NCBI RefSeq assembly: GCF_000482545.1
Contig: NZ_KI519454.1
Location: 1,302,001-1,366,000, forward strand
Direction: 5' to 3'
Length of the DNA: 64,000 nt
Origin: Arthrobacter sp. 35W
GTDB lineage: Bacteria; Actinomycetota; Actinomycetes; Actinomycetales; Micrococcaceae
A program made the position numbers and the translations under genes. Of this stretch, positions 1-64,000 are shown in pieces (position 1 is the first letter of the stretch; each line of letters opens with the position of its first letter). A model generated the notes under the pieces. It searched no databases and was not told where the DNA came from. It worked only from the letters and a program-made list of their open reading frames with translations.

Positions 1-812
1 CGGATGGACCCAACCGACGCATGCTGGAGGGCTTCGAGCTCGGACTCGAGCGACGCTGCGGGCGCGACGGCGCTGTAGATCTTCATGACAGAGGCCTTGT
101 CGATGCCCGAGGTGGGCGTGTCGAGGACAACCTTGCCGGCCCGCAGGCCCACCAGACGGTCGCCCCAGGACATGGCAAGCTCGATCTGGTGGAGGCTGCA
201 GATGACCGTCAGGCCCCGCTCGCGGCCGATCTCACGGATGAGGTCCATGACCTGCTGCGAGGATTCGGGATCGAGGGACGCAACGGGCTCGTCTGCGAGG
301 AGGATCTCCGGAGACTGCATCAGCGCCCGTGCGATCGCGACGCGCTGCTGCTGGCCGCCCGAGAGGGTGTCGGCCCGCTGGTGCTCGCGTCCAGCGAGGC
401 CGACGCGCTCAAGGTGGCCCAGCGCCGTCGTACGAAGTTCCCTGGGGTACATCCAGGTGCCCAGGCGCGGCCCGCGGAGGCGGGCCAGGGAGCCCGTAAG
501 GACGTTCTCCAGCACCGACAGCGAGCCGACGAGCTCGAACTGTTGGAACACGACCCCAACGCGGGACCGAAGGCTGCGCAGGCCCTTGCCGCGGAGTGTG
601 GCGACGTCCTCGCCAAGGACTCGGACACTTCCCTCGGTGGGGAGGTCAAGCTGGTTGATGTGGCGCAGAAGTGTTGATTTGCCGGATCCCGACAGGCCGA
701 GGAGGACGACGATCTCGCCCTCCTCGACCGTGAGGCTCACACCATCGAGGGCGCGGGTTCCGCCGTAGAGCTTGGTCAATCCGCCGATTTCGACGGCGTG
801 AGCGTTTGCCAT
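1..812 (-). CDS. phnC: Phosphonate/phosphite ABC transporter ATPase PhnC (3' end cut by window edge)
   Basis: ATP-hydrolysing subunit of a PhnCDE-type importer on the inner face of the membrane. Reading leftward from ATG at 812, Walker A GLSGSGKST is at residues 39-47, followed by the signature LSGGQQQR and Walker B ending LLADEPVASLD, a wording typical of PhnC. No stop is reached before base 1. About 270 codons are present, already the usual family length of about 260-280, so only the extreme C-terminus is missing. It starts 3 bp after the phnD stop, so the two are co-transcribed. The permease phnE is presumably just outside the window. No C-P lyase genes are visible, so phosphonate, phosphite or phosphate itself could be the substrate. 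Confidence 0.9.
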   Translation of the reverse strand, partial: MANAHAVEIGGLTKLYGGTRALDGVSLTVEEGEIVVLLGLSGSGKSTLLRHINQLDLPTEGSVRVLGEDVATLRGKGLRSLRSRVGVVFQQFELVGSLSVLENVLTGSLARLRGPRLGTWMYPRELRTTALGHLERVGLAGREHQRADTLSGGQQQRVAIARALMQSPEILLADEPVASLDPESSQQVMDLIREIGRERGLTVICSLHQIELAMSWGDRLVGLRAGKVVLDTPTSGIDKASVMKIYSAVAPAASLESELEALQHASVGSI

Positions 813-815
813 GAG

Positions 816-1766
816 TCAGATGCCTTCGCAGGTCTTGACGTCGGGGAGGGTCTTGCAGAGGTCGCGCAGGTCGTTGTAGTACGCGTCGTCAACGGGCTTG
901 TAGCCCTCGGCAAAGAACTTCTCGAAGGCCGGCGTGGTAGCGATGCCGGCAGTCTTCAGGTCGGCGATGGTGACCGTGGAGATCTTGTCCTTCAGCACGG
1001 ACTTGACGTCGGCGGGGAGGGTGTCGGCAACGGCGAAGGGCGGGCCGGGGACGAAGGCCTTCTCGACAACCTTCAGGTCCTCGCTCTTGAACAGACCAGC
1101 GGCGGGGCCGGTGCTGGTGACGGTGGTCTCCTGGGCGAAGCCAGCCTCGCACTCGGTGCCCTGGGCGGTCTTCTGGGCCGAGACGTCGTGCTTGCCGGCG
1201 AAGACGGGGGTGTAGTCGGTCTTGGACAGGCCTGCCTTCTTGAGCAGGTATTGCGGGAACAGGTAGCCGGAGGTCGAGTTCTCGTTGACGAAGCAGACCT
1301 TCTTGCCCTTGAATCCGGCAATGTCCTTGATGTTCGAGGAGGCCGGCACGATGGCGTCGGAGTAGTAGCCGGGCTTGTGGGTGCTGGCGTCCACGGTGGC
1401 GCCTACGGGCGTGAACTCGGCGCCCTTGGCCTTGGCCTGGAGGTAGGTGAAGGCCGAGAACGAGACGACGTCAACCTGGCCGGCAACGCTGGCTTCGATG
1501 AGCGCGGCGTAGTTCGAGGATTCCTTGACCTCAACCTTCTTGCCGGTGACCTTGGCAACGTAGTCGGCAAGGGGCTGCCAGGTCGACGTTGCGGAGCTCT
1601 CGTCGGGAACCATGCCGATGATCAGGGTGCTGGAGTCCTTGGCGAAGGTGCCGGCGTCGGCCGACGGCGTGCTGGCGGCGGAGGCGCCACAGGCGCTGAG
1701 AGCGAGGACTGCGGTAAGAGCGATGGCCGAGACCTTGGCGGCGCGGCTCACGGAGGCGAGTGACAT
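816..1766 (-). CDS. phnD: Phosphonate/phosphite-type periplasmic-binding lipoprotein PhnD
   Basis: Substrate-binding lipoprotein (316 aa) for the PhnC partner. The chosen ATG at 1766 gives a classic lipoprotein signal: short basic N-terminus, hydrophobic core and lipobox LSAC at about residue 25. An upstream in-frame extension lacks these features and was not used. The mature part has the PhnD/SsuA-like fold cues: an early LIIGMVPDES strand, the VDVVSFSAFTYL segment and a KVCFVNENSTSGYLFP ligand-loop region. An AAAGG ribosome site precedes the start. It is first in the leftward operon with phnC. A perfect inverted repeat about 60 bp upstream may be its operator. Substrate within the phosphonate/phosphite/phosphate group cannot be decided from sequence alone. 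Confidence 0.88.
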   Translation of the reverse strand: MSLASVSRAAKVSAIALTAVLALSACGASAASTPSADAGTFAKDSSTLIIGMVPDESSATSTWQPLADYVAKVTGKKVEVKESSNYAALIEASVAGQVDVVSFSAFTYLQAKAKGAEFTPVGATVDASTHKPGYYSDAIVPASSNIKDIAGFKGKKVCFVNENSTSGYLFPQYLLKKAGLSKTDYTPVFAGKHDVSAQKTAQGTECEAGFAQETTVTSTGPAAGLFKSEDLKVVEKAFVPGPPFAVADTLPADVKSVLKDKISTVTIADLKTAGIATTPAFEKFFAEGYKPVDDAYYNDLRDLCKTLPDVKTCEGI

Positions 1767-2097
1767 GGGGGTGCCTTTCGGAATGCGAACGGGATACATC
1801 TCATTGTGTGGGCCCGATTGGTACTTGTGATGACAAGTTTGGGAGCCAAAAGATGAACAAGACTTGAACAGTTCGCGCGCAACACGTGACACCCGACACA
1901 TGGCGTACCGGGTGCCGAATGGCCCTGTTCCGGGGAATTTGTGCCGCATGGCTGAATGGCCCAAATTTCCGGCAGGGGTTCCGGCAGGCAGAGAAGTGAA
2001 TACAACACTAGGTGGGCGTTTTGGCAATCGGTTGCCAGGCGATTAGGCTCGCTCTGACATGGTTGTACCCACACGAGCCACGGCAAGGAATGTTGAT
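1767..2097. other. Divergent intergenic region between phnD and the ABM-domain gene
   Basis: About 330 bp with no credible gene. It must carry the phnD promoter on the minus strand and the ABM-gene promoter on the plus strand. The only ordered structure I can support is the dyad at 1823-1838, listed separately. A looser inverted repeat (GGAATTTG around 1936, CAAATTTCC around 1960) flanks a 20-bp spacer. Confidence 0.5.
1823..1838. promoter_or_regulatory. Candidate operator upstream of phnD
   Basis: Perfect inverted repeat ACTTGT-GATG-ACAAGT located 57-72 bp upstream of the phnD ATG, in the position expected of an operator or activator site. No regulator gene for it lies in the window. It differs from the TGGT...ACCA site I recall for mycobacterial PhnF. 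Confidence 0.35.
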
Positions 2098-2403
2098 ATG
2101 GCAGGAACGTTCTTCCAGGTTGTCGTCCGCTACACCGTGAAGCCCGGGGAAGCGGACGCGGTTTTGCGGCTGCTCGGCGAGATGGCCGCCGCCACCCGTT
2201 CCGAAGAAGCGAATCTCGCCTACGACTTCGTCCAGGGGGCCGCCGACCCTGCGCAGATCGTGATCCTGGAGCGGTACAACGATGCCGCCGGCTTTGCCGC
2301 CCACCGCGCGTACGAGCATTTCGACCGCATCGGCGTTGCGCAGATCATTCCTCGGTTGGCGGGCCGCGCTATCCAGACGTTCGAGAACGCCGCGGACTCC
2401 TAA
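2098..2403 (+). CDS. Antibiotic biosynthesis monooxygenase (ABM) domain protein
   Basis: Small (101 aa) single-domain protein of the dimeric alpha/beta ABM (YgiN-like) ferredoxin-like fold. The opening FFQVVVRYTVKPGEADAVL, then NLAYDFVQ and the VILERYNDAAGFAAH block, are characteristic. Members include quinol monooxygenases and haem-degrading enzymes, but most are of unknown substrate. The start was set at ATG 2098 because AAGGA sits 8 bp upstream; a longer in-frame form from 2059 has no ribosome site. It is divergent from phnD and convergent with the TetR gene. It appears monocistronic. Confidence 0.8.
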   Translation: MAGTFFQVVVRYTVKPGEADAVLRLLGEMAAATRSEEANLAYDFVQGAADPAQIVILERYNDAAGFAAHRAYEHFDRIGVAQIIPRLAGRAIQTFENAADS

Positions 2404-2405
2404 CC

Positions 2406-2536
2406 TCCTTGGCCCCTGCACCATGTGGGGTACGCAGGATCTCGGCGATGTCCAGGCCCCAAGGGGCCGCAAACTCGCTCCAGACCTGTTCGACAACGGG
2501 CGTGGAATCCACCAGCGTGCCGTCCATGTGATCCGC
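2406..2536 (-). pseudogene. Relic of a HAD-superfamily phosphatase N-terminus
   Basis: Minus-strand reading gives DHMDGTLVDSTPVVEQ, then a segment with WSEFAAPWGLD and an EILRTPHGA tail, before running out near 2406. The MDGTLVDST block is HAD motif I, and the following cap-domain start fits phosphoglycolate/sugar-phosphatase relatives. Only about 40 codons remain, there is no plausible start, and the rest of the roughly 220-residue family is absent. It lies between the 3' ends of the ABM gene and the TetR gene, so it looks like the residue of a deletion. Recognised by motif only. Confidence 0.65.
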
Positions 2537-2540
2537 CGAG

Positions 2541-3185
2541 TCAGTGCGAGAGCAGCGCTGACCGCCTGTCGGCGTGCGGGGCGAGAATTTCCTGGATTGC
2601 CGGGGCGGTGATGCGGACAATCGTCTCGGCGTCGGCTCCGGTCAGGAGGGGGACGCCGATGATGCGTCGGCTGGTAACGAGGCCCACGAGCATCGCTGAG
2701 GCGAGGCCGGCCCGAAGCGAGGTCTCGGAATCGTCGGCAGTACGGCCAGTTGCTCCGTCGACCAGTCTGGATTGGATGAAGTCTGCAAGCTGTCTGCTGG
2801 CGTTCTCGTTGACAATTGCTCCGCGCAGCATCGCCATCAGGGGTTCCGACTCCTCCGGGGATCCTTCCCATGCCTGGAGGTAGGCGCGGACGACGCGTTC
2901 CCCGAGATGCTCATCGGGGCCCTGAAAGGCAGTGTCGAAAAGATCAAGGACCGTCGGCGGAATGGACATGACGGCTGCGAACAGCTCGTCCTTTGAGCGA
3001 AAGAACTGCATGACTTGTGAAGCATCGACGTTGGCATCGGCGGCGATGCCTCGAATCGTCGTCGCAGTGAAGCCGTCGTCGGCAAACCGTTTGCGCGCCG
3101 CTTCGAGGACGGCTTTTCGTGTGCTTTCGGTCCCTGGGGGACGCCCTCGGCGTCGTCCAGGTGGGGCCTTTTCCTGTGCAGTCAT
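2541..3185 (-). CDS. TetR/AcrR-family transcriptional regulator
   Basis: 214-aa repressor-type protein. Residues about 18-65 form the TetR helix-turn-helix (RKAVLEAARKRFADDGFTAT, then IRGIAADANVDASQVMQFF with the usual FRSKDELF sequel). The rest is an all-helical ligand-binding domain resembling TetR_C_17-type domains. It is divergently transcribed from the CocE/NonD hydrolase with 120 bp between the two starts, a common arrangement for a local repressor and its target. The ligand is unknown. Confidence 0.88.
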   Translation of the reverse strand: MTAQEKAPPGRRRGRPPGTESTRKAVLEAARKRFADDGFTATTIRGIAADANVDASQVMQFFRSKDELFAAVMSIPPTVLDLFDTAFQGPDEHLGERVVRAYLQAWEGSPEESEPLMAMLRGAIVNENASRQLADFIQSRLVDGATGRTADDSETSLRAGLASAMLVGLVTSRRIIGVPLLTGADAETIVRITAPAIQEILAPHADRRSALLSH

Positions 3186-3217
3186 GGGATCAGCCTACCC
3201 TTCACTCCAATTATATA

Positions 3218-3227
3218 AACATCTGTT
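3218..3227. promoter_or_regulatory. Candidate TetR operator core in the tetR/cocE-like intergenic region
   Basis: Within an AT-rich patch (3211-3236) in otherwise GC-rich DNA, AACA-TC-TGTT forms a short inverted repeat flanked by ATAAA on the left and TTTAT on the right. This is the only dyad seen between the divergent starts at 3185 and 3306, and the AT-rich patch could also supply a -10 element. Short and imperfect, so tentative. Confidence 0.3.
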
Positions 3228-3305
3228 GATTTATTTCCCTGTGGGCCATACGCTGGGCTCGGCACACGAATCCGTGCCTCGATCCAGAGACGTGAGGAGC
3301 CCGCC

Positions 3306-5045
3306 ATGGGCATTGACCAGCAGATGTTCGCACCCTCCCAGCCGTTGCCCGCTGACAGGATTGGCATTTTGACAGCGTTCGATCCCGGTGCCCGCACGTT
3401 AAGGGCGGGGTACCGGGTTGCCCCTCAGTTCCGCGCACTGCCAGTGGACATCCTGTTCGAGAAGGACGTGCCCGTGATGCTGCGCGACGGCGTGACGATC
3501 CACGTTGATCTGTTCCGGCCCGTCGGCGTGGAAGAGGTTCCGGTCATCGTTGCGTGGAGCCCATATGGCAAGGGCCAGGGAACCTCCGCCAGCGTCATGG
3601 GCATCTTTGGGCTTGTCGGGCTTGGCAACGACATCGTTTCTGGCCTGGAGAAGTTTGAGGGGCCGGATCCGGCGTATTGGTGTGCGCAGGGCTACGCAAT
3701 CTGCAACCCGGACATCCGGGGTGTCGTCGATTCCGAAGGTGACAGCGTCCTCTGGGACCGGCAGGAAGGCAGGGATTGCCACGATCTGATCGAATGGCTG
3801 GCCGGGCAGGAATGGTGCTCAGGCAAGGTCGGCATGAGCGGAACCTCCTACCTCGCCGTCTCGCAGTGGTTCACTGCGGCCGAGCAACCTCCCCACCTGG
3901 CCGCGATCAATCCCTGGGAAGGAGTCAGCGACGTCTACCGGGATCTGGTGATGCGAGGCGGCATGCCGGACACCGGATTTGCCGCGACACTGCAAAACGG
4001 CAGCTTCTGGGGCAAGAATCGAAAGGAAGACATCCTCGCAGAGTCCGAGCGGTACCCCCTGATGACCGATCTGTGGGAGAACAAAATCCCGGACTTCGAC
4101 CGGATCACCGTGCCGGCCTACGTCGTTGCCAGCTACTCGAACACGCTACACACCGCGGGGACCTTCCGGGCCTGGCGCCGGATGGCGTCGTCGCAGAAGT
4201 GGCTTCGAATCCACAACAGTCAGGAATGGCCCGACTACTACGAGCAAAAGAATGTCGAGGACCTGCTGCAGTTCTTCGATCGCTACCTTAAGGGCAAGGA
4301 CAACGGGTGGGAGGCGACCCCGCCCGTACGCTACTCCCTGCTCGACCTCGAAGGCGGAGACCAGATCGACATCGGCGCGGAGGCATTTCCTCCATCAGAT
4401 GTCACCTCCACCAAGTACTACCTCGAGGGTCGCCCTCGGACACTGGGACTGACGCCTCCGGAGGCCCAGGCCATGGTCACGTACTCAATCGGGGCCAACC
4501 CGGACTCCGCATCCTTCGTGGCGCGCTTTGACCGAGAGACCGTGATGGTTGGCTACCCCAAGGCCCACTTGTGGGTCGAGGCCCGGGGCTCGGAGGACAT
4601 GGACCTGTTTGTCCTGGTGCAGAAGCTCGACAGGTTCGGTACGCCTTTGCAGCAGTTCACGGTTCCCAACCAGGGTGCGATGATCCACGACCTCACTGAA
4701 CGCGGAGGCTCGATCCTCCGCTACAAGGGTTCCGACGGCCGGCTGCGTGTTTCTCTGCGGAACCTTGACGAGGCACTGTCGACCCATGATGTCCCAGTGC
4801 ATAGCTTCAACCGGGTTCAAAAGCTTACGCCTGGCCAGGTCGTGGGCATCGAGATTGACTTGCTCCCGATCGGGCTTGTTTTCCACCCGGGTGAGCAGCT
4901 CCGCTTCATCGTCAGCGGCCGCAGCCTTTTGGGGCCCATGATGCCCGGAGCTGCAGACTATGCTCCCGCGAACAAGGGGCAGCATGTCATCCACACCGGT
5001 GGGAACAGCGCTTCCTACCTGCAGCTACCGATCAAGGCCGGCTGA
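3306..5045 (+). CDS. CocE/NonD family alpha/beta hydrolase (X-Pro dipeptidyl-peptidase-like)
   Basis: 579-aa serine hydrolase of the CocE/NonD class (cocaine esterase, glutaryl-acylase and X-Pro peptidase relatives), acting on esters or amides of bulky acyl groups. The family pattern is clear: MLRDGVTIHVDLFRP at residues 58-72, WSPYGKG with the oxyanion tyrosine at about 87, and the nucleophile elbow GMSGTSY with Ser178. An IHNSQEWPDYY block carries the probable catalytic His, and a C-terminal jelly-roll (about 370-575) starts near the YYLEG segment. No signal peptide, so cytoplasmic. GAGGAG precedes the ATG. It is divergent from a TetR gene that probably controls it. Substrate unknown. Confidence 0.88.
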   Translation: MGIDQQMFAPSQPLPADRIGILTAFDPGARTLRAGYRVAPQFRALPVDILFEKDVPVMLRDGVTIHVDLFRPVGVEEVPVIVAWSPYGKGQGTSASVMGIFGLVGLGNDIVSGLEKFEGPDPAYWCAQGYAICNPDIRGVVDSEGDSVLWDRQEGRDCHDLIEWLAGQEWCSGKVGMSGTSYLAVSQWFTAAEQPPHLAAINPWEGVSDVYRDLVMRGGMPDTGFAATLQNGSFWGKNRKEDILAESERYPLMTDLWENKIPDFDRITVPAYVVASYSNTLHTAGTFRAWRRMASSQKWLRIHNSQEWPDYYEQKNVEDLLQFFDRYLKGKDNGWEATPPVRYSLLDLEGGDQIDIGAEAFPPSDVTSTKYYLEGRPRTLGLTPPEAQAMVTYSIGANPDSASFVARFDRETVMVGYPKAHLWVEARGSEDMDLFVLVQKLDRFGTPLQQFTVPNQGAMIHDLTERGGSILRYKGSDGRLRVSLRNLDEALSTHDVPVHSFNRVQKLTPGQVVGIEIDLLPIGLVFHPGEQLRFIVSGRSLLGPMMPGAADYAPANKGQHVIHTGGNSASYLQLPIKAG

Positions 5046-5077
5046 ACCACCGGGCTAAGCTGGCCCCATATATCGAG

Positions 5078-5113
5078 GGATGCGTTCTCCGCCCCACGCC
5101 GGAGAACGCATCC
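5078..5113 (+). terminator. Hairpin after the CocE/NonD gene
   Basis: Perfect 14-bp inverted repeat (GGATGCGTTCTCCG and its complement) around an 8-nt loop, starting 33 bp after the hydrolase stop. There is no T-tract, so it is either a GC-type terminator or part of the decayed corA sequence that follows. Confidence 0.55.
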
Positions 5114-5770
5114 GTGGCCGAGGCGCTTGACGTCGCCGACGCGGCGCCCCACCGGATGGCCTTGAGCCTTTTCCCCGCACCAACAGGCCGGGACATCGAG
5201 GACGTCGACTTCTCCGAGTTCCATGTCCTGGTCCGCCGCACGCCATCGCGGTGCTCTGCCAAGATAAACGGTGGATCGACGGGACGGATGAGGCAGCAAT
5301 CTCTGGCGATCCGTCCGATATTGCGGACCTCGGCGGGCGGACGCTACTGGATGACGAACACCTTCTCAGCCTGGGTCCGGAGGCCGTTGCCTAACGGCTC
5401 CTGGATGCAATCGTTGACGGATACACGCCGGTGCTCCGAGGTTCCTGAACCCCTTCAGGCGTACTTGCAAAATGTTGCCGATCACGTCGCCCACGCCAGC
5501 GTCCGCGTTTCCGAGCTGCGCGACGCGCTTTCACAGATCCTCAGCGTGAACTCGACCCTCGTCGCGCAACGGCAAAACGAGGACATGAAGAAGATCTCGG
5601 GATGGGCGGCCATCCTCTTCGAACCCACGCTCATCGGCGCCATCTACGGCATGAACTTCGATAACATGCCCGAGTTGCACTGGGCGTTCGGCTACCCGTT
5701 GGCTTTGGGCTCGATGGTCGCCTTCGGCCTGGTGCTCTACGCGGTTTTCAGATTCAAGAAGTGGATGTAG
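5104..5770 (+). pseudogene. corA: Decayed corA (magnesium/cobalt transporter) pseudogene
   Basis: Three CorA pieces are found in order but in different frames. Around 5190-5240 there is DVDFSEFHVLVRR. In another frame, 5236-5435 reads AIAVLCQ, then LLSLGPEAVA, stop (TAA where CorA has Tyr), RLLDAIVDGYTPVL, and a second stop. The 5114 frame then resumes at about 5445 with the coiled-coil end, the two membrane helices and the intact YGMNFDNMPELHW signature of the pore loop. About 70-100 codons of the stalk helix and the N-terminus are deleted. An apparent 218-codon ORF spans part of this, but its first half is out of frame with CorA. A functional transporter is very unlikely. Confidence 0.88.
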
Positions 5771-5826
5771 GGGGACCCGTCCCACAGCAGGAGAGTTTTG
5801 GATTTCGACAGCACTGTTGGAGGATG

Positions 5827-5857
5827 CCGGGGCCGGCAGCTGCCGTGCCGGCCCCGG
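5827..5857. terminator. Bidirectional-type GC hairpin between corA relic and glsB-like gene
   Basis: Perfect 12-bp inverted repeat CCGGGGCCGGCA / TGCCGGCCCCGG with a 7-nt loop, lying between two convergent 3' ends. No clear T-run. Confidence 0.6.
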
Positions 5858-5903
5858 AACTACCCGCCGTTTCTCCGTACTCCCGCGGTGTGGTCCCGGT
5901 CGC

Positions 5904-6173
5904 CTAGGCTCTGGACCTGTTGCGGCCGGTGATGGCTCCGTAGACGCCTGCAACGACGAGCCCGCCGACGATGGCGAGGATCCAGGACCCGAGGTTCCAG
6001 AACTCCATCCTGCCGGAGCCGAAGAGCAGGTCGCCGATCCAGCCGCCGACGATCGCGCCGATGACGCCCAGAACCAGGCTGGTCAGCCACCCGCCGCCGA
6101 CCCTGCCCGGCATGATCGCCTTGACGATCGCACCGACGATAAGGCCGAGAATGATCCATCCGATGAAACCCAT
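5904..6173 (-). CDS. GlsB/YeaQ/YmgE family membrane protein (transglycosylase-associated)
   Basis: 89-aa integral membrane protein with three predicted helices (about 4-21, 30-50 and 60-80), dominated by Gly, Ile and Val. The family pattern IGWIILGLIVGAIVK, PG-(x)-GGW and LVLGVIGAIVGGWIG is clear. Members are general stress-induced inner-membrane proteins of unknown mechanism. It is transcribed leftward, after the damaged dps gene on the same strand with about 50 bp between, so the two may share transcription as a stress unit. Confidence 0.88.
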   Translation of the reverse strand: MGFIGWIILGLIVGAIVKAIMPGRVGGGWLTSLVLGVIGAIVGGWIGDLLFGSGRMEFWNLGSWILAIVGGLVVAGVYGAITGRNRSRA

Positions 6174-6224
6174 GATTTCTCCTTTGCTCCATGTACCACT
6201 GATACCGTTGCCAAGCGCGGTTTA

Positions 6225-6784
6225 CTACTTCACCTTCTGTGCCGCGCTTTTCTCCGTCATGGCGCCGGCGTTGGCCAGGGCACCTGAATCACTTTCAAGG
6301 TGGGCCCTCATGAACCACTGGAACAGCTCCAGCTTGCCGGTTTGGCCAATGAGCATGTCCTCGGTGATGGGGTCCAGATCGCCGGTTGCCTCAATGGCCT
6401 TTCGGTGGCTCGCGATGACGCCGGTGTAGACCAAGTCCAAAGCGGCCAGATGTTCGTTGGTCCCGGCCCGGCCGATCGAGTGTCGTCCCAGTCCCGTGCC
6501 TTGACCAGCGCCCCGGCCAAGCCGTTGGGTGATACGCCGAGTGTGGCCATGCGTTCGGCCGTCTCGTCGATCATGGCCCGAACGAGGTCTATCTGCGGGT
6601 CGAGCATTTCGTGGACGCCAATGAAGTCCCGGCCAACAACATTCCAGTGCGCGTGTTTGAGCGTGAGCTGGAGATCATTGAGGGCATGCAGCCGGCTCTG
6701 CAGGGTTGCCGCCACTGCGTGGCCGTCTTTGAGTTCCAAACCCGGAACGGTGAATCCGGCCTGCGAATTGTTCTTGGTAACCAT
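6225..6784 (-). pseudogene. dps: dps-type ferritin-like gene with a single-base frameshift
   Basis: Two minus-strand frames join into one Dps. From ATG 6784 (GAGGAG 6 bp upstream) the first frame gives the DNA-protection fold with ferroxidase block HAHWNVVGRDFIGVHEMLD and DETAERMATLGVSP, up to ARDWDD. The sequence then continues correctly only in the frame of the second ORF: YSIGRAGTNEHLAALDLVYTG through ESDSGALANAG to TAG at 6225. Restoring one base near 6480-6483 (GACGAC[T]ACTCG) reunites the frames into a normal protein of about 186 residues. Either a genuine null allele or a sequencing error. Without repair, translation leaves the Dps frame at about residue 100 and the C-terminal helices are lost. 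Confidence 0.85.
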
Positions 6785-7866
6785 TAACAACTCCTCAACT
6801 TCTGCGGCCGCCGGCGTTCGACGGCAGCTGCTTCACCGTAACCATGCATGGAGCCAAAGTTCAACCTTTGCCATCGTCTGCCCTGTTAGCTGAATTGGCA
6901 AAGAAGCGACCCGTGGAGGCGCGGCAGGTGCCCGGCGGACAACCCTTCACAAATGAAAAGGCTGGCTTTGCATCCCCAGTCGAAGGTCCCTGCCGGGGCC
7001 GAGGGGAGGTATTGAATTGGGTTTGCTGCATGTTTCGGTAGGTGTGCCACACTACGCTTTTGCACTGAGGATTTCCATGGAATTGTGGCAGTGATCTGTG
7101 GGGCTGTCGAATGCCATGGATGGCATAGGTTCGCTCCTGATGCGAGGTGGGGCCCAACCTCGAAGCGGGCGGGGGCTTCCGTGAGGGCGGTGCTGGGTGG
7201 CATTGCCCGAAGGAAAAGGTGTGGCTTTCCGGCGGCTATGTGGCTAACATCTTGGGGTAGGGGTGAAGCCAACGCCCGAAGGGACATGTCTACGTCCCGG
7301 GCGCCGTACTCAGCGCGTGGAGAGCCCGTTCAACATGCTTTCCGCGGCATCAGCCCACTTCACCTGCCTCCAGGGCCAAACGCCGGCCAAAGGGGAAATG
7401 ATCGTCAATGACAGAACATTTCATTAGTCCTCGGGCGATTCCTTGTCAAAACGGACAACCATGCGGCGAGGTCCCGCAGGTAGAATGTGGGATAAAAAAT
7501 CCTCAATAGGCTGTCGAAATGACGAGCCGAGGAACCTAGCAATCCATTAGTAGTTGGGTGGATTGTCCTTAACCATGGGCTTCGTTAACGAGAGGATTAA
7601 ATGCAACGACTTAGGAATCATTTGCCCTTGAACTTCGGGTGACCAGTTGACCCCGTTTGAGGCATTTCCACACCCTATTTTGGGAGTAGTGGCTGTGGAC
7701 CAGATTGACGGTGCCACACTCCATTTGGAGACAAATGCCATTGGTGCCAAGCGGTGTTGCGATGCAGCGACCCGGCCAGCTCCCGGTGGAGCTTTTCCGT
7801 TGCGGAACGGATCCGGTCGGTAGGATCGGCTTGTCGGTACTTGACCCGATATTCGAGGGAGCATAG
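6785..7866. other. Gene-free, comparatively AT-richer region (about 1.1 kb)
   Basis: No ORF here has a plausible start, codon usage and recognisable sequence; those that exist overlap in several frames and resemble no family I know. The stretch 7380-7640 is visibly richer in A and T than its flanks, with a run of A at about 7495. An operator-like near-palindrome GTGTG-C-CACAC sits at 7042-7052. A minus-strand reading at about 7430-7540 (ending SHILPAGPRRMVVRFDKESPED before TAA) has a protein-like look but no start. It may be a decayed gene or an old insertion scar. Confidence 0.45.
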
Positions 7867-8739
7867 ATGAGAATTGCAGTGACGGGTGGAAGTGGGAAGC
7901 TGGGGCGCCACGTGGTGCGTCGGCTCACCGAGGACGGGCACCAGGTGCTCAATCTTGACCGGGCGGGGGAGCGGAGTCCGGGATTGGCCCTCGTGGATCT
8001 GCGCAACTACGGACAGGTTCTGGACGTGTTTTTGGGTCTGGATGACAGGCACAGCGGCTTCGACGCTGTGGTCCACCTGGGGGCCATTCCCGCACCGGGC
8101 CTGCTGCCGGATGCTGCCACCTTCGAGAACAACATGCTCTCCACCTACAACGTGTTCCAAGCTGCCCGAAGGGCGGGGATCAAGAAGGTGGTGTACGCGT
8201 CCAGCGAGACGGTGCTCGGGCTGCCGTTCGACGTCGACCCGCCCTACATCCCCGTTGATGAGGAGTATCCGGCCCGGCCGGAAAGCACCTATTCGCTCGT
8301 CAAGCATTTGGAGGAGCAGATGGCCGTGGAGATGACGCGTTGGGATCCGGAGTTGAGCATCGTGGGGCTTCGGTTTTCCAATGTCATGGATGTGGCGGAC
8401 TACGCCGACTTTCCGTCCTTTGACGCCGATGCGAGACTGCGCAAGTGGAACCTGTGGGCGTACATTGACGGCCGGGATGGTGCGCAGGCCGTGGTCCGTG
8501 CACTGGAAAACGGCCGGCCGGGGTTTGAAGCCTTCATCATTGCGAACGCGGACACGGTCATGGACCGGCCCAGTGCCGAACTGGCCGCCGAGGTGTTCCC
8601 CCATGTGAAGGTGTCGAAGGAGCTCGGCGAGCACGAGACCATGCTGTCGATCGACAAGGCGAAGCGGATGCTCGGGTTCGCCCCCGAGCACAGCTGGCGG
8701 AACCACATTCCCAACGGCAAGACCCCCACCGAGGGCTGA
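7867..8739 (+). CDS. NAD-dependent epimerase/dehydratase (extended SDR)
   Basis: 290-aa cytoplasmic nucleotide-sugar-epimerase-like protein. Rossmann motif GGSGKLG is at residues 7-13, with Asp of LNLDRAG closing the NAD(H) site. AVVHLGAIPAPG, the YASSETVLG strand and the catalytic YSLVK (Tyr about 145) follow. Such short-tailed members act on small sugars or sugar acids (uronate-dehydrogenase-like enzymes look similar) rather than NDP-sugars, but the substrate is not certain. GAGGGAG precedes the ATG. It is followed after 8 bp by an aldo/keto reductase, so the two probably form one operon with sequential redox roles. Confidence 0.83.
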   Translation: MRIAVTGGSGKLGRHVVRRLTEDGHQVLNLDRAGERSPGLALVDLRNYGQVLDVFLGLDDRHSGFDAVVHLGAIPAPGLLPDAATFENNMLSTYNVFQAARRAGIKKVVYASSETVLGLPFDVDPPYIPVDEEYPARPESTYSLVKHLEEQMAVEMTRWDPELSIVGLRFSNVMDVADYADFPSFDADARLRKWNLWAYIDGRDGAQAVVRALENGRPGFEAFIIANADTVMDRPSAELAAEVFPHVKVSKELGEHETMLSIDKAKRMLGFAPEHSWRNHIPNGKTPTEG

Positions 8740-8747
8740 GGAGCATC

Positions 8748-9782
8748 ATGCAATACCGCACATTGGGCAACAGTGGTGCCGTGGTTTCCAGCTTTGCGCT
8801 TGGCACCATGACCTTTGGCGCGGAGGCCACCGAGGAAACGTCCCATGCCATCCTTGACCGCTACGCCGCCGCCGGCGGCAACTTCATCGACACGGCCGAC
8901 GTGTACAGCGCCGGAGCGTCGGAGGAGATCATCGGCCGGTGGCTTGCCGCCCGCCCGGACGTCCGGGAGACGATGGTGGTCGCCACCAAGGGCCGCTTTC
9001 CGATGGGGGCCGGCCCAAACGACGTCGGAACCTCCCGCCGCCACCTCACGCGTGCGTTGGATGATTCACTGCGCCGCCTGGGTGTGGACCAGATCGACCT
9101 GTACCAGATGCACGCGTGGGATCCCATCACACCCCTTGAAGAGACCCTGCGGTTCCTCAACGATGCCGTCAGCCGGGGCAAGATTGCCTACTACGGGTTT
9201 TCAAATTTCCTGGGCTGGCAGCTGACCAAGGCCGTCCATCTGGCCAAGGCACATGGCTGGAGCGTCCCGGCAACGCTGCAGCCCCAGTACAACCTGTTGG
9301 TCCGCGAGATCGAGTCCGAGATTGTCCCGGCGTCCCTCGACGCCGGGATCGGTCTGCTGCCGTGGTCGCCGCTGGGTGGCGGCTGGCTGTCAGGCAAGTA
9401 CACGCGGGACGCACCACCCGCCGGTGCCACGCGGCTGGGCGAGAACCCCCAGCGCGGGATGGAAGCCTGGCAGCAACGAAACGACGATCCCCGGACCTGG
9501 GATGTAGTTGCTGCCGTAGAGGGCATCGCAGCCAACCATGGCGTGGAAGCATCCCAGGTGGCGCTGGCCTGGCTGGCCGCCCGCCCCGCCGTCACGTCCG
9601 TGATTCTTGGCGTCCGCACTGTCGAACAATTGGCGGACAACCTCGCCGCGGCGGATCTGGAACTGCTCGATGACGAGGTCCAGCGGCTCACGGACGTCAG
9701 CGCGCCCCGGGTGGGCGTATACCCTTACGGCCCGAAGGCCCAGGAGCAGCGCAGCCGAAGGATCGAGGGCGGACGGGGCTGA
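8748..9782 (+). CDS. Aldo/keto reductase
   Basis: 344-aa NADP(H)-dependent (alpha/beta)8-barrel oxidoreductase of the AKR12/YghZ-like group. The catalytic tetrad is visible: Asp48, Tyr53 (FIDTADVYSAG), Lys82 (VATKGRF) and His123 (LYQMHAWDP). The cofactor-binding end has GVRTVEQLADNLAAADLELL. AGGAG lies upstream of the ATG, 8 bp behind the epimerase stop, indicating translational coupling. The substrate is unknown. The gene pair is followed by a strong convergent hairpin, so the operon ends here. Confidence 0.87.
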   Translation: MQYRTLGNSGAVVSSFALGTMTFGAEATEETSHAILDRYAAAGGNFIDTADVYSAGASEEIIGRWLAARPDVRETMVVATKGRFPMGAGPNDVGTSRRHLTRALDDSLRRLGVDQIDLYQMHAWDPITPLEETLRFLNDAVSRGKIAYYGFSNFLGWQLTKAVHLAKAHGWSVPATLQPQYNLLVREIESEIVPASLDAGIGLLPWSPLGGGWLSGKYTRDAPPAGATRLGENPQRGMEAWQQRNDDPRTWDVVAAVEGIAANHGVEASQVALAWLAARPAVTSVILGVRTVEQLADNLAAADLELLDDEVQRLTDVSAPRVGVYPYGPKAQEQRSRRIEGGRG

Positions 9783-9790
9783 CGCAAACA

Positions 9791-9833
9791 TCCACGGCAC
9801 CTTGCAACCCACATGGGTGCACGGTGCCGTGGA
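9791..9833. terminator. Convergent terminator hairpin
   Basis: Perfect 11-bp outer stem TCCACGGCACC / GGTGCCGTGGA, with a smaller stem (TGCA-CCC...GGG-TGCA) inside the loop, placed between the aldo/keto reductase stop and the oppositely oriented CehA/McbA-type gene. Suits termination from both sides. Confidence 0.65.
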
Positions 9834-9842
9834 CGGCGGGGG

Positions 9843-11405
9843 CTATTTTTTCCCGAGGAAGATCGGGTTGGTGAGTGCCGCCATGGGACCGAGCAGGAGG
9901 GTGGTCCCCATGGCAGTGCCGTTGCTGGGCGTCCCATCGGCCATCGGGTGGCGGACTTCGACGCGCACATAGGCGGACAGCTGCGGCGTCGTCACCCAGG
10001 TGACGGTGCCCTGGCCTGAGGCCGGGAGGCTGCTCTGGCGGATCTGGCCCTCATCGGTGATGAAACGGACGACGGCGTTGGGGACGCCGGAAATCTCTGC
10101 CGTCACCGTGACGGGGGCGTCTTCGGCGGCGTCGAGGCGCTCGCCGACTCCAGCGCTGCGGCCACCGGAAGTGGCATTGAAGGCCAGGGCTACGTCCGCA
10201 GACTCCGCGATCCAGCTCCGACCGTTCTTGATGCCCTCAAGCACGGCGTCCCGGGAAAGTGCCGAAGCGTTGACGACGTTGTGAGGGAAGCCGATGACCT
10301 GCGGGGCACTGTGTGCGTCGCTGTTGCCCATCGCAGGAAGCCAGCGGCCGCCGCCGCGGACGGACTGGGACAACATGGAATCCCACGTATTGATGGCGTA
10401 CTCGTCGTCGGCGGTCCACGGCCCGGTCCAGACCTCAACGGCGTCGGCGTTGTCGTAGCCGAACTTCCAACGGCAGGCGACGTAGGGGCAGTACGGGTGT
10501 GCCGGAACTACGATTCCACCCGAGGAGTGGATCCGCTGCGCCTCCTGCTCGAATCCCTTCTCGCGCGCCCGGTAGCGCCAGTCGATCCAGTCTCCCGGCT
10601 CCAGTCCGAGGGCGAGGTAGTGGCCGTTGCGGGTCGTGACTTCCTCGCCCGTGAGAATGAGCAGGTCCTCGCCCGCCAGCGGCCCCCACGCGCCGTGCGA
10701 CGCGGGGGTGTTGTGGTCGGTGCTGATCATGAAGTCCAGGCGCGCGGCACGGGCGCCGGCAGCGACCTCCGCGGGCGTGCGCTTCCCGTCGGAATACACC
10801 GTGTGGAGGTGGGCGTCGCCGCGGTACCAGCCGGCGCCGCGGCCGGCAACCTGCTGCGCCGCGTACTGCGGGCGGTAGGGGGCGCCGTCGGCTCCGTGGT
10901 CCAAGGTGACATTGACGGTGTAGTCCATGCCCTGCTCGGCCACTTGGTACGGGCCGAGGACGATGTTCCACGTGCCCTTGCCGACCGGGCCGGGCAGGTA
11001 CCCGGGGGTTGCTTCTGCGGCGCTGATGAAGAACTCGGTGCGGAAGCCGCCGGACCAGCCACGGAAACCCTTGCCCGCTAGCTTGGTGCCCTTGTCATCA
11101 AAGATGCCGATGTCGCAGGCGTTGTTCATCAGCCCTGATGCGACCGAGGGCTTGCTGTAGCTGTAGGAAACGCTGATCTTGTTGACACCGGCGGGAACTT
11201 CGACGGGAAGATAGACGAAGTCTGCGGCACCGGGCTCCAGATGCCCGGTGATTGTTTTGGTGTTGCTGGCTCCGGTGTCGGCGGCGGCGAACTGCATCGG
11301 GGCCAGCGTCAGTGCGGCTCCGGTCAGTGCGGCGGCCAGGAAACCGCGCCGCGAGGGGGAAAGGATAACGTTGTCGCCCGCATGGGCTTTGCATGGTGAA
11401 CTCAC
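9843..11405 (-). CDS. Tat-exported CehA/McbA family metallohydrolase (PHP domain)
   Basis: 520-aa exported protein. A twin-arginine signal SPSRRGFLAAALTG is at residues 16-30, with Arg19-Arg20 and a likely AxA cleavage around 40-42. A beta-sandwich pre-domain follows (about 50-180), then a PHP metallophosphoesterase-like domain with metal ligands in GDAHLHTVYSDG (His199, His201), DHNTP, HPYCPY and GNSDAH. Family members such as McbA and CehA hydrolyse carbamate esters, but most genomic relatives have no known substrate. The start is GTG 11405, the only start in this frame keeping the full Tat n-region; its ribosome site is weak, so the exact start is uncertain. Confidence 0.85.
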   Translation of the reverse strand: MSSPCKAHAGDNVILSPSRRGFLAAALTGAALTLAPMQFAAADTGASNTKTITGHLEPGAADFVYLPVEVPAGVNKISVSYSYSKPSVASGLMNNACDIGIFDDKGTKLAGKGFRGWSGGFRTEFFISAAEATPGYLPGPVGKGTWNIVLGPYQVAEQGMDYTVNVTLDHGADGAPYRPQYAAQQVAGRGAGWYRGDAHLHTVYSDGKRTPAEVAAGARAARLDFMISTDHNTPASHGAWGPLAGEDLLILTGEEVTTRNGHYLALGLEPGDWIDWRYRAREKGFEQEAQRIHSSGGIVVPAHPYCPYVACRWKFGYDNADAVEVWTGPWTADDEYAINTWDSMLSQSVRGGGRWLPAMGNSDAHSAPQVIGFPHNVVNASALSRDAVLEGIKNGRSWIAESADVALAFNATSGGRSAGVGERLDAAEDAPVTVTAEISGVPNAVVRFITDEGQIRQSSLPASGQGTVTWVTTPQLSAYVRVEVRHPMADGTPSNGTAMGTTLLLGPMAALTNPIFLGKK

Positions 11406-11540
11406 CGACCCTATGTTTGTCCTGGGTGCTTAACAAATGGCAACATTGCTGGAAACGCAGGCTTAAGGTCGGCTCCGTGTAGTAGTGAACGGGCTCTGCA
11501 GCCTCCCAGCACCAACCAACCACCAAGACAGGTCGATCAC

Positions 11541-12005
11541 ATGAGCACGCTGAAGGAACGGCTGAAGGGCGACGTCGTCGTCCATTTGAAGGCGCACAAC
11601 GAACTGGAGCTGACGACTGTCCGCAATGTTTTGGGCGAGATTGAGACCCGCGAGAAGGGTGGGAAGACGCCCGTTGATCTGAACGATGCCGAGGTGACTG
11701 CGCTGCTGCAGAAGGAGGCGGCCAAACGCCGCGACACGGCAGCGATCTATGCCGAGGCCGGCCATGGCGACCGTGCGGCCCGGGAGATCGCCGAGGCAGA
11801 GGTGATTGAGGCCTACCTGCCGGAGCCACTCAGCGAGGCGGGCGTGGCGGCGATCATCGACACTGCGTTTGCGGCCCTGGAAGCAGAAGGCATTGAGCCG
11901 TCGATGCGCCAGATGGGGACCATCATGAAGGAGGTCACCGCCGAGGTGGCCGGCCGGTTCAATGGCAAAGCCGTCAGCGACATGGTCCGCCAGCGCCTGG
12001 GCTAG
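11541..12005 (+). CDS. YqeY/GatB-tail family protein
   Basis: 154-aa all-helical protein of the YqeY family, whose second half resembles the tail domain of GatB (the amidotransferase acting on mischarged tRNA). Typical blocks: LKERLKGDVVVHLKAHNELE at the start, RNVLGEIETREK, the helix EVTALLQKEAAKRRDTAA, EAEVIEAYLPEPLSE, and the tail MGTIMKEVTAEVAGRFNGK. The length equals the family's usual 147-155. Function in tRNA quality control has been suggested but not established. Divergent from the CehA-type gene; no partner on its strand. Confidence 0.9.
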   Translation: MSTLKERLKGDVVVHLKAHNELELTTVRNVLGEIETREKGGKTPVDLNDAEVTALLQKEAAKRRDTAAIYAEAGHGDRAAREIAEAEVIEAYLPEPLSEAGVAAIIDTAFAALEAEGIEPSMRQMGTIMKEVTAEVAGRFNGKAVSDMVRQRLG

Positions 12006-12017
12006 GAACTCCTCCGG

Positions 12018-12170
12018 CTAGTCCACGTCGACGGGCTCATCGTCGACGGCTGCGCCAAGGGCGGCTTCGGCCTCGGATTCGCTGTCGTCGGCCTGCAGCC
12101 TCAAGGCCTCCTTGAGTTCATCCTCGGTGGCGCGGTCCCTGGGGTTGGTGTGCGGATGGGGTTTGGTCAT
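12018..12170 (-). CDS. Small acidic hypothetical protein (50 aa)
   Basis: Short minus-strand gene. ATG 12170 lies 8 bp from a perfect GAGGAGG ribosome site, better spaced than the ATG at 12176. The product begins MTKPHPHTNPRDRATEDELKE, continues as an amphipathic acidic helix and ends AVDDEPVDVD. It has about 16 acidic residues, no Cys, no membrane segment and no signal peptide. It is convergent with the yqeY-like gene, 12 bp away. No family is recognised. The strong ribosome site and codon-like composition are the reasons for calling it. Confidence 0.65.
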   Translation of the reverse strand: MTKPHPHTNPRDRATEDELKEALRLQADDSESEAEAALGAAVDDEPVDVD

Positions 12171-12281
12171 GCTCATCGCCTCCTCGCAACGTGATTCGAC
12201 GCTAACCCCGCCTGCAGATTTAGTCCACCCCCGGGCAGAGGGAAATGTGGCATGCCTGCCGGCGGGGTGCCCGCCCCGGCC

Positions 12282-13037
12282 TCACAAGGCGGTCAGGCCG
12301 CCGTCGACGGTGAACAGGCCGCCCGTCGCATACGCCGAGTCGTCGCTGGCGAGGAACACCATGATGCCCTCGACGTCGGCGGCCGTCCCGGCGCGGCCCA
12401 GCATGGTTGAGTCCACCAGGCCGGCCCGGCTGACAGGGTCTGCGGCGATGGTCCGCACCAACGGGGTCTCCGTGTAGCCCGGAACAACAGTGTTGACCCG
12501 GATGCCTTCCCCGGCATAGTCGGCGGCCACCACACGGGCCAGGCCATGGACGCCGGCCTTGGAACTGGAATAGGCGGTGAAGGTTTGTCCGCAGGCAACG
12601 ACGGCGGTGGGGCTGCCGGTGCAGATGATGGAGCCGCCCAGGCCCGCCATGGCCCGGACGGCGTGCTTGAGGGTCAGGAAGGCCCCGCGCTGGTTGATGG
12701 CGACCGTCTTTTCCCAGACCTCCAGGTCCAGGTCGCCCACCCGGGCGTCCTGCCCGAAGAGCTGGACGCCGGCGTTGGCCACGACGATGTCCAGGGGCCC
12801 CTCGGCGGCGATGGTGGCGTAGGCCGCCGCGACGCTGGCCTCGTCGGAGATGTCCATGGCGAGTGCTGTGGACGTGCCGCCAGCGGCATCCGAGGCTGCA
12901 GCTGCAGCGGCGCCATGGTTGATGTCAGCGAAGTAGACACGGGCACCTTCGGCGGCAAAACGCTGTGCCACGGCCAGGCCGATGCCTGAGCCGGCGCCAG
13001 TGACGAGGGCGGATTTTCCTGCAAGTTTGGAAGACAT
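12282..13037 (-). CDS. Short-chain dehydrogenase/reductase; candidate D-apiose dehydrogenase
   Basis: 251-aa classical SDR. Cofactor motif TGAGSGIG is at residues 14-21, FADIN favours NAD(H), then NAG (about 88-90), catalytic Ser (CTGSPTA), and Tyr-x3-Lys in YSSSK with PGYTETP after it. It is the last gene of the long glycoside operon, 27 bp behind apnL. Known D-apiose dehydrogenases that make apiono-1,4-lactone belong to the Gfo/Idh/MocA family, and none is present here. By position this SDR could supply that missing step, giving ApnL its substrate. That role is inference; the family call is firm. Confidence 0.85.
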   Translation of the reverse strand: MSSKLAGKSALVTGAGSGIGLAVAQRFAAEGARVYFADINHGAAAAAASDAAGGTSTALAMDISDEASVAAAYATIAAEGPLDIVVANAGVQLFGQDARVGDLDLEVWEKTVAINQRGAFLTLKHAVRAMAGLGGSIICTGSPTAVVACGQTFTAYSSSKAGVHGLARVVAADYAGEGIRVNTVVPGYTETPLVRTIAADPVSRAGLVDSTMLGRAGTAADVEGIMVFLASDDSAYATGGLFTVDGGLTAL

Positions 13038-13064
13038 CGGTGGTTCTCTTTCGTGGTGGGTGGG

Positions 13065-14801
13065 TCAGCCGAGGCGGACGGCCGTGGCCGAGAAGGCGGG
13101 AAGGGACAGGATGTGGCGCCGGCCGTTGTCGAGGTCGACGGCGGACGTGACCGGAGCAGCGGTGAGGTTGGCCGCGAACAGCACGACGGCGCCGTCGCCG
13201 GCGCGGACGGGGTAGAGGACAAGGCCCGGCACGCCGCCGTCGACGGCCAACACCACGGCGCCGCGCAGGGAGGCGAGGTGGGTGAACAGGCGCCCCGCGG
13301 GGGTTTCGGTGCCTGCCTCGTCCAGCAGGCCGCGGGCGCCGGCGGCCTCGAAGCAGCTCATGGTCTCCACGCCCGGCAGGGTCAGTGCCGCGATGCTGCC
13401 CAGCAGCCAGGCCGCCGTGAAGTCCTCGCCCTGGAGGGGATCGGTGGCTGCCGCACTGTCACTGGTTCCATCGGTGGCGACGGCATTGAACCGGGCCCGC
13501 AGCGTCACGGGGCCGATGTGCAGCGGCCTTCCAGATCCGAGCCGGAGGGCGTTGAGCGCCGTCTGGCGCTGGATGGGCAGCGTCTCGATGATGTGGGCCA
13601 CCTCTGTGGAATGCATCTGCGGGGTGATGCTGTAGACCAGCGCCGGCGCATCCGCGGGCAGCCGGTCGGAGGCCCTGTTGAGTTCCGTGAAGTGCGATCG
13701 GGCGCCCGCCAGCAGCGTCCCGGTGAAGCCGCGGCGCCCCGCCTGCTCGTTCAGTTCCTGCCACAGTGCCGGTTCCGTGACGTGGGTGGCCGAATCGAAC
13801 ACGCCCAGCCGGGTGGTCCGCGCCAGCGGCACCAGATCCAGCAGGCCCGGCAGATCGTCGGGACCGCCGACGGCGAGGCGCACGTCCAGCGGCACGCCCA
13901 GAGCTGCCGCCTGCTCCTGCGCCTGGTGGAGGGCGTCCGCGGCCCCCACCAGGTTGCTTCCGCCAAGTTCCACGAGGAGCGCGTCCATGCCGGGAATCCG
14001 CTGCAGGGGGGCGGCCGAGGTGGACGCCGACGTCGACAGCCCCGGAACGATCCCGGCGCCGTGGCTGCGTACGACCGGGACGCCGGGGTTGAGCGCCCCG
14101 GCGGCGGGGGCCGACCCGGCCGCGGCAGGCACCGCGGCGAGGCGGATGGACTGGTGCACCCTGTCCCCGGCGGCGACGGCCACCGGGAACGGGCGGGACA
14201 AGGGGGTGCTGTAGGTCTTGAAGGAGGCATCGGTCCAGTTCCGCTGGTCCTCCGTCTCGAACGTGTCGCCGTTGAACTCGAGGGAAAAGGCTGTGCCATC
14301 GCGCTTCCAGGCCATCGAGGAGACATCCAGAAATGGCTGGTGCGGGCTGATGTCGGAAGGGAAGCACTGGTCCGCGGCGGAGCCATCCGGCGAGCCGACC
14401 GTGATGGCCCGTCCGGTGTCGTCGGGCCGGTGCAGCACCACCAGCCCGATCCTGTTGCTGGCGAACGCGGCCGGGGCCTCGCCGTCGAACGCGACGCTCA
14501 GCCCGGCGGCATCGACCGATACGGTGAGAACGGCCCGGTAGGCGGCACCCGTTCCCGCGTAGTCGATGTCCAACGCCAGAACGGCGGCGCCGTGCTCCTC
14601 CCGGGTGGCCACGGCCGCCACCGAGGGCGCCAGCGTGCTCCAATTGTGGTCCCGGACCACTGCCCGGATGGCCCGCAGCACAGGACGGCCCCGGTATTCG
14701 ATGTCCGCCAACTCATCCCCGCGGAGCTGGAACCGCCAGGGACCGGAGGCGATGGTTTCAGTGGCGGGGAAGAGCCGGGAGTGGTTCTCCTCAGTGGTCA
14801 C
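13065..14801 (-). CDS. apnL: D-apionate lactonase (ApnL-like)
   Basis: 578-aa cytoplasmic protein with the three-part ApnL layout. An N-terminal beta-sandwich (about 10-210) contains RPVLRAIRAVVRDHNW and the hallmark EDQRNWTDASFKTYSTPL. A TIM-barrel-like middle (about 225-490) has MDALLVELGGSNL and YSITPQMHSTEVAH. A short beta C-terminal domain follows (about 500-578). I know this family as the hydrolase of D-apionolactone to D-apionate in the apiose pathway. The GTG start overlaps the stop of the upstream glycosidase by 4 bp (GTGA), so translation is coupled. The apionate-consuming genes are in the rightward operon at 30.6-35.3 kb. Identification rests on remembered family patterns, not a search. 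Confidence 0.82.
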   Translation of the reverse strand: MTTEENHSRLFPATETIASGPWRFQLRGDELADIEYRGRPVLRAIRAVVRDHNWSTLAPSVAAVATREEHGAAVLALDIDYAGTGAAYRAVLTVSVDAAGLSVAFDGEAPAAFASNRIGLVVLHRPDDTGRAITVGSPDGSAADQCFPSDISPHQPFLDVSSMAWKRDGTAFSLEFNGDTFETEDQRNWTDASFKTYSTPLSRPFPVAVAAGDRVHQSIRLAAVPAAAGSAPAAGALNPGVPVVRSHGAGIVPGLSTSASTSAAPLQRIPGMDALLVELGGSNLVGAADALHQAQEQAAALGVPLDVRLAVGGPDDLPGLLDLVPLARTTRLGVFDSATHVTEPALWQELNEQAGRRGFTGTLLAGARSHFTELNRASDRLPADAPALVYSITPQMHSTEVAHIIETLPIQRQTALNALRLGSGRPLHIGPVTLRARFNAVATDGTSDSAAATDPLQGEDFTAAWLLGSIAALTLPGVETMSCFEAAGARGLLDEAGTETPAGRLFTHLASLRGAVVLAVDGGVPGLVLYPVRAGDGAVVLFAANLTAAPVTSAVDLDNGRRHILSLPAFSATAVRLG

Positions 14802-16579
14802 TGGCCGTCCCGGACGGCGCGCAGGCGGACGGCGATGAACTGCCGTCCGGGCAGCTCAAGCCGGAACCGTCCCTCATACGTCCCCGGCAGTGTCTCGATG
14901 GTCATGTTCCAGGTATCGATGATGTCCACCTCGTACGTCGTTCCGGCGGGCACCACGAAGTGGCGGTAGGTGGGCTGGTTGAAGCCGAAGTAGCTGATCT
15001 CGTACTCGCCGGCCAGTCCGGCGGTGGGAACATCCCAGGGGCTGGGCAGCGGGTCAAGGAATCCGCCCGGCGTCTGCTCCAGGATGTCGCGGAGGAAGCC
15101 GATCCGGTCCGGGCTGGTGCCGTGCAGTTCCCCACCCTTGGCCCACCACAGGATGTCGTCCGGGTGCATATAAGTTTCGCCGTGGCCCACGTAGCCGCCG
15201 CGGATGGCGCCCTCCCAGAAGCGGCGGACCATCTCCTCGCCGGTGATGTTGCCCCAGCCCTGGTCGATGTTGCCCTCGTAGGCGCACTCGTCAATCACCA
15301 CGGGCTTGCGCCAGCGGTCGCGCCACTCGCCGGTGAACTCGGCAGTCTTGTGGACATCCTGGCGCTGGATGCTGCTGTGTGTGATCCACGGCCGGCTGTA
15401 GTCGTAGAAGTCCTGGCAGTTGTGGATGGAGAGCAGGTGGCCGCTGGGGTCGTTCTCCTGGACGATGCCTCCGAAGCGCTCCCAGTCCTCGGTGGTCTTG
15501 CGGAACAGGAGGTCGTACTCGTTGGCCAGGGACCACCAGATGTTGCGGTGCGCGGCGAGGCGCGCCACGACGTATTTCAGGTAGCGGTCGTCCTGGGCCG
15601 GTCCCATGGTGGAGAAGCCCCAGCGGTCGTAGGCGTGGAACAGGATCAGGTCCGCCTCGATGCCGAGTGCGTCCAGCTGGTCGATGCGCAGTTCAAGGTG
15701 CCGGTAGAAGGCCGGGTTGGGGCTGTCGTAGTCGAAGCCCGCCTCGAGGGAACCCTCAAAGGGGTACAGGGCCGGCTCGTTTTCATTGAACAGGTAGGAC
15801 TTGGGGAAGACGCACATGCGCATCTTGTTGAAGGGGCCGGCGGCGAGCGTGTCCAGCGTCGCCTGTTCCAGCGCGTCGCCCTGGTGGGTCCAGACGTAGG
15901 AGGTGGTGCCGATGGGCAGGTAGGGGGTGCCGTCCGCATAGGTGAAGTGGAAGGTGCTGGCCACCTGGACCACGCCCTTGGCGCCGGCGGCGGCTTCGGC
16001 AGCGGTGAAGGAACCGGTGATGGAATCCAGCGAGCGGGCGTTGCTGGTGGTGGTGAACGTCCAGTCCCCGGCGGCCGGAACCAGAAGCCGGACCCGGTAG
16101 CTGCCGTTGCCGTCGTAGAAGCCCGGAACGCTCAGACGGATCCCCGTGGGCGAGGTGAACTCGGCCTTCAGCTCGACGTCGGTGAACGGATTGCCGTGCG
16201 AGGGGCCGGCCAGGAACAGTTCGAAACGCTCCAGCGCAGCGACGGACGCCGGATGTGAGGCCGCCGCGCTGCCGCATTCCACCGTGGCCGGCTCGTAGCC
16301 GGCATCCGGGGCCGCGACGCCGAGGGCGGCCGCCGCGGCGCGCTGGGCATGCGGGTCCTCGGGCTCCAGCTCGCCGAGCAGACGCAGGATGTCCGCCGTC
16401 TCCTCCGGCTTGCCGGCGAGGGCGGCCTCCGTGCCCAGGATGGTGCCCACACCATGGAAATACAGGGTGTGCAGCTGCGGGTTGCTGGTCAGGGTGGGGA
16501 CGCGTTCGCTGAGCAGGCGGTTGCCCTCGGCATGGCGCATCACAAAGTACAGGGGGCTTTCAGCGGTGAAAGTAGTCAT
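14798..16579 (-). CDS. DUF5060-DUF4038-DUF5605 glycoside hydrolase, apiosidase-like
   Basis: 593-aa cytoplasmic glycosidase. After a helical N-terminal region (1-110) comes a beta-sandwich resembling DUF5060 (about 112-185). A TIM-barrel of the DUF4038 type (about 195-505) has likely acid/base Glu in SLANEYDLL (about 354) and nucleophile Glu in VVIDECAYEG (about 431). A DUF5605-like C-terminal sandwich follows (about 515-590). DUF4038 is the catalytic domain of GH140 apiosidases, and the gene is coupled by GTGA overlap to apnL, which fits release of apiose. Start ATG 16579 was chosen for its AAGAAGG site. No signal peptide. Other furanosidase or glucuronidase specificities remain possible. 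Confidence 0.8.
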   Translation of the reverse strand: MTTFTAESPLYFVMRHAEGNRLLSERVPTLTSNPQLHTLYFHGVGTILGTEAALAGKPEETADILRLLGELEPEDPHAQRAAAAALGVAAPDAGYEPATVECGSAAASHPASVAALERFELFLAGPSHGNPFTDVELKAEFTSPTGIRLSVPGFYDGNGSYRVRLLVPAAGDWTFTTTSNARSLDSITGSFTAAEAAAGAKGVVQVASTFHFTYADGTPYLPIGTTSYVWTHQGDALEQATLDTLAAGPFNKMRMCVFPKSYLFNENEPALYPFEGSLEAGFDYDSPNPAFYRHLELRIDQLDALGIEADLILFHAYDRWGFSTMGPAQDDRYLKYVVARLAAHRNIWWSLANEYDLLFRKTTEDWERFGGIVQENDPSGHLLSIHNCQDFYDYSRPWITHSSIQRQDVHKTAEFTGEWRDRWRKPVVIDECAYEGNIDQGWGNITGEEMVRRFWEGAIRGGYVGHGETYMHPDDILWWAKGGELHGTSPDRIGFLRDILEQTPGGFLDPLPSPWDVPTAGLAGEYEISYFGFNQPTYRHFVVPAGTTYEVDIIDTWNMTIETLPGTYEGRFRLELPGRQFIAVRLRAVRDGQ

Positions 16580-16614
16580 CAAGGCCTTCTTGGTTGGCGT
16601 TGGGGTGGTGGCTG

Positions 16615-18126
16615 TTAGTTGGGTTCGCGGCCGGTGCTGCGGAACCACTCGAAGGCGACGCTGCCCCGGGTGGCGAAGACGCCGGCGACCCGTCCGGTGA
16701 AGGAGGCGGCGGTTTCGGCCGAGAGGTAGCGTCCGTCCAGTTCGGCAAGTGTCAGGGCCTCGCCGTCAATGACGGCCTGCAGCGCGATGGTGTCCGAACT
16801 CAAGTGGCCGAAGCCGGTGCCGTGGCCGGGCTGGCGGGTTTCGATGCGCAGTTCCACGGGGGAGTCCGGCACGGGGTGCGTCCAGGTCTGTTCGATCGAG
16901 GCGATCCGCGCCCGGGCCGTGACGGTGGTCCCGCTGAGCTCGATGGAATAGTGGTGCGCCTCGTCGTAGCGGACGGCCAGGCCACCGGCACTGCCCGGGT
17001 GCGCGGTGGATCCGGCGTCCACCAGGGCTGAGATGGTCTCCACCTGGTACTGCTGGCGGCGGCCGAGGAAGGCCGGGCGGGGATCGTCCAGCCCCGAACC
17101 GTCGCCGGCAAGGGTGAGAACGCCGGGGTTCTTCGCCGTCGACGCGAACGTGCCGGGGAAGCGCCGCACGGCGATCCAGCCGCCGTCGAGCTCGTCGGTG
17201 GCGAAGCCGTCCTCGAAACTGCCGCCCCCGGGCCGCGGGTTCAGGATGACGGGCTCGACGACGGGCCAGCCGTCCTCCCACGTGACAGGGGTGATGAAGG
17301 TTTCACGGCCCAGGGCGGAGAAGGCCCGGGTCATGCCCCTGGGCCGCATGCCCAGCAGCACCATGGCCCAGCCGCCGTCGGGCGTCTGCACGAGGTCCCC
17401 ATGCCCGGTGTTCTGGATGGGCCGCTCGGTGCTGCGGGCGCTGAGGATGGGATTGGCCGGGTTGCCCTCGAAAGGTCCGGCGGGGGAGGTGCCGCGGGCG
17501 ATGCTGACGCTGTGGCCGCGCTCGGTGCCGCCCTCGGCGATCATCAGGTACCAGTACCCGCCGTGCTGGTAGAGGTGCGGGGCCTCGGGGAACATCAGCC
17601 CGGTGCCGGACCAGATGCTGCGCGGTTCCTCCAGGGCCTTGCCCGTGGCCAGATCGACGCGGACCTGGAGGATGCCGCCGTGTTCCGCGGCGTTCCCGGT
17701 GACGGTGTCCAGCCCTGAGTACGTCAGGTACGTGGTGCCGTCCCCATCCCAGGCCAGATCCTGGTCGATGCCCACGGCGCCCTCGATGGCCAGTCCGTCG
17801 CTCCACGGACCCGCCGGATTGGTGGCGGTGAACACCAGGGTTCCCCGGCCCATGGCGTCGGTGACGGCAACGTAGAACAGCCCATCGTGGAAGCGGATGG
17901 TGGGTGCCCAGGCGCCGCCGAGCGTGGGCACGTCCCGGGAATCGAGCTGGCCTTCACGGTCCACCACGTGGCCGATCCTGCTCCAGGAGTGCAGGTCGGT
18001 GCTGTGGTAGACGGGGATGCCGGGCAGGTATTCGAAAGTCGAGGTGGCCAGGTAGTAGTCCGCTCCCACCTTGACGATGCTGGGGTCCGGGTTGAAGCCG
18101 GGGATCAGGGGGTTGGGCAGGCTCAT
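16615..18126 (-). CDS. Glycoside hydrolase family 43 (beta-xylosidase/alpha-arabinofuranosidase type)
   Basis: 503-aa five-bladed propeller enzyme. The catalytic base Asp14 is in PGFNPDPS, the pKa-modulating Asp in IDQDLAWDGDG (about 121-123), and the acid Glu181 in LMFPEAPHLY. A C-terminal beta-sandwich (about 310-500, starting at EDGFATDELDGGW) is typical of GH43 subfamilies acting on xylo- or arabino-oligosaccharides. The ATG overlaps the GH3 stop (ATGA), with GGAAGGAA upstream. No signal peptide, so it acts on imported oligosaccharides. In this locus it may trim pentoses from apiose-containing glycans; specificity is not readable from sequence. Confidence 0.88.
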   Translation of the reverse strand: MSLPNPLIPGFNPDPSIVKVGADYYLATSTFEYLPGIPVYHSTDLHSWSRIGHVVDREGQLDSRDVPTLGGAWAPTIRFHDGLFYVAVTDAMGRGTLVFTATNPAGPWSDGLAIEGAVGIDQDLAWDGDGTTYLTYSGLDTVTGNAAEHGGILQVRVDLATGKALEEPRSIWSGTGLMFPEAPHLYQHGGYWYLMIAEGGTERGHSVSIARGTSPAGPFEGNPANPILSARSTERPIQNTGHGDLVQTPDGGWAMVLLGMRPRGMTRAFSALGRETFITPVTWEDGWPVVEPVILNPRPGGGSFEDGFATDELDGGWIAVRRFPGTFASTAKNPGVLTLAGDGSGLDDPRPAFLGRRQQYQVETISALVDAGSTAHPGSAGGLAVRYDEAHHYSIELSGTTVTARARIASIEQTWTHPVPDSPVELRIETRQPGHGTGFGHLSSDTIALQAVIDGEALTLAELDGRYLSAETAASFTGRVAGVFATRGSVAFEWFRSTGREPN

Positions 18127-20654
18127 AGGGTTCCTTCCTGGGTGGAGATGCTGATGGTGGTCTTCAGCGGCAGTTCCGTGACGGAGGTGCCGATGCGAAG
18201 GGTGTAGCCGCCGGGTTCGTAGACCCACCCGTTGTCCCAGTAGGCCAGCAGCCGGGTGGGGATGTCCAGCACGGCCGTGGTGGTTTCGCCGGCCGCCGCC
18301 CAGACGGGCGTGGAGGCAACGAGCCAGCGGACGGGGCGGTCGACGGCGGAGTCGGCGCGTTCGGCGTAGACCTGGACCACCGTCTTGCCGGAACGGGCGC
18401 CGGTGTTGGCCAGGGCCACCACCACGGCGGAGGTGCCGCCGGGTTCCGCCACCGCCGGGGCGTCCACGGAATCAAGCGTCCACTGCGTGTAGCCGAGTCC
18501 GAAGCCGAATTCATAGGCCGGTGTTGCCCCGGCCTTCAGCCAGGCGCGGTAGCCGATGTGGATCCCCTCGTCATAGACCAGCGTGCCGTCGGCGGCGGGG
18601 GTGACGTTGATGACCGGGACGTCCTCCTGGGTGGCCGGCCAGGTGGTGGGCAGCCGCCCGCCGGGCTCGACGGCGCCGGTAAGGATGTCGGTGAGGGCGC
18701 GGCCAAATTCCTGCCCGCCGAAGTAGCCAATCAGGGTCGCGGCCACCTCGCCGCGCCAGGGCATCAGGACCGGGGCGCCGGAGTTCACGACGACGATGGT
18801 GCGCGGGTTGGCCGCGGCAACGGCGTGGACCAGCCGGTCCTGCAGTCCGGGCAGGTCCAGGGAGGTCCTGTCGTAGCCTTCGGATTCCACCCGGGAATTG
18901 GTCCCCACGACCACGACGGCAACATCGGCGCCGCGGGCCGCCGCAACGGCCTCGGCGATGAGTGCCTCGGGGCTGCTGTTGTCCGCCTCGATGCCGATGG
19001 TGATGCTCAGGGCGTTGGCAAGGGCGCCGGTGCGGTCGCTGGTGTCGAGTTCGACGACGACGTCCAGCGGGACGCCGGCCACGGCCGCCACCTCCACGGA
19101 GGCCGAGGGTGGTGCCAGGAACGCCGCGCCCAGATCGGTGCCGGTGGCCACGATGGTGGCTTCGCGCCGCAGGACGCCGTCGACGAAGATCCGCCCGGTG
19201 CCCACGGTGGAGAAGCCCAGACGGATGGTCCCGGTTTCCTCAGGGGTGTAGATGGTGCGGAATTGGACCAGGGCCGAGGACAGGATGGGTGCGTCCCCGC
19301 CAAACCAGACCAGTGCTGTGGAGCGGCGGTCTTCGGCGAAGAGCTCCTCGCCCCCCGCGCCAAGGAACCGAACGCGCAGTCCGGGGCCGCCGGAGACGGG
19401 GTTGGCCAGCTGCTCCAGGGGGAGTTCGGCAATGCCTTCCTGGACCACGGCCCCCACGCTGTAGGAGACCTTGTCAACGCCAAAGGCGGAGCGGATGCCA
19501 TCAAGGGGGGTGACGATCCGTTCGGGGACGACCGTTGCGGATCCGCCGCCCTGGGTGCGGGCGTACCGGGCGTTGTGCCCGATGACGGCAATGCGGGGGG
19601 CCGCTGCCGGATCCAGCGGCAGCACGCCGTCGTTCTTGACCATCACGGTCCCGGCGGCCGAGGCCTCGCGGGCGAAGGCGATGGGGTCCTCGCGGTCCAG
19701 CGGCTCGGCCTGGACGGCGTCGAAGCCCTCCAATGCACCGACCCGCGCGGCGAGCTGCAGGATGCGCAGCACCTTGCGGTCGATGCTGGCCTCGGCCACC
19801 TCGCCGGCGGTGACGGCTGCGACCAGCGCCTCGCCCCACGGCCCTGCCGGGCCCGGCATGACCAGATCCTGGGAGTGGTTGGCGCTGTTGATGCTGCGCA
19901 CGGCCGTCCAGTCGCTGATGACGACGCCGTCGAAACCCCACTCGGAGTTCAAGGGCGTTTCCAGCAGTTCGTTTTCGGTGGCGGTGGCTCCGTTGATCGA
20001 GTTGTAGGCGCTCATGACCAGCCACGCCTTGGACTCGACAATGGCCTTTTCAAAGGCGAGCAGGTACAGCTCGCGCAGCGGCCGCTCGCCGACCCGGACA
20101 TCCACTGTGAAACGGTCGGTCTCGGAATCGTTGGCCACGTAGTGCTTCGGGGTGGCGCCCACGCCGTTGCGCTGCACGCCGGAGACGTAGGCGGCGGCGA
20201 GTTCGGCCGTCAGGACGGGATCCTCGCTGAAGGCCTCGAAGTGCCGCCCGCCCAGCGGGGAGCGGTGCAGGTTGATGGTGGGGCCCAGGACGACGTCGAC
20301 GCCCTTGCGCCGCGCCTCGACGGCGGACGCGGCACCGAGGCGGTCCGCCATGGCAGGATCCCAGCTCGAGCTGATGGCAGCCGCGGAGGGGAAGTTCATG
20401 GAGGGGTGGCGTTCGTCCCAGACCTCCCCGCGGACCCCGGTGGGGCCGTCCGAGACCAGCATGCGGCGAAGGCCGATCTTCGCCATGGGCCACGTGGTCC
20501 AGAAGTCGCGGCCGGTCAGCAGCTGCACCTTCTCCTGGAGGGTGAGCTCGGCCAGCAGCGAGGCCAAGCGCGCTTCGGTGGAGAGGTGCTCGGCGGTGGT
20601 GGTGTTCAAGGCGGTGGTCCCGTCGGTGGTGGAAGGAGAAGTTGCGATGCTCAT
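18123..20654 (-). CDS. Glycoside hydrolase family 3 beta-glucosidase with PA14-like insert
   Basis: 843-aa cytoplasmic beta-glycosidase. An N-terminal GH3 barrel (about 25-330) has the KHY motif (170-172) and nucleophile Asp248 in GVVISDW. The alpha/beta sandwich begins about 375 (AGTVMVKNDGVLPL), is interrupted by a PA14-like beta domain (about 440-580) and resumes at EAVAAARGADVAVVVVG. A fibronectin-III-like C-terminal domain (about 745-840) follows. The start ATG 20654 overlaps the GH1 stop (ATGA); a longer in-frame upstream reading is only the antisense shadow of GH1. PA14 inserts in GH3 enzymes usually shape the aglycone site, consistent with plant glucosides as substrate. Confidence 0.92.
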   Translation of the reverse strand: MSIATSPSTTDGTTALNTTTAEHLSTEARLASLLAELTLQEKVQLLTGRDFWTTWPMAKIGLRRMLVSDGPTGVRGEVWDERHPSMNFPSAAAISSSWDPAMADRLGAASAVEARRKGVDVVLGPTINLHRSPLGGRHFEAFSEDPVLTAELAAAYVSGVQRNGVGATPKHYVANDSETDRFTVDVRVGERPLRELYLLAFEKAIVESKAWLVMSAYNSINGATATENELLETPLNSEWGFDGVVISDWTAVRSINSANHSQDLVMPGPAGPWGEALVAAVTAGEVAEASIDRKVLRILQLAARVGALEGFDAVQAEPLDREDPIAFAREASAAGTVMVKNDGVLPLDPAAAPRIAVIGHNARYARTQGGGSATVVPERIVTPLDGIRSAFGVDKVSYSVGAVVQEGIAELPLEQLANPVSGGPGLRVRFLGAGGEELFAEDRRSTALVWFGGDAPILSSALVQFRTIYTPEETGTIRLGFSTVGTGRIFVDGVLRREATIVATGTDLGAAFLAPPSASVEVAAVAGVPLDVVVELDTSDRTGALANALSITIGIEADNSSPEALIAEAVAAARGADVAVVVVGTNSRVESEGYDRTSLDLPGLQDRLVHAVAAANPRTIVVVNSGAPVLMPWRGEVAATLIGYFGGQEFGRALTDILTGAVEPGGRLPTTWPATQEDVPVINVTPAADGTLVYDEGIHIGYRAWLKAGATPAYEFGFGLGYTQWTLDSVDAPAVAEPGGTSAVVVALANTGARSGKTVVQVYAERADSAVDRPVRWLVASTPVWAAAGETTTAVLDIPTRLLAYWDNGWVYEPGGYTLRIGTSVTELPLKTTISISTQEGTL

Positions 20655-22087
20655 GCGGTGGCCCCCGCGGTGGAGCGGGCCGGGCGGACGCCGTCCTGCT
20701 GGGCGGCGATCATGCCGCCGTACCAGTGGGCGCTCTGTTTGGGGATGCGCCGCTGGGTGCCGTAGTCGACAAACACCAGGCCAAAGCGCTTGTCGTACCC
20801 CTCGGCCCACTCGAAGTTGTCCATGAAGGACCAGGCGAAGTAGCCGCGGACGTCAACGCCGTCGGCGATGGCCTCGCCCACGGCGGAGATGTAGCCGCGC
20901 AGGTAGTGGATGCGCTCCGTGTCGCGGACCTCGCCGTTCGGATCGACGTAGTCGTGCAGGGTGATGCCGTTTTCCGTCACGTACAGGGGGAGGCTGGTGT
21001 ACTCGGACGCCACGCGCTTCAGCACTGTCTTCAGTGCCTCGGGCGTATCGGACCAGCCGAACGAGGACGGCGTAGGGCGGACATGCTGCCAATTGGGGGT
21101 GCCGGTGTCGTCCCCGGCGGCGACCAGCATATTGGTGTAGTGGTTGATGCCGGCAAAATCACCGGGCGCGGAGATCAATGCCAGATCCCCGGGTTGGACG
21201 AGGTCGCCTCCGCCGGCACCCTCGCCCGTGGCGGTCAGCCCGTACTGGCCGTAGGCGGCAACGGTGGAGTCCGCGTAGCGGCCCCGGTAGACGGGGTCCA
21301 GGAAGATCCTGTTGCTGACGGCGTCCCAATGCTCGGTGGCCAGCCGGTCTGCCTCGGACTGTGTGGCAGGGTTCAGATTGCCAATGATGTTGGTGATGCC
21401 CACCTTGGCCTCCGGCCGGCGCTCCCGGAACGCGGCCAGGGCCAGCCCGTGGGCGAGCAGCAGGTGGTGCGCTGCGCGGACGGCCAGCCTGTCGTCCTTG
21501 CTGCCCGGTGCCTGCATGCCCCAGGAGTGGCCCAGGAAGGCCGCGCACATCGGCTCGTTGATGGTGATCCAGTGCTCCGCCAGATGGCCCAGGGCATCGG
21601 CGACGAGCCCGGCATAGTCGCCAAAACGGGAGGCCGTGTGCCGTGCCGGCCAGCCGCCGTCGTCCTGCAGCGGCTGCGGCAGGTCCCAGTGGTACAGCGT
21701 GACGTAGGGGGTGATGCCCCGGGCGGCGCAGCCGGCCAGCAGGTTCCGGTAGAAGGCGACGCCCTCGGGATTGAGCGGGCCGGTGCCGGTGGGCTGCAGG
21801 CGCGACCAGGACAGGGACAACCGGTAGGAGGGGATGCCGAGCTCTGCCATGAGGTCGAGGTCCCCCTCCCAGCGGTGGTAGTGGTCGCAGGCAATGTCCC
21901 CGGTGTCGCCGTGGATGGTGGTTCCGCTCTGGTGGGAGAAGCTGTCCCAGATGCTGGGCCCGCGGCCGCCCTCGGCGACGGCGCCTTCGATCTGGTACGC
22001 CGCAGTGGCGACGCCCCAGGCAAAGCCGGCGGGGAAGGTGGCACGGGCGGAGAGTTCTGGATGTGCTGTGGTGGAGGCCTGCGTCAT
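20651..22087 (-). CDS. Glycoside hydrolase family 1 beta-glucosidase
   Basis: 478-aa retaining beta-glucosidase. Family signatures: FAWGVATAAYQIEG at 22-35, acid/base Glu178 in TINEP, HYTNM loop, nucleophile Glu372 in YVTENG, and the substrate-binding FAWSFMDNFEWAEGY. It opens the glycosidase block 48 bp after the ABC ATPase stop and overlaps the GH3 start. No signal peptide, so cytoplasmic. A likely role is hydrolysing the glucose unit of imported plant glycosides (for example the glucoside core of apiin after apiose removal), which is inference. Confidence 0.93.
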   Translation of the reverse strand: MTQASTTAHPELSARATFPAGFAWGVATAAYQIEGAVAEGGRGPSIWDSFSHQSGTTIHGDTGDIACDHYHRWEGDLDLMAELGIPSYRLSLSWSRLQPTGTGPLNPEGVAFYRNLLAGCAARGITPYVTLYHWDLPQPLQDDGGWPARHTASRFGDYAGLVADALGHLAEHWITINEPMCAAFLGHSWGMQAPGSKDDRLAVRAAHHLLLAHGLALAAFRERRPEAKVGITNIIGNLNPATQSEADRLATEHWDAVSNRIFLDPVYRGRYADSTVAAYGQYGLTATGEGAGGGDLVQPGDLALISAPGDFAGINHYTNMLVAAGDDTGTPNWQHVRPTPSSFGWSDTPEALKTVLKRVASEYTSLPLYVTENGITLHDYVDPNGEVRDTERIHYLRGYISAVGEAIADGVDVRGYFAWSFMDNFEWAEGYDKRFGLVFVDYGTQRRIPKQSAHWYGGMIAAQQDGVRPARSTAGATA

Positions 22088-22135
22088 GCGCTCGCCTTTC
22101 GTGTGGTGGGAAGCTGGGGGCCGGGCGGGGGAGTG

Positions 22136-22996
22136 CTAGGCCACGCCGGCCTGGAGGTCCTGCTGGTGCTGCAGGTCAAGGAGCCGGAGCCTGTCGGCCC
22201 GGTGCCTGGCCTGCCGGTCCGGATCCGGGATCGGCGCAGCCATGAAGAGCCGCTGCGTGTAAGGGTGCTCGGGGGAGCCGGTGACCTGGTCGCCGTCGCC
22301 CCATTCCACGATCTCGCCGTGGTACATCACCGCCACACGGTGGCTGAGGTGCCGGACGACGGCGAGGTCGTGCGAGACGAAGAGGTAGGCGACGCCCGTC
22401 CGCTCCTGGATCTCGATGAACAGGTCCATGACCCGGGCCTGGGTGGAAAGGTCCAACGCCGAGACGGGCTCGTCGCAGACGATCAGCTTCGGGTCCAGGG
22501 CCAGGGCGCGCGCGATGGCGACACGCTGGCGCTGTCCGCCGGAGAACTCCCGGGGCAGGCGCTGGGCCGCGTCCTGCGGCAGCCGCACCTGGTCCAGCAG
22601 CTCGGCAACGCGCCTGTTGGCCGCCTGGCGCTCCACCTTGCGGACGGTCAGCGGCTCAACCAGGATCTGCTCGATGGTCATGGAGGGGTTCAGCGAGGTG
22701 TAGGGATCCTGGAAAACCACCTGGATTTCATGGCTGAGCTCCCGGCGTTGGGCCCGGGTGGCCTGGGAGATCTCCTGGCCGCGGTACTTGATGCTGCCGC
22801 CGGTGACGGGGGCCAGCCCCAGCACGGCCCGGCCCAGGGTGGTCTTGCCGGACCCTGATTCACCCACCAGGCCCACAGTTTCGCCCGGACGGATGTCCAG
22901 CGATACACCCTTCAGTGCCTTGAACGGCTCCTTGCGGAACCCTTTCAGCGGATATTCGACGACGACGTCCCTGACGTCCAGCAGTGTGTCGTTCAC
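22136..22996 (-). CDS. Oligopeptide/oligosaccharide ABC transporter ATPase (DppF/OppF type)
   Basis: 286-aa ATPase. Walker A GESGSGKTT, Q-loop VVFQDPYTSLNP, signature FSGGQRQR, Walker B LIVCDEPVSALD and H-loop VSHDLAVV are all intact. The C-terminal oligopeptide/dipeptide extension (PEHPYTQRLF) is present. The GTG start 22996 overlaps the upstream fusion gene by GTGA; the long N-terminal extension seen further upstream is a shadow of that gene. It is the second nucleotide-binding subunit of the importer and pairs with the ATPase half of the fused protein. Confidence 0.92.
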   Translation of the reverse strand: MNDTLLDVRDVVVEYPLKGFRKEPFKALKGVSLDIRPGETVGLVGESGSGKTTLGRAVLGLAPVTGGSIKYRGQEISQATRAQRRELSHEIQVVFQDPYTSLNPSMTIEQILVEPLTVRKVERQAANRRVAELLDQVRLPQDAAQRLPREFSGGQRQRVAIARALALDPKLIVCDEPVSALDLSTQARVMDLFIEIQERTGVAYLFVSHDLAVVRHLSHRVAVMYHGEIVEWGDGDQVTGSPEHPYTQRLFMAAPIPDPDRQARHRADRLRLLDLQHQQDLQAGVA

Positions 22997-24828
22997 AGCG
23001 TCACTCCTGAGAGGGTGTTGGGGGTTCCGGTGTTCAGCGGACTGTTCTTGAGAGCTCCACGCGGGGCAGTGTCCTCCAGGATCGCGTCGAGCAGTTGGCG
23101 GGTGTAGGGGTGGCCGGCATTGTTGAAGATGGCCCGGACGGGACCGGTCTCCACCACGCGGCCCGTCTGCATCACAGTCACGCTGTCGCACAGATCCGCC
23201 ACGACACCGAAGTTGTGCGTCACCAGGATCACGCCCATCTGCAGCTCGTCCTGGAGTTCACGCAGCAGGTTCAGAACCTCGGCCTGCACCGTGACATCCA
23301 GGGCCGTGGTGGGCTCGTCAGCAATGAGCAGATCCGGCTGGCAGGACACGGCGCCGGCAATCAACACACGCTGGGCCATGCCGCCGGAGATTTCATGCGG
23401 ATAGGCGTTGAAGGTGCGTTCCGGGTTGGGGATGCCCACCTTCGCCAGCAGGGCCAGCGCACGCTCGCGGGCCTCGGCCTTGGAGATGCCCAGGCACACC
23501 CGCATCGGTTCCATGAGCTGGCTGCCGATGGTGAACGCGGCGTCCAGGTTGGACATCGGTTCCTGGGGGATGTAGGCGATCCGCTTGCCGCGGACCTTCG
23601 TCATCTCCTTCTCGCTCAGCTGGGCCAGGTCCTCGTCGTCGAAGATGATCGAGCCGCCGGTGACACGCCCGCCCTGCGGCAGGAGGCGCAGGATGGAGAA
23701 GGCAGTCTGGGTCTTGCCGGAGCCCGATTCACCGACCAGGCCATGGACCTCGCCGCGGCGGACCCGCAGGTTCACGTGGTTGACCACATGCGAGGTGGAG
23801 CCGTCCGCCTGGTCGTAGCCGACGCCCAGTCCGATGACCTCCAGCAGGATGCCGCCGGCTGAACCTGTGGTCTCCTCGGGGTGGATGACGGCGGCGTCGC
23901 CGCGCTTGGCGGTTGCCTCCGCCTCGTCGGCGGCCGCCGAGGAGGCACGCTTGCGGCGTTTGGCCGGCCCGCGGCTGCGCTCGAGTTCATCACGCATGGC
24001 GTTGGCCAGCAGGGTCAGGGCAACGCAGACGGCGCCGATCACTAGTGCGGGCCAGAGGACCAGGGTGGGGGACTTGTACAGGTTGATGAAGCCTTCGTTG
24101 AGCATGCTGCCCCAGGTGGGGATGTTCATGTCGCCCAGGCCCAGGAATTCCAGGCCGGCCTGGATCGCGATGGCAATGCCCAGGACCATGGCGGACTGGA
24201 TGATGACGGGCGCCCGCACCACGGTGAGGATGTGCCGGCCGATGATCCGGACGTCGCTGAGACCCGAGACCCGTGCAGCGTCAACGTAGAGCTCGTTGTG
24301 GACGGCCGTGACGGAGGCGTACACCAGCCGGAAAAAGGCGGGCGAGAGCAGGATGCCGAAGATCATCATGGACAGCCACATCGACGGGCCCAGGACGGCG
24401 CGGGCCGCCAGCAGCACCACCATGCCCGGCAGTGCCATCAGCAGGCCGGTGAGCCAGGAGGACACGGAATCAAACCAGCCGCCGTAGTAGCCGGCGACCA
24501 GCCCGCCCGTGACACCCAGCAGCACTGCCACGGCGAGGGCCACCAGGGCGCCGGCAAGGCTGAACTGGCCGGCAAACAGCAGCCGGCTGAAGACGTCGCG
24601 TCCGGCACTGTCCGCCCCGAGCAGGTGCTCGGATCCGGCCTTGGCCAGCACCGACTGCAGATCGGCCGTGTTGGGATCGTGGGAGGCAAGCAGCGGTGCC
24701 AGCACCGAGGCGAGGGCCACGAGGAACAGGACCAGCAGGGAGGCCGCACCGGTGGGGTGCGCGAGGAGCCTGCGGAACAGGGGGACCTTGGCCGCCGGGG
24801 TGGGCAGCGCTGTGGGGGTATCGATCAT
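22993..24828 (-). CDS. Fused ABC permease-ATPase (DppC-DppD fusion)
   Basis: 611-aa bifunctional subunit. Residues 1-285 are a DppC-type permease: an N-terminal segment with LLAHPTGAASLL, six predicted helices, and the EAA loop around YVDAARVSGLSDVRIIGRHIL. A charged, Ala-rich linker (about 285-325) leads to an ABC ATPase (about 330-600) with GESGSGKTQ, IAYIPQEPMSNLDA, ISGGMAQR and LLIADEPTTALD. Such fusions recur in actinobacterial peptide/glycoside importers. Start and stop overlap its neighbours by 4 bp on each side. No catalytic residue appears lost. Confidence 0.92.
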   Translation of the reverse strand: MIDTPTALPTPAAKVPLFRRLLAHPTGAASLLVLFLVALASVLAPLLASHDPNTADLQSVLAKAGSEHLLGADSAGRDVFSRLLFAGQFSLAGALVALAVAVLLGVTGGLVAGYYGGWFDSVSSWLTGLLMALPGMVVLLAARAVLGPSMWLSMMIFGILLSPAFFRLVYASVTAVHNELYVDAARVSGLSDVRIIGRHILTVVRAPVIIQSAMVLGIAIAIQAGLEFLGLGDMNIPTWGSMLNEGFINLYKSPTLVLWPALVIGAVCVALTLLANAMRDELERSRGPAKRRKRASSAAADEAEATAKRGDAAVIHPEETTGSAGGILLEVIGLGVGYDQADGSTSHVVNHVNLRVRRGEVHGLVGESGSGKTQTAFSILRLLPQGGRVTGGSIIFDDEDLAQLSEKEMTKVRGKRIAYIPQEPMSNLDAAFTIGSQLMEPMRVCLGISKAEARERALALLAKVGIPNPERTFNAYPHEISGGMAQRVLIAGAVSCQPDLLIADEPTTALDVTVQAEVLNLLRELQDELQMGVILVTHNFGVVADLCDSVTVMQTGRVVETGPVRAIFNNAGHPYTRQLLDAILEDTAPRGALKNSPLNTGTPNTLSGVTL

Positions 24829-25766
24829 GACAAGCGAACTTTCGGATTGAGCCAGCCCTGGGCCAGGTCGATGATGAGGTTGACGGTGACGACGAGGGCG
24901 GCGGTGGCCACGACGACGCCCATCACCACCGGGATGTCGCCCTGGCCGGTGGCGGCTACGGTGATCTGCCCCAGGCCAGGCAGGGCGAAGATCTGTTCAA
25001 CGATGACGGCGCCGCCGAGCAGGCCTATGAACTGCACGGCTAGGACAGCCAGTGCGGGGCCGCCGGCATTGCGCAGCACGTGCTTGTAGACAACGCGGTT
25101 GAAGGACAGCCCCCTGGCGCGGAGCGTGCGGACGTAGTCCTGGCGGAGCGCATCGATCAGGGATCCGCGGACCTGCTGGACAACGGCGGCAATGGCGCCG
25201 ATGGAGAGGGCGATGATCGGCAGCGTGACTGTCGACGCCCAGCCGGCGAACGACGTCGTGATGGGGATGTAGCCGGTGGCCTTGAACCACTTCAGGTTCA
25301 GCGCAAACAGCGACACGAGCCCGAGCGCAATGAGGAATCCCGGGATGGCGAAGCCCAGGACGCCGACAAACTGGACCACGCGGTCCACCCAGCCGCGGCG
25401 GACGGCGGCCCAGACGGCGATGACAACGGAGACCACTGCCGAGATGATGGTGGCCCCGAGGACCAGGGAGATGGTCACCGACATCCGGGTGCTGACGCCG
25501 GTGCTGACCAGCTGGCCATTGAACCAGGACCGGCCAAGGTCCCCGGTGACGGCATGGGTGAGCCAGCTCCAGTACTGCAGGACCAGCGGCCGGTCCAGGC
25601 CCAGCTCGTGGGCCTTCAGCGCCACCTGGGCTTCGCTGGCCGTGGGGCCCACGATGCGGCGGGCGATGTCGCCGCCGCCTGCATAGAGCAGCAGGTAGGC
25701 AACGGTGGTAATAACGAACAAAAGGAGGACGCCGGAGAGCAGGCGCCGCAGCACGAATCGGTACAT
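24825..25766 (-). CDS. ABC transporter permease (DppB type)
   Basis: 313-aa membrane protein. It has a long first helix after MYRFVLRRLLSG, a periplasmic segment with GLDRPLVLQYWSWL, and five further helices. The cytoplasmic EAA motif is YVRTLRARGLSFNRVVYKHVLRN, with the end ALPGLGQ typical of DppB. ATG 25766 is preferred over an upstream TTG because AAGGA lies 7 bp before it. It partners with the fused permease half to form the translocation pore. It is separated from the binding-protein gene by a strong hairpin. Confidence 0.92.
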   Translation of the reverse strand: MYRFVLRRLLSGVLLLFVITTVAYLLLYAGGGDIARRIVGPTASEAQVALKAHELGLDRPLVLQYWSWLTHAVTGDLGRSWFNGQLVSTGVSTRMSVTISLVLGATIISAVVSVVIAVWAAVRRGWVDRVVQFVGVLGFAIPGFLIALGLVSLFALNLKWFKATGYIPITTSFAGWASTVTLPIIALSIGAIAAVVQQVRGSLIDALRQDYVRTLRARGLSFNRVVYKHVLRNAGGPALAVLAVQFIGLLGGAVIVEQIFALPGLGQITVAATGQGDIPVVMGVVVATAALVVTVNLIIDLAQGWLNPKVRLS

Positions 25767-25791
25767 CGACAATTCCTTAGGGAGTTCCTGA

Positions 25792-25835
25792 AGCTGCGGG
25801 GCGGGGCCGCTGGTGTGCGGCCCCGCCCCGCAGCT
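25792..25835 (-). terminator. Intra-operon hairpin between binding protein and permease genes
   Basis: Perfect 19-bp inverted repeat (AGCTGCGGGGCGGGGCCGC and its complement) with a 6-nt loop, placed 5 bp after the binding-protein stop and 26 bp before the permease start. It lacks a T-tract. Such hairpins commonly reduce downstream transcription or protect the upstream mRNA, giving more binding protein than permease. Confidence 0.75.
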
Positions 25836-25840
25836 GTCCG

Positions 25841-27361
25841 CTAGGAGGCGGGGGAGAAGGACCAGATGAACGGGTAGGCGTTGCCCGTCTGGACCTCGAC
25901 GTTGGTCTTGGCGTCGGTGACGTAGCTGGACTGCGGGCGGTACCAGGGAGCGAACCAGGCCTGCTCCACGATGTACTTGTTCAGCTCCTTGGCTGCGCTC
26001 TTCTGCTCATCAGCCGAACCGAGGTGGACGGTGTTGATGAGCTCATCAACCTTCGGGTCCTCGTACTTGTACGGGTTCCACGGGGCGGTCGGTGCCAGCA
26101 TCATGTTGATCAGCTGCCAGTCGGACTGCTGCTCCAGGATCATGTAGGTCACGCCGTACTTGGGGGCCAGCAGATCGGCGATGAAGTTGTTGCCCGTATC
26201 GGTGAACTCGACGGTAATGCCGACGTCCTTGAGCTGCTGGGTGATCAGTGCCGGCAGCGAGGTGCCGAAGAGCGTGGACGAGGGCAGCTTCAGCGTCAGG
26301 CCGCTGGCGTAGCCAGCCTCGGCCAGCAGCGACTTGGCCTTGGCGGGGTCATAGGCGTACCGGGAGTCCAAGGACTTGTCGAAGGCGTCCGACGACGGCG
26401 GGAAGACCTGCGCTGTCAGCTCACCGTAGCCCTGGCCCAGGGACTGGAGCAGCGACTTGGTGTCGAAGGCGTAGTTGATGGCCTGGCGGACGCGGACGTC
26501 CTTCAGGGCCGGGTTGGTGGTGCCGGCCCGGTCGAAGAGCAGCAGCCCGGCGTAGTTCAGCTGAAGCGGGTTGACCTTGTAGCCAGCTGCTTCGATCTCG
26601 GTGAGCGTGTTGTTGTCGGCGGTGTTGGCACCGTTGAGGGTGCCGGACTTGATGGCGTTCAGCAGCGAGGTCTGGTCGCTGTAGACGTTCAGCACCAGGT
26701 TGTCGTAGTGGACCAGGTCCTTGTCCCAGTAGTCCGGGTTGCGCTTGTAGACATAGGAGGTTCCCGTCACCGTTGCGGCGGTGTCCAGCAGGTACGGGCC
26801 GGAGCCGACGGGCTTGGTGGCAATGTCCGCAGCGGTGAACGATGCGGGGCTCTGCATGAAGGACGCGTCCTTGGACAGGTAGTTCAAGAAGGCCGGGTCC
26901 GGGGCCGAGAGGGTGAGCTCCAGCGTCGCTGCGTCCACGGCCTTCGCCGAGGCCAGGGCGGCCATGAACTGGGCGTCCGGCGAGGTGCCGGCCTTGAACC
27001 GCTCGAGGTTCGCCGCGGCGGCGGCGGCGTCAAAGGCGGTGCCGTCGGTGAACTTCACGTCGCTGCGCAGCTTGAGCGTCAGGACTGTCTTGTCCGAGTT
27101 GTAGGTCCACTCCGTGGCCAGCATTGGCACCAGTGATCCATCCGGCTTCATCCGGATCAGGGTGTCGTACACGGCTTGGTAGTACGGGGACAGGTTGGCG
27201 AACTCGGACTGGTTCGCGGCAAACGTCTTGGGCGCCTGGAGGGTGCCGAGGGTGAGGGTTTGGGAGGTTTGTGCTTGGGAGGCGTCGCCGCCGGCTGAGC
27301 AGCCGGCGAGGCCCAAAGCAACGGCGGCAAGAACTGCGGCCATTCGCCTAGGTCGGAACAT
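25841..27361 (-). CDS. ABC transporter substrate-binding lipoprotein (family 5, DppA-like)
   Basis: 506-aa lipoprotein. The signal peptide RRMAAVLAAVALGLAGC has its lipobox Cys at 21. The SBP family 5 fold follows: LTLGTLQAPKTF, ATEWTYNSDKTVLTLKLRSDVKFTDG broken across strand turns, KPVGSGPYLLD, RQAINYAFD and AKSLLAEAGY. The first gene of the leftward operon, divergent from a TetR gene across a 181-bp region with several dyads. Family 5 proteins bind peptides, but many actinobacterial members bind oligosaccharides or glycosides. The downstream glycosidases argue for a glycoside ligand, which is inference. Confidence 0.92.
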   Translation of the reverse strand: MFRPRRMAAVLAAVALGLAGCSAGGDASQAQTSQTLTLGTLQAPKTFAANQSEFANLSPYYQAVYDTLIRMKPDGSLVPMLATEWTYNSDKTVLTLKLRSDVKFTDGTAFDAAAAAANLERFKAGTSPDAQFMAALASAKAVDAATLELTLSAPDPAFLNYLSKDASFMQSPASFTAADIATKPVGSGPYLLDTAATVTGTSYVYKRNPDYWDKDLVHYDNLVLNVYSDQTSLLNAIKSGTLNGANTADNNTLTEIEAAGYKVNPLQLNYAGLLLFDRAGTTNPALKDVRVRQAINYAFDTKSLLQSLGQGYGELTAQVFPPSSDAFDKSLDSRYAYDPAKAKSLLAEAGYASGLTLKLPSSTLFGTSLPALITQQLKDVGITVEFTDTGNNFIADLLAPKYGVTYMILEQQSDWQLINMMLAPTAPWNPYKYEDPKVDELINTVHLGSADEQKSAAKELNKYIVEQAWFAPWYRPQSSYVTDAKTNVEVQTGNAYPFIWSFSPAS

Positions 27362-27433
27362 CTTCGGTCCCCTTCAGGGTTAGTGGCGTCCACCGTGGAC
27401 GGCCATTGGAAATGACCGTAACAGCAAAAACCA

Positions 27434-27447
27434 ACCAGGTACTAGGT
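27434..27447. promoter_or_regulatory. Candidate TetR operator in the SBP/tetR intergenic region
   Basis: ACCAGGTACTAGGT is an interrupted palindrome (ACC-n2-GTAC-n2-GGT), extendable to AACC...GGTT at 27433-27448. It lies 72 bp upstream of the binding-protein start and 95 bp upstream of the divergent TetR start, where a repressor could control both. Confidence 0.4.
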
Positions 27448-27494
27448 TTTCAACGAAGAGATTGAATCGTTATGAATTGTGACGTCCCGCACAG

Positions 27495-27507
27495 AGGTTG
27501 ACCAATT
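27495..27507. promoter_or_regulatory. Shared GGTTGACCAATT element, copy A (upstream of tetR)
   Basis: AGGTTGACCAATT, 35 bp before the TetR ATG. The same 12-mer is at 29039-29050 and a one-base variant at 28957-28968. It also forms TTGAC-N7-GTCAA (27498-27514). Likely binding site of the nearby FadR-type regulator. Confidence 0.5.
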
Positions 27508-27542
27508 CTGTCAAGAATGGCCAGTCCGCTAGGGTGTTATCC

Positions 27543-28187
27543 ATGACACAGACGACGGGCGACACTACTGTGCCTCCTTCACGCCGGAGCGGGCCCAGGG
27601 GCGCCTATGCGAAGACCGAAGCGCGCCGCGCGGAAATTCTGAAGGCCGCCTTCGAAGTTTTTGCCGTGTCCGGCTACCGGTCCGGGTCCCTGAAGGACGT
27701 TGCCGAGAAGGTGGGGCTGAGCCAGGCCGGGCTGCTGCACCATTTTGCGTCCAAAGAGGCGCTGCTGGAATCAGTCCTCACGCTGCGGGATGAGGAATCC
27801 GTCGCCCTGACCAATTCGTTGTCGGCCAGGGGTGCAGAGCTGCTGGGCGGCATGGTGGATCTAGCCCGCTACAACACCACGGTTCCCGGTCTGGTGGCGC
27901 TCTATTGCGTGTTGTCGGCCGAGGCCACCGCTGAGGAGCACCCGGCGCACCAGTATTTTAAGAACCGCTACAACTGGACGCGGGCCACGCTGACGCGGGC
28001 CTTCTCAGACATGGACGATTTGGGCCAGCTCAGGGCTGGACTGCCGCCGGGGGCGGCCGCGCGCCAACTCATTGCGCTGATGGACGGACTTCAGGTCCAG
28101 TGGCTGCTCGACAATGATTCCGTGGACATGCCGGCGGAGATCGCGGCGTTCCTGAGGGTCGTCACCACGGAGGATTTCCGCGGCTGA
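27543..28187 (+). CDS. TetR/AcrR-family transcriptional regulator
   Basis: 214-aa regulator from ATG 27543; the longer in-frame form would run back through the copy A element. The N-terminal HTH (about 26-72) reads AEILKAAFEVFAVSGYRSGS, LKDVAEKVGLSQAGLLHHF, then ASKEALLESVL. The C-terminal domain is helical and contains VPGLVALYCVLSAEA, as in regulators of carbohydrate and flavonoid-type catabolic loci. It is divergent from the glycoside importer operon, so it probably responds to a glycoside or sugar and controls that operon. It is convergent with the GntR gene, 7 bp away. Confidence 0.87.
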   Translation: MTQTTGDTTVPPSRRSGPRGAYAKTEARRAEILKAAFEVFAVSGYRSGSLKDVAEKVGLSQAGLLHHFASKEALLESVLTLRDEESVALTNSLSARGAELLGGMVDLARYNTTVPGLVALYCVLSAEATAEEHPAHQYFKNRYNWTRATLTRAFSDMDDLGQLRAGLPPGAAARQLIALMDGLQVQWLLDNDSVDMPAEIAAFLRVVTTEDFRG

Positions 28188-28194
28188 CGGCCGC

Positions 28195-28944
28195 CTACTG
28201 GGCCGCTTCGAAGCCCGTCAACAGGCGGCCGGATGCGGTTTCCATGTGGGACTGCATGGTTGCCGTGACAGCTGATGGGTCGCGGGCTTCGAGCGCGGCA
28301 AAGATCGCGCGGTGTTCCTTCAGGGCCGCCTCGGCATGGCCTTCGTCCGTCAGGGCCCTGTCGACCCAAATCCGCAGCAGCGACCTGATGCTTTGCAGCA
28401 GCTCCTGGAGGACCTGGTTTCCCGAGCCCTCGGCGATTTCGCGGTGGAAGGCGGCGTCGGCGTCAACGAAGGCGGCAAGATCGCCAAGGCTGTCCGCCAT
28501 GGCCTGCAGATGCTCCCGCATCCTCTCCAATGCCGCGTCATCAATCCGCTCGGCGGCAAGCTGCGCCGCCTGGACCTCCAGTCCGCTGCGCAGTTCAACA
28601 AGCTCCCTGGTCCGGGGGGCGCCGAGCATCATTCCCCAGCTGAGGGTGCGGGGGAGCAGCTCCGAGATGCCTCCGCGCAGGTAGGTGCCGGATCCCGGTC
28701 GGACGATCACGATGCCCATGATTTCCAGTGCGGCCAGCGCCTCGCGCACGGCCGAACGGCCGACGCCCAGGGATGCGGCCAGTTGGCGCTCGGCGGGCAG
28801 TCTCGTACCGATGGCGATGTCACCGCTGGTGAAGTAGGCCAACAGCCGCTCCGCCACTTCGGAAACCACTGAGCCGTGCCCCACGGAGCCGAGGGCGGAG
28901 CTGATTTTTGCTGCCGAATCGGCGGAGTATGTTGACACACTCAC
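28195..28944 (-). CDS. FadR-subfamily GntR transcriptional regulator
   Basis: 249-aa regulator with a winged HTH at about 15-80 (VSEVAERLLAYFTSGDIAIG, LPAERQLAASLGVGRSAVRE, ALEIMGIVIVRPGSGTYL) and an all-helical FCD effector domain (about 95-235). The FCD domain has metal-site residues in FVDADAAFHREIAEGSGN and the terminal HRAIFAALEARD. FCD regulators usually sense small organic or sugar acids, which fits D-apionate or a derivative. Start set at GTG 28944; no strong ribosome site, and a GTG 6 bp downstream is an alternative. Divergent from the MFS-lerK-apnO operon, with a perfect dyad 9 bp before its own start. Confidence 0.87.
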   Translation of the reverse strand: MSVSTYSADSAAKISSALGSVGHGSVVSEVAERLLAYFTSGDIAIGTRLPAERQLAASLGVGRSAVREALAALEIMGIVIVRPGSGTYLRGGISELLPRTLSWGMMLGAPRTRELVELRSGLEVQAAQLAAERIDDAALERMREHLQAMADSLGDLAAFVDADAAFHREIAEGSGNQVLQELLQSIRSLLRIWVDRALTDEGHAEAALKEHRAIFAALEARDPSAVTATMQSHMETASGRLLTGFEAAQ

Positions 28945-28952
28945 AGCGTAGC

Positions 28953-28968
28953 AATTGGTGGACCAATT
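28953..28968. promoter_or_regulatory. Perfect GntR-type operator, copy B (AATTGGT-GG-ACCAATT)
   Basis: A 16-bp site with perfect 7-bp arms. TGGT-n2-ACCA is the usual shape of FadR-subfamily operators. It sits 9-24 bp before the regulator's own start, so autoregulation is likely. Confidence 0.65.
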
Positions 28969-29031
28969 CCCTGAAGGTCGTCGGAGCGGCGGATGACGGC
29001 CTTCAAATATGACGGTTTGAAAATCAAACAC

Positions 29032-29050
29032 GTCAACCGGTTGACCAATT
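29032..29050. promoter_or_regulatory. Operator overlapping the MFS-operon promoter, copy C
   Basis: GTCAACCGGTTGAC (29032-29045) is a perfect 14-bp palindrome. Overlapping it, CGGTTGACCAATT (29038-29050) repeats the element seen at 27495 and 28956. The site covers the -35 hexamer at 29041, a position suited to repression. Confidence 0.6.
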
Positions 29051-29069
29051 TGGATTCCGGATCTATGGT
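29041..29069 (+). promoter_or_regulatory. Sigma-70-type promoter of the apionate operon
   Basis: TTGACC (29041-29046), 17-bp spacer, TATGGT (29064-29069). Predicted start near 29076, giving a leader of about 100 nt before the MFS gene. Good match to the housekeeping consensus. Confidence 0.6.
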
Positions 29070-29176
29070 TTAGATCACAACACTTAGCCACCGGGGATCC
29101 CGCCGGATGGCCTTGGGAATCAGTCCCCGCATCCACCGCTGCATGTGGCCGGGACACCAACCTTCTAGGAGTCAAT

Positions 29177-30538
29177 GTGGACACCGCTCAATCGGTGGTC
29201 GAGAAATCCGCGATCAGAAAAGTCGCGGTGCGGCTGGTGCCGTTCGTGGCCCTCATGTTCTTTATCAACTACCTGGACCGCACGGCCATCTCCTTCGCCG
29301 GCCCCAATGGCATGAACGCGGACCTTGGCCTGTCGGCGGCGCAGTTCGGCTTCGCCTCCGGCGTCTTCTTCATCGGCTACATCCTGCTGGAGGTGCCCAG
29401 CAACCTGGCCCTGCACAAATTCGGCGCCCGCCGCTGGCTCGCCCGCATCATGGTCAGCTGGGGGATCGTGTCCCTGCTCTTCACCTGGGTGGGCAGCGTC
29501 GAACACCTCTATGTACTGCGGTTCATCCTGGGTGTGGCCGAGGCCGGATTCTTCCCCGGCGCCATCCTCTTCCTCAGCCTCTGGGTTCCGTCCCGGCACC
29601 GCAGCAAGATCCTGGCGCTGTTCTACCTGGCCCAGCCCCTGACCACAGTCATCGGCGCACCGCTGGCCGGTGCCTTGATCCAGCAGCACGGCGTCTTCTT
29701 CGGCCTTGAGGGCTGGCGTTTCATGTTCCTCGGCGTGGCCATCCCCGCCATCGTCATCGGCGTGGTGGCCTGGTTCTACCTGGCCGATTCCCCGGCAAAG
29801 GCCAAGTGGCTCAGCGCCGAGGAGAAGGTCTGGCTGACCGGCGCACTGGCGGCGGAAAAGAAGGAAACGGCCGCCGCCAACAAGCACGCCAGCGTCCTGA
29901 CGGTCTTTGGCAACGGCAAGGTCTGGATGCTCTCGGCCATCTATTTCGGTTTCATCTATGGCCTGTATGCGCTGGCGTTCTTCCTGCCCACCATCATCGC
30001 CGGCTTCGAGGGCCTCTACGGCACCAAGTTTGATGTCTTCCAAAAGGGCCTGATCACAGCCATTCCCTACATCCCCGCCGCCGTCGCCCTGTACTTTTGG
30101 TCCAAGGACGCCACCAAGCGCGGCGTCAAGACCTGGCACATCGCACTGCCGGCGCTGGTTGGCGCCCTGAGCATCCCGCTGGCATTGTTCGCCGGATCGC
30201 CCGCCGCCACGATTGTCGTCATCACCATCACGGCCATGTCCATCTTTGCCGCACTGCCGAACTTCTGGACCGTACCCACGCGGTTCCTCACCGGCGCCGC
30301 TGCCGCGGCGGGGATCGCCCTGATCAACACCGTTGGCAACCTCGCCGGATTCAGTGCCGGCTACATCACCGGTTGGCTGAAGGACTGGACGGGCGGCTAC
30401 ACGGTGCCAATGTTCGTCGTCGGCGGCTTCATGCTCATCTCCGCCATCCTCATGGTGGTCCTCAGCCGCAGCGGAATGGCCTCCCCGGCCGAGCCCGCCA
30501 AGGACTTAGCCAACGCCGGCCGCCGCAGCAAGGCATGA
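29177..30538 (+). CDS. MFS transporter, anion:cation symporter-like (candidate D-apionate carrier)
   Basis: 453-aa protein with about 12 predicted helices. The ACS-family opening FVALMFFINYLDRTAISFA is at about 23-41. GVAEAGFFPGAILFLSLWVPSRHRSK carries the loop 4-5 signature of sugar-acid carriers such as the tartrate/glucarate/galactonate group. A cytoplasmic loop follows helix 6 (ADSPAKAKWLSAEEK). GTG start with TAGGAG 5 bp upstream; the nearby ATG is out of frame. First gene of the rightward operon (carrier, lerK, derI, lerI, decarboxylase, apnO). The context suggests uptake of apionate or a related acid. Confidence 0.87.
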   Translation: MDTAQSVVEKSAIRKVAVRLVPFVALMFFINYLDRTAISFAGPNGMNADLGLSAAQFGFASGVFFIGYILLEVPSNLALHKFGARRWLARIMVSWGIVSLLFTWVGSVEHLYVLRFILGVAEAGFFPGAILFLSLWVPSRHRSKILALFYLAQPLTTVIGAPLAGALIQQHGVFFGLEGWRFMFLGVAIPAIVIGVVAWFYLADSPAKAKWLSAEEKVWLTGALAAEKKETAAANKHASVLTVFGNGKVWMLSAIYFGFIYGLYALAFFLPTIIAGFEGLYGTKFDVFQKGLITAIPYIPAAVALYFWSKDATKRGVKTWHIALPALVGALSIPLALFAGSPAATIVVITITAMSIFAALPNFWTVPTRFLTGAAAAAGIALINTVGNLAGFSAGYITGWLKDWTGGYTVPMFVVGGFMLISAILMVVLSRSGMASPAEPAKDLANAGRRSKA

Positions 30539-30611
30539 ACGGCCGCGCGGCACCCGCCGGCTCCACCCTCCCAAAGATGAATTCCGCTACGACTAGTCCA
30601 GGAAACTCCTC

Positions 30612-32369
30612 ATGACCCGACTCTTCAATGAACCCACAGCCTTCGCCGACGAAATGATTGACGGCTTTGTGGCCTCCCACGGCCGCTGGGTCAAGCGCGT
30701 CGCCGGGGGAGTGGTCCGCAGCACGCGGAGCACTCCGGGCACGGCCGCGCTGGTGATCGGCGGCGGCTCCGGCCACTACCCGGCCTTCGCCGGACTCGTC
30801 GGCCAGGGGCTGGCCCACGGAGCCGCGATGGGCAATCTCTTCGCCTCGCCGTCGGCCCAGCAGGTGTACACGGTGGCCAAGGCGGCCAGCAATGGCGGGG
30901 GAGTTCTGCTTGGCTATGGCAACTACGCCGGCGATGTGCTCAACTTCAACCAGGCCCAGGACCGCCTGCACGCCGAGGGCATCGACTGCCGCAGCATTGC
31001 CGTCACCGACGATGTCTCCAGCGCCCCTGTGCAGGAACGGTCCAAGCGCCGCGGCATTGCCGGCGACTTGACCGTCTTCAAGGTGGCCGCCGCTGCCGCC
31101 GAGGCGGGCCTCTCCCTGGACGAGACGGTCATCATCGCCGAGCGCGCCAACGAGCGCACCCGCTCCTTCGGCGTCGCCTTCACCGGCTGCACCCTGCCGG
31201 GCGCCGAGAATCCGCTCTTCTCCGTCCCCGAGGGCCGCATGGCCGTGGGCATGGGCATCCATGGCGAACCAGGCATTGGGGAGTCTGGGATCCCGACGGC
31301 GGATGGACTGGCCGAGCTCTTGGTGGCCCGCCTCCTTCAGGAGGTCCCCGAGGATCTGGTCCAGGCTTCCCCCGCCGGCCGGCGCGTGGTGCCCATCCTC
31401 AACGGACTGGGCAGCGTGAAGTACGAGGAACTCTTCGTCGTCTACCGCCGGGTGGCCCAGCTGCTTGCCGACGCGGGCCTGGAAACCGTGGATCCGCAGG
31501 TTGGCGAACTAGTGACCAGCTTTGACATGGCCGGCGTTTCGCTGACCCTGTTCTGGCTCGATGATGAACTTGAAACGCTGTGGCACGCGCCCGTCGACGC
31601 GCCCGCCTTCCGCCGCGGTGCCGTCACAGCGGCTCCGCTGGACACCGTGGTGGACGACGCCGTGCCGGCCGAAGCCGTGGCAGCCATCCCGGAGGCCAGC
31701 GAGGCCTCCCGGGCCGGCGCCATCCGGGTCCTGGCCGCACTCGGTGCAGCGAAGGACGTCGTCGACGCCAACGCCGGTGAGCTGGGCCGCATCGATGCCA
31801 TCGCCGGCGACGGCGACCACGGGATCGGCATGGAACGCGGCGTCCGTGCCGCCGTCGGCGCCGCAGCCGACGCCGTCGCCCGCGGGGCCGGTGCTGCCAC
31901 AACCCTTCACCTGGCCGCCGATGCCTGGGCCGACAAGGCCGGCGGTACGTCCGGCGTGTTGTGGGGCCTGGCCCTGCGGGCCGTCGGTGATGCGCTCGGC
32001 AACACTGACGCCCCGAGCGCTGGCACCGTCTCGGCCGGTGTGGCCGATGCCGCCGCGGCCATCATGGAGTTCGGCAAGGCCAAGCCCGGGGACAAGACCC
32101 TCGTGGACGTCCTGGTTCCGTTCCGCGACGCCCTTGCCTCCGCTGTGGATGCCGGGCAGCCACTCACCAGCGCCTGGGGCTCTGCCGCCATCGCCGCCCA
32201 GCAGGCGGCCGACGACACCGCCGGGATGCTGCCCCTTATGGGCCGCGCCCGCCCCCACGCCGAGAAGAGCCTCGGCACCCCCGATGCCGGTGCCGTGTCC
32301 ATGGCGCTGATCGTCCACGCAATCCACACCACCCTCACCGAGGGCACCAAAATCAAGGAGACAGCATGA
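30612..32369 (+). CDS. lerK: L-erythrulose kinase (DhaK-DhaL fused, LerK-like)
   Basis: 585-aa ATP-dependent ketose kinase of the dihydroxyacetone-kinase family. DhaK part (about 1-335): GGGSGHYP at 50-57, and the covalent substrate-binding His217 in GIHGEPG. DhaL part (about 365-580): the Mg-ADP site GDGDHG at 399-404, GGTSGVLWG and [15 protein letters not shown]. Dihydroxyacetone kinase is the alternative reading. The immediate overlap with RpiB-like and TIM-like isomerases and the decarboxylase/ApnO genes matches the published L-erythrulose route, where LerK makes L-erythrulose 1-phosphate. The stop overlaps the next start by ATGA. Confidence 0.85.
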
Positions 32370-32836
32370 GCGCCAAACTGCGCCTGGTCATCGGGTCCGA
32401 TGACGCCGGGTTCACCTACAAGGAGGCACTGAAGGCGGATCTTCTGGCCAGCGGCCTCGTCGAATCCGTTGTTGATGTCGGTGTGGATGCCAGCGCCCAC
32501 ACCCCATATCCGTCGGTCGCCATCGCCGCCGCCGAGCTCATTGCCGCCGGCAAGGCCGACCGCGCCCTGCTGGTCTGCGGAACGGGGCTGGGCGTGGCTA
32601 TCGCGGCCAACAAGGTTCCCGGCATCCGCGCGGTCACGGCCCACGACAGCTTCTCCGTGGAGCGCTCCGTCCTAAGCAACAATGCCCAGGTTCTGACGTT
32701 CGGCGAGCGGGTGGTCGGCCTGGAGCTGGCCCGCCGGCTCGCCCGGGAATGGCTCACCTACACCTTTGACGAGACGTCCGCCTCGGCGGACAAGGTCACA
32801 CTGATTAAGGACTACGAGGGTGTCACTTCCTGCTAA
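32366..32836 (+). CDS. derI: D-erythrulose 4-phosphate isomerase (DerI, RpiB/LacAB family)
   Basis: 156-aa aldose-ketose phosphate isomerase. The RpiB fold shows [10 protein letters not shown] at 11-20, HTPYP at about 45-49, the catalytic Cys71 in [16 protein letters not shown] and His93 in TAHDS. RpiB itself uses ribose 5-phosphate. In the erythrulose pathway the DerI relative interconverts D-erythrulose 4-phosphate and D-erythrose 4-phosphate, which then enters the pentose phosphate pathway. Placement between lerK and lerI, with overlaps on both sides, supports DerI over RpiB. Confidence 0.83.
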
Positions 32837-33647
32837 GCCTGCCGCCATCGTCGGCGTCAGCCTGAAGATGTACTTCGGCCATGCGCGCACACTGGACTAT
32901 TGCCGGGCGGTGGCCGCCCTCGCCGCCGCACACCCTGCCGTCCAGCGCGGCGACATCGAACTGTTCATCCTGCCCAGCTTCACCGCGCTGCCGGAATCGG
33001 CCGCGCTGCTGGCCGGCTCCGGCGCTGCAGCCGGAGCCCAGGACATCTTCTGGGAGGACGAGGGCGCCTACACCGGCGAGGTCAGCGGCACGACGATCGC
33101 CGAACTCGGTGGCCGGTATGTGGAGGTGGGCCATGCCGAGCGCCGGCGGATCTTCGGCGAGGACGATGACGTCGTCGGGCTGAAGACAGCTGCCGCCTAC
33201 CGCAACGGGCTCGTCCCGGTCCTGTGTGTGGGCGAACCGCAGCAGGGATCGGCGGTCCAGGCCATCGCGCACTGTGTCAGGGAGATCGATTCGGCCTTGA
33301 CCCGCGCCGCCAGCCTTGGGCTGGCCGGCCGGACCATCGTCGCCTATGAACCCCAGTGGGCCATCGGCGCCGCAGAGCCGGCAACCCCAGCCTTCATCGG
33401 CGAGGTGGTCCGCGGCATCGATGCGCACCTGCAAACCCTTCCCGGACAGGCCGCCAGCCGTGTCATCTACGGCGGCAGCGCGGGACCCGGGCTCATCGAC
33501 CAGCTGGACACCGCCGTCGCCGGGCTCTTTCTGGGGCGCTTCGCCCACGATCCACAGGCCCTGACGGCCATTCTCGACGAGACCACCGAGCGCCTGGCGC
33601 TGCACTTTGGAGCGGGGGTGGCCTCATGGGCTCAACCATCGGCCTGA
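32820..33647 (+). CDS. lerI: L-erythrulose 1-phosphate isomerase (LerI, triosephosphate-isomerase family)
   Basis: 275-aa TIM-barrel isomerase starting at GTG 32820, inside derI (17-bp overlap). Catalytic Lys16 is in VGVSLKMYF, His105 in VGHAERR and Glu177 in [10 protein letters not shown]; the phosphate loop is YGGSAGPG. The canonical TIM Asn two residues before Lys is Ser here, as in the GVSLK version I associate with LerI rather than housekeeping TpiA. Predicted to convert L-erythrulose 1-phosphate to D-erythrulose 4-phosphate. A housekeeping role in glycolysis is unlikely given the operon. Confidence 0.84.
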
Positions 33648-34426
33648 GCAGCTACGCCTTCTTCTGGCAGCTCTCGGAGCACGTGTCCCAGCCGCTGAGC
33701 ATCCACCAGGCCCTGGAACGGTCCGCAGCTCTAGGCGTGGAGTTGTTCCAGATCTGCGACTACGCTCCGCTTGAATCGATGACTGATGCGGAACTGGCCC
33801 AGGTGCGGGCCACAGCGGATTCGCTGGGTATCGGGCTGGAACTGGGCACCAAGGGCATCGCGCCGGAGCATCTGCGCAGGTTCCTGCGGATCGCCGGGAT
33901 CCTCGGTGCGCCGCTGCTGCGGACCATGTTCAACGTCCCGGGCCATGCGCCGTCGGCGGATGAGGCCGTGGAGATCTTCACCGAGGTCCTGCCGGAATTC
34001 GAGGCAGCCGGGGTCAAGATCGCCGTCGAAACCTACGAGCAGGTGCCAACCTCCCGGATTCTGGAGGTCATCCGCCGCGTGGGCGACCCATCCCTGGGCA
34101 TTTGCGCCGACCCTGCCAACACGGTCGCGGCCCTGGAGCTGCCGAACCCGGTGATCGACGCCGTCGCGCCCTATGTCCTGAACATGCACATCAAAGACTT
34201 TGCGTTCAGCCGCAAGGAGGGGTGGGTCGGATTTACGTATTCCGGCGCGCCGCTCGGGGAGGGGCTTCTCGACTATGACTACATGGCCGGGATGTTCCGC
34301 CCCCACGAAAGAAACATCAACCAGATCGTCGAACACTGGCTGCCGTGGCAGGACTCGGAGGCGGAGACCATCCGCCTCGAAAACCAGTGGACCCAGCAAA
34401 GCCTCGATTTCCTAAGGAGCAAGTGA
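33626..34426 (+). CDS. oiaC: 3-oxo-isoapionate decarboxylase-like protein (xylose-isomerase-type TIM barrel)
   Basis: 266-aa protein of the AP-endonuclease-2/sugar-isomerase superfamily. [13 protein letters not shown] is at 7-19, then LFQICDY, the metal-ligand candidates KIAVETYEQ, GICADPANT and NMHIKDFAF, and the terminal QSLDFL helix. ATG 33626 lies within lerI (22-bp overlap); the longer reading upstream is lerI in another frame. In the D-apionate pathway a member of this superfamily decarboxylates 3-oxo-isoapionate to L-erythrulose, named OiaC as I recall (OiaX being the RuBisCO-like enzyme). The lerK/lerI/derI/apnO neighbours make this the best assignment. Confidence 0.75.
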   Translation: MGSTIGLSSYAFFWQLSEHVSQPLSIHQALERSAALGVELFQICDYAPLESMTDAELAQVRATADSLGIGLELGTKGIAPEHLRRFLRIAGILGAPLLRTMFNVPGHAPSADEAVEIFTEVLPEFEAAGVKIAVETYEQVPTSRILEVIRRVGDPSLGICADPANTVAALELPNPVIDAVAPYVLNMHIKDFAFSRKEGWVGFTYSGAPLGEGLLDYDYMAGMFRPHERNINQIVEHWLPWQDSEAETIRLENQWTQQSLDFLRSK

Positions 34427-34427
34427 A

Positions 34428-35288
34428 ATGTCAGCAGCAGAATTGACCGTCGCAGTCGTCGGAGCCGGTGGAAAAATGGGCATGCGCGTGTCCGCCAACC
34501 TCCAAAAGAGCGCCCACACCGTCTACTACAGTGAAAACTCGCCCGCCGGCCAGGACCGGGTCCGCGCCGAAGGCCGCGAGATCACAGCCACGGACGACGC
34601 CGTCAAGGGCGCCGACGTCGTGATCCTCGCCGTGCCCGACACCCTTCTAGGCATCATCTCCGAAGGCGTCGTTCCCCAGATGAAGCCCGGCGCCATCCTC
34701 TTGACGCTGGACCCGGCCGCCGCCTACGCGGGGCTGCTGGCCAAGCGCGATGACGTGGTCCAGGCCGTAGCCCACCCGTGCCACCCGTCTGTGTTCCTGG
34801 AGCGCACCACCAAGGAGGAATGGGCCGACACCTTTGGCGGCCAGGGCGCCCCGCAGAACGTCGTTGCCGCCATTGATGAAGATGCCTCCGAGGCCGCCCG
34901 TGCCGCGGCCGAGGCCACCATCAAGGTCATCTACGCCCCCGTGATCGACGTCCACTGGGTCACCGTGAAGCAGCTGGCCATCCTGGAGCCCACGCTCGTG
35001 GAGACTGTCGCCTGCATGATCGGCACCCTGCTGAACGAGGCCCTCCACGAGACCATCCACACCGCCGGAGTTCCGGAGGCGGCCGCCAAGGCCATGCTGT
35101 TCGGCCACGTGCAGATCGCCCTGACCAACGCCCTGCGCGGCTCCAACCCGTTCTCCGAGGCCTGCGAAATCGCCATCCAGTACGGGCGGGACACCATCAT
35201 CAAGGACGACTGGAAGAAGATCTTCGACGATTCCGAGCTCGACGGCGTGATCGCCAAGATGCTCAAGCTGGAGACCATCAACCGGTAG
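34428..35288 (+). CDS. apnO: D-apionate oxidoisomerase (ApnO-like)
   Basis: 286-aa NAD-dependent enzyme with an N-terminal Rossmann domain (VAVVGAGGKMGMRV at 8-21; GADVVILAVPD) resembling 6-phosphogluconate/KARI-type dehydrogenases. The C-terminal helical domain has AHPCHPSVF, KQLAILEPTLVETVACM and the FGHVQIALTNALRG block. I recognise this as the ApnO family, which oxidises and rearranges D-apionate to 3-oxo-isoapionate. It starts 2 bp after the decarboxylase gene, is last in the operon, and is followed by a 12-bp hairpin. Together with apnL in the other operon it links lactone hydrolysis to the erythrulose steps. Confidence 0.82.
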   Translation: MSAAELTVAVVGAGGKMGMRVSANLQKSAHTVYYSENSPAGQDRVRAEGREITATDDAVKGADVVILAVPDTLLGIISEGVVPQMKPGAILLTLDPAAAYAGLLAKRDDVVQAVAHPCHPSVFLERTTKEEWADTFGGQGAPQNVVAAIDEDASEAARAAAEATIKVIYAPVIDVHWVTVKQLAILEPTLVETVACMIGTLLNEALHETIHTAGVPEAAAKAMLFGHVQIALTNALRGSNPFSEACEIAIQYGRDTIIKDDWKKIFDDSELDGVIAKMLKLETINR

Positions 35289-35327
35289 ATTCCGGCCTCC
35301 CGGCCGCTGCGCCGGGCGGATTCGGAA

Positions 35328-35361
35328 CGGAGGAGGGAGTGCGGGAGCCCTCCCTCCTCCG
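35328..35361 (+). terminator. Terminator of the apionate operon
   Basis: Perfect 12-bp inverted repeat CGGAGGAGGGAG / CTCCCTCCTCCG with a 10-nt loop, 40 bp after the apnO stop. No T-run. Confidence 0.6.
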
Positions 35362-35435
35362 CCGACTAAGGTCCTACCTCATGTGTTTACGCCGCCGTCT
35401 CCTGCCGTTCACGACGGCCTCGTAGCGTCGCAGGC

Positions 35436-37205
35436 ATGTCAACCACACTCTCACGACGTTCCATGCTTGCCGGCGGCCTGGCCGGAGTCGGCGCCGCCGC
35501 GGCCGGGCCCTTTCTGCTTCCCACGGCGGCATCCGCCGCCGTGCCGGCGGCCCCCTCGGGCGGCTCTTCGCGCGTGTTTACGCTCGCCATCATCCCCGAC
35601 ACGCAGTACCTGTTCGACGGCGAGGCGCTCCACCCGGAGCCGCTCGCGGAAACCATGAAGTACCTCGCGGGCATCAAGGACCTCGCCTTCGCCGCCCACC
35701 TCGGCGACGTCACCCAGAATGGGCGCGCCACGGAAATCGAGGCCGCCAAGGGACCCTTCGGCATCCTTGCCAAGAAGAAGATTCCGTTCTCCGTGCTCGC
35801 GGGAAACCACGATCTCCCGAACTCGGGCACGGATGACCAGCGGGGGCGGACCCCATTCCTCGACACCCTGCCTCCGCTCGCCGGCCGCCAGCGCATCGCC
35901 CAGGACGCAGGTGGCTACAACTCCGCCTACAGTTTCGATGGCGCGGGGACGACGTTCCTGCTGCTGGCATTGGACTGGAGGTTGTCCGCTGCGGGCATCG
36001 CCTGGGCGCGGTCCGTGCTCGAAGCCAATGCACAGACTCCCACCATCATCACCGTCCACGACGCCCTCTCCGCCGACGGCGGGACGCCGGTCCTGAGCAG
36101 CCACGGCAAGCTTGTCTGGGACAACCTCATCAAGGACCACGAGCAGGTGTTCCTCAGCATCAACGGCCACTTCTGGCCCTCGGGCCGCCTCACCCAGACC
36201 AACGCCGCGGGCAACCCCGTAGAACTCCACCTCGCGAACTACCAGGAGCTCTACTATGGCGGAGCGGCGGCGGTGCGCCTCTACCGCTTCGACTTGGACC
36301 GCGGCGTGGTGGACGTGTCCACGGAGGTACCGTACATCAGTGGACACGGCCTCAACCAGCTCGAGCGCGAAGAACTGCAGCTCACGGCCGGAACCGACCG
36401 CTTCTCCTTTGCCCTTCCAGCGGCCTTGCGGGCTCCGACGCCCCGGGACCCCCGCCCGGCGTCGGCGATGGTCACCGCTGGGACCGAGGCGTACTGGCGC
36501 TTCGAGGGATCCGGCTCCCTGGCCGCTGGCCGCACGGTGGAGGACGCCTCCGGCCGCGGGAACACGCTCGTTGCCACCGGGCCCTCGACGGTGCCGCTGG
36601 CCTTCACCGTGGACTCCCACCCCTCCCAGCCGGCCCGGGGCTCGGTGCGCTTCACCGGGACCAAGGACACCGGAGCCTACCTGCGCACCGTTGACGCGGC
36701 GCCGCTCAACAAGGCTTCCTTCGACAAGGGATACACCTTCGAGGCGTTCTTCAAGCTGCCCGAACCGTTCACAGGCGATTCTGCCTGGAGCGCCCTCATC
36801 TCCCGCTGGGTGTCGGCCAAGACGGCCGGCCGCGCGATTGGCGACGTCGATGAACCCACCGCCACATTGTCCATCAGTGGTGGCCGCGAGCTGCAGTGGT
36901 GCGTCTACCCGACGAACCTGGACCGCTCGACGACGAATTGGGGGCACGAGCTGCGGACCACCCGCTGGTGGCACGTGGCAGTCGTCAACGACGGCCGCAA
37001 CACGACGATGTACATCGACGGCTGCGCGGTGGTCCGCAATCCCTCGACCGTCAACAAGGGTCTGGCCGGAGCCGAATCCGGGGCTCCTTGGGCCGTTGGC
37101 GCCTACTCCTGGGCGGGCGAGCTGGACAAGACCTGGATCGGCACGATCGGCGACATCAGAATCGTCTCGCGTCCGCTGGATCCGCGGGAGTTCATGATCG
37201 CCTGA
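35436..37205 (+). CDS. Tat-exported metallophosphoesterase with LamG-like domain
   Basis: 589-aa exported protein. Twin-arginine signal LSRRSMLAGGLAG (Arg7-Arg8), with a cleavage-like AASA near 38. The calcineurin-like phosphoesterase domain (about 45-330) has metal-site motifs IPDTQ, HLGDVTQNG, AGNHD and INGHF; the usual second GHxH is not obvious. A concanavalin/LamG-type sandwich (about 345-585) begins at EAYWRFEGSGSL and contains FEAFFKLPEPF and TTMYIDGCAV. Exported phosphodiesterase or nuclease activity with carbohydrate attachment is plausible. Monocistronic, independent of the preceding operon. Confidence 0.85.
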   Translation: MSTTLSRRSMLAGGLAGVGAAAAGPFLLPTAASAAVPAAPSGGSSRVFTLAIIPDTQYLFDGEALHPEPLAETMKYLAGIKDLAFAAHLGDVTQNGRATEIEAAKGPFGILAKKKIPFSVLAGNHDLPNSGTDDQRGRTPFLDTLPPLAGRQRIAQDAGGYNSAYSFDGAGTTFLLLALDWRLSAAGIAWARSVLEANAQTPTIITVHDALSADGGTPVLSSHGKLVWDNLIKDHEQVFLSINGHFWPSGRLTQTNAAGNPVELHLANYQELYYGGAAAVRLYRFDLDRGVVDVSTEVPYISGHGLNQLEREELQLTAGTDRFSFALPAALRAPTPRDPRPASAMVTAGTEAYWRFEGSGSLAAGRTVEDASGRGNTLVATGPSTVPLAFTVDSHPSQPARGSVRFTGTKDTGAYLRTVDAAPLNKASFDKGYTFEAFFKLPEPFTGDSAWSALISRWVSAKTAGRAIGDVDEPTATLSISGGRELQWCVYPTNLDRSTTNWGHELRTTRWWHVAVVNDGRNTTMYIDGCAVVRNPSTVNKGLAGAESGAPWAVGAYSWAGELDKTWIGTIGDIRIVSRPLDPREFMIA

Positions 37206-37235
37206 CAGGGGGTGCTACCCGTCCCGGCTTGAATC

Positions 37236-38261
37236 TCAGGGTGCGGAGACGTCGACCAGGACCTTTCCGACGAAGCCGGCCTCCACGGCGTCGTGCGCCA
37301 GTGCCGTGTCCTCAAGGCGGAAGCGGGATACGGGCAGGCCGTGGTCGTCACCGACCCGCAGGACCCCCGCCTTCAGCGCCTCGCCGACGTCGGCCACGGC
37401 CGCCGCCTTCTGCTGCTCCGTCACCGTGTACGTGAGGATGAACTGGTAGTTGACGTTTTTGGCCATGCTCTCCCGGATGGGAATGGCCAGGGATTCACCG
37501 GGCGCAGCGGCATAGATGGCAATGGTTCCGCCGGGCTTAAGCACCTCGATGTCGGTGCCGATGTTGGCGGGGGCGTTGACGTCGATGACCACATCAACGC
37601 CTCCGGGGGCGGCCTGGCGTATGGCGTCCGCGACGTCGTCCACGCGGTAGTTGACCACGGCATGGGCGCCGGCGCGGCGGGCAAGTCCACCCTTCTCGTC
37701 CCCGCTCACGGTGGTGATGACTGTTGCGCCTGACCACCGGGCAAGTTGGATGGCCGCATGCCCGACGGCGCCGGCGCCCCCGGTAACCAACACGACGCGC
37801 CCTGCCAAGGATCCCGGGGAAAGCCTGGCCGGCCCGCCCGCATATGAGGCCAGCGCACGATGGGCTGTCAACGCCGGGATGCCCAGCGATGCACCGGTGT
37901 CGAAGGATTCGGTGTCCGGAAGTGCAACGACCTGCGCGGCCGGCACCACCACAAACTCCTGGGCTGTTCCCTCATTGCCGCCCCAGGCAACATCCCACAG
38001 CCACACGCGGTCCCCGACGGACAGCCCCGCCACGCCGGGTCCGAGCTCGTCCACGACGCCGGCCCCATCCTGATTGGGCACCTTGGCTGCCTCCAACATC
38101 GCTTCGGAACCGGTGCCGGCACGGGCCTTCCAATCGGTGGGATTGACGCCGGAGACCACCACCTTGACCCTGGCCTGGCCCGGACCGGGTGCCACCAGCG
38201 GTTTGTCGTGGAGGACCATCACCGACGACGGCCCTGTCTTCTCGTACACGATGGCCTTCAC
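37236..38261 (-). CDS. Quinone-oxidoreductase-like MDR family protein
   Basis: 341-aa zinc-free medium-chain dehydrogenase/reductase. GroES-like half: GVNPTDWKARAG, VPNQDGAGVVDELGPGV, VWLWDVAWGG. Rossmann half: VLVTGGAGAVGHAAIQLA at about 150-168, with a basic/serine NADP-type pocket. Conserved zinc Cys residues are absent, as in NADPH:quinone oxidoreductases. Start GTG 38261 with AGGAG 6 bp before; a longer in-frame extension upstream is non-coding. Divergent from the tautomerase gene across 170 bp. The substrate may be quinones or electrophilic enones. Confidence 0.86.
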   Translation of the reverse strand: MKAIVYEKTGPSSVMVLHDKPLVAPGPGQARVKVVVSGVNPTDWKARAGTGSEAMLEAAKVPNQDGAGVVDELGPGVAGLSVGDRVWLWDVAWGGNEGTAQEFVVVPAAQVVALPDTESFDTGASLGIPALTAHRALASYAGGPARLSPGSLAGRVVLVTGGAGAVGHAAIQLARWSGATVITTVSGDEKGGLARRAGAHAVVNYRVDDVADAIRQAAPGGVDVVIDVNAPANIGTDIEVLKPGGTIAIYAAAPGESLAIPIRESMAKNVNYQFILTYTVTEQQKAAAVADVGEALKAGVLRVGDDHGLPVSRFRLEDTALAHDAVEAGFVGKVLVDVSAP

Positions 38262-38431
38262 TGGTGCTCCTGTTCTTCGGATTTCTCCTGGGGGACGGAC
38301 GGGTGCCGCCTCGATGCGTGTCCAGTCAGAATGCACTCCCCGTGCCATGTGCGGCTACCTCGATCCATGCTACGTTCCATACAACCTGTGATGCCCGTCA
38401 GGGTGCCCAACGCCTGCCATTGGAGACTCCC

Positions 38432-38875
38432 ATGCCGACGATCGATGTCTACGCCGCGGCCGGAACCTTTCCGGACACAGCCCAGCTCGCCAGGGACCTG
38501 GCCGCCGCCGTGATGGCCGTCGAGGGAGTTCCCAACATTCCCATGTTCCGCAAGAACACCGCCGCGTTCGTGCACGAAATGCCGGGAGATGCACTGGCGA
38601 ACGTCGATGGCGACAGCACGTACGTCCGCGTGCAGGTCCTCACCAACGCCGGCGCCCTGGACCGTGGAAAGCAGATCGCCGTGGTTGCCAAGCTGACGGA
38701 TCTTGTTGCGGCGGCCGCCGGCGACCCGTCGTTGAGCGAACGTACTTGGGTGCTGCTGACCGAGGCCCCCGAGGGCGGATGGGGCCTGTGGGGCCACGCC
38801 CACACCAACGAGGAGCTCGTCGCCGCCGCACGTGCCCAGATCGCCAAGCTCAGCAGCGGGGCCGCGGGGGACTGA
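38432..38875 (+). CDS. Tautomerase-superfamily protein
   Basis: 147-aa protein beginning MPTIDVY, so that Pro2 becomes the catalytic N-terminal proline after Met removal, as in 4-oxalocrotonate tautomerase relatives. Two beta-alpha-beta units (about 2-60 and 64-130) fit a fused or cis-CaaD-like long tautomerase; the second contains YVRVQVLTNAG and TWVLLTEAPEGGWG. ATG 38432 with GGAG 6 bp upstream; the longer reading lacks the N-terminal proline. The next gene starts 120 bp later on the same strand. Substrate unknown. Confidence 0.8.
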   Translation: MPTIDVYAAAGTFPDTAQLARDLAAAVMAVEGVPNIPMFRKNTAAFVHEMPGDALANVDGDSTYVRVQVLTNAGALDRGKQIAVVAKLTDLVAAAAGDPSLSERTWVLLTEAPEGGWGLWGHAHTNEELVAAARAQIAKLSSGAAGD

Positions 38876-38995
38876 GGAAAGGGGGCTGTGCCCAACGGGG
38901 TTCCGGCAGGCCCTCCCTGAATGTCCGTGGCGGGCCTAGGCTCGAACTCCCGGGTGGAAAATCCCTGGGACATTCCACGGCAGGAGAAGACCAGC

Positions 38996-39751
38996 ATGAG
39001 CCTTAGCGACGAAGCACGGAAAAACCGTGACGAACTGTTCCCGGCAGGTGTCGCGACACTGGCACACACCGATCCGGAATTCATCGAGTATTTCGGCAAC
39101 TTCGCCTTCGGCGATGTTGTGCGCGGATCGGCATTGCGACCGACAACCCGCCTGATGGTCCAACTCGCCGCTGTGATTGCTGCGCAGGCGCTGACCGAGT
39201 TCCGTGCCATGGTTGGCGCCGCCCTCACCATCGGCGTCACGCCTGTGGAAATCAAGGAGGTCGTCTACCAGTCTGTGCCCTATGTCGGCATGGCGAAGGC
39301 GTTGGACTTTCTCCGCGTGGCCAACGACGTCCTCACGGAGCGCGGGATCGACCTTCCGCTGCCTGGCCAGTCGACGACGACGCCCGAAACGCGGGCGGCG
39401 GCGGGCCTGGCCGTCCAGAAGCTGATTGTCGGCCATGACCGGGTTGAGCGCATGTATGCCGGGGCGCCGGAGGACCAGGCGCACATCCAACAGTTCCTGT
39501 CGGGAAACTGCTTTGGCGACCACTACACCCGCACCGGAATCGACGTCCCCACCCGCGAGCTCCTGACCTTCTCGATGCTCGTATCCCTGGGCGGATGCGA
39601 CCCGCAGGTCGCCGGCCACGTCGCGGCGAACCTCAACGTCGGCAACAGCCGCGGCGTGCTGGTCGACGTCCTGACACAGCTCCTCCCATACATCGGCTAC
39701 CCGCGCACCCTCAACGGGCTGCGCATCGTCAATGAAGGCACCTCTGACTAG
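38996..39751 (+). CDS. Carboxymuconolactone decarboxylase (CMD) family protein, double domain
   Basis: 251-aa all-helical protein with two CMD/AhpD-like repeats: about 30-110 (GDVVRGSALRPTTRLMVQLA, EFRAMVGAALTIGVTPVEIKE) and about 145-240 (NCFGDHYTRTGIDVPTRELL, GGCDPQVAGHVAANL). AhpD-type CxxC pairs are missing, so peroxidase-reductant activity is unlikely. Relatives are often redox- or quinone-associated proteins of unknown activity. ATG 38996 was chosen because AGGAGA precedes it. It lies between a tautomerase and an ADH/AKR set, consistent with a small oxidoreductase island. Confidence 0.85.
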   Translation: MSLSDEARKNRDELFPAGVATLAHTDPEFIEYFGNFAFGDVVRGSALRPTTRLMVQLAAVIAAQALTEFRAMVGAALTIGVTPVEIKEVVYQSVPYVGMAKALDFLRVANDVLTERGIDLPLPGQSTTTPETRAAAGLAVQKLIVGHDRVERMYAGAPEDQAHIQQFLSGNCFGDHYTRTGIDVPTRELLTFSMLVSLGGCDPQVAGHVAANLNVGNSRGVLVDVLTQLLPYIGYPRTLNGLRIVNEGTSD

Positions 39752-39871
39752 ACGAAGGGCGCCCGGCACCGGAAGGGGGTGCTGCCATTACCTGCAAGGG
39801 CAGGCACTCCCACAACGGGCGCCGTGGATGTTGACTGGACTCTGGACCACCACCGAGCAAGGACCACCACT

Positions 39872-40903
39872 ATGCGAGCAACACTGATGTACGGCGCCGG
39901 AGATGTGCGCGTTGAAACAGTCCCCAACCCCACCCTTCAGGAACCCACGGACGCGATCGTGCGGATCGTTGCCGGCTGCATCTGCGGCAGCGACCTGTGG
40001 CCCTACGCCTCCATGCCGAAATCCGACGTCGGCTCCCGCAAGGGCCACGAGTTTGTTGGCATCGTTGAAGAACTCGGCACCGAGGTGACAGGTCTGGCAG
40101 TGGGTGATTTCGTGATTGCCCCGTTCGTCGCCTCGGATGGCACCTGCGACTTCTGCCGGGAAGGGCTCCAGACCTCCTGCCGCCACGGCGCCCATTGGGG
40201 CGGTCACGACGACGGCGGCCAGGGCGAGTTCGCCCGCGTTCCCCAGGCGTCGGGAACCCTCGTCGTGGTCCCGGCCGGATTCGATGAGGAGCTGGTCCCC
40301 TCGCTGCTCAGCCTTTCCGACGTCATGTCCACGGGATACCACGCGGCCAAGAAGGCCCGCATCGCACCCGGGCAGAGTGTCACGGTGATCGGCGACGGCG
40401 CAGTGGGCCTGTGCGCGGTGCTTTCCGCCAAGCTCATGGGCGCCTCCCGCATCATCCTCATGGGCCGCCATGCGGCACGCACGGACCTCGGCCGGGAGTT
40501 CGGTGCCACGGACGTCGTCGCCGAACGCGGCGAGGCGGGCATTGCCAGGGTCAAGGAGCTCACGAACGGGGACGGGACACATGTCGTGCTGGAGGCTGTC
40601 GGCCTCAAGACCGCCATCGAGACGGCCATCGCCGTCGTCCGCGACGGCGGCGTCATCAGCCGCGTTGGCGCCCCGCAGTTTTCCGAGGTGCCGCTGGGAT
40701 TCCGCGAGTTCCTGCGCAACATCACGCTCACGGGCGGAGTGGCGCCGGCCCGCGCCTACATCGAGGAACTGCTGCCGCTGGTGCTCGACCGGACCATCGA
40801 ACCGGGCAAGGTCTTCGACCGCACCATCGGTCTTGACGATGTCCCCGCCGGCTACCAGGCCATGGCCGACCGCGAAGCACTCAAAGTGCTTGTCCGCCCC
40901 TAA
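39872..40903 (+). CDS. Zinc-dependent alcohol dehydrogenase (MDR)
   Basis: 343-aa enzyme. The catalytic zinc site is CGSDLWP with GHEFVG, the structural zinc cysteines lie in CDFCREGLQTSC, and the NAD motif is GDGAVGLCAVL at about 175-185. ATG 39872 with AAGGA upstream; a longer upstream reading lacks family similarity. It is followed after 20 bp by an aldo/keto reductase and then an NAD(P)H-binding protein with ATGA overlap, so three oxidoreductases form one transcript. Substrate unknown. Confidence 0.88.
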   Translation: MRATLMYGAGDVRVETVPNPTLQEPTDAIVRIVAGCICGSDLWPYASMPKSDVGSRKGHEFVGIVEELGTEVTGLAVGDFVIAPFVASDGTCDFCREGLQTSCRHGAHWGGHDDGGQGEFARVPQASGTLVVVPAGFDEELVPSLLSLSDVMSTGYHAAKKARIAPGQSVTVIGDGAVGLCAVLSAKLMGASRIILMGRHAARTDLGREFGATDVVAERGEAGIARVKELTNGDGTHVVLEAVGLKTAIETAIAVVRDGGVISRVGAPQFSEVPLGFREFLRNITLTGGVAPARAYIEELLPLVLDRTIEPGKVFDRTIGLDDVPAGYQAMADREALKVLVRP

Positions 40904-40923
40904 CCCAAAGGAACACCCGCACC

Positions 40924-41799
40924 ATGAACATCACACTCAACAACGGCGTCGCCATGCCCGCCATCGGCCTCGGCGTCTTCCAGACTTCACCCAAGGACAC
41001 CGTGGATGCCGTCGCTGCGGCGCTGCAGACCGGCTACCGGCACATCGATACGGCCGCCGCCTACGCCAATGAACGCGAGGTGGGGGAGGGCATCCGCCGC
41101 TCCGGCATCGACCGTTCGGACATCTTTATCGAGACCAAGGTCTGGATCAGCGACTACGGCTACGATGCGACGCTGCATGCGTTCGAGAAGAGCGCCGCCA
41201 AGCTCGGCGTCGACCAGCTGGACCTGTTCATTCTGCACCAGCCGCTCCCCACTGCGTTCGAGAAGACCATCGATGCCTACCTGGGCCTTGAGCAGCTGCT
41301 GGCTGATGGCCGCGTGCAGGCGATCGGCGTCAGCAATTTCATGCCGGAGCATCTGGCCACGCTGCGCGAGCGGACCTCCATCGTCCCGGCGGTCAACCAG
41401 ATCGAGGTCCACCCCTACTTCACCCAGCCCGCGGTGAGGCAGGCCAACGCAGACCTTGGCATCCTCACGCAGGCGTGGTCGCCGATCGGCGGCATCACCT
41501 CCTACCGCGGCGACGGCGCCAGGAGCACTTTCACCGACCCGGTGATCCTCGCCATCGCCGCGCTGCACGGCAAGAGCGCCGCCCAGGTGATGCTGCGGTG
41601 GCAGCTGCAGCTCGGGCACTCCGTGATCCCCAAGTCCGTCCGTGCGGAGCGCATTGCGGAGAACTTCGACGTCTTCGACTTTGAGCTCACGCCGGAGCAG
41701 ATGGGCGCCCTCGACGCCCTCGACACGGGGGTCCGCGGCGGACCGGAACCCGACTCGATCACGCTGGCCGCCTTTGGCCGCGAGATCCCGGAGGCATGA
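40924..41799 (+). CDS. Aldo/keto reductase (2,5-diketo-gluconate-reductase-like)
   Basis: 291-aa (alpha/beta)8 NADPH reductase of the AKR5 type. NGVAMPAIGLGVF at the N-terminus, tetrad residues in YRHIDTAAAYANE (Asp, Tyr), the Lys in IFIETKVW, and His in FILHQPL. NADP-binding end: VIPKSVRAERIAENFDVFDF. Overlaps the next gene by 4 bp. Typical substrates are aldehydes and keto sugars. Confidence 0.9.
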   Translation: MNITLNNGVAMPAIGLGVFQTSPKDTVDAVAAALQTGYRHIDTAAAYANEREVGEGIRRSGIDRSDIFIETKVWISDYGYDATLHAFEKSAAKLGVDQLDLFILHQPLPTAFEKTIDAYLGLEQLLADGRVQAIGVSNFMPEHLATLRERTSIVPAVNQIEVHPYFTQPAVRQANADLGILTQAWSPIGGITSYRGDGARSTFTDPVILAIAALHGKSAAQVMLRWQLQLGHSVIPKSVRAERIAENFDVFDFELTPEQMGALDALDTGVRGGPEPDSITLAAFGREIPEA

Positions 41800-42578
41800 C
41801 GATGGCCCACAAACCTGGCACCGTCCTCGTTGTCGGTGCAACCGGCAGCGTCGGGCGCCTCGTCGTCACCGAAGGCGTCCGGCAGGGCTACGAGACCCGG
41901 GCCCTCGTGCGTGGCTCTTCCCGTGCAGGGCGCCTCGACACGGCTGCGTCCATGGTCGTGGGGGAGCTGACTCGGGCTCAGACCCTCGCCGAGGCTGTCG
42001 CCGGCATCGACGCCGTCATCTTCACCCAGGGCTCCTCCTACGGCGACGCCGCGGCAGCGGAGGCTGTGGACTACGGAGCGGTGAAGAACGTGCTCCAGGC
42101 ACTGAACGGCAGGCCCGTGCGCATAGCGCTCATGACGGCCATTGGTGTGACCCGGCGCGGCGGCACCCACGACTGGAAGCGCCGCAGTGAACGCCTCGTC
42201 CGCGCCAGCGGCAATGCCTACACGATCGTCCGCCCCGGCTGGTTCGACTACAACGACGAGAACCAGTTGGCCATCACCTTGCTGCAGGGCGACACCCGCC
42301 ATGCCGGCAGCCCAGCCGACGGTGTCATCGCCCGGCACCAGATCGCCCGTGTACTGGTTGACAGCCTCGCCTCCGACGCTGCCGACCGCCTGACGTTCGA
42401 ACTGGTGGCCGAGCGGGGCCCAGCCCAGGAGGATCTGGAGCCGGTCTTTGGCGCGCTGGACAAGGATCCCCGTGGTTCCGTGGACGGTGTCCGGGACCAG
42501 CCAAACATGCCCGCCGACGCCGAGCCGGCGCGCGTCCGCGCGGACCTCGACGCGCTGGGGGATACCGATCAGGCATAG
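41796..42578 (+). CDS. NAD(P)H-binding atypical SDR
   Basis: 260-aa protein of the NAD(P)H-binding (NmrA/SDR_a5-like) group. Rossmann motif VVGATGSVGRLVV at about 11-23, ALVRGSSRAGRL for the NADP phosphate, GIDAVIFTQGS, and RPGWFDYN in place of the classical YxxxK. Last gene of the ADH-AKR operon, translationally coupled by ATGA. It ends just before a hairpin at 42591. Confidence 0.82.
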   Translation: MTMAHKPGTVLVVGATGSVGRLVVTEGVRQGYETRALVRGSSRAGRLDTAASMVVGELTRAQTLAEAVAGIDAVIFTQGSSYGDAAAAEAVDYGAVKNVLQALNGRPVRIALMTAIGVTRRGGTHDWKRRSERLVRASGNAYTIVRPGWFDYNDENQLAITLLQGDTRHAGSPADGVIARHQIARVLVDSLASDAADRLTFELVAERGPAQEDLEPVFGALDKDPRGSVDGVRDQPNMPADAEPARVRADLDALGDTDQA

Positions 42579-42590
42579 GGCTCGGAGGCT

Positions 42591-42609
42591 GCGAAGCATT
42601 AGGCTTCGC
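42591..42609 (+). promoter_or_regulatory. Hairpin and probable leaderless -10 before the DUF998 gene
   Basis: GCGAAGC-ATTAG-GCTTCGC is a perfect 7-bp inverted repeat ending 2 bp before GTG 42612, with no ribosome site. TAGGCT at 42600-42605 lies 6 bp before the GTG, the spacing expected for a leaderless actinobacterial mRNA. The repeat could instead end the upstream operon. Confidence 0.4.
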
Positions 42610-42611
42610 GT

Positions 42612-43304
42612 GTGAGCACGAGTTCTGATCCCGGCCCGTTGGCGGCCGGCTCCCGGCGCACCCAGTTGGCAGGGGTTGCCGGCATGGCCGGGGCCGCCCT
42701 GTTTGTCGCCGTTTTTACGATTCTGGGCTGGGTGCAGCCGGGCTACTCCTGGACGTCGATGTTCGTCAGCGAATTGTCGCTCGGCCCCTTCGGCTGGATC
42801 CAGATCCTCAGCTTCCTGCTGACCGGCGCCCTGGTGCTGGTGTTCGGCAGGGGTCTTGCCGCACAGTTCAGCACCGGTGCTGCGTCCCGGGTGGGGCCGC
42901 TGCTGGTGCAGGGCATCGGCGTCAGTTTGACGGCGTCAGGTCCCTTCACCACCGACCCGTCGGCGATGTTCGAGCAAACAAGTGCGCATGGGCTGGTCCA
43001 CGGCATCTTCGGTGCCATCGTGTTCACCTTCGCGCCGATCAGCTGCCTGGTGTTCTACAGGCGTTTCCGCCGCGATCCGAACTGGCGGCGCCTTGCGGGG
43101 TGGACGCTGGCCGCAGGCATTGTCCTGGCGCTGGGGATCGTCGTGCTCAAGATCAGCCAGCAGCCTGGGAGCGGACTCTTTGAGTGGAAGGGACTCGTGC
43201 AACGCGTCATCCTGGTGGCATTCATGGCGTGGATCTTCGCGTTTGCATTCCGTCTGCGCCGCCTCTCCCATGTCCGGCGGCACGGCCCGCCGGCGCAGAC
43301 GTAG
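42612..43304 (+). CDS. DUF998 family membrane protein
   Basis: 230-aa integral membrane protein with six predicted helices. The family pattern is ELSLGPFGWIQILSFLLTG in the second helix, GIGVSLTASGPFTTDP, and the HGLVHGIFGAIVF helix. Function of DUF998 is unknown. GTG start without a Shine-Dalgarno, probably leaderless. The C-terminus is basic and cytoplasmic (RRLSHVRRHG). Convergent with the VWA gene, 18 bp apart. Confidence 0.86.
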   Translation: MSTSSDPGPLAAGSRRTQLAGVAGMAGAALFVAVFTILGWVQPGYSWTSMFVSELSLGPFGWIQILSFLLTGALVLVFGRGLAAQFSTGAASRVGPLLVQGIGVSLTASGPFTTDPSAMFEQTSAHGLVHGIFGAIVFTFAPISCLVFYRRFRRDPNWRRLAGWTLAAGIVLALGIVVLKISQQPGSGLFEWKGLVQRVILVAFMAWIFAFAFRLRRLSHVRRHGPPAQT

Positions 43305-43322
43305 TCCATGGGTCCGCCGGAC

Positions 43323-44510
43323 CTACGGTGCGTGGCTCGTCACGATGTCGTGGGAAGCCGCCCATTCTCCGACGTCCCGGCGTTCGATCGCCGCGGCCAT
43401 CAGGTCTGGAAACAAATCCGGCGTACACGCGAAGGCCGGGACACCGATTCCGGCAAGGGCACCGGCATGGGTTGAGTCGAACGAGGGCTGGCCTGCGTCG
43501 CTGAGCGCCAGCAAGGCAATCATCGTGGTGCCAGCGCCCACGATCGTGGCAGCCCGTCGAAGCATCTCCTCGGCGATTCCACCCTCGTAGAGATCGCTGA
43601 TCAGCACCAGAATGGTTTCGGCCGGCCGCGTGATGTGGCTCTGGCAATAGGCCAGCGCGCGGTTGATGTCGGTGCCGCCACCTAGTTGAACTCCAAACAA
43701 CACATCAACAGGGTCGCTCAGCTCGTCGGTCAGATCGACAACTTCGGTGTCAAAAACCACCAGCCGGGTTGCCACCGACCGCAGCGAGCTGAGCACTGCG
43801 CCGAAGACACTTGAATACACCACAGATTCGGCCATGGAGCCGGACTGGTCGATGCACAGAATGATCTCGCGTTGAATCTCGGTGCTGCGCCGGGCGTGCC
43901 CGAGCAGCCGCTCGGGCACGACTGTGTGATGTTCCGGTTGGTAATGCTTGAGGTTGGCGGCAATCGTCCTGTTCCAGTCGATGTCCCGGTGCCGTGGGCG
44001 TCTGGTGCGGGCGGCCCGGTTCAGTGCCCCAGAGATCGATTGGACCATCGTGGACCGCAGCCGTGATTCCAGTTCGCTGGTCACCTGCCGAACGACGGCC
44101 CGGGCCGTTTCCCGCGAATGTTCGGGAATTACGCGCCCGAGGCCGATGAGCGTGCTCACGAGGCTGACATCGGGCTGGACCGTACGCAACATCTCTGGTT
44201 CGAGCAGGAGCTGGCGCAATCCGAGCCGGTCCATGGCGTCAGCCTGCATCACTTGGACAACGGAGGACGGAAAGTACCCGCGAATGTCGCCCAGCCACCG
44301 GGCCACGCGCGGGCTCGAGGCACCGAGGCCGCCTTGCCGGTTTTCGCGTTCCTCGTACAGGTCGTCCAAGGCCTGGTCGCGCCGCGCATCAAGGGCAGAG
44401 AGAGCCACCCTGTGGCCATCGGCTGTAGTAATGCCATCGGCGTCGTTTCCACCCAAAAGGAGGCGCCATCGGCCCAGCCTGCCGTGGCCATCAGGGATTG
44501 TGCCGGTCAC
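43323..44510 (-). CDS. VWA-domain protein (YehP-like) of the MoxR-DUF5682-SWIM cassette
   Basis: 395-aa cytoplasmic protein. A helical N-terminal half (about 1-205) has the block WNRTIAANLKHYQPEHHTVVPE. A von Willebrand A domain (about 210-390) has MIDAS residues in LCIDQSGSMAES, the Thr of GGGTDIN and Asp of LISDLYEGG. It is the last gene of a five-gene cassette. GTG 44510 was chosen because GGGAGG is 7 bp upstream and it overlaps the DUF5682 stop as GTGA; an ATG 15 bp upstream is possible. VWA proteins of this type are adaptors for MoxR AAA+ ATPases. Confidence 0.87.
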   Translation of the reverse strand: MTGTIPDGHGRLGRWRLLLGGNDADGITTADGHRVALSALDARRDQALDDLYEERENRQGGLGASSPRVARWLGDIRGYFPSSVVQVMQADAMDRLGLRQLLLEPEMLRTVQPDVSLVSTLIGLGRVIPEHSRETARAVVRQVTSELESRLRSTMVQSISGALNRAARTRRPRHRDIDWNRTIAANLKHYQPEHHTVVPERLLGHARRSTEIQREIILCIDQSGSMAESVVYSSVFGAVLSSLRSVATRLVVFDTEVVDLTDELSDPVDVLFGVQLGGGTDINRALAYCQSHITRPAETILVLISDLYEGGIAEEMLRRAATIVGAGTTMIALLALSDAGQPSFDSTHAGALAGIGVPAFACTPDLFPDLMAAAIERRDVGEWAASHDIVTSHAP

Positions 44511-46804
44511 GCAATTGCCTCCCATCCGATGTAGCGGGCCATCGTTAGAATTGCTGGCCCCGCGGCCGCCAGATCCATGTCAATCAGCTCCTCCATCTCT
44601 ACGTCCTTGTCCGGCCGGCTCACTTGCTCGCCGATCTCGCGCCGCTCCGGCCTGCTGAATGACGAAAAGGTTCTGCGCAGCAGAGGCAGGACATCGTCGA
44701 AGACATCGCTGTGGACGCCATCCACCCAGTCGTCCACTATCTGCAGGATGCGTCGGTCATGGATCAACAGCATGGCGTCTCCTGAGAGTAGGCCGTCCAA
44801 CCAGGCAGCAGCCTCCGGGGCTGGCGAGGCGATGGACAATCGGCGGCTGAGCCGTGCGGCAACGTCATCCCTGTCCACTAGACCGGCGTCAAGCAGCAGC
44901 CGGGTGGCCCGCCCGGCGACGGCGCCGTGCATCCTGTCGGAACCTGCGACGGCTGCCAATGCCTGGTGCCAGTCGTCCATGGGCAGACCTGGCAGCAGGG
45001 TGAGTCCATCCTGCGCGGTGTCGACCGCGCGCCGCATGGCCGCTGCTGCCTCATCGTCCAGTCCGGCGCAGGCGGTGGGCAGCCCCACACAAACCCGCAC
45101 CACTGTGGCATCAAGAATCTTCCGCACTTCGGTGATGTCTACACCGCGGACATTGCCATATCGGCAGGTGCGGGCAAGTGGTGAAATGGTTTCCAACAGG
45201 GCGGGGACGTCGTGCTGCAGAGCGGTTCGCTCTGCCAGCACGGACACCACGGCGCCTACTCCATCCGGCAGGTCCGCAAGCAGGCACATGGCCAGCAATT
45301 CACTGAGCTCCGACAGGCTGCCGGCATCGCGCGCTTGTTCAGACACGCGTGTTGCCGCGGCTGAGGCGACGGTGGTGCCGTATCGGCTGGCCTCCACCAC
45401 GGCGATGGCCAGATCCGGCTTCCACTGCAGAGCCCATACCTCCTTGAACGTGCCCGTGGTGCGGCCGGCGCGGTCTGGCCTGCCCCACTCGACACCGAGG
45501 AGGCCCAACCGGTGCAGCAGAACAGAACGGGCCAGGTGGTTCGGCTTGCGCAGATCAAGAACCAGGGTGTCTTCGGCAGCGCTGGTTTTGAGCCGCAGCC
45601 GGCGCTGGCTTGCAGCGAGATCGGCGGCGAGCGGGACTGTGGGCACAGTGTCCGGCACGTTGCCCATCCCATGCCCAACAGTGAGTTCGCGGTGGACAAA
45701 CGCCAGCGGCAGGGGCGAGCCGTCGCAAAGCACCGTCTGAATGGCATCGTCCAATTCCGCCAGCCCGGGGCTCGGCCGTCCTCGAACCGAGGCCAGCGCT
45801 GCCGCCATCCGGCTCGCCTCCACCACGGAGGCCGTCGATGCGTCCAGATCTTCCCGACGCAGGGCATGGGCAACCCGGACGAGCCAGGTGCTGGACAGAT
45901 CGTTGCCGGGGTTTTGGGCCATCCGGTGGGCAAACAGATGCTGGTACCAACCGGGAGCCGCAATGCCCGCACCGTAGCCGCTTTCCCGGCTGAGACGGTC
46001 AGAGGTCCATGGCACCCAAGTGACGGCGGCCTTGGTCTTGGGCAAGCCTGAGAGTATTTTGTTGTCGACGGAAGCAGGAGGGAAACCAGCGGGCACGAGG
46101 GCTGGGACGTGGTAGGCGCCGCAGACCACAACGATCCCTTCGTGTCCTTCACGCATGGCGGCGCGGATCAGACGCCGCATTGCGGCTTCCCGTCTGGTGT
46201 TCTCCACAACGTCGGGGTGGTTGTGTGGCCGGTCGTCCACGGCGCGGATCTCTGACATGGCCTCGCCGATGGCCGCGAACCTGTCCAAGGGACTGCCATG
46301 CCTGTGTTCGATGGCATCTTCCCACCAGCGCTCCGCATCGCTGTACCCGGCGGCCGAAGCAAGCATGCCGATTGCGTCCGGACGGTACGGGTCTTGCAGC
46401 TGGGCAGGGGGCCCGGCGTCCCCGGGTTCAGGGCCGCAGTCGTCCTCGGCTGCCGATGATGCCGCAGGCTCGGAGTCCATGCGAAGTGCGAAGGCATGGG
46501 CCGCGGGCAGGTCGATGGCCCGCACGAGGCTTCGATTCGACAGTGCCCAGCGGATGGCAACCCACTCAGGGGAGAATTCCGCCATCGGGTAGAAGGATGC
46601 GATGCGGGGCTCGTCGGTGGCGTAGATCAGCCCGGCAACGGGCGGTGCCATCTCCGGGTCGGAGACCAGTCCAATGATTTCATCGAGCTCCGGGGGTCCT
46701 TCCACCAACACCAGGTCCGGGCGAATGATTTCCAAGGCCTCCGCGATCGAGTGCGCGGAGCCGGGCCCGTGGTGGCGGATCCCGAGGACATGGACGTCGG
46801 CCAT
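44507..46804 (-). CDS. DUF5682 family protein (YehM-like)
   Basis: 765-aa protein of unknown function. The N-terminal 250 residues carry GIRHHGPGSAHS (His11-His12), PDLVLVEGPPELDE (about 29-42) and VVVCGAYHVPAL (His232), spaced as in the EreA/ChaN/TraB-type hydrolase superfamily. The remaining 500 residues are mainly helical with a motif VEWGRPDRAGRTTGTFKE at mid-length and an acidic tail. Start ATG 46804, 3 bp after the MoxR gene stop; the stop overlaps the VWA gene. The partner set matches the conserved yehLMPQ neighbourhood. An enzymatic role is inferred from motifs only. Confidence 0.85.
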   Translation of the reverse strand: MADVHVLGIRHHGPGSAHSIAEALEIIRPDLVLVEGPPELDEIIGLVSDPEMAPPVAGLIYATDEPRIASFYPMAEFSPEWVAIRWALSNRSLVRAIDLPAAHAFALRMDSEPAASSAAEDDCGPEPGDAGPPAQLQDPYRPDAIGMLASAAGYSDAERWWEDAIEHRHGSPLDRFAAIGEAMSEIRAVDDRPHNHPDVVENTRREAAMRRLIRAAMREGHEGIVVVCGAYHVPALVPAGFPPASVDNKILSGLPKTKAAVTWVPWTSDRLSRESGYGAGIAAPGWYQHLFAHRMAQNPGNDLSSTWLVRVAHALRREDLDASTASVVEASRMAAALASVRGRPSPGLAELDDAIQTVLCDGSPLPLAFVHRELTVGHGMGNVPDTVPTVPLAADLAASQRRLRLKTSAAEDTLVLDLRKPNHLARSVLLHRLGLLGVEWGRPDRAGRTTGTFKEVWALQWKPDLAIAVVEASRYGTTVASAAATRVSEQARDAGSLSELSELLAMCLLADLPDGVGAVVSVLAERTALQHDVPALLETISPLARTCRYGNVRGVDITEVRKILDATVVRVCVGLPTACAGLDDEAAAAMRRAVDTAQDGLTLLPGLPMDDWHQALAAVAGSDRMHGAVAGRATRLLLDAGLVDRDDVAARLSRRLSIASPAPEAAAWLDGLLSGDAMLLIHDRRILQIVDDWVDGVHSDVFDDVLPLLRRTFSSFSRPERREIGEQVSRPDKDVEMEELIDMDLAAAGPAILTMARYIGWEAIA

Positions 46805-46807
46805 TGA

Positions 46808-47914
46808 TCAGTTCGATGTTTCAAGGTCGCGGCAGGCCCGGTAGAGGTCCTTCCATTCCGGGCGGTTGCGGACAACGGTTTCCAGGTACTCCTGCCAGAC
46901 AACGCGGTCCTGGACCGGGTCTTTGATCACCGCGCCGACCAGGCTGGCAGCCACGTCCTCGGCACCGACGGTTCCGTCGCCAAAGTGGGCCGCTAGGGAC
47001 AGACCGTTTGTCATCACCGAGATCGCCTCGGCGGTGGAAAGGGTGGCGGAGGGGGACTTGATGGTGGTCCGTTGGTCCGCGGTAACGCCGGACCGGAGTT
47101 CGCGCATGACGGTAACCACCCGGCGGATCTCGGAAAGGGCGGCCAGATCAGCGGGGAGCTCCAAGGCTTCGCCCAGGCTGCGGACGCGGGTGGCAACGAT
47201 CTCGACCTCCTGGTCGAGGCTGTCTGGAAGGGGCAGGACCACGGTGTTGAAGCGGCGGCGCAGTGCCGATGAGAGGTCGTTGACGCCTTTGTCGCGGTTG
47301 TTGGCCGTGGCGATGACGTTGAATCCCTTGCGCGCCTGCACCTCGGTGTTCAGCTCGGGGATGGGCAGGGTCTTTTCACTAAGGATGGTGATCAGGGAAT
47401 CCTGTACGTCCGAGGGAATCCGCGTGAGTTCCTCCACCCGCACCAGGCTTCCTGCCTCCATGGCGCGCATGACTGGCCCGGGAACCATTGCACCCCGCGA
47501 CGGTCCTTCGGCGAGCAAACGGGCGTAGTTCCAGCCATACCGCAAGGCCTCCTCAGGAGTGCCGGCAGTACCCTGGACAACGAGTGTCGATGATCCGGAA
47601 ATGGCGGCGGACAAATGTTCGCTGAGCCAGGTCTTCGCAGTGCCAGGCACCCCCAGCAAGAGGAGGGCGCGGTCTGTGGCCAACGATGCAACAGCGATTT
47701 CCACCAGGCGCTCCGAGCCGAGGTACTTCGGCGTGATGTCGACGCCATTCGCGAGGGTGCCGCCGAGAATGTATTTCGTGACGGCCCAGGGCGACAATCG
47801 CCAGCTGGGTGGACGGGGACGGTCGTCAACGGTTGCCAAGGCGGTGAGCTCCTCGGCGTAGGAATGTTCGGCATGAGCGCGGACAACGTCCGGAAAGGTC
47901 TGGATATCGGTCAT
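46808..47914 (-). CDS. MoxR-type AAA+ ATPase (YehL-like)
   Basis: 368-aa ATPase. Walker A GVPGTAKT at 88-95, Walker B region LVRVEELTRIP, the pre-sensor PIPELNTEVQARKGFNVIATANN with sensor 1 Asn, arginine fingers in LSSALRRRFNTV, and a C-terminal lid. MoxR ATPases with VWA partners act as chaperones or remodelers that activate or assemble other proteins. Overlaps the DUF5691 stop by ATGA. In this cassette it is the central motor. Confidence 0.9.
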   Translation of the reverse strand: MTDIQTFPDVVRAHAEHSYAEELTALATVDDRPRPPSWRLSPWAVTKYILGGTLANGVDITPKYLGSERLVEIAVASLATDRALLLLGVPGTAKTWLSEHLSAAISGSSTLVVQGTAGTPEEALRYGWNYARLLAEGPSRGAMVPGPVMRAMEAGSLVRVEELTRIPSDVQDSLITILSEKTLPIPELNTEVQARKGFNVIATANNRDKGVNDLSSALRRRFNTVVLPLPDSLDQEVEIVATRVRSLGEALELPADLAALSEIRRVVTVMRELRSGVTADQRTTIKSPSATLSTAEAISVMTNGLSLAAHFGDGTVGAEDVAASLVGAVIKDPVQDRVVWQEYLETVVRNRPEWKDLYRACRDLETSN

Positions 47915-49359
47915 CGAAAGGCCTCTGTCAGGGATTGTAGGAATGATCGGTATTGCACGACATCGCGAAGTGCACGACGCCGTGCATCATCCTCCAGGCG
48001 CTCCATGAGGAGCCGGCAGTGGTCTGCGGCCTCGGGCGGGAGCGCCGTCGGCAGGACGGAGGACAGTACGACGGCGAACTGGGCACCATCCGTGCTGGCG
48101 ATCAGTTCCAGCACCGCGTCCGCCAGCGGCGGCCCCCATGGTCGTGGCATGTCCAGCAGCAGTTGAACCAATGCCATTGGCTGTGTGGTGCCGCCCTTGA
48201 TGTGCCGAACAAGCTCCTGCCCGCGTTCTGCCGCGGGCAGGCAGTTCAAGAGGCGCAGGTCGGTGTGTACATGGAGCAGGGCGCGCACCCAATCCAGCTC
48301 AGGGCGCAACGCAGCGGCGGTGGTCATCGCCTCGAGGACACGTGATTCGCCCTCGAGCAGCGCCAAGGTTGACGCCGGGCTGCGGCCCGTCACCGATGTC
48401 CAGACATCGAGAGGGGCCCCTCGGACGATGGCATCCAAGCGACCAAGCCGGTCGGGTTCACCTTGGCGCGGAGCCGGCGCGATCCCGTCGCGCACTGCGG
48501 CCGCATCGGGTTCAGGCGGTAGATCGATTTCGATCCGCTTGCCGAGCAGCCCCTTGAAGTGAACCAGCGGATGGAGTCTGGCTGCCATTCTGCCGGCGCG
48601 GGCGCTGGTTGGGAGCCGGTCGAGCAGGCCCGCAGCCACGTCCCGCACACTCTTGGCCTTGTCGTCGAGGGCCCTTTCCAACAGCTGCTCGTCGTCGCCG
48701 TGCAGGTTTGTCGAGAATTTTGCCAGAAGCACCGCGCGTTCCCGGGCGCTGAGTGTGGTCCAGTGCGTGTCCAGTTGCCCGCGGGCGGCCGCAGGGTCAC
48801 TGCCTCGAAGCAGCTCAAGCGCCGAAGCGGCGTCGGCACCTTGAAGTTCGGCCCAGTTGGCAGTGGTCGCGGGGCGCTGTCCCTTGGCCGTGGGCATGAG
48901 TCCTAGCAGCCACTGGCCGCGGATCCCGATGGCCGGACGCAAATGCGGCGCCACACTCGGGTTCGCGTTGGCAAACGAGAGCAGTCTGGCAAGCAGCTGG
49001 TGGGGCACCCGCTGGCTCGACGCCTCGGCGAGCTGCAGCCAATCGACCACCAGCTGGGTGCGCACCACCAAACCACCCGGAGGTTGGGAGAGCAAGAGGT
49101 CGAGCATCCGGGCGGCCTCATCGGAGACCTCCGGTGCCGTGTCGTGCGGCGCAGGTTCTGGGAGATCGGTGGCCTGGCGTTTCATGGGCGTCCGGGAAGC
49201 CCGAGAGAGGACATCGGCCAGTGCCGCTTGGCCGAGCAGCATCTCCTCGTGGGCCCGGCCATCAGGCGGCCGAACACCCAACTCGGTGGGTGCAGGGGGC
49301 ACCGTGTGGCGTCCAGTGCCAACGAGCGCGGCAGTGCGGAGGTGGGCAAGCCAGGTCAT
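47911..49359 (-). CDS. DUF5691 family protein
   Basis: 482-aa, mostly helical protein with HEAT-repeat-like periodicity. Recognisable points: LRTAALVGTGRH near the N-terminus, the RAVLLAKFSTNLHGDDEQLLERALDD repeat, and LVHFKGLLGKRIEIDLPP near the middle. I know it as the DUF5691 partner found next to SWIM, MoxR and VWA genes; its activity is unknown. Overlaps both neighbours by ATGA. A scaffold or substrate-receptor role would fit but is inference. Confidence 0.8.
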   Translation of the reverse strand: MTWLAHLRTAALVGTGRHTVPPAPTELGVRPPDGRAHEEMLLGQAALADVLSRASRTPMKRQATDLPEPAPHDTAPEVSDEAARMLDLLLSQPPGGLVVRTQLVVDWLQLAEASSQRVPHQLLARLLSFANANPSVAPHLRPAIGIRGQWLLGLMPTAKGQRPATTANWAELQGADAASALELLRGSDPAAARGQLDTHWTTLSARERAVLLAKFSTNLHGDDEQLLERALDDKAKSVRDVAAGLLDRLPTSARAGRMAARLHPLVHFKGLLGKRIEIDLPPEPDAAAVRDGIAPAPRQGEPDRLGRLDAIVRGAPLDVWTSVTGRSPASTLALLEGESRVLEAMTTAAALRPELDWVRALLHVHTDLRLLNCLPAAERGQELVRHIKGGTTQPMALVQLLLDMPRPWGPPLADAVLELIASTDGAQFAVVLSSVLPTALPPEAADHCRLLMERLEDDARRRALRDVVQYRSFLQSLTEAFR

Positions 49360-50663
49360 AGTGCCACCACGGAGCCGTTCACGACGATGGACAATGGACG
49401 CACCCGTCCGTCCTCAAGTTCTCCGAACACGTCCACGGGGTGGCCGCCGGCGAGGGCCAGCAGGGACATCACGGGGACGTCGACCATCGGGAGGGTGCTT
49501 CCTGCTGCATCCTGCAGCCAACCCTGATCGTCAAGTCCGACCCGCACCCCTCCCAACAGGACGGGATGGCGTCCGCGCCATGGTGAGCCCGCAACAGCAG
49601 CTGATTCCAGTTTGAGCGCATTGTCGATGCTGCAGCCTTCACCGAGATTGGCGGCCAATCCCTGCGCTGCGACGTGGCTTGTGAACATGGCTCTCTGCGG
49701 CCCAGTGCCGGGATACCGCGCCATCGTGGCGTCCAACATCGAACCCGCCAATTGCGGCGTCGCCAATCCTTCGCTTTGCGCTGCGAAATCGAGCACGACG
49801 ACGACCATTCCGTTGGGTGAGCGAAGCCACGTCCGCTGTTGTTGAAGCCGCCCGTCATCACTTCGGTGCGCTCCCAGAACGAGCCATGGGCCGGACAGCG
49901 CCTCGGTGCCTTGGACATCAGCTGCAGCGGTCGGCCACCCCAGCGCGGCACGGAGATCACCGAATTCTTCGGCTGTCAGATTGCCCCGCCCGCCCCATGC
50001 CTGGGTCATCGCCCACCAGCGGCCCGCGCGCAGGAAGAGGTGGTCTGCCCAATCACCGCGGACATGGACCTCGGAACCCATGTCCCTGACCTGTTCGGCC
50101 AAACCGGGAAGCTGGGCGTCGACAAGGCGGGCAGCGACGCCATCCCACCACGAGTACGGGTGGCTCCGTGCCGCAGCCAGTCCGGTCCTCACCAAATCCT
50201 GCAGCCACAGGGAAAAATCGGCGATCCCGGCATCCATGAGCGCCAGTCGGTCGGCCAGCCGCTTGGCCTGGGCCACCGGATCCGCTGGCTGCTCAGCCTG
50301 GCGGCGCTCCCGTACGGTTGCCCGTTCCGTCCGCTGGGCCGCCCACTCCTGTGCGAAGTCGGCTGTCACTGCGGCGGAATCGGCGGCCTCGCCCCGTGCC
50401 CAGAGCAGCAGCAGCGCCAGGGCGTGCTTGCAGGGGAATTTCCGGCTGGGGCACGAACACCTGTAGGCCGGTGCGGCGACGTCCACGCTCACCTGATAGG
50501 GCGTTTTACCGCTGCCTTGGCATTTGCCCCACACCAGGACGTCGTTGCTGCCGGTATCTGACCATGGACCCGGCTGCGCCAGAGTCCGGGCGGCTTTTAG
50601 GGACGAGGCGTCGGGTGCAGCACTGACCACCATCTGCTCGCTCCACCGCCCCATATCGGACAT
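49356..50663 (-). CDS. SWIM zinc-finger protein (YehQ-like)
   Basis: 435-aa protein. SWIM motif C-x-C-x(6)-C-x-H: Cys69, Cys71, Cys78, His80 (CSCPSRKFPCKH), followed by LALLLLWARG. The rest is a long alpha/beta region with DWADHLFLRAGRWW and a C-terminal small beta domain. SWIM domains bind nucleic acid or protein. First gene of the five-gene leftward cassette. ATG 50663 was chosen as the first Met before the conserved region; the ribosome site is weak and ATG 50654 is possible. Confidence 0.86.
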   Translation of the reverse strand: MSDMGRWSEQMVVSAAPDASSLKAARTLAQPGPWSDTGSNDVLVWGKCQGSGKTPYQVSVDVAAPAYRCSCPSRKFPCKHALALLLLWARGEAADSAAVTADFAQEWAAQRTERATVRERRQAEQPADPVAQAKRLADRLALMDAGIADFSLWLQDLVRTGLAAARSHPYSWWDGVAARLVDAQLPGLAEQVRDMGSEVHVRGDWADHLFLRAGRWWAMTQAWGGRGNLTAEEFGDLRAALGWPTAAADVQGTEALSGPWLVLGAHRSDDGRLQQQRTWLRSPNGMVVVVLDFAAQSEGLATPQLAGSMLDATMARYPGTGPQRAMFTSHVAAQGLAANLGEGCSIDNALKLESAAVAGSPWRGRHPVLLGGVRVGLDDQGWLQDAAGSTLPMVDVPVMSLLALAGGHPVDVFGELEDGRVRPLSIVVNGSVVAL

Positions 50664-50666
50664 TCT

Positions 50667-50682
50667 GCCCGAAGCTTTGGGC
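50667..50682. promoter_or_regulatory. Near-palindrome at the head of the SWIM-MoxR-VWA cassette
   Basis: GCCCGAAGCTTTGGGC, 16 bp with a single mismatched pair, directly upstream of ATG 50663. It may be an operator or a 5' mRNA stem limiting initiation. The interval 50664-50782 holds no gene. Confidence 0.35.
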
Positions 50683-50782
50683 GTCCGCAGAAATGTACTC
50701 CGGCGTGGCGGCCGTGGGTCTTCATATGTCAACCGGAGACAGTGTCAGCCGCGCTGGCACAGGACCCGTCGCCAAAGGGGGA

Positions 50783-51778
50783 TCAGGCCGGGGCCACTGT
50801 GAAACCCACCGTCTCCTCCAGCCAGGCGAGGATCGTCGCCAGGCTTTCGGGGTCCAGACGGGTGTCCGGCGCGTTGTAGCCATTGCCGGGGGATGCAGCA
50901 ACCTCTGCCGGGGTGCGGAAGTCTTCCTTGAAAACATGGTTCGCATTCGGCGGGAAGGAGAACGACACGTTTGCCATCCCCGCCGCGGCCAACTGCAGCG
51001 GACCGCCGTCGGCGTGGACATCGATCTGCACATCCCTCCCGCCAATCAGCACCAGCGTGGGGATCTGCACCTTGCCCAGTGGGTCGCACGTGGACTCGAC
51101 CCACAATTCGCGGGCAAATGGGAGATTGGCCGGTGTCTCGAAACTGGCGAGCACCATCCTCACACTGTCGGGCAGGTCCGGATCCGGATCCATCGGCTCT
51201 CCGGCAGCGTAGCGCGCCGCAGCCTCCTCCACCTTGGACATCAAGGCGGCTGCGCCGGGAATCTGGGCAGACTGGAGTGCCAGCTGGGACAGCAGCACAT
51301 CCTGGATCGGCCGGCCCGGCGGTGCAGCGAGAACCAGCCCGGCAAAGCGGACATCCTGCTCACTGGTGGCGTAGTGCAGCACGTGAAGGGCTCCCTCGCT
51401 GTTGCCGAGCCCAACAATCCGTGAGGGGTCAACGAAGTCCAGTCCGGCCAGCATTTGAACGGCTGCGACGAGCTCCTCCAAATGCGAGCGCATGCTCATC
51501 TTCCCGATGAACTTGGGGAAGTTTTCCATCGCGTGGGGGCCGGAGGCCCGCTTGTCATAGCGCAGCGAGGCAATTCCGGACCGGGCAAAATCCTCCGCGA
51601 AGAGGCGCCCGCTCCCGTTGGTGCCAGGAAGAAGGGGCGAACACCAGTCCCGGTCCGTCGGGCCGCTGCCGGCGACGAGGACCACCGCCGGGAACGGCCC
51701 ATCGCCGTCGGGCCGGACCACCGTGCCCTCCATCGTGATGCCATCAAGGTCCCAGGACACATCGATAGAACTCGCCAT
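50783..51778 (-). CDS. Alpha/beta hydrolase (acyl-esterase type)
   Basis: 331-aa serine hydrolase. The oxyanion strand VLVAGSGPTDRDW, nucleophile elbow VGLGNSEGALH (G-x-S-x-G), acid Asp in VLIGGRDVQID, and His in PPNANHVFKED make a complete triad. Similar to dienelactone-hydrolase-like esterases with an N-terminal beta-domain (VSWDLDGITMEGTV). Start taken at ATG 51778; an in-frame GTG at 51823 is an alternative and neither has a good ribosome site. No signal peptide. Monocistronic. Substrate unknown. Confidence 0.84.
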   Translation of the reverse strand: MASSIDVSWDLDGITMEGTVVRPDGDGPFPAVVLVAGSGPTDRDWCSPLLPGTNGSGRLFAEDFARSGIASLRYDKRASGPHAMENFPKFIGKMSMRSHLEELVAAVQMLAGLDFVDPSRIVGLGNSEGALHVLHYATSEQDVRFAGLVLAAPPGRPIQDVLLSQLALQSAQIPGAAALMSKVEEAAARYAAGEPMDPDPDLPDSVRMVLASFETPANLPFARELWVESTCDPLGKVQIPTLVLIGGRDVQIDVHADGGPLQLAAAGMANVSFSFPPNANHVFKEDFRTPAEVAASPGNGYNAPDTRLDPESLATILAWLEETVGFTVAPA

Positions 51779-51911
51779 GCGCACAGTCTCACAGCGAACC
51801 AGGGACACGGCAACATCCTCCACATCTGAGCGCGGAGATTCAACGGTCCCGACCAGTCATTGGCGCCCGCGATGGCCGTGGACCGGCCGCCGTCGGCCCT
51901 CAGCGACCCCT

Positions 51912-52646
51912 TTAGCTTCCGGTGGTCCTGGACAGTACAGCGATCTTCTGTCCGGAGGCATCGCGGATCTCGATGCTTGCCATGTCCTCGATGGGGACAG
52001 GCGTTGCGCCCGTAACGTTGGCCTTGCCAGCCGCTGTGGCATTCCAGCTGGCCGCCCTGTCGTAGTTGCCAGAGGTGTCCTTGACCCACAGGGACAGGAT
52101 GCCGGAGGCTGGCAGGCTAGTGCCGTCCAGTGCCAGCTCCGTGCCCCAGGCCTTCTTGAGCAGACCCAGCTGCACCTGGGGTCCCGAGGTGGCGCTGATG
52201 GTGTAGCTTTCCTCAGGCTTGGGAGGGCCGGTGAGGACCGGCCCGGCCACCAATCCGATGGCAAGAAAGGCCGCGGCCACGCCGGAAACCAGCGCCGCAG
52301 CACGCCAATGGCTCCGCCGCCGCCGGGCAGCCAGCTTGTCCAAGAGATTCCCGACGCCGGCTGCCTCCACAGGCCGCTGGGCACCGTCCCGATCGCTTGA
52401 TCCGCCGTCGGCCGCGGTGGCCCGCCCACTCGGGGTGCCGGGGGAGGCAAGGGCGATGGCCGACTCGGCCGGAATGGCGTCAAGGAACCCGGACAGGGAT
52501 TGCAGGGAGTCCACCTCGCCCGTGCAGGCCGGGCACAGTGCCAGATGCTGCTCGAACAGCACCCGCTCCTGCGATTCCAGGCCGCCAAGGATGTAGGCCC
52601 CCACCAGGTGCTGCAGGGCTGCGTGGTCTGCCGGGTCGGTGTTCAC
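51912..52646 (-). CDS. Anti-sigma factor, RskA/zinc-finger type
   Basis: 244-aa single-pass membrane protein. The N-terminal anti-sigma domain has HLALCPAC (His-x3-Cys-x2-Cys, zf-HC2) at about 34-41, one transmembrane helix at about 113-135 (ALVSGVAAAFLAIGLVAG), and an external RskA-like beta domain containing SGILSLWVKDTSGNYDR. GTG start overlaps the sigma-factor stop (GTGA). It should hold the ECF sigma factor at the membrane until cleaved or displaced. Signal unknown. Confidence 0.9.
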   Translation of the reverse strand: MNTDPADHAALQHLVGAYILGGLESQERVLFEQHLALCPACTGEVDSLQSLSGFLDAIPAESAIALASPGTPSGRATAADGGSSDRDGAQRPVEAAGVGNLLDKLAARRRRSHWRAAALVSGVAAAFLAIGLVAGPVLTGPPKPEESYTISATSGPQVQLGLLKKAWGTELALDGTSLPASGILSLWVKDTSGNYDRAASWNATAAGKANVTGATPVPIEDMASIEIRDASGQKIAVLSRTTGS

Positions 52647-53161
52647 GGCGTTGCTCCCATCTCATCCAGAACGGCGCGGAGGGCCTTGAGGGCGTAGAAG
52701 GCCCGGGATTTGACCGTTCCCGCTGGGACGTTGAGCTCCCCGGCGGCTTGGACCGCTGTCAGGCGGCGGTAGTGCAGGGCGATGACGACGTCGCGGTGCT
52801 CGGCACTGAGCCGGCCCAGTGCTTCCTCCATCAAGATCTTTGTCAGCAATCCATCCACGTGCTCAACGGTAACCGCCATCTGTTCCAGCTCCTCGGTCTG
52901 TGTCTGCTGTGGCCTGCGCTGCTGCCAGCGGAAGTTGTCGATGACGATGTTTCTGGCCGTCCGGAACAGATAGCTGCGCATGCTGGTGGTGATCCCGGGG
53001 GCCTGTTGCCAGACGCGGAGGATCGTTTCCTGGACAACGTCCTCGGCCGCATCGGGGCTTGAGGTTATGCCCACGACAAAGCGCCGCAGCACCGGGGCGT
53101 GCTCCCGGTAGATCTCTGCGACCAACTCGTCATCCAATGGCATGGACACCCCCGGCATCAT
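52643..53161 (-). CDS. ECF-type RNA polymerase sigma factor (SigK/SigL-like group)
   Basis: 172-aa sigma factor. Region 2 (LRRFVVGITSSPDAAEDVVQ, TILRVWQQA, SYLFRTARNIVIDNFRW) and region 4 (LSAEHRDVVIALHYRRLTAVQAAGELNVPAGTVKSRAFYALKALR) are broken by a short linker, without extra domains. Paired with an RskA-type anti-sigma, as in SigK systems. ATG 53161 was taken; an ATG at 53143 with a GGGGG site is also possible. Its own upstream region carries GAACC-N16-CGTC, probably its own promoter. Confidence 0.9.
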   Translation of the reverse strand: MMPGVSMPLDDELVAEIYREHAPVLRRFVVGITSSPDAAEDVVQETILRVWQQAPGITTSMRSYLFRTARNIVIDNFRWQQRRPQQTQTEELEQMAVTVEHVDGLLTKILMEEALGRLSAEHRDVVIALHYRRLTAVQAAGELNVPAGTVKSRAFYALKALRAVLDEMGATP

Positions 53162-53186
53162 CGTGGACAAGGCTTACCCACCATAA

Positions 53187-53214
53187 GACGCCGGTTGGCT
53201 GCAAATGGTTCACC
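53187..53214 (-). promoter_or_regulatory. ECF-type promoter of the sigma gene
   Basis: On the minus strand GGTGAACCATTT (53214-53203) is followed by CGTC (53190-53187), with 16 bp between GAACC and CGTC. The same GGTGAACCATT occurs in the opposite direction before the lipoprotein gene. Confidence 0.5.
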
Positions 53215-53233
53215 GCAGAAGTCTTCAGCACCG

Positions 53234-53262
53234 GGTGAACCATTCCCACCATTCCCGTCGTC
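53234..53262 (+). promoter_or_regulatory. ECF-type promoter of the COG4315 lipoprotein gene
   Basis: GGTGAACCATT (53234-53244), then CGTC at 53259-53262 (17 bp after GAACC) or 53256-53259 (14 bp). The -35 element is identical over 11 bp with the divergent sigma promoter, so both are likely recognised by the same ECF sigma factor. Confidence 0.5.
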
Positions 53263-53357
53263 GTACTGCACATCGGCCCATTCGCGCCGTGCAGACCCAC
53301 CGCATCGCCCGGCTGATGGCCGGCCGGCGTCGTTGCCACATTGAGGAGCCACATTTC

Positions 53358-53849
53358 ATGAACCTGGACAAGCGTTTGAGCACAGCAATGGCGGTCCTGT
53401 CCCTTGCCGCCCTGGCCCTGACCGGCTGCAGTGGATCGGCGGCGACCGCCCCGTCGGCAACATCTTCCCCGGCTGCCACTGCCGCACCGGCGGACCTCAA
53501 GACGGCGTCGACGGCGCTCGGCAGCATCGTCGTCGACGGCAAGGGCATGGCCGTCTACATCTTCGACAAGGACGTCAAAGACCCGGGCAAGAGCGCCTGT
53601 GCCGGGCCCTGCGTGGGGATCTGGCCTGCCCTGACCACCACCACCGCCACCCCGGTGGTGGACGGCGTGGCGGGAACCGTCGGCGTCATCACAACCGACA
53701 CCGGGGCCAAGCAGGTCACGCTCAACGGAATGCCCCTCTACCGCTACTCCAAGGACTCCGCCCCTGGCGATGTGGCAGGCCAGGGCTTCAACAACATCTG
53801 GTGGGTTCTCAGCCCGGCGGGGGCGAAGATCGGCACCCCCGCCCCGTAG
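53358..53849 (+). CDS. COG4315-type secreted-repeat lipoprotein
   Basis: 163-aa lipoprotein. The signal LSTAMAVLSLAALALTGC has its lipobox Cys at 24, then an Ala/Ser/Thr/Pro-rich linker (25-48). Two copies of the secreted repeat of unknown function follow (about 55-105 and 108-160). The first has YIFDKDVKDPGKSACAGPC, the second LNGMPLYRYSKDSAPGD with FNNIWWVL. The two Cys of SACAGPC may form a disulfide or bind a ligand. Divergent from the ECF sigma/anti-sigma pair, with a matching promoter element, so probably the regulated target. The function of COG4315 is unknown. Confidence 0.87.
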   Translation: MNLDKRLSTAMAVLSLAALALTGCSGSAATAPSATSSPAATAAPADLKTASTALGSIVVDGKGMAVYIFDKDVKDPGKSACAGPCVGIWPALTTTTATPVVDGVAGTVGVITTDTGAKQVTLNGMPLYRYSKDSAPGDVAGQGFNNIWWVLSPAGAKIGTPAP

Positions 53850-53913
53850 GTGCTCCGTGGAGCATCGCGGACTTCCTCTGGTGCGATGAGGCCGGGGGTG
53901 GCACACTCGTCCA

Positions 53914-55161
53914 ATGGCCGATCCGTTTGCTGCCCCCACCCGCCACCCCGGTGCGCGCGCTGCGATGTTTGTTGATTTCGACAACGTGTACACCGGGCTT
54001 CAGTCGCTGGACCCGTCCGCTGCCGAGCGGTTCGCCACCGATCCAGGGGCATGGGTGGCGGCCATCGCGGCGGCGGACGGCGGAGCAGGCGGCGGCCGCC
54101 GGTTCCTGATCAGGAATTGCTACCTGAACCCATCCGTCTACTCCAAGTACAGACTGTTCTGGACGCGCGCCGGGTTCCGGGTCATGGACTGCCCCTCGCT
54201 GACCCAGCAGGGAAAGAGCAGCACCGACATCAACCTCGTTTTGGACGCGATGGACGTGCTCGGTGGCAGGACGGATATCGACGAGTTCTTCATCGCGTCC
54301 GCCGACGCCGACTTCACCTCCCTGGTCCAGCGGTTCCGGGCTGCAGACCGCAGGACGACGGTGATCGTTGCCGGTGCGGTTGCGGCTGCCTACCGCGAGA
54401 TGGCAGACACCGTCATCCAGTCATTTGAGCTGCTCGCCATGCTGGCCGGGGCGGCGAGTGCCGCCGCGCCGCCAGCCAACGTTCCGGGGCCGATTGCCCT
54501 GGTGCCCGGAGGGGTGGGCATGCACTCGGCGGGCGTGCTTGCCGTCCTGGATTTCGTCGTGAACGCGCCGGGGCCCGTCAAAGGTGCCCTCGTGGCCCAC
54601 CGCGCTCTGGTGGCCGAGCCCTCTTTGGGCAACGACTGGGCCGGGCACGGAAAGTTCGGCGCGTGGATATCCCAGATTGGCGAACGCATCCAGTATTCGT
54701 CCCGGCCGGCTCCCGGCTGGGTGTGGGATGCGAAGCGGTTCTCCCAGCAAGACCTTCCGCTGGAGGCGGCCGCCGTCCCCGCCGTCGAAGAACAGGTCCC
54801 GAGGGTGACGGACGTTCCTGCGTTGTCCACCGCGCAGTACAGGCAAGTGTTCCTGGCCATGGAGTCGAAGCTTCGACTGACAACCAATCGCAACGAGCTC
54901 GCAAAGATGGTCAGGGACGCATGCGTTGCATCGGGCGCGGCCGTCTCCCGAAGTGCCGTCAATTTTGTCATCCAGGGCTTGATCTACGTGGCGGGAGCGC
55001 TGAACGGAGAGGCGACGGCGCGGGAATTGGCCACCGCCTGGACGCAGAATGTTGAGGCGATCTGCAGCGTGACCGGCATGGAGTTCAACGACGAGGAACT
55101 CAGTGCTCTGCGGCATTGGGCGGGCGGCGGCCTGCTTGACGCTGAACCGTCCGGCACCTAG
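53914..55161 (+). CDS. NYN-domain putative ribonuclease with OST-HTH/LOTUS-like C-terminal part
   Basis: 415-aa cytoplasmic protein. The N-terminal NYN (PIN-like) domain (about 15-175) has acidic catalytic positions in FVDFDNVYTGL (Asp21, Asp23), SSTDINLVLDAMD and ASADADF, matching metal-dependent RNases. After a linker, about 205-285 (GVLAVLDFVVNAPGPV ... WDAKRF) and about 315-395 resemble winged-helix RNA-binding repeats of the OST-HTH/LOTUS kind; this second assignment is weaker. The start at ATG 53914 has no good ribosome site. It overlaps the 3' end of the convergent heparinase gene by 4 bp (CTAG). Confidence 0.83.
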   Translation: MADPFAAPTRHPGARAAMFVDFDNVYTGLQSLDPSAAERFATDPGAWVAAIAAADGGAGGGRRFLIRNCYLNPSVYSKYRLFWTRAGFRVMDCPSLTQQGKSSTDINLVLDAMDVLGGRTDIDEFFIASADADFTSLVQRFRAADRRTTVIVAGAVAAAYREMADTVIQSFELLAMLAGAASAAAPPANVPGPIALVPGGVGMHSAGVLAVLDFVVNAPGPVKGALVAHRALVAEPSLGNDWAGHGKFGAWISQIGERIQYSSRPAPGWVWDAKRFSQQDLPLEAAAVPAVEEQVPRVTDVPALSTAQYRQVFLAMESKLRLTTNRNELAKMVRDACVASGAAVSRSAVNFVIQGLIYVAGALNGEATARELATAWTQNVEAICSVTGMEFNDEELSALRHWAGGGLLDAEPSGT

Positions 55162-57074
55162 CGTCCGCCTAGGTCCCCAAGCAAACGATCCGTTCGGGTC
55201 AGTTGCGAGGAGGCGCGGCCGACTTCCGACACCGTCAGTTCGTGGCTGCCGCTGGATTGGCGCCCAGGGATGGGACGGATCACTGCGCGGTGCACGAAGG
55301 GCCCCCACACCGGGAGCAGTAGCGCATCCTCGACGGGAATCCGCTCGAAGCTGGCCTCCCAGCCGTCCGAGTGGCCAATGACAGCGCCACCCACGCTGAA
55401 GCCGGCCGCCGAGATCCGGTGCGGTTCCTGGGCCAGCATCAGGACGATTTCGGGATTGACGTTGGGTCCCTGCCAGGAATCGGCGATCCGGATCTGGGCG
55501 CGGACACGGTCCAAGTGGGCAATGCGGTGCCAGGAATCCAGTCCTGCAACGTCCCCATAGGCCTGCTCGAGGTTCATGGACAGCCCGGTGGAATCCGCCG
55601 GTTCGCCGTGGCCAATGCCCCAAGCGTCCACTTCGGTTGCGGCGAAGGCATGGCCGGGCTGCTGCTCGTGGCCGTTGATGATCGGAACATTGTGGAACGA
55701 GCTGCGCATGGTCCAAATGGAGTAGCGCCTGTCGGGCTCGAAGGTCTCCTTCCGATACGTCTCCACGCCGATGTCAATGATGACTGGCATACCGTTGGCG
55801 AACACGGTGAAGGAACCGGCGTCGTTGTGGTTGTGGCTGACGCCGTTGTCTCCGCCCTTGACGGCCAGGAAGAGGCCCTCGCTGCTTCCAGCCCGTTCAC
55901 GGGCGCAGAGCACACCGGTGCTGGGCAGGTAGGTGGCGGCCGGATAGGGGAGGTCCGGGGCAGTAGGGGACCCGGGTGCCATCCACTCGGGATCCAGCAG
56001 TTCCAGGACCATCCGGTGGAAGTTGCGCCCGCTGGGTGCCGGCAGCGTCCAGCGCTCCGGATCGCGTTGGCCAGCCACGCTCCCCATGGACCAGGCGAAG
56101 AGGGCGGCGTCGCCGTCGCCCACGGCCGCCGCGTAGCGCAGGGCCGTGTGGAAACGCACGGCCGTTTCGATGTGCGGGGAGGCATCACCAAAGTTGACCT
56201 GCCAGTGTTCGTGGATCTGCATCTGGTGCGGGTACTTGCCCATGGCCGCGACCAGGGGTGCCGCCAGCCGGTCCACCGCTGCACCGGTGAGGGCGCCGGC
56301 GAAGTCCAGTGCCTCATAGAGGGTCAGTGCGGCAACCCACCAATACGTCGCACCCTCCTCGCAGGCGCCGTCCGGCCCATAGCCGGCGCAGAAGTTGTCC
56401 AGAACGGGCAGCGCCGTTTCCACTGCTGCCGCCTGCTCTTCAGCGGTGCCGACCACCAGAAAGCAGGCCAGCGCGTTGGCCGTGATCCATGGAGCCCAGT
56501 TGTTGGGCGGGGCAGCGGGGGAGCCAAACCAGTAGTGGGTCCTGCCGGTGAAGGGTGCCAGGACGCGCCGCCGGACCTCCCGGTGGACCCTCTGCAGCAC
56601 GCTGGGCTGGGATGCCTGCCAGCGCTCCGCCAGCAGGGAGGCGGACCAGGCAAGAAGCGCACCTGTGACTCCGGCGTCAAGGTCCAGGACCGGGGCGTCG
56701 GCGTCGGGCAGCTCGCGGGAATTGTCGACGGCGCCGCTGGGGTAGTGGGCCGGCAGGCACCACGACGTGAGCTCGCAGAGCGTCCAGGCATCGTCGGCGG
56801 CAATCCGCGCCCACTGCGCTGTTTCGCCGTCATCCTGCGACAGGCAGGCGGCCAGCGCCGACGTCGACAGGCGGTCCTGCAGGGCCGTGAGCCGTGATTC
56901 CCAGCCGATGCGGTTGCCGGTGAGGCCGTACTGCATCCATTCACCGGCCGTCGGCAGAACGGCGGGAGCGGCATGGAGGCGCTCAGCCTCGTGCAATACG
57001 GTGGCGGCGACCCTAGGGTCCACACTCTGCCATGCGGAATCTTTAGCGGGCGGCAGGCCTGGAGATATGGTCAC
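55158..57074 (-). CDS. Heparinase II/III-like polysaccharide lyase family protein
   Basis: 638-aa protein with an (alpha/alpha) toroid (about 30-350) and beta-sandwich (about 380-630). The conserved heparinase II/III motif SHNHNDAGSFTVFANG and the YSIWTMRSSFHN block are present; His and Tyr candidates of the lyase site lie in these and in HEHWQVNFGD. No signal peptide, unlike extracellular lyases, suggesting action on imported oligosaccharides. GTG 57074 was chosen because AAGGAG lies 8 bp upstream, shorter than the GTG 57122 form. No transporter or other lyase is adjacent, so substrate is unknown. Confidence 0.83.
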   Translation of the reverse strand: MTISPGLPPAKDSAWQSVDPRVAATVLHEAERLHAAPAVLPTAGEWMQYGLTGNRIGWESRLTALQDRLSTSALAACLSQDDGETAQWARIAADDAWTLCELTSWCLPAHYPSGAVDNSRELPDADAPVLDLDAGVTGALLAWSASLLAERWQASQPSVLQRVHREVRRRVLAPFTGRTHYWFGSPAAPPNNWAPWITANALACFLVVGTAEEQAAAVETALPVLDNFCAGYGPDGACEEGATYWWVAALTLYEALDFAGALTGAAVDRLAAPLVAAMGKYPHQMQIHEHWQVNFGDASPHIETAVRFHTALRYAAAVGDGDAALFAWSMGSVAGQRDPERWTLPAPSGRNFHRMVLELLDPEWMAPGSPTAPDLPYPAATYLPSTGVLCARERAGSSEGLFLAVKGGDNGVSHNHNDAGSFTVFANGMPVIIDIGVETYRKETFEPDRRYSIWTMRSSFHNVPIINGHEQQPGHAFAATEVDAWGIGHGEPADSTGLSMNLEQAYGDVAGLDSWHRIAHLDRVRAQIRIADSWQGPNVNPEIVLMLAQEPHRISAAGFSVGGAVIGHSDGWEASFERIPVEDALLLPVWGPFVHRAVIRPIPGRQSSGSHELTVSEVGRASSQLTRTDRLLGDLGGR

Positions 57075-57306
57075 GAGGGGAGCTCCTTGGGGAGGGACGG
57101 GGCGCAGGGCGGAACTGCCCACAGAGTACCGATGTGATTCTTCGTGGTCGAAATAGGTCCGAAATACTCACTGATAGATCATCCAAGGAACGCTTGCTGT
57201 GCTGTCGCTCACAGTAGGCCCAGTCCGGGGTGCATCGTCGCATAGGGTGGATGCCGCTGCCCCAATGACGAGGTGGCTGGGAAACACTCAAAGAAAGCAA
57301 TGGCGC
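57075..57306. other. Divergent intergenic region upstream of the heparinase-like gene
   Basis: 232 bp with no credible ORF apart from a short 5' extension of the next gene. It should contain both divergent promoters. I see no clear dyad. Confidence 0.4.
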
Positions 57307-57498
57307 ATGAACTTTGAATCGCACTCAATGACCCTGAAGATCTGGGACCACTCCACGATCGACCACACCTTGGAAACTGCCATCACCCAGGTGGCCTCCC
57401 GGACCAATGCCGCCAAAGAGCACGTCAGGGTCACCCGAAGTGGACCGAATGTGTTTACGGTCAGCGTGGCCGACGAGGGCCTGGCCCACCTCGGCTAG
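57307..57498 (+). CDS. Small hypothetical protein (63 aa)
   Basis: Begins MNFESHSMTLKIWDHSTIDHTL and ends TVSVADEGLAHLG. No signal, membrane segment or known domain. Composition is polar with alternating beta-strand-like segments (VRVTRSGPNVFTVSVAD). The ATG at 57307 has only a weak AAAGAAAG site; a longer in-frame form starts at 57199. A clear hairpin terminator follows at 57522, which supports it being a real transcription unit. Confidence 0.6.
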   Translation: MNFESHSMTLKIWDHSTIDHTLETAITQVASRTNAAKEHVRVTRSGPNVFTVSVADEGLAHLG

Positions 57499-57521
57499 AA
57501 CTTCCACCCGAACGCGTGGCC

Positions 57522-57557
57522 AAAGTGCCGCTGCAACTGTCGTTGCGGCGGCACTTT
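57522..57557 (+). terminator. Terminator after the small hypothetical gene
   Basis: 15-bp stem AAAGTGCCGCTGCAA / TTGCGGCGGCACTTT (one G-T pair), 6-nt loop, followed by CATATTT. Confidence 0.7.
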
Positions 57558-57678
57558 CATATTTCCCGGCTTTCACAGGCCATGGACAGACTCCGGACAG
57601 GCCGCACCTATCTTGATCCTGAAATGTTGTCGATGAAGCTGGTGAAAACCGCCGGCCGAAACGCGAGGAGACGATACG

Positions 57679-58209
57679 TTGCCAATCAAGAGGAACATCA
57701 CACTCGGAATTTCAGCCACAGTGGTGGCTCTGGGCATTGGTCTGGGCGCCACGAGCATGGCCTCCGCGGCCACCACACCAGCCCCCACGCCAAGCGCCAG
57801 CTCCACCGCGGCCACTGATGCGCCCGGCAGCCATGGCAAGCGCGGCGGCGAGCGTGGCGACATCGCTGCCGACCTTGCCACGAAGCTCGGCGTCGACGAA
57901 GCCCAGGTCACAGCGGCATTGAAGACCTTCCGTGACGCCAACAAGCCCACCGAGAAGCCTGCGGAAGGCACCAAGCCGGACCGTGCCGCCATGGAGGCGG
58001 CGCTGGCCAAGTCCCTGGCGGCCACACTGGGCATTGACGAAGCCAAGGTCACAGCGGCCTTGGCGGAGATCCACACGGCGGAGCAGGCCGACCGCGCCGC
58101 CGAGCTGAAGACCAGGCTGGACAAGGCCGTGTCCGCCGGCACGCTGACGCAGGCCGAGGCCGACGCCGTGGCGAAGGCCGCAGAGAGGGGCGTGATTAGT
58201 GGCCGCTGA
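57679..58209 (+). CDS. Secreted alanine-rich protein with two helical repeats
   Basis: 176-aa exported protein. TTG start with GAGGAG 8 bp upstream, then a Sec signal (IKRNITLGISATVVALGIGLGATSMASA, cleavage after about 31). A Pro/Thr/Ser/Ala linker leads to two similar helical units: LATKLGVDEAQVTAALKTF at about 70-88 and LAATLGIDEAKVTAALAEI at about 113-131. Then comes a SAGTLTQAEADAVAKAAERG tail. The pattern recalls DUF2680-type or small heat-resistant secreted proteins, but I do not recognise a specific family. Followed by a 16-bp terminator. Confidence 0.75.
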   Translation: MPIKRNITLGISATVVALGIGLGATSMASAATTPAPTPSASSTAATDAPGSHGKRGGERGDIAADLATKLGVDEAQVTAALKTFRDANKPTEKPAEGTKPDRAAMEAALAKSLAATLGIDEAKVTAALAEIHTAEQADRAAELKTRLDKAVSAGTLTQAEADAVAKAAERGVISGR

Positions 58210-58247
58210 CATTTGATGTGACAGCCCCACTGCGGGGGCGCAATGGG

Positions 58248-58282
58248 AGAGGATCCCCGGGGCATTGCCCCGGGGATCCTCT
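58248..58282 (+). terminator. Strong hairpin terminator after the secreted repeat protein
   Basis: Perfect 15-bp arms AGAGGATCCCCGGGG / CCCCGGGGATCCTCT, extendable by one G-C pair to leave a 3-nt ATT loop. It lies 39 bp after the stop. Confidence 0.75.
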
Positions 58283-58330
58283 GCTGTGCGGGTGCAGCGG
58301 TACGATCTCCCTTAGTCGAAAGGGGCCGCC

Positions 58331-59344
58331 ATGGCAGGGACAGTATTGGTGACGGGAGGCACGGGCTTCGTCGCCGGCTGGTGCATCGTCGAGCTCCTGA
58401 ACCGGGGCTATCAGGTGCGCACCACCATCCGCAGCCCCGGCCGCATCCAGGCCGTCACTGCAGCCGTTGCGGCGGAGGCACAGACGGACCGGATGGGCTT
58501 TGCCACTGCGGATCTGACCTCCGACGACGGCTGGGCCGAGGCGGTGGCGGGTTGCGACTACGTGTTGCATGTTGCCTCCCCGCTGGGTGAAGAAAACCCG
58601 CGCAATGCCGATGATTTGATCATTCCCGCCCGGGATGGGGCACTGAGGGTGCTCCGGGCTGCCACGTCAGCTGGGGTCAAGCGCGTGGTGGTGACCTCTG
58701 CGGCCAACGCGGCAAGTCCAAATTCGTACACCGACGAGGGGGTCACGGACGAGACGCTGTGGACCATTGACAGCCCCTCGCTGCCGGCCTATCGGCGGTC
58801 GAAGACCCTTGCGGAGAGGGCAGCATGGGACTTCATGAAGGAGTACGAGGGATCCACCACCCTGGCAACGGTGCTGCCGGGTGCTGTGTTCGGTCCGATC
58901 CTCTCGCCGGAGAACCTTGGCTCGGTGCGCATCATCGCCAGAATGATGGAAGGAAGGATGCCCGGGCTGCCGAAGATCGGCCTGGAGGTTGTCGATGTCC
59001 GGGACCTCGCGGACCTGCACATCCGCGCGATGACCTCGCCCGAGGCTGGTGGTGAACGCTTTCTGGGAACCGGCGAGTTTGTCTGGATGCGCGACATTGC
59101 CGAGGCGCTGCGGTCGTCACTGGGCGACCGCGCAGCCAAGGTGCCCACCCGTGAACTGCCCAATCTGGTGGTGCGCGCCGCGGCGCTCTTCGATCCGGGG
59201 CTGCGCGCCATCGCCGTCTCGCTGGGCCGGCGGAACCGGCACACCACCGACAAGGCGCAGCGGATCCTCGGCTGGACGCCGCGGCCAGCGGCCGAGACTG
59301 TTGCCGGCTGCGCCGCCAGCCTTCTTGAACGCGGCGTTCTGTAG
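58331..59344 (+). CDS. NAD(P)-dependent aldehyde/dihydroflavonol-4-reductase-like SDR
   Basis: 337-aa extended SDR. VLVTGGTGFVAGW at 5-17, Arg-rich RTTIRSPGRI for NADP, VLHVASPLGEENPRN, Ser of VVVTSAANAA and catalytic YRRSK (Tyr about 157). The DFR/anthocyanidin-reductase shape and the VLPGAVFGP loop point to reduction of aldehydes or ketones, often with aromatic substrates. ATG 58331 after GGGG. Monocistronic or leading into the VOC gene. Confidence 0.87.
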   Translation: MAGTVLVTGGTGFVAGWCIVELLNRGYQVRTTIRSPGRIQAVTAAVAAEAQTDRMGFATADLTSDDGWAEAVAGCDYVLHVASPLGEENPRNADDLIIPARDGALRVLRAATSAGVKRVVVTSAANAASPNSYTDEGVTDETLWTIDSPSLPAYRRSKTLAERAAWDFMKEYEGSTTLATVLPGAVFGPILSPENLGSVRIIARMMEGRMPGLPKIGLEVVDVRDLADLHIRAMTSPEAGGERFLGTGEFVWMRDIAEALRSSLGDRAAKVPTRELPNLVVRAAALFDPGLRAIAVSLGRRNRHTTDKAQRILGWTPRPAAETVAGCAASLLERGVL

Positions 59345-59447
59345 ACCTCTGCGGCATTCATTCACAACCCCGAAGCCGACGACCGCAAAGACGTTTCACC
59401 GTGGATGGTTGGGGTACTGCCGCCCGCCCCCGGGCTATTGTGGTGCC

Positions 59448-59864
59448 ATGCCGAGCAGAATATCGTCGATTGCCATCGACGCCATCGAGCCGCGGGTGGT
59501 TGCCGACTTCTGGTGCGCGGTCCTTGGCTGGCGCATCATCGAGGAAGACGGCGATGGGATCAGCATTGCCCCGCCCGACGGCGACTGGCCGACGATCGAC
59601 GTCTTCGCCGTGCCCGAGCGCAAGACCGTCAAGAACCGGCTGCACTTCGACGTGCGGGCGGACGGCGTGTCCACCTCCGAGGAGCTCGAGCGCCTGCTCG
59701 CCCTGGGTGCGCGGCGCACGGACGTGGGCCAGGGTGAGGACGCCAGCTGGGTGGTCCTCAGCGATCCAGAGGGCAACGAGTTCTGCCTGCTCTCCCGCAC
59801 AGTCCAGGTGGTGGAGGCCGAGGAACGGGCGCAGCTGGGGCCTGCAGGCCCCGCGCCAGCCTAA
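59448..59864 (+). CDS. VOC-superfamily (glyoxalase-like) protein
   Basis: 138-aa protein with one glyoxalase_6-like unit: DAIEPRVVADFWCAVLGWRI at 9-28, then a DVFAVPERKTVKNRLHFDVRA strand pair broken by a turn, VGQGEDASWVVLSDPEGNEFCLL. Likely dimeric and metal-linked or a simple binding protein. ATG 59448 has no ribosome site but TATTGT lies 6 bp upstream, so a leaderless transcript is probable. An in-frame upstream reading is only an overlap with the SDR gene. Confidence 0.85.
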   Translation: MPSRISSIAIDAIEPRVVADFWCAVLGWRIIEEDGDGISIAPPDGDWPTIDVFAVPERKTVKNRLHFDVRADGVSTSEELERLLALGARRTDVGQGEDASWVVLSDPEGNEFCLLSRTVQVVEAEERAQLGPAGPAPA

Positions 59865-59888
59865 ACCTTCGATAATTCGATGATGATT

Positions 59889-59904
59889 GTTTAGTGCGCT
59901 AAAC
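59889..59904. promoter_or_regulatory. Dyad GTTTAG-TGCG-CTAAAC in an AT-rich patch
   Basis: Perfect 6-bp arms within 59862-59910, which also has two copies of CTAAACCTTCG. It lies 25 bp after the VOC stop. It may be a terminator or an operator; the interval 59865-60141 holds no gene. Confidence 0.35.
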
Positions 59905-60070
59905 CTTCGTTGTCCGGCGCGATGCGTGTCCCGGCTTTGAATTCCCATGCCTCTGCGCATGCGGCGCCGAGACCCGCTGGTAGACCGGCGCCAGGAAGGA
60001 CAGCGGTGCCCGCAATGAAACCTGTGTCGCCTACCTGGCGAAGAGTCCTGAAATCACCGCAAGGGACCAT

Positions 60071-60124
60071 TTGCGCCGCCGCTATTCAGTGCTACTATCT
60101 AGTGGTAGTCAGCAACACTGACTA
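60071..60124 (+). promoter_or_regulatory. Promoter and operator of the padR-ABC operon
   Basis: TTGCGC (60071-60076), 16-bp spacer and TACTAT (60093-60098) form a candidate promoter. Immediately downstream, TAGTCAG-CAACA-CTGACTA (60106-60124) is a perfect 7-bp dyad ending before the AAAGGAGAGG ribosome site, and an ACTA...TAGT repeat overlaps the -10. PadR proteins commonly repress their own operon from such sites. Confidence 0.55.
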
Positions 60125-60141
60125 GCGAAAGGAGAGGTTCC

Positions 60142-60510
60142 ATGGGCAAGCAGATGACCGAGATGCTTAAGGGCACGCTCGAGGGAATCGTCCTTGCAAC
60201 GCTGGCCGTCCAGCCGGCCTACGGGTACGAGATCACAGCGCGGCTGCGGGAACAGGGCTTCTCCGACATAGTCGAAGGCACTGTCTATGCCCTGTTGATC
60301 AGGATCGAGCAGCGCGGACTCGTCGACGTCGAAAAGGTCCCCTCGGAGAAGGGGCCGCCGCGCAAGGTCTACTCGCTGAACGCGCAGGGTGGCGACTACC
60401 TCGAGGAGTTCTGGAAGTCGTGGGGCTTCCTCGCGGAACGGATTGAACAGCTCCACCACCAGCTGGAACAGCCTGGACACAGCAACAACACACCAAACGA
60501 AGGAGAGTAG
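60142..60510 (+). CDS. PadR-family transcriptional regulator
   Basis: 122-aa winged-helix regulator: MLKGTLEGIVLATLAVQPAYGYEI, the wing block EGTVYALLIRIEQRGLVDVEK, and PPRKVYSLNAQGGDYL. The C-terminal helix (SWGFLAERIEQLHHQLEQ) is for dimerisation. Start ATG 60142 behind a strong AAAGGAGAGG. It is 2 bp from the DUF1048 gene and controls a drug-type ABC exporter operon. Confidence 0.92.
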   Translation: MGKQMTEMLKGTLEGIVLATLAVQPAYGYEITARLREQGFSDIVEGTVYALLIRIEQRGLVDVEKVPSEKGPPRKVYSLNAQGGDYLEEFWKSWGFLAERIEQLHHQLEQPGHSNNTPNEGE

Positions 60511-60512
60511 CC

Positions 60513-60878
60513 ATGGCAGCAAAGTGGATCGAGGCCCTTACGGGTTCACTCGAGCAGAAGAAGCAGTACAAGGCGTACAAGGCGCGCATCGAGGCCCTCC
60601 CCGAGCCGTACCGTGCCGCCGCGAAGGCCTTCGAGCGGTACTTCATGTACTACGGAGGCATCACTGACGGGGACACCCTCGTCACCATGTTCAGCGACTT
60701 CGCCGACCTGTGGGAGCGTGCCGCAATCGACGGGACGCCGATCCGCGCCATCGCCGGCGGCAATCCGGTGGAGTTCGCCGAGGACTTTGCCCGGGCCTAC
60801 GACGGCAAGCAGTGGATCGACAAGGAGCGCAAGCGCCTCGCCGACGCCATTGACGAAGCCGCCGCGGGCCAGGCGTGA
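60513..60878 (+). CDS. DUF1048 family protein
   Basis: 121-aa soluble helical protein: KKQYKAYKARIEALPEPYRA, MYYGGITDGDTLVTMF and the block NPVEFAEDFARAYDGKQWIDKERKRL. DUF1048 genes almost always follow padR and precede an ABC exporter, so it probably modulates one of them. No membrane segment. Mechanism unknown. Confidence 0.88.
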   Translation: MAAKWIEALTGSLEQKKQYKAYKARIEALPEPYRAAAKAFERYFMYYGGITDGDTLVTMFSDFADLWERAAIDGTPIRAIAGGNPVEFAEDFARAYDGKQWIDKERKRLADAIDEAAAGQA

Positions 60879-60902
60879 CAACGACGGAACGGAGAAACGT
60901 AG

Positions 60903-61709
60903 ATGACCATCAACCAGGCCCTCGAACCCGCCATCCGGGTGCTGGGCATCGAGAAGTCCTTCAAAGACCTCCATGTGCTGCGGGGCGTCGACCTTGAGGT
61001 GAAGGTCGGCAGCATTTTTGCACTGCTCGGCTCGAACGGCGCGGGAAAGACCACGCTGGTGAAGATCCTGTCGACGCTGCTGAAGGCCGATGCGGGCACC
61101 GCCACGGTCCACGGCATCGACGTCGCGGCGAACCCTGGCGGCGTGCGCGAGGCCATCAGCCTGACCGGCCAGTTCGCCGCTGTCGATGAGGTGCTCACCG
61201 GCCGCGAGAATCTGCTGCTGATCGCCAGGCTGCGCCATCTGGCAAATCCAGGCGAGATAGCGGACGAACTGCTCAACCGCTTCTCTCTCACCGAGGCGGG
61301 GGACCGCCCTGCGTCGAAGTACTCCGGCGGCATGCGCCGTCGGCTGGACATCGCGATGAGTCTGATCGGCAGCCCGCCGATCATCTTCCTCGACGAGCCG
61401 ACCACCGGCCTCGACCCCCAGGCGCGCATCGAGGTCTGGCAGACCGTCAAGCAGCTCGCCGACGGTGGCACGACAGTGCTGCTGACCACGCAGTATCTGG
61501 ATGAGGCCGAGCAGCTGGCCGACCGGATTGCGATCCTGCACCAGGGCACGATCATCCAAAACGGCACCCTCGCCGAACTTAAACGACTCCTCCCGGCCGC
61601 CACGGTCGAGTATGTCGAGAAGCAGCCCTCCCTGGAGGACGTCTTCCTCGCCCTCGTCGGCGGCGATGCCGCCGGCGGCACGGCCCCAGCAGGAAGGGAA
61701 CTGACATGA
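60903..61709 (+). CDS. DrrA-type ABC exporter ATPase
   Basis: 268-aa ATPase. Walker A LLGSNGAGKTT, Q-loop SLTGQFAAVDEVLTG, signature YSGGMRRRLDIA, Walker B IIFLDEPTTGLDP, H-loop TTQYLDEAEQLAD. The daunorubicin-resistance DrrA subgroup is suggested by SLTGQFAAVDEVLTGRENL. The C-terminal tail (SLEDVFLAL) is typical. Overlaps the permease gene by ATGA. Confidence 0.92.
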   Translation: MTINQALEPAIRVLGIEKSFKDLHVLRGVDLEVKVGSIFALLGSNGAGKTTLVKILSTLLKADAGTATVHGIDVAANPGGVREAISLTGQFAAVDEVLTGRENLLLIARLRHLANPGEIADELLNRFSLTEAGDRPASKYSGGMRRRLDIAMSLIGSPPIIFLDEPTTGLDPQARIEVWQTVKQLADGGTTVLLTTQYLDEAEQLADRIAILHQGTIIQNGTLAELKRLLPAATVEYVEKQPSLEDVFLALVGGDAAGGTAPAGRELT

Positions 61710-62470
61710 GCACCCACGTCCTGGGCGACACCGGCGTCCTCACCGGACGCTCGCTGCGCCACATCCTCCGCAGCCCCGACACGATCATCACCACCGTTGT
61801 CACACCGATCGCGTTGATGCTGCTGTTTGTCTACGTGCTCGGCGGCGCCATTAAGACCGGATCCGACCAGTCGTACGTCAACTACATGCTCCCCGGCATC
61901 CTGCTGATCACGATCGCCTCCGGCGTCGCCTATACGGCGTACCGGCTGTTCCTCGATCTGCAGGGCGGCATCTTTGAACGCTTTCAGTCCATGCCCATCG
62001 CACGCTCCAGCGTGCTCTGGGCGCACGTCCTTACCTCCCTGGCCGCAAACCTCGTCTCGGTCGCCGTCGTCATCGGCGTCGCCCTGCTCATGGGGTTCCG
62101 GACGGGAGCCTCGGTGGCGTCATGGCTGGCGATTGCCGGAGTGTTGGTGCTGTTCACCCTCGCGCTGACCTGGATCGCAGTCATTGCCGGGCTCTCGGCG
62201 AAGACCGTCGACGGCGCCAGCGCCTTCAGCTACCCCCTGATCTTCCTGCCGTTCATCAGTTCGGCGTTCGTCCCCACTGATTCGATGCCCGGCCCCGTGG
62301 CGTGGTTTGCCGAGAACCAGCCCGTGACAGCCATCGTGGACGCCATCCGGGACCTGTTCGCGCAGCAACCCACCGGCGGTGGCATCTGGACGGCGCTGGC
62401 ATGGCTCGTGGCCATCCTCGCCGTCGCCTACGCCTGGGCCGCCACCGTCTACCGCCGCAAGATCAGCTGA
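61706..62470 (+). CDS. DrrB-type ABC-2 permease
   Basis: 254-aa membrane protein with six predicted helices. TGRSLRHILRSPDTI near the N-terminus, MLPGILLITIASGVAYTA, GIFERFQSMPIARSSVLWAH and FLPFISSAFVPTDSMPGPVAWFAENQPVT mark the ABC-2/DrrB family. Pairs with the preceding ATPase for export of an unknown hydrophobic compound. Confidence 0.92.
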   Translation: MSTHVLGDTGVLTGRSLRHILRSPDTIITTVVTPIALMLLFVYVLGGAIKTGSDQSYVNYMLPGILLITIASGVAYTAYRLFLDLQGGIFERFQSMPIARSSVLWAHVLTSLAANLVSVAVVIGVALLMGFRTGASVASWLAIAGVLVLFTLALTWIAVIAGLSAKTVDGASAFSYPLIFLPFISSAFVPTDSMPGPVAWFAENQPVTAIVDAIRDLFAQQPTGGGIWTALAWLVAILAVAYAWAATVYRRKIS

Positions 62471-62610
62471 GGCAGGGCCGGCACGACCCGTGGGATGCAC
62501 CGCGGGTGGTGCCGCCGGCATATGGACCGCAGGTGGTGGCCGGCGTAGCGTTTGTCGCATCCACGGCCGGGTTTTCCGCAACGAGAGTCGGTCCCACAAA
62601 GGAGAGTGTC

Positions 62611-63228
62611 ATGGGTGAATCAAGTGCAGAGCTGATGGTCGATCTGATCATTTCCCTTGATGGCTACGCCTCGGCGGATGGATGGCCCGGCTGGTGGGGA
62701 CTGGAGGGACCCGAATACCTCGCGTGGCTCGCGCAGGAGGGGGAGAAGGACTACACCTTCCTTATGGGTGCCAACACCTATCGGCTCATGTCCGCCATGT
62801 CGACCGAGGCCGAGGCGGATGCCTCGGGATTTTCTGCGGACGAGGGTGCCAGCCTGAGCGGCCTGGCCGCTGTCCCCAAGATCATCTTCTCCTCCACCCT
62901 GAAGGAACCCTTGGCTTGGCCGAACGCGGAGCTGGTGGCCGGGGACGCGGTTGCCGCCGTGGCTGAGCTGAAGCGTACCCGGACGGGGACCCTGAGCACC
63001 CTCGGCAGCCTCAGCCTCGCCCGGTCGCTGCTGACTGCCGGTCTCGTGGACAGGTTCCGTTTGGTGGTGTTCCCGGTGATCACGGGCCGCACCGGGCAGG
63101 AGCGGATCTATGACGGCTATCCCGACGTCGCGCTGGAGATGGTGGGCAGCAGGCTCTTCGACGGACGGCTGCAACTCCTTGAGTACGTCCCCACAGTGAT
63201 CACTGGTCCACCGCCGGCCAGGAGCTGA
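62611..63228 (+). CDS. Dihydrofolate-reductase-like (RibD C-terminal domain) protein
   Basis: 205-aa protein: VDLIISLDGYASADG at about 9-24, FLMGANTYRLM, KIIFSSTL, TLSTLGSLSLARSLLTAGLVDRF and FPVITGRTGQERIYDG. This is the standalone RibD_C/YyaP-like group, usually an NADPH-binding reductase of unknown substrate. ATG 62611 with AAAGGAGAG 5 bp upstream; a longer reading overlaps the permease. Confidence 0.87.
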   Translation: MGESSAELMVDLIISLDGYASADGWPGWWGLEGPEYLAWLAQEGEKDYTFLMGANTYRLMSAMSTEAEADASGFSADEGASLSGLAAVPKIIFSSTLKEPLAWPNAELVAGDAVAAVAELKRTRTGTLSTLGSLSLARSLLTAGLVDRFRLVVFPVITGRTGQERIYDGYPDVALEMVGSRLFDGRLQLLEYVPTVITGPPPARS

Positions 63229-63229
63229 T

Positions 63230-63259
63230 TTAGTTGAAGCTCTAAGTAATTGCTATAGT
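63230..63259 (+). promoter_or_regulatory. Promoter of the esterase gene
   Basis: TTAGTT (63230-63235), 18-bp spacer, TATAGT (63254-63259), in an AT-rich patch. The predicted start near 63266 excludes the GTG at 63258 as initiator and favours ATG 63318. Confidence 0.5.
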
Positions 63260-63317
63260 GGAGGAATCGGTCGACTCTCGGCCCGGATTCCCACAAGCCA
63301 AGGAGCTGGTCCTTCGA

Positions 63318-63968
63318 ATGGACACCACACTGCGCGACGTACGCTCACACGACTGGACCACTCCTGGGGTTCCCCCCGCCGTCGCACTCTTCTTCCACGG
63401 GTTCGGCTCCAACGAACTCGACCTGGCCACTCTGGCACCGGCGCTGGGACTGGCCACGCCGTGGGCATCCCTGCGGGCACCGATTGACCTCGGCAACGGC
63501 GCGGCGGCATGGTTCTCGATCACCACACCGGGAAACCCTGAGGCCGGCCCCGTGGAGGCGGCCACCAATGCCATCTGGGACTGGGTTGAGGAGAATGTGG
63601 ACCCGGACACCCGCATCGTCCCCATCGGATTCTCCCAGGGCGGGCTCATGGCCAGCCAGCTGCTGCGCTCCCGGCCTGAACGAGTGCTGGCCCCGGTAGT
63701 GCTGGGTGGATTCGTCCTGGGCGCACCGCAGCCGGGCGACGAGACGCTGCGCGCGAGCCGTCCGGCACTCTTCTGGGGCCGCGGTGCCGTGGACCGCGTT
63801 ATCGCACCCGTGGCAATCACCCGCAGCAGCAGATTCCTGCCGGAGCACACCTCTCTGGTTGAGCGCATCTATCCGGGGTTGGCCCATGGCATCAACGCCG
63901 CCGAGCTCGACGACGTCCGCGGCTTCCTCGAAGCCGAGGTCGGTGCCCGTGCGGTGGCCCGCGCATGA
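63318..63968 (+). CDS. Phospholipase/carboxylesterase-type alpha/beta hydrolase
   Basis: 216-aa serine hydrolase: FFHGFGSNELD oxyanion loop, nucleophile elbow PIGFSQGGLMA, Asp in GRGAVDRVI and His in LAHGINA. Acyl-protein-thioesterase/YpfH-like family. ATG 63318 is preferred because a promoter -10 covers the alternative GTG 63258; its AGGAG is a distant 12 bp. The stop overlaps the next start (ATGA). Confidence 0.84.
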   Translation: MDTTLRDVRSHDWTTPGVPPAVALFFHGFGSNELDLATLAPALGLATPWASLRAPIDLGNGAAAWFSITTPGNPEAGPVEAATNAIWDWVEENVDPDTRIVPIGFSQGGLMASQLLRSRPERVLAPVVLGGFVLGAPQPGDETLRASRPALFWGRGAVDRVIAPVAITRSSRFLPEHTSLVERIYPGLAHGINAAELDDVRGFLEAEVGARAVARA

Positions 63969-64000
63969 GCGGTGCCTCCCCGTTTGAAATCGGCATCTTC
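63965..64000 (+). CDS. Probable LLM-class flavin-dependent oxidoreductase (N-terminus only)
   Basis: Twelve codons reading MSGASPFEIGIF before the window ends. The FEIGIF start is typical of luciferase-like F420/FMN oxidoreductases. Overlaps the esterase stop by ATGA. Confidence 0.45.
   Translation, partial: MSGASPFEIGIF

Follow-up and report, generated by a model that had tools for sequence, protein, structure and literature searches.

A predicted GntR-controlled regulon for apioside and D-apionate catabolism in Arthrobacter sp. 35W, with a candidate SDR-type apiose dehydrogenase

Two operons of the soil-type actinobacterium Arthrobacter sp. 35W, located within the window (the whole 64,000-nucleotide stretch analyzed), probably form a single GntR-controlled regulon for apiosides and D-apionate that extends from import through erythrose 4-phosphate. 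The minus-strand operon encodes an Opp-type importer, four glycosidases (one of them apiosidase-like), an ApnL-like lactonase, and an SDR. The plus-strand operon combines a gene for an MFS carrier with those for LerK-, DerI-, LerI-, OiaC-, and ApnO-like proteins and nearly matches operons of Erwinia and Pantoea. For the catalytic steps, the substrates, the role of the SDR, and the match between regulator and operator, we infer the following scheme. The Opp-type ABC importer would take up small plant glycosides carrying apiose, from which cytosolic GH1, GH3, and GH43 enzymes and the apiosidase-like enzyme would free D-apiose. The SDR would oxidize D-apiose at C1 to D-apionolactone, and the ApnL-like enzyme would open the lactone ring. 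D-Apionate, which may also enter via the MFS carrier, would then be converted by ApnO, OiaC, LerK, LerI, and DerI to L-erythrulose and on to D-erythrose 4-phosphate. An FCD-type GntR protein, most likely a repressor released by a pathway intermediate, would act on the GGTKGACCAATT sites that precede gntR itself and each of the two operons.

A sequence-only reading had proposed an apparently complete route from plant apiosides to D-erythrose 4-phosphate. Computation shows the gene content, similar operons elsewhere, co-occurrence, and shared operator-like sites; the last three support well both the part of the route from apionolactone to erythrose 4-phosphate and the proposed coupling of the two operons. 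The word "complete" passed over the step from apiose to apionolactone. The open reading frames are present at the positions that reading gave, and their product families fit. Start codons and alignments of relatives indicate that several mechanical ORF starts lie too far 5', with likelier starts at 20654 (GH3), 18126 (GH43), 16579 (apiosidase-like), 22996 (OppF, by inspection), and 33626 (OiaC-like). The SDR (12282 to 13037), GntR (28195 to 28938), and TetR (27543 to 28187) genes had been left out of the earlier argument.

The second operon had been described as a series of lerK-, derI-, lerI-, decarboxylase-, and apnO-like genes, and this description holds: the genes 5' of the apnO-like gene encode DAK, RpiB, TIM, and AP_endonuc_2 family proteins, with neighbors overlapping or abutting. 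The MFS carrier (29177 to 30538, plus strand, as are all genes of this operon) is likely an apionate-type permease, judging from its identity to the Erwinia L003 (71%) and Paraburkholderia L005 (69%) carriers, both encoded in ApnO operons. The LerK-like L-erythrulose kinase (30612 to 32369) scored 728 bits against the DAK family model PRK14479 (cutoff, 492), a family without a stated sugar specificity, and is 65% identical to the L003 protein. The DerI-like isomerase (32366 to 32836; 48% identical to L003) passed the ribose-5-phosphate isomerase model TIGR02133 (201.6 bits; cutoff, 168.2) and missed the curated DerI model NF051858 (140 bits; cutoff, 240), as did the Erwinia homolog (183 bits); two other RpiB copies in the genome are 33% alike to it. 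The LerI-like isomerase (32820 to 33647; Pfam TIM) is 52% identical to the L003 protein and 35% alike to the other TIM of the genome. These DAK and TIM family proteins are found together in what is predicted to be an erythrulose operon. Between the LerI- and ApnO-like genes, ending one base 5' of the latter, lies the gene for an OiaC-like 3-oxo-isoapionate decarboxylase (33626 to 34426), a Pfam AP_endonuc_2 barrel with 56% identity to L003 and no NCBIfam match. The ApnO-like D-apionate oxidoisomerase (34428 to 35288; PGDH_C, 191 bits; best PDB match 5t57, E value of 1.8e-63) bears out the family membership expected of it, being 63.9% identical to the Erwinia L003 protein and, over 275 residues, 42.2% identical to the C. 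necator protein of PDB entry 5T57, which we take to be ApnO. Apart from the first residue, the aligned range of the L006 protein is the same as 5T57. Elsewhere, ApnO neighbors OiaC (L003 and L004) or OiaK (L005).

The apnL-like gene placed by the sequence-only reading at the end of a glycosidase operon is likewise present (13065 to 14801, minus strand), and the sole NCBIfam match of its product is the D-apionate lactonase model NF049900 (E value of 2.8e-53). At 181 bits, the protein falls below the curated equivalog cutoff of 750, so that membership in ApnL fails in the strict curated sense; among the controls, L005 (770 bits) and L007 (917 bits) passed this cutoff and L008 (623 bits) did not. 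The ApnL-like protein belongs to a separate clade outside the curated equivalog, a supported actinobacterial group in our tree, that shares the core motif FExEDQRNWxDxSxKTY and others with curated ApnL. Fourteen of 21 examined positions are invariant across all 84 compared proteins, curated ApnL among them. There was no Pfam match at an E value of 0.001, and a sequence comparison with the PDB found no solved relative. The predicted structure (pLDDT, 92.7) is closest to glycoside hydrolases of families GH97, GH30, and GH79, with modest TM-scores.

The SDR (12282 to 13037, minus strand; Pfam SDR) is the best candidate for the D-apiose 1-dehydrogenase because every SDR-carrying genome also has the lactonase and ApnO and because the SDR never occurs together with a Gfo/Idh-type enzyme in the best 80 of 578 loci. 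Residues N114, S141, Y155, and K159, the SDR catalytic set, are invariant in 14 homologs. Among 297 genomes drawn from the order, the ApnL-like lactonase occurs in 27, ApnO in 34, and the SDR in 22, with both lactonase and ApnO in 22/22 of the latter. ApnO accompanies the lactonase in 25/27 ApnL-like genomes (Fisher test, 1e-26, not a clean probability because the sampled genomes are related); 5/27 ApnL-like genomes do not carry the SDR, and 9/34 ApnO genomes do not carry ApnL. We also examined the best 80 of 578 loci (69 actinobacterial, as judged by title, and 11 others), a sample not independent of the 297 genomes because the two partly overlap (e.g., L121 and G105). The actinobacterial loci contain ApnO (50/69), OiaC (49/69), LerK (39/69), DerI (38/69), GntR (43/69, at 45% identity or higher), and the SDR (55/69). 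By mechanical ORF ends, the SDR lies within 300 bp of ApnL in 53/55 loci, on the same strand in 49 of these 53, and no locus among the best 80 of 578 combines it with the Gfo/Idh-type enzyme that elsewhere neighbors ApnL. No Gfo/Idh (ApsD-type) match was found in the 20 genes scanned from 12282 to 39255, and an ApsD elsewhere in the genome was rejected (18 Gfo/Idh matches, the best at 28%). At the thresholds of this analysis, 13/69 actinobacterial loci have neither SDR nor ApsD. The SDR profile retrieved no PDB entry at an E value of 1e-60.

Some loci without an SDR nearby (L055, L081, and L121) contain a PF01370-type protein weakly resembling the L008 denD product. This protein could be a third dehydrogenase, an idea weakened by the SDR carried elsewhere in the L055 genome (G031). 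A frame of L053 compared with these PF01370 proteins proved unrelated.

The upstream half of the minus-strand operon begins with an Opp-type solute-binding lipoprotein (25841 to 27361; SBP_bac_5, 234 bits; lipobox-like LAGC N terminus), likely apioside binding. It is followed by an OppB-type permease (24825 to 25772; BPD_transp_1), an OppC-OppD fusion of permease and ATPase (22993 to 24828; OppC_N, BPD_transp_1, and ABC_tran), and an OppF-type ATPase (22136 to 22996; ABC_tran). Homologs of the binding protein occur in the ApnL regions of L061 (84%), L045 (64%), L073 (56%), L115 (48%), and L044 (40%). Next are a GH1 beta-glucosidase (20651 to 22087; TIGR03356, 557 bits; cutoff, 478.5), a GH3 glycosidase (18123 to 20654; NF052330, 728 bits, below the cutoff of 1300), and a GH43 enzyme with a GH43_C2 domain (16615 to 18126; Pfam, 280 bits). 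No signal peptide was seen in these three proteins when their N termini were judged by eye, and all four glycosidases are apparently cytosolic. The fourth (14798 to 16579), a possible member of the GH140 apiosidase family, had been called an apiosidase. Its DUF5060-PF13204-DUF5605 architecture includes the Apiosidase-like domain (PF13204, 60.5 bits; cutoff, 26.5), and "apiosidase" is here a domain name: the closest solved relative is the uncharacterized hydrolase 4n0r, while the solved apiosidase 8t9w is a distant match (E value of 2.9e-7) in which an Asp aligns with Glu354 of our protein. Its predicted structure is of poor quality (mean pLDDT, 70.8). Homologs (68%) lie directly before ApnL-SDR in L059 and L062, and two further PF13204 genes occur in the genome. 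This upstream half is variable, since among the 69 actinobacterial loci (best 80 of 578) importer homologs occur in 3 and apiosidase-like homologs in 13.

One operator-like 12-mer, GGTTGACCAATT, precedes both operons. It lies in the gap 5' of the importer/glycosidase operon and tetR (27496 to 27507, plus strand) and again 5' of the MFS operon (29039 to 29050, plus strand), where it overlaps a promoter-like -35 element (29041). A further operator-like site, GGTGGACCAATT, lies immediately 5' of gntR (28957 to 28968, plus strand). The pattern GGTKGACCAATT occurs four times in the 4.66-Mb genome, three of them at this locus; the fourth falls within a gene with a PLP-decarboxylase domain and was taken as chance. 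The palindrome GTCAACCGGTTGAC, our initial candidate, showed no enrichment across the window when mismatches were allowed (5 found versus 3.4 expected), and the shorter pattern was adopted afterward. The motif was spotted at this locus and then tested on others: among the best 80 of 578 loci, GGTNGACCAATT has 47 sites in 41, all actinobacterial (41/41), with 0/11 in the others. The reversed pattern gave none, and 200 letter-shuffled patterns gave a mean of 0.21 and a maximum of 6. Of the 47 sites, 42 are located close to where a pathway gene begins, and SDR-ApnL or ApnL follows 6 of these 42. We predict that the FCD-type GntR protein (28195 to 28938, minus strand; Pfam GntR and FCD; start at 28938 or 28944) binds the GGTKGACCAATT sites and regulates both operons. 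The TetR-type regulator (27543 to 28187, plus strand; TetR_N) beside the importer operon has homologs of 47 to 69% in L061, L073, L045, L071, and L115.

Other readings of the two operons were weighed against this one. GH1, GH3, and GH43 are common glycosidase families, and the minus-strand operon might serve other plant glycosides (xylosides, arabinofuranosides, or glucosides), with ApnL-SDR captured at its end. The distance from 8t9w and the two additional PF13204 genes fit such a role, which we nonetheless consider rather unlikely: the apiosidase-like gene also adjoins ApnL-SDR in L059 and L062, importer homologs recur in five ApnL regions, and the operator-like site precedes this operon and, in L062, also a different importer operon. 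A role for the ApnL-like protein as a retaining glycosidase instead of a lactonase, perhaps even as the apiosidase, appears improbable. Its modeled fold resembles glycoside hydrolases, and Glu373 and Glu485 would follow the barrel strands that carry the acid/base and nucleophile residues in clan GH-A; position 485 is A or S in curated proteobacterial ApnL (L005 and L007). Against this, the 14 invariant positions extend to curated ApnL, 5/14 nonactinobacterial members have D, N, or Q in place of Glu373, and the ApnL-like protein keeps ApnL's position beside a dehydrogenase and ApnO, in many cases where the flanks examined contain neither an importer nor an apiosidase homolog.

Tetritol or erythrulose catabolism by the plus-strand operon, its ApnO- and OiaC-like proteins acting on another sugar acid, would account for the DerI-like score below the curated cutoff and for LerK, LerI, and DerI, which belong to a tetritol route (PMC10733421). 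We regard this reading as improbable and set it aside, since ApnO and OiaC homologs share the operon here, in Erwinia, and in Pantoea and recur across the actinobacterial loci, the operator-like site is common to the plus-strand and ApnL operons, and, among the 297 genomes, the SDR is restricted to those with ApnL and ApnO (22/22).

Apiose is found in pectin (RG-II) and numerous plant secondary metabolites, according to PMC11747546. The predicted apioside/D-apionate regulon supplies testable candidates for enzymes of practical use, namely an importer of apiosides, an apiosidase whose subtype differs from that of 8t9w, and an apiose dehydrogenase from another family. The operator-like site and the SDR-ApnL pair offer a marker for finding actinobacteria of soil and leaves that use apiose. 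Literature matches pairing apiose with Arthrobacter were unrelated as judged by title, none paired apiosidase with 8T9W, and those listed for oxo-isoapionate, ApnO, ApnL, and OiaC were unrelated uses of the letters only.

The locus looks like a variant of the known D-apiose/D-apionate pathway in which the first oxidation enzyme differs from that of other bacteria. Carter et al. 2018 reportedly described these pathways and the enzymes ApsD, ApnL, ApnO, OiaC, OiaK/OiaX, LerK, LerI, and DerI. The step order and the ApnL, ApnO, OiaC, LerK, LerI, and DerI families are alike; here, in contrast, there is an SDR instead of the Gfo/Idh-type ApsD, a divergent ApnL clade, FCD GntR operator-like sites, and cytosolic glycosidases with an Opp importer within one predicted regulon. 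We lean toward the view that Actinomycetes rebuilt D-apiose catabolism, with an SDR-type dehydrogenase for Gfo/Idh that tracks a separate lactonase clade and one FCD-GntR with a conserved ACCGGTTGACCAATT operator, which in some strains would also control the uptake of intact apiosides and their degradation in the cytosol. Plasmids of Erwinia E602 and Pantoea At-9b carry MFS-LerK-LerI-OiaC-ApnO like the plus-strand operon (Erwinia proteins, 48 to 71% identity), with rpiB divergent there and inside the operon here. The Rhodobacteraceae strain LCG007, according to PMC11747546, grows on D-apiose and has apionolactonase, apiose dehydrogenase, and ApnO genes in one cluster. The tetritol pathway EltD-LerK-LerI-DerI shares the final three steps to erythrose 4-phosphate and, as described in PMC10733421, enables a transketolase mutant of E. 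coli to produce erythrose 4-phosphate when given L-threitol or erythritol; it differs in its entry via erythritol or threitol, without ApnL, ApnO, or OiaC.

The minus-strand importer/glycosidase operon (27361 down to 12282) encodes an Opp-type solute-binding lipoprotein, OppB, an OppC-OppD fusion, OppF, GH1, GH3, and GH43 proteins, an apiosidase-like protein (14798-16579), an ApnL-like lactonase (13065-14801), and a short-chain dehydrogenase (SDR; 12282-13037). The second operon (29177-35288, plus strand) encodes an MFS carrier followed by DAK, RpiB, TIM, AP_endonuc_2, and PGDH_C family proteins, with genes that overlap or abut from the DAK gene onward. Between the two operons lie a TetR gene (27543-28187, plus strand) and a GntR/FCD gene (28195-28938, minus strand). 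Directly 3' of apnO, 35436-37205 (plus strand) encodes a protein that looks secreted, with a twin-arginine-like N terminus (by eye), a Laminin_G_3 domain, and a weak match to metallophosphoesterases; nothing seen ties it to the pathway.

Conversion of apiose to apionolactone requires a dehydrogenase, and the SDR is the candidate. In an order-level survey of 297 genomes (thresholds of E 1e-70 for the SDR, 1e-10 for ApnL-like proteins, and 1e-60 for ApnO, or better), the SDR was found in 22 genomes, ApnL-like proteins in 27, and ApnO in 34; all 22 SDR genomes contained both of the others. In two of these genomes (G031 and G047), ApnL and the SDR are separated by hundreds of kilobases or more. 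We also surveyed named loci, taking the best 80 of 578 confirmed (69 actinobacterial, sorted by title and counting in the Acidimicrobiaceae locus L136, and 11 others). The SDR (≥50% identity over 200 amino acids) occurred in 55/69 actinobacterial and 0/11 other loci of this set, and the Gfo/Idh-type dehydrogenase known elsewhere, ApsD (≥33% over 250 amino acids), in 1/69 (L136) and 4/11, respectively. No locus among these 80 contained both, and the flanks of 13/69 actinobacterial and 7/11 other loci contained neither. Within 53 of the 55 SDR loci, at most 300 bp (between mechanical ORF ends) separate the SDR from ApnL, and in 49 of those 53 the two share a strand. Residues N114, S141, Y155, and K159 do not vary among 14 homologues of the SDR. 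Because the two surveys overlap in part (L121/G105, L068/G183, and L084/G270), they are not independent. We infer that the SDR would be a non-orthologous replacement for ApsD. Three ApnL regions without a nearby SDR (L055, L081, and L121) have in common a PF01370 epimerase-type protein (73 to 92% alike); as an alternative to the SDR this protein is only a hint, since the genome of L055 (G031) has an SDR elsewhere.

The sole match of the window lactonase was the ApnL model NF049900, at 181 bits versus a cutoff of 750. This cutoff is passed by proteins encoded next to Gfo/Idh genes on plasmids of Paraburkholderia (770 bits) and Roseibium (917 bits), while a Paroceanicella protein beside a gene annotated denD falls under it (623 bits). 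In an 84-protein ApnL alignment, 14 of 21 positions examined are invariant (R117, E182, E184, D185, R187, N188, W189, D191, K195, Y197, N375, H397, D454, and W465). A tree built from 46 rows of the alignment, in effect without a root, places 31 actinobacterial rows, including the window, in one group (100/100), with proteobacterial, Bacteroidota, Verrucomicrobia, and other rows outside; the Acidimicrobiaceae row (L136) lies just beyond, and a branch (99/96) separates it and this group together from the rest. The AlphaFold model is of good quality (mean pLDDT, 92.7), and its top Foldseek matches are glycoside hydrolases of families such as GH97 (TM scores of 0.24 to 0.29 by query length) and GH30 (0.37 to 0.40). 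Residue 485 (window numbering) is Glu in 67/70 actinobacterial and 10/14 other proteins and Ala or Ser in the curated proteobacterial ApnL of L005 and L007; it may mark a mechanistic difference.

Upstream of these steps, the simplest reading is that uptake would precede hydrolysis, because a simple scan found a strongly hydrophobic N terminus in none of the four glycosidases of the minus operon and the N terminus of the binding protein is lipobox-like. Importer homologues occur in L044, L045, L061, L073, and L115. The apiosidase-like protein has a DUF5060-PF13204-DUF5605 architecture, and a profile built on 13 such proteins matched PDB 4n0r, an uncharacterized hydrolase (E 4e-142), and PDB 8t9w, a named apiosidase (E 2.9e-7). 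Its E354, a conserved NE glutamate, aligns to Asp and its E431 to Glu in 8t9w. These matches and alignments make the protein a relative of apiosidases and itself a candidate apiosidase. Homologues (≥35% over 250 amino acids) occur in 13/69 actinobacterial loci among the best 80 of 578, and the ApnL regions L039, L045, L080, and L065 contain rhamnosidase, GH42, or GH3 genes (frames chosen by hand). Beyond the window, the genome has two more PF13204 genes (G000:C1:1384655-1385413 and G000:C2:1829348-1830118).

An operator-like site, GGTKGACCAATT, occurs four times in the 4.66-Mb genome, three of them in the window (27496, 28957, and 29039). No further copy with at most one mismatch was found in the window (0.42 expected; three were reached by 1 of 100 shuffles). 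Some 19 bases separate the 28957 site from the likely start of gntR, which follows it. The 29039 site overlaps the sole promoter-like match in 27340-29200 (0.3 expected), an arrangement consistent with repression. The pattern GGTNGACCAATT was found 47 times, in 41 of the best 80 of 578 loci, all actinobacterial (41/69 versus 0/11 others); the reversed pattern gave 0, and 200 letter-shuffled patterns gave a mean of 0.21 and a maximum of 6. Most sites (42/47) fall from -450 to +60 of a predicted start of gntR, the MFS gene, lerK, derI, oiaC, SDR, or apnL, with six of these preceding SDR-ApnL or apnL. One of the remaining five, in Arthrobacter celericrescens (L062), precedes the binding-protein gene (SBP_bac_1) of a different importer, followed downstream on the same strand by a permease gene and apiosidase-like-ApnL-SDR. 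Judging from position, the GntR protein is the putative ligand of these sites. TetR is a possible second regulator of the importer operon; homologues (47 to 69%) occur in the ApnL regions L061, L073, L045, L071, and L115.

The plus-strand operon resembles those on plasmids of Erwinia sp. E602 and Pantoea sp. At-9b, which read MFS-LerK-LerI-OiaC-ApnO with a divergent rpiB; in the window, rpiB sits between the LerK and LerI genes. Identities to the Erwinia proteins are 71% (MFS), 65% (LerK), 52% (LerI), 56% (OiaC), 64% (ApnO), and 48% (DerI). EltD with LerK, LerI, and DerI allows an Escherichia coli transketolase mutant to grow on tetritols via erythrose 4-phosphate (PMC10733421). The operon copies of TIM and RpiB look specialized, since the other genomic copies are just 35% and 33% alike, respectively. 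The window ApnO-like protein (34428-35288) shares 42% identity with a Cupriavidus necator protein; over the aligned range, the latter matches PDB 5T57, which we take to be the published ApnO, at every residue but the first. In Microbacterium rhizomatis (L078), both branches may coexist, because an RLP/OiaX-like frame (50%, right end) and an OiaK-like frame (46%, locus end) lie near an OiaC-type cluster.

The window pathway is the D-apiose/D-apionate route that Carter et al. 2018 reportedly described. That work is cited in PMC6302742, and growth on D-apiose has been described for an independent strain that carries ApnL, an apiose dehydrogenase, ApnO, and the OiaK branch (PMC11747546). An actinobacterial version was not found among the matches listed in the open-license papers searched. 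Relative to the known route, the features that would be new if this reading is right are the SDR, a lactonase clade of actinobacteria, the operator-like site, and a single regulon that links the pathway to the import and hydrolysis of apiosides.
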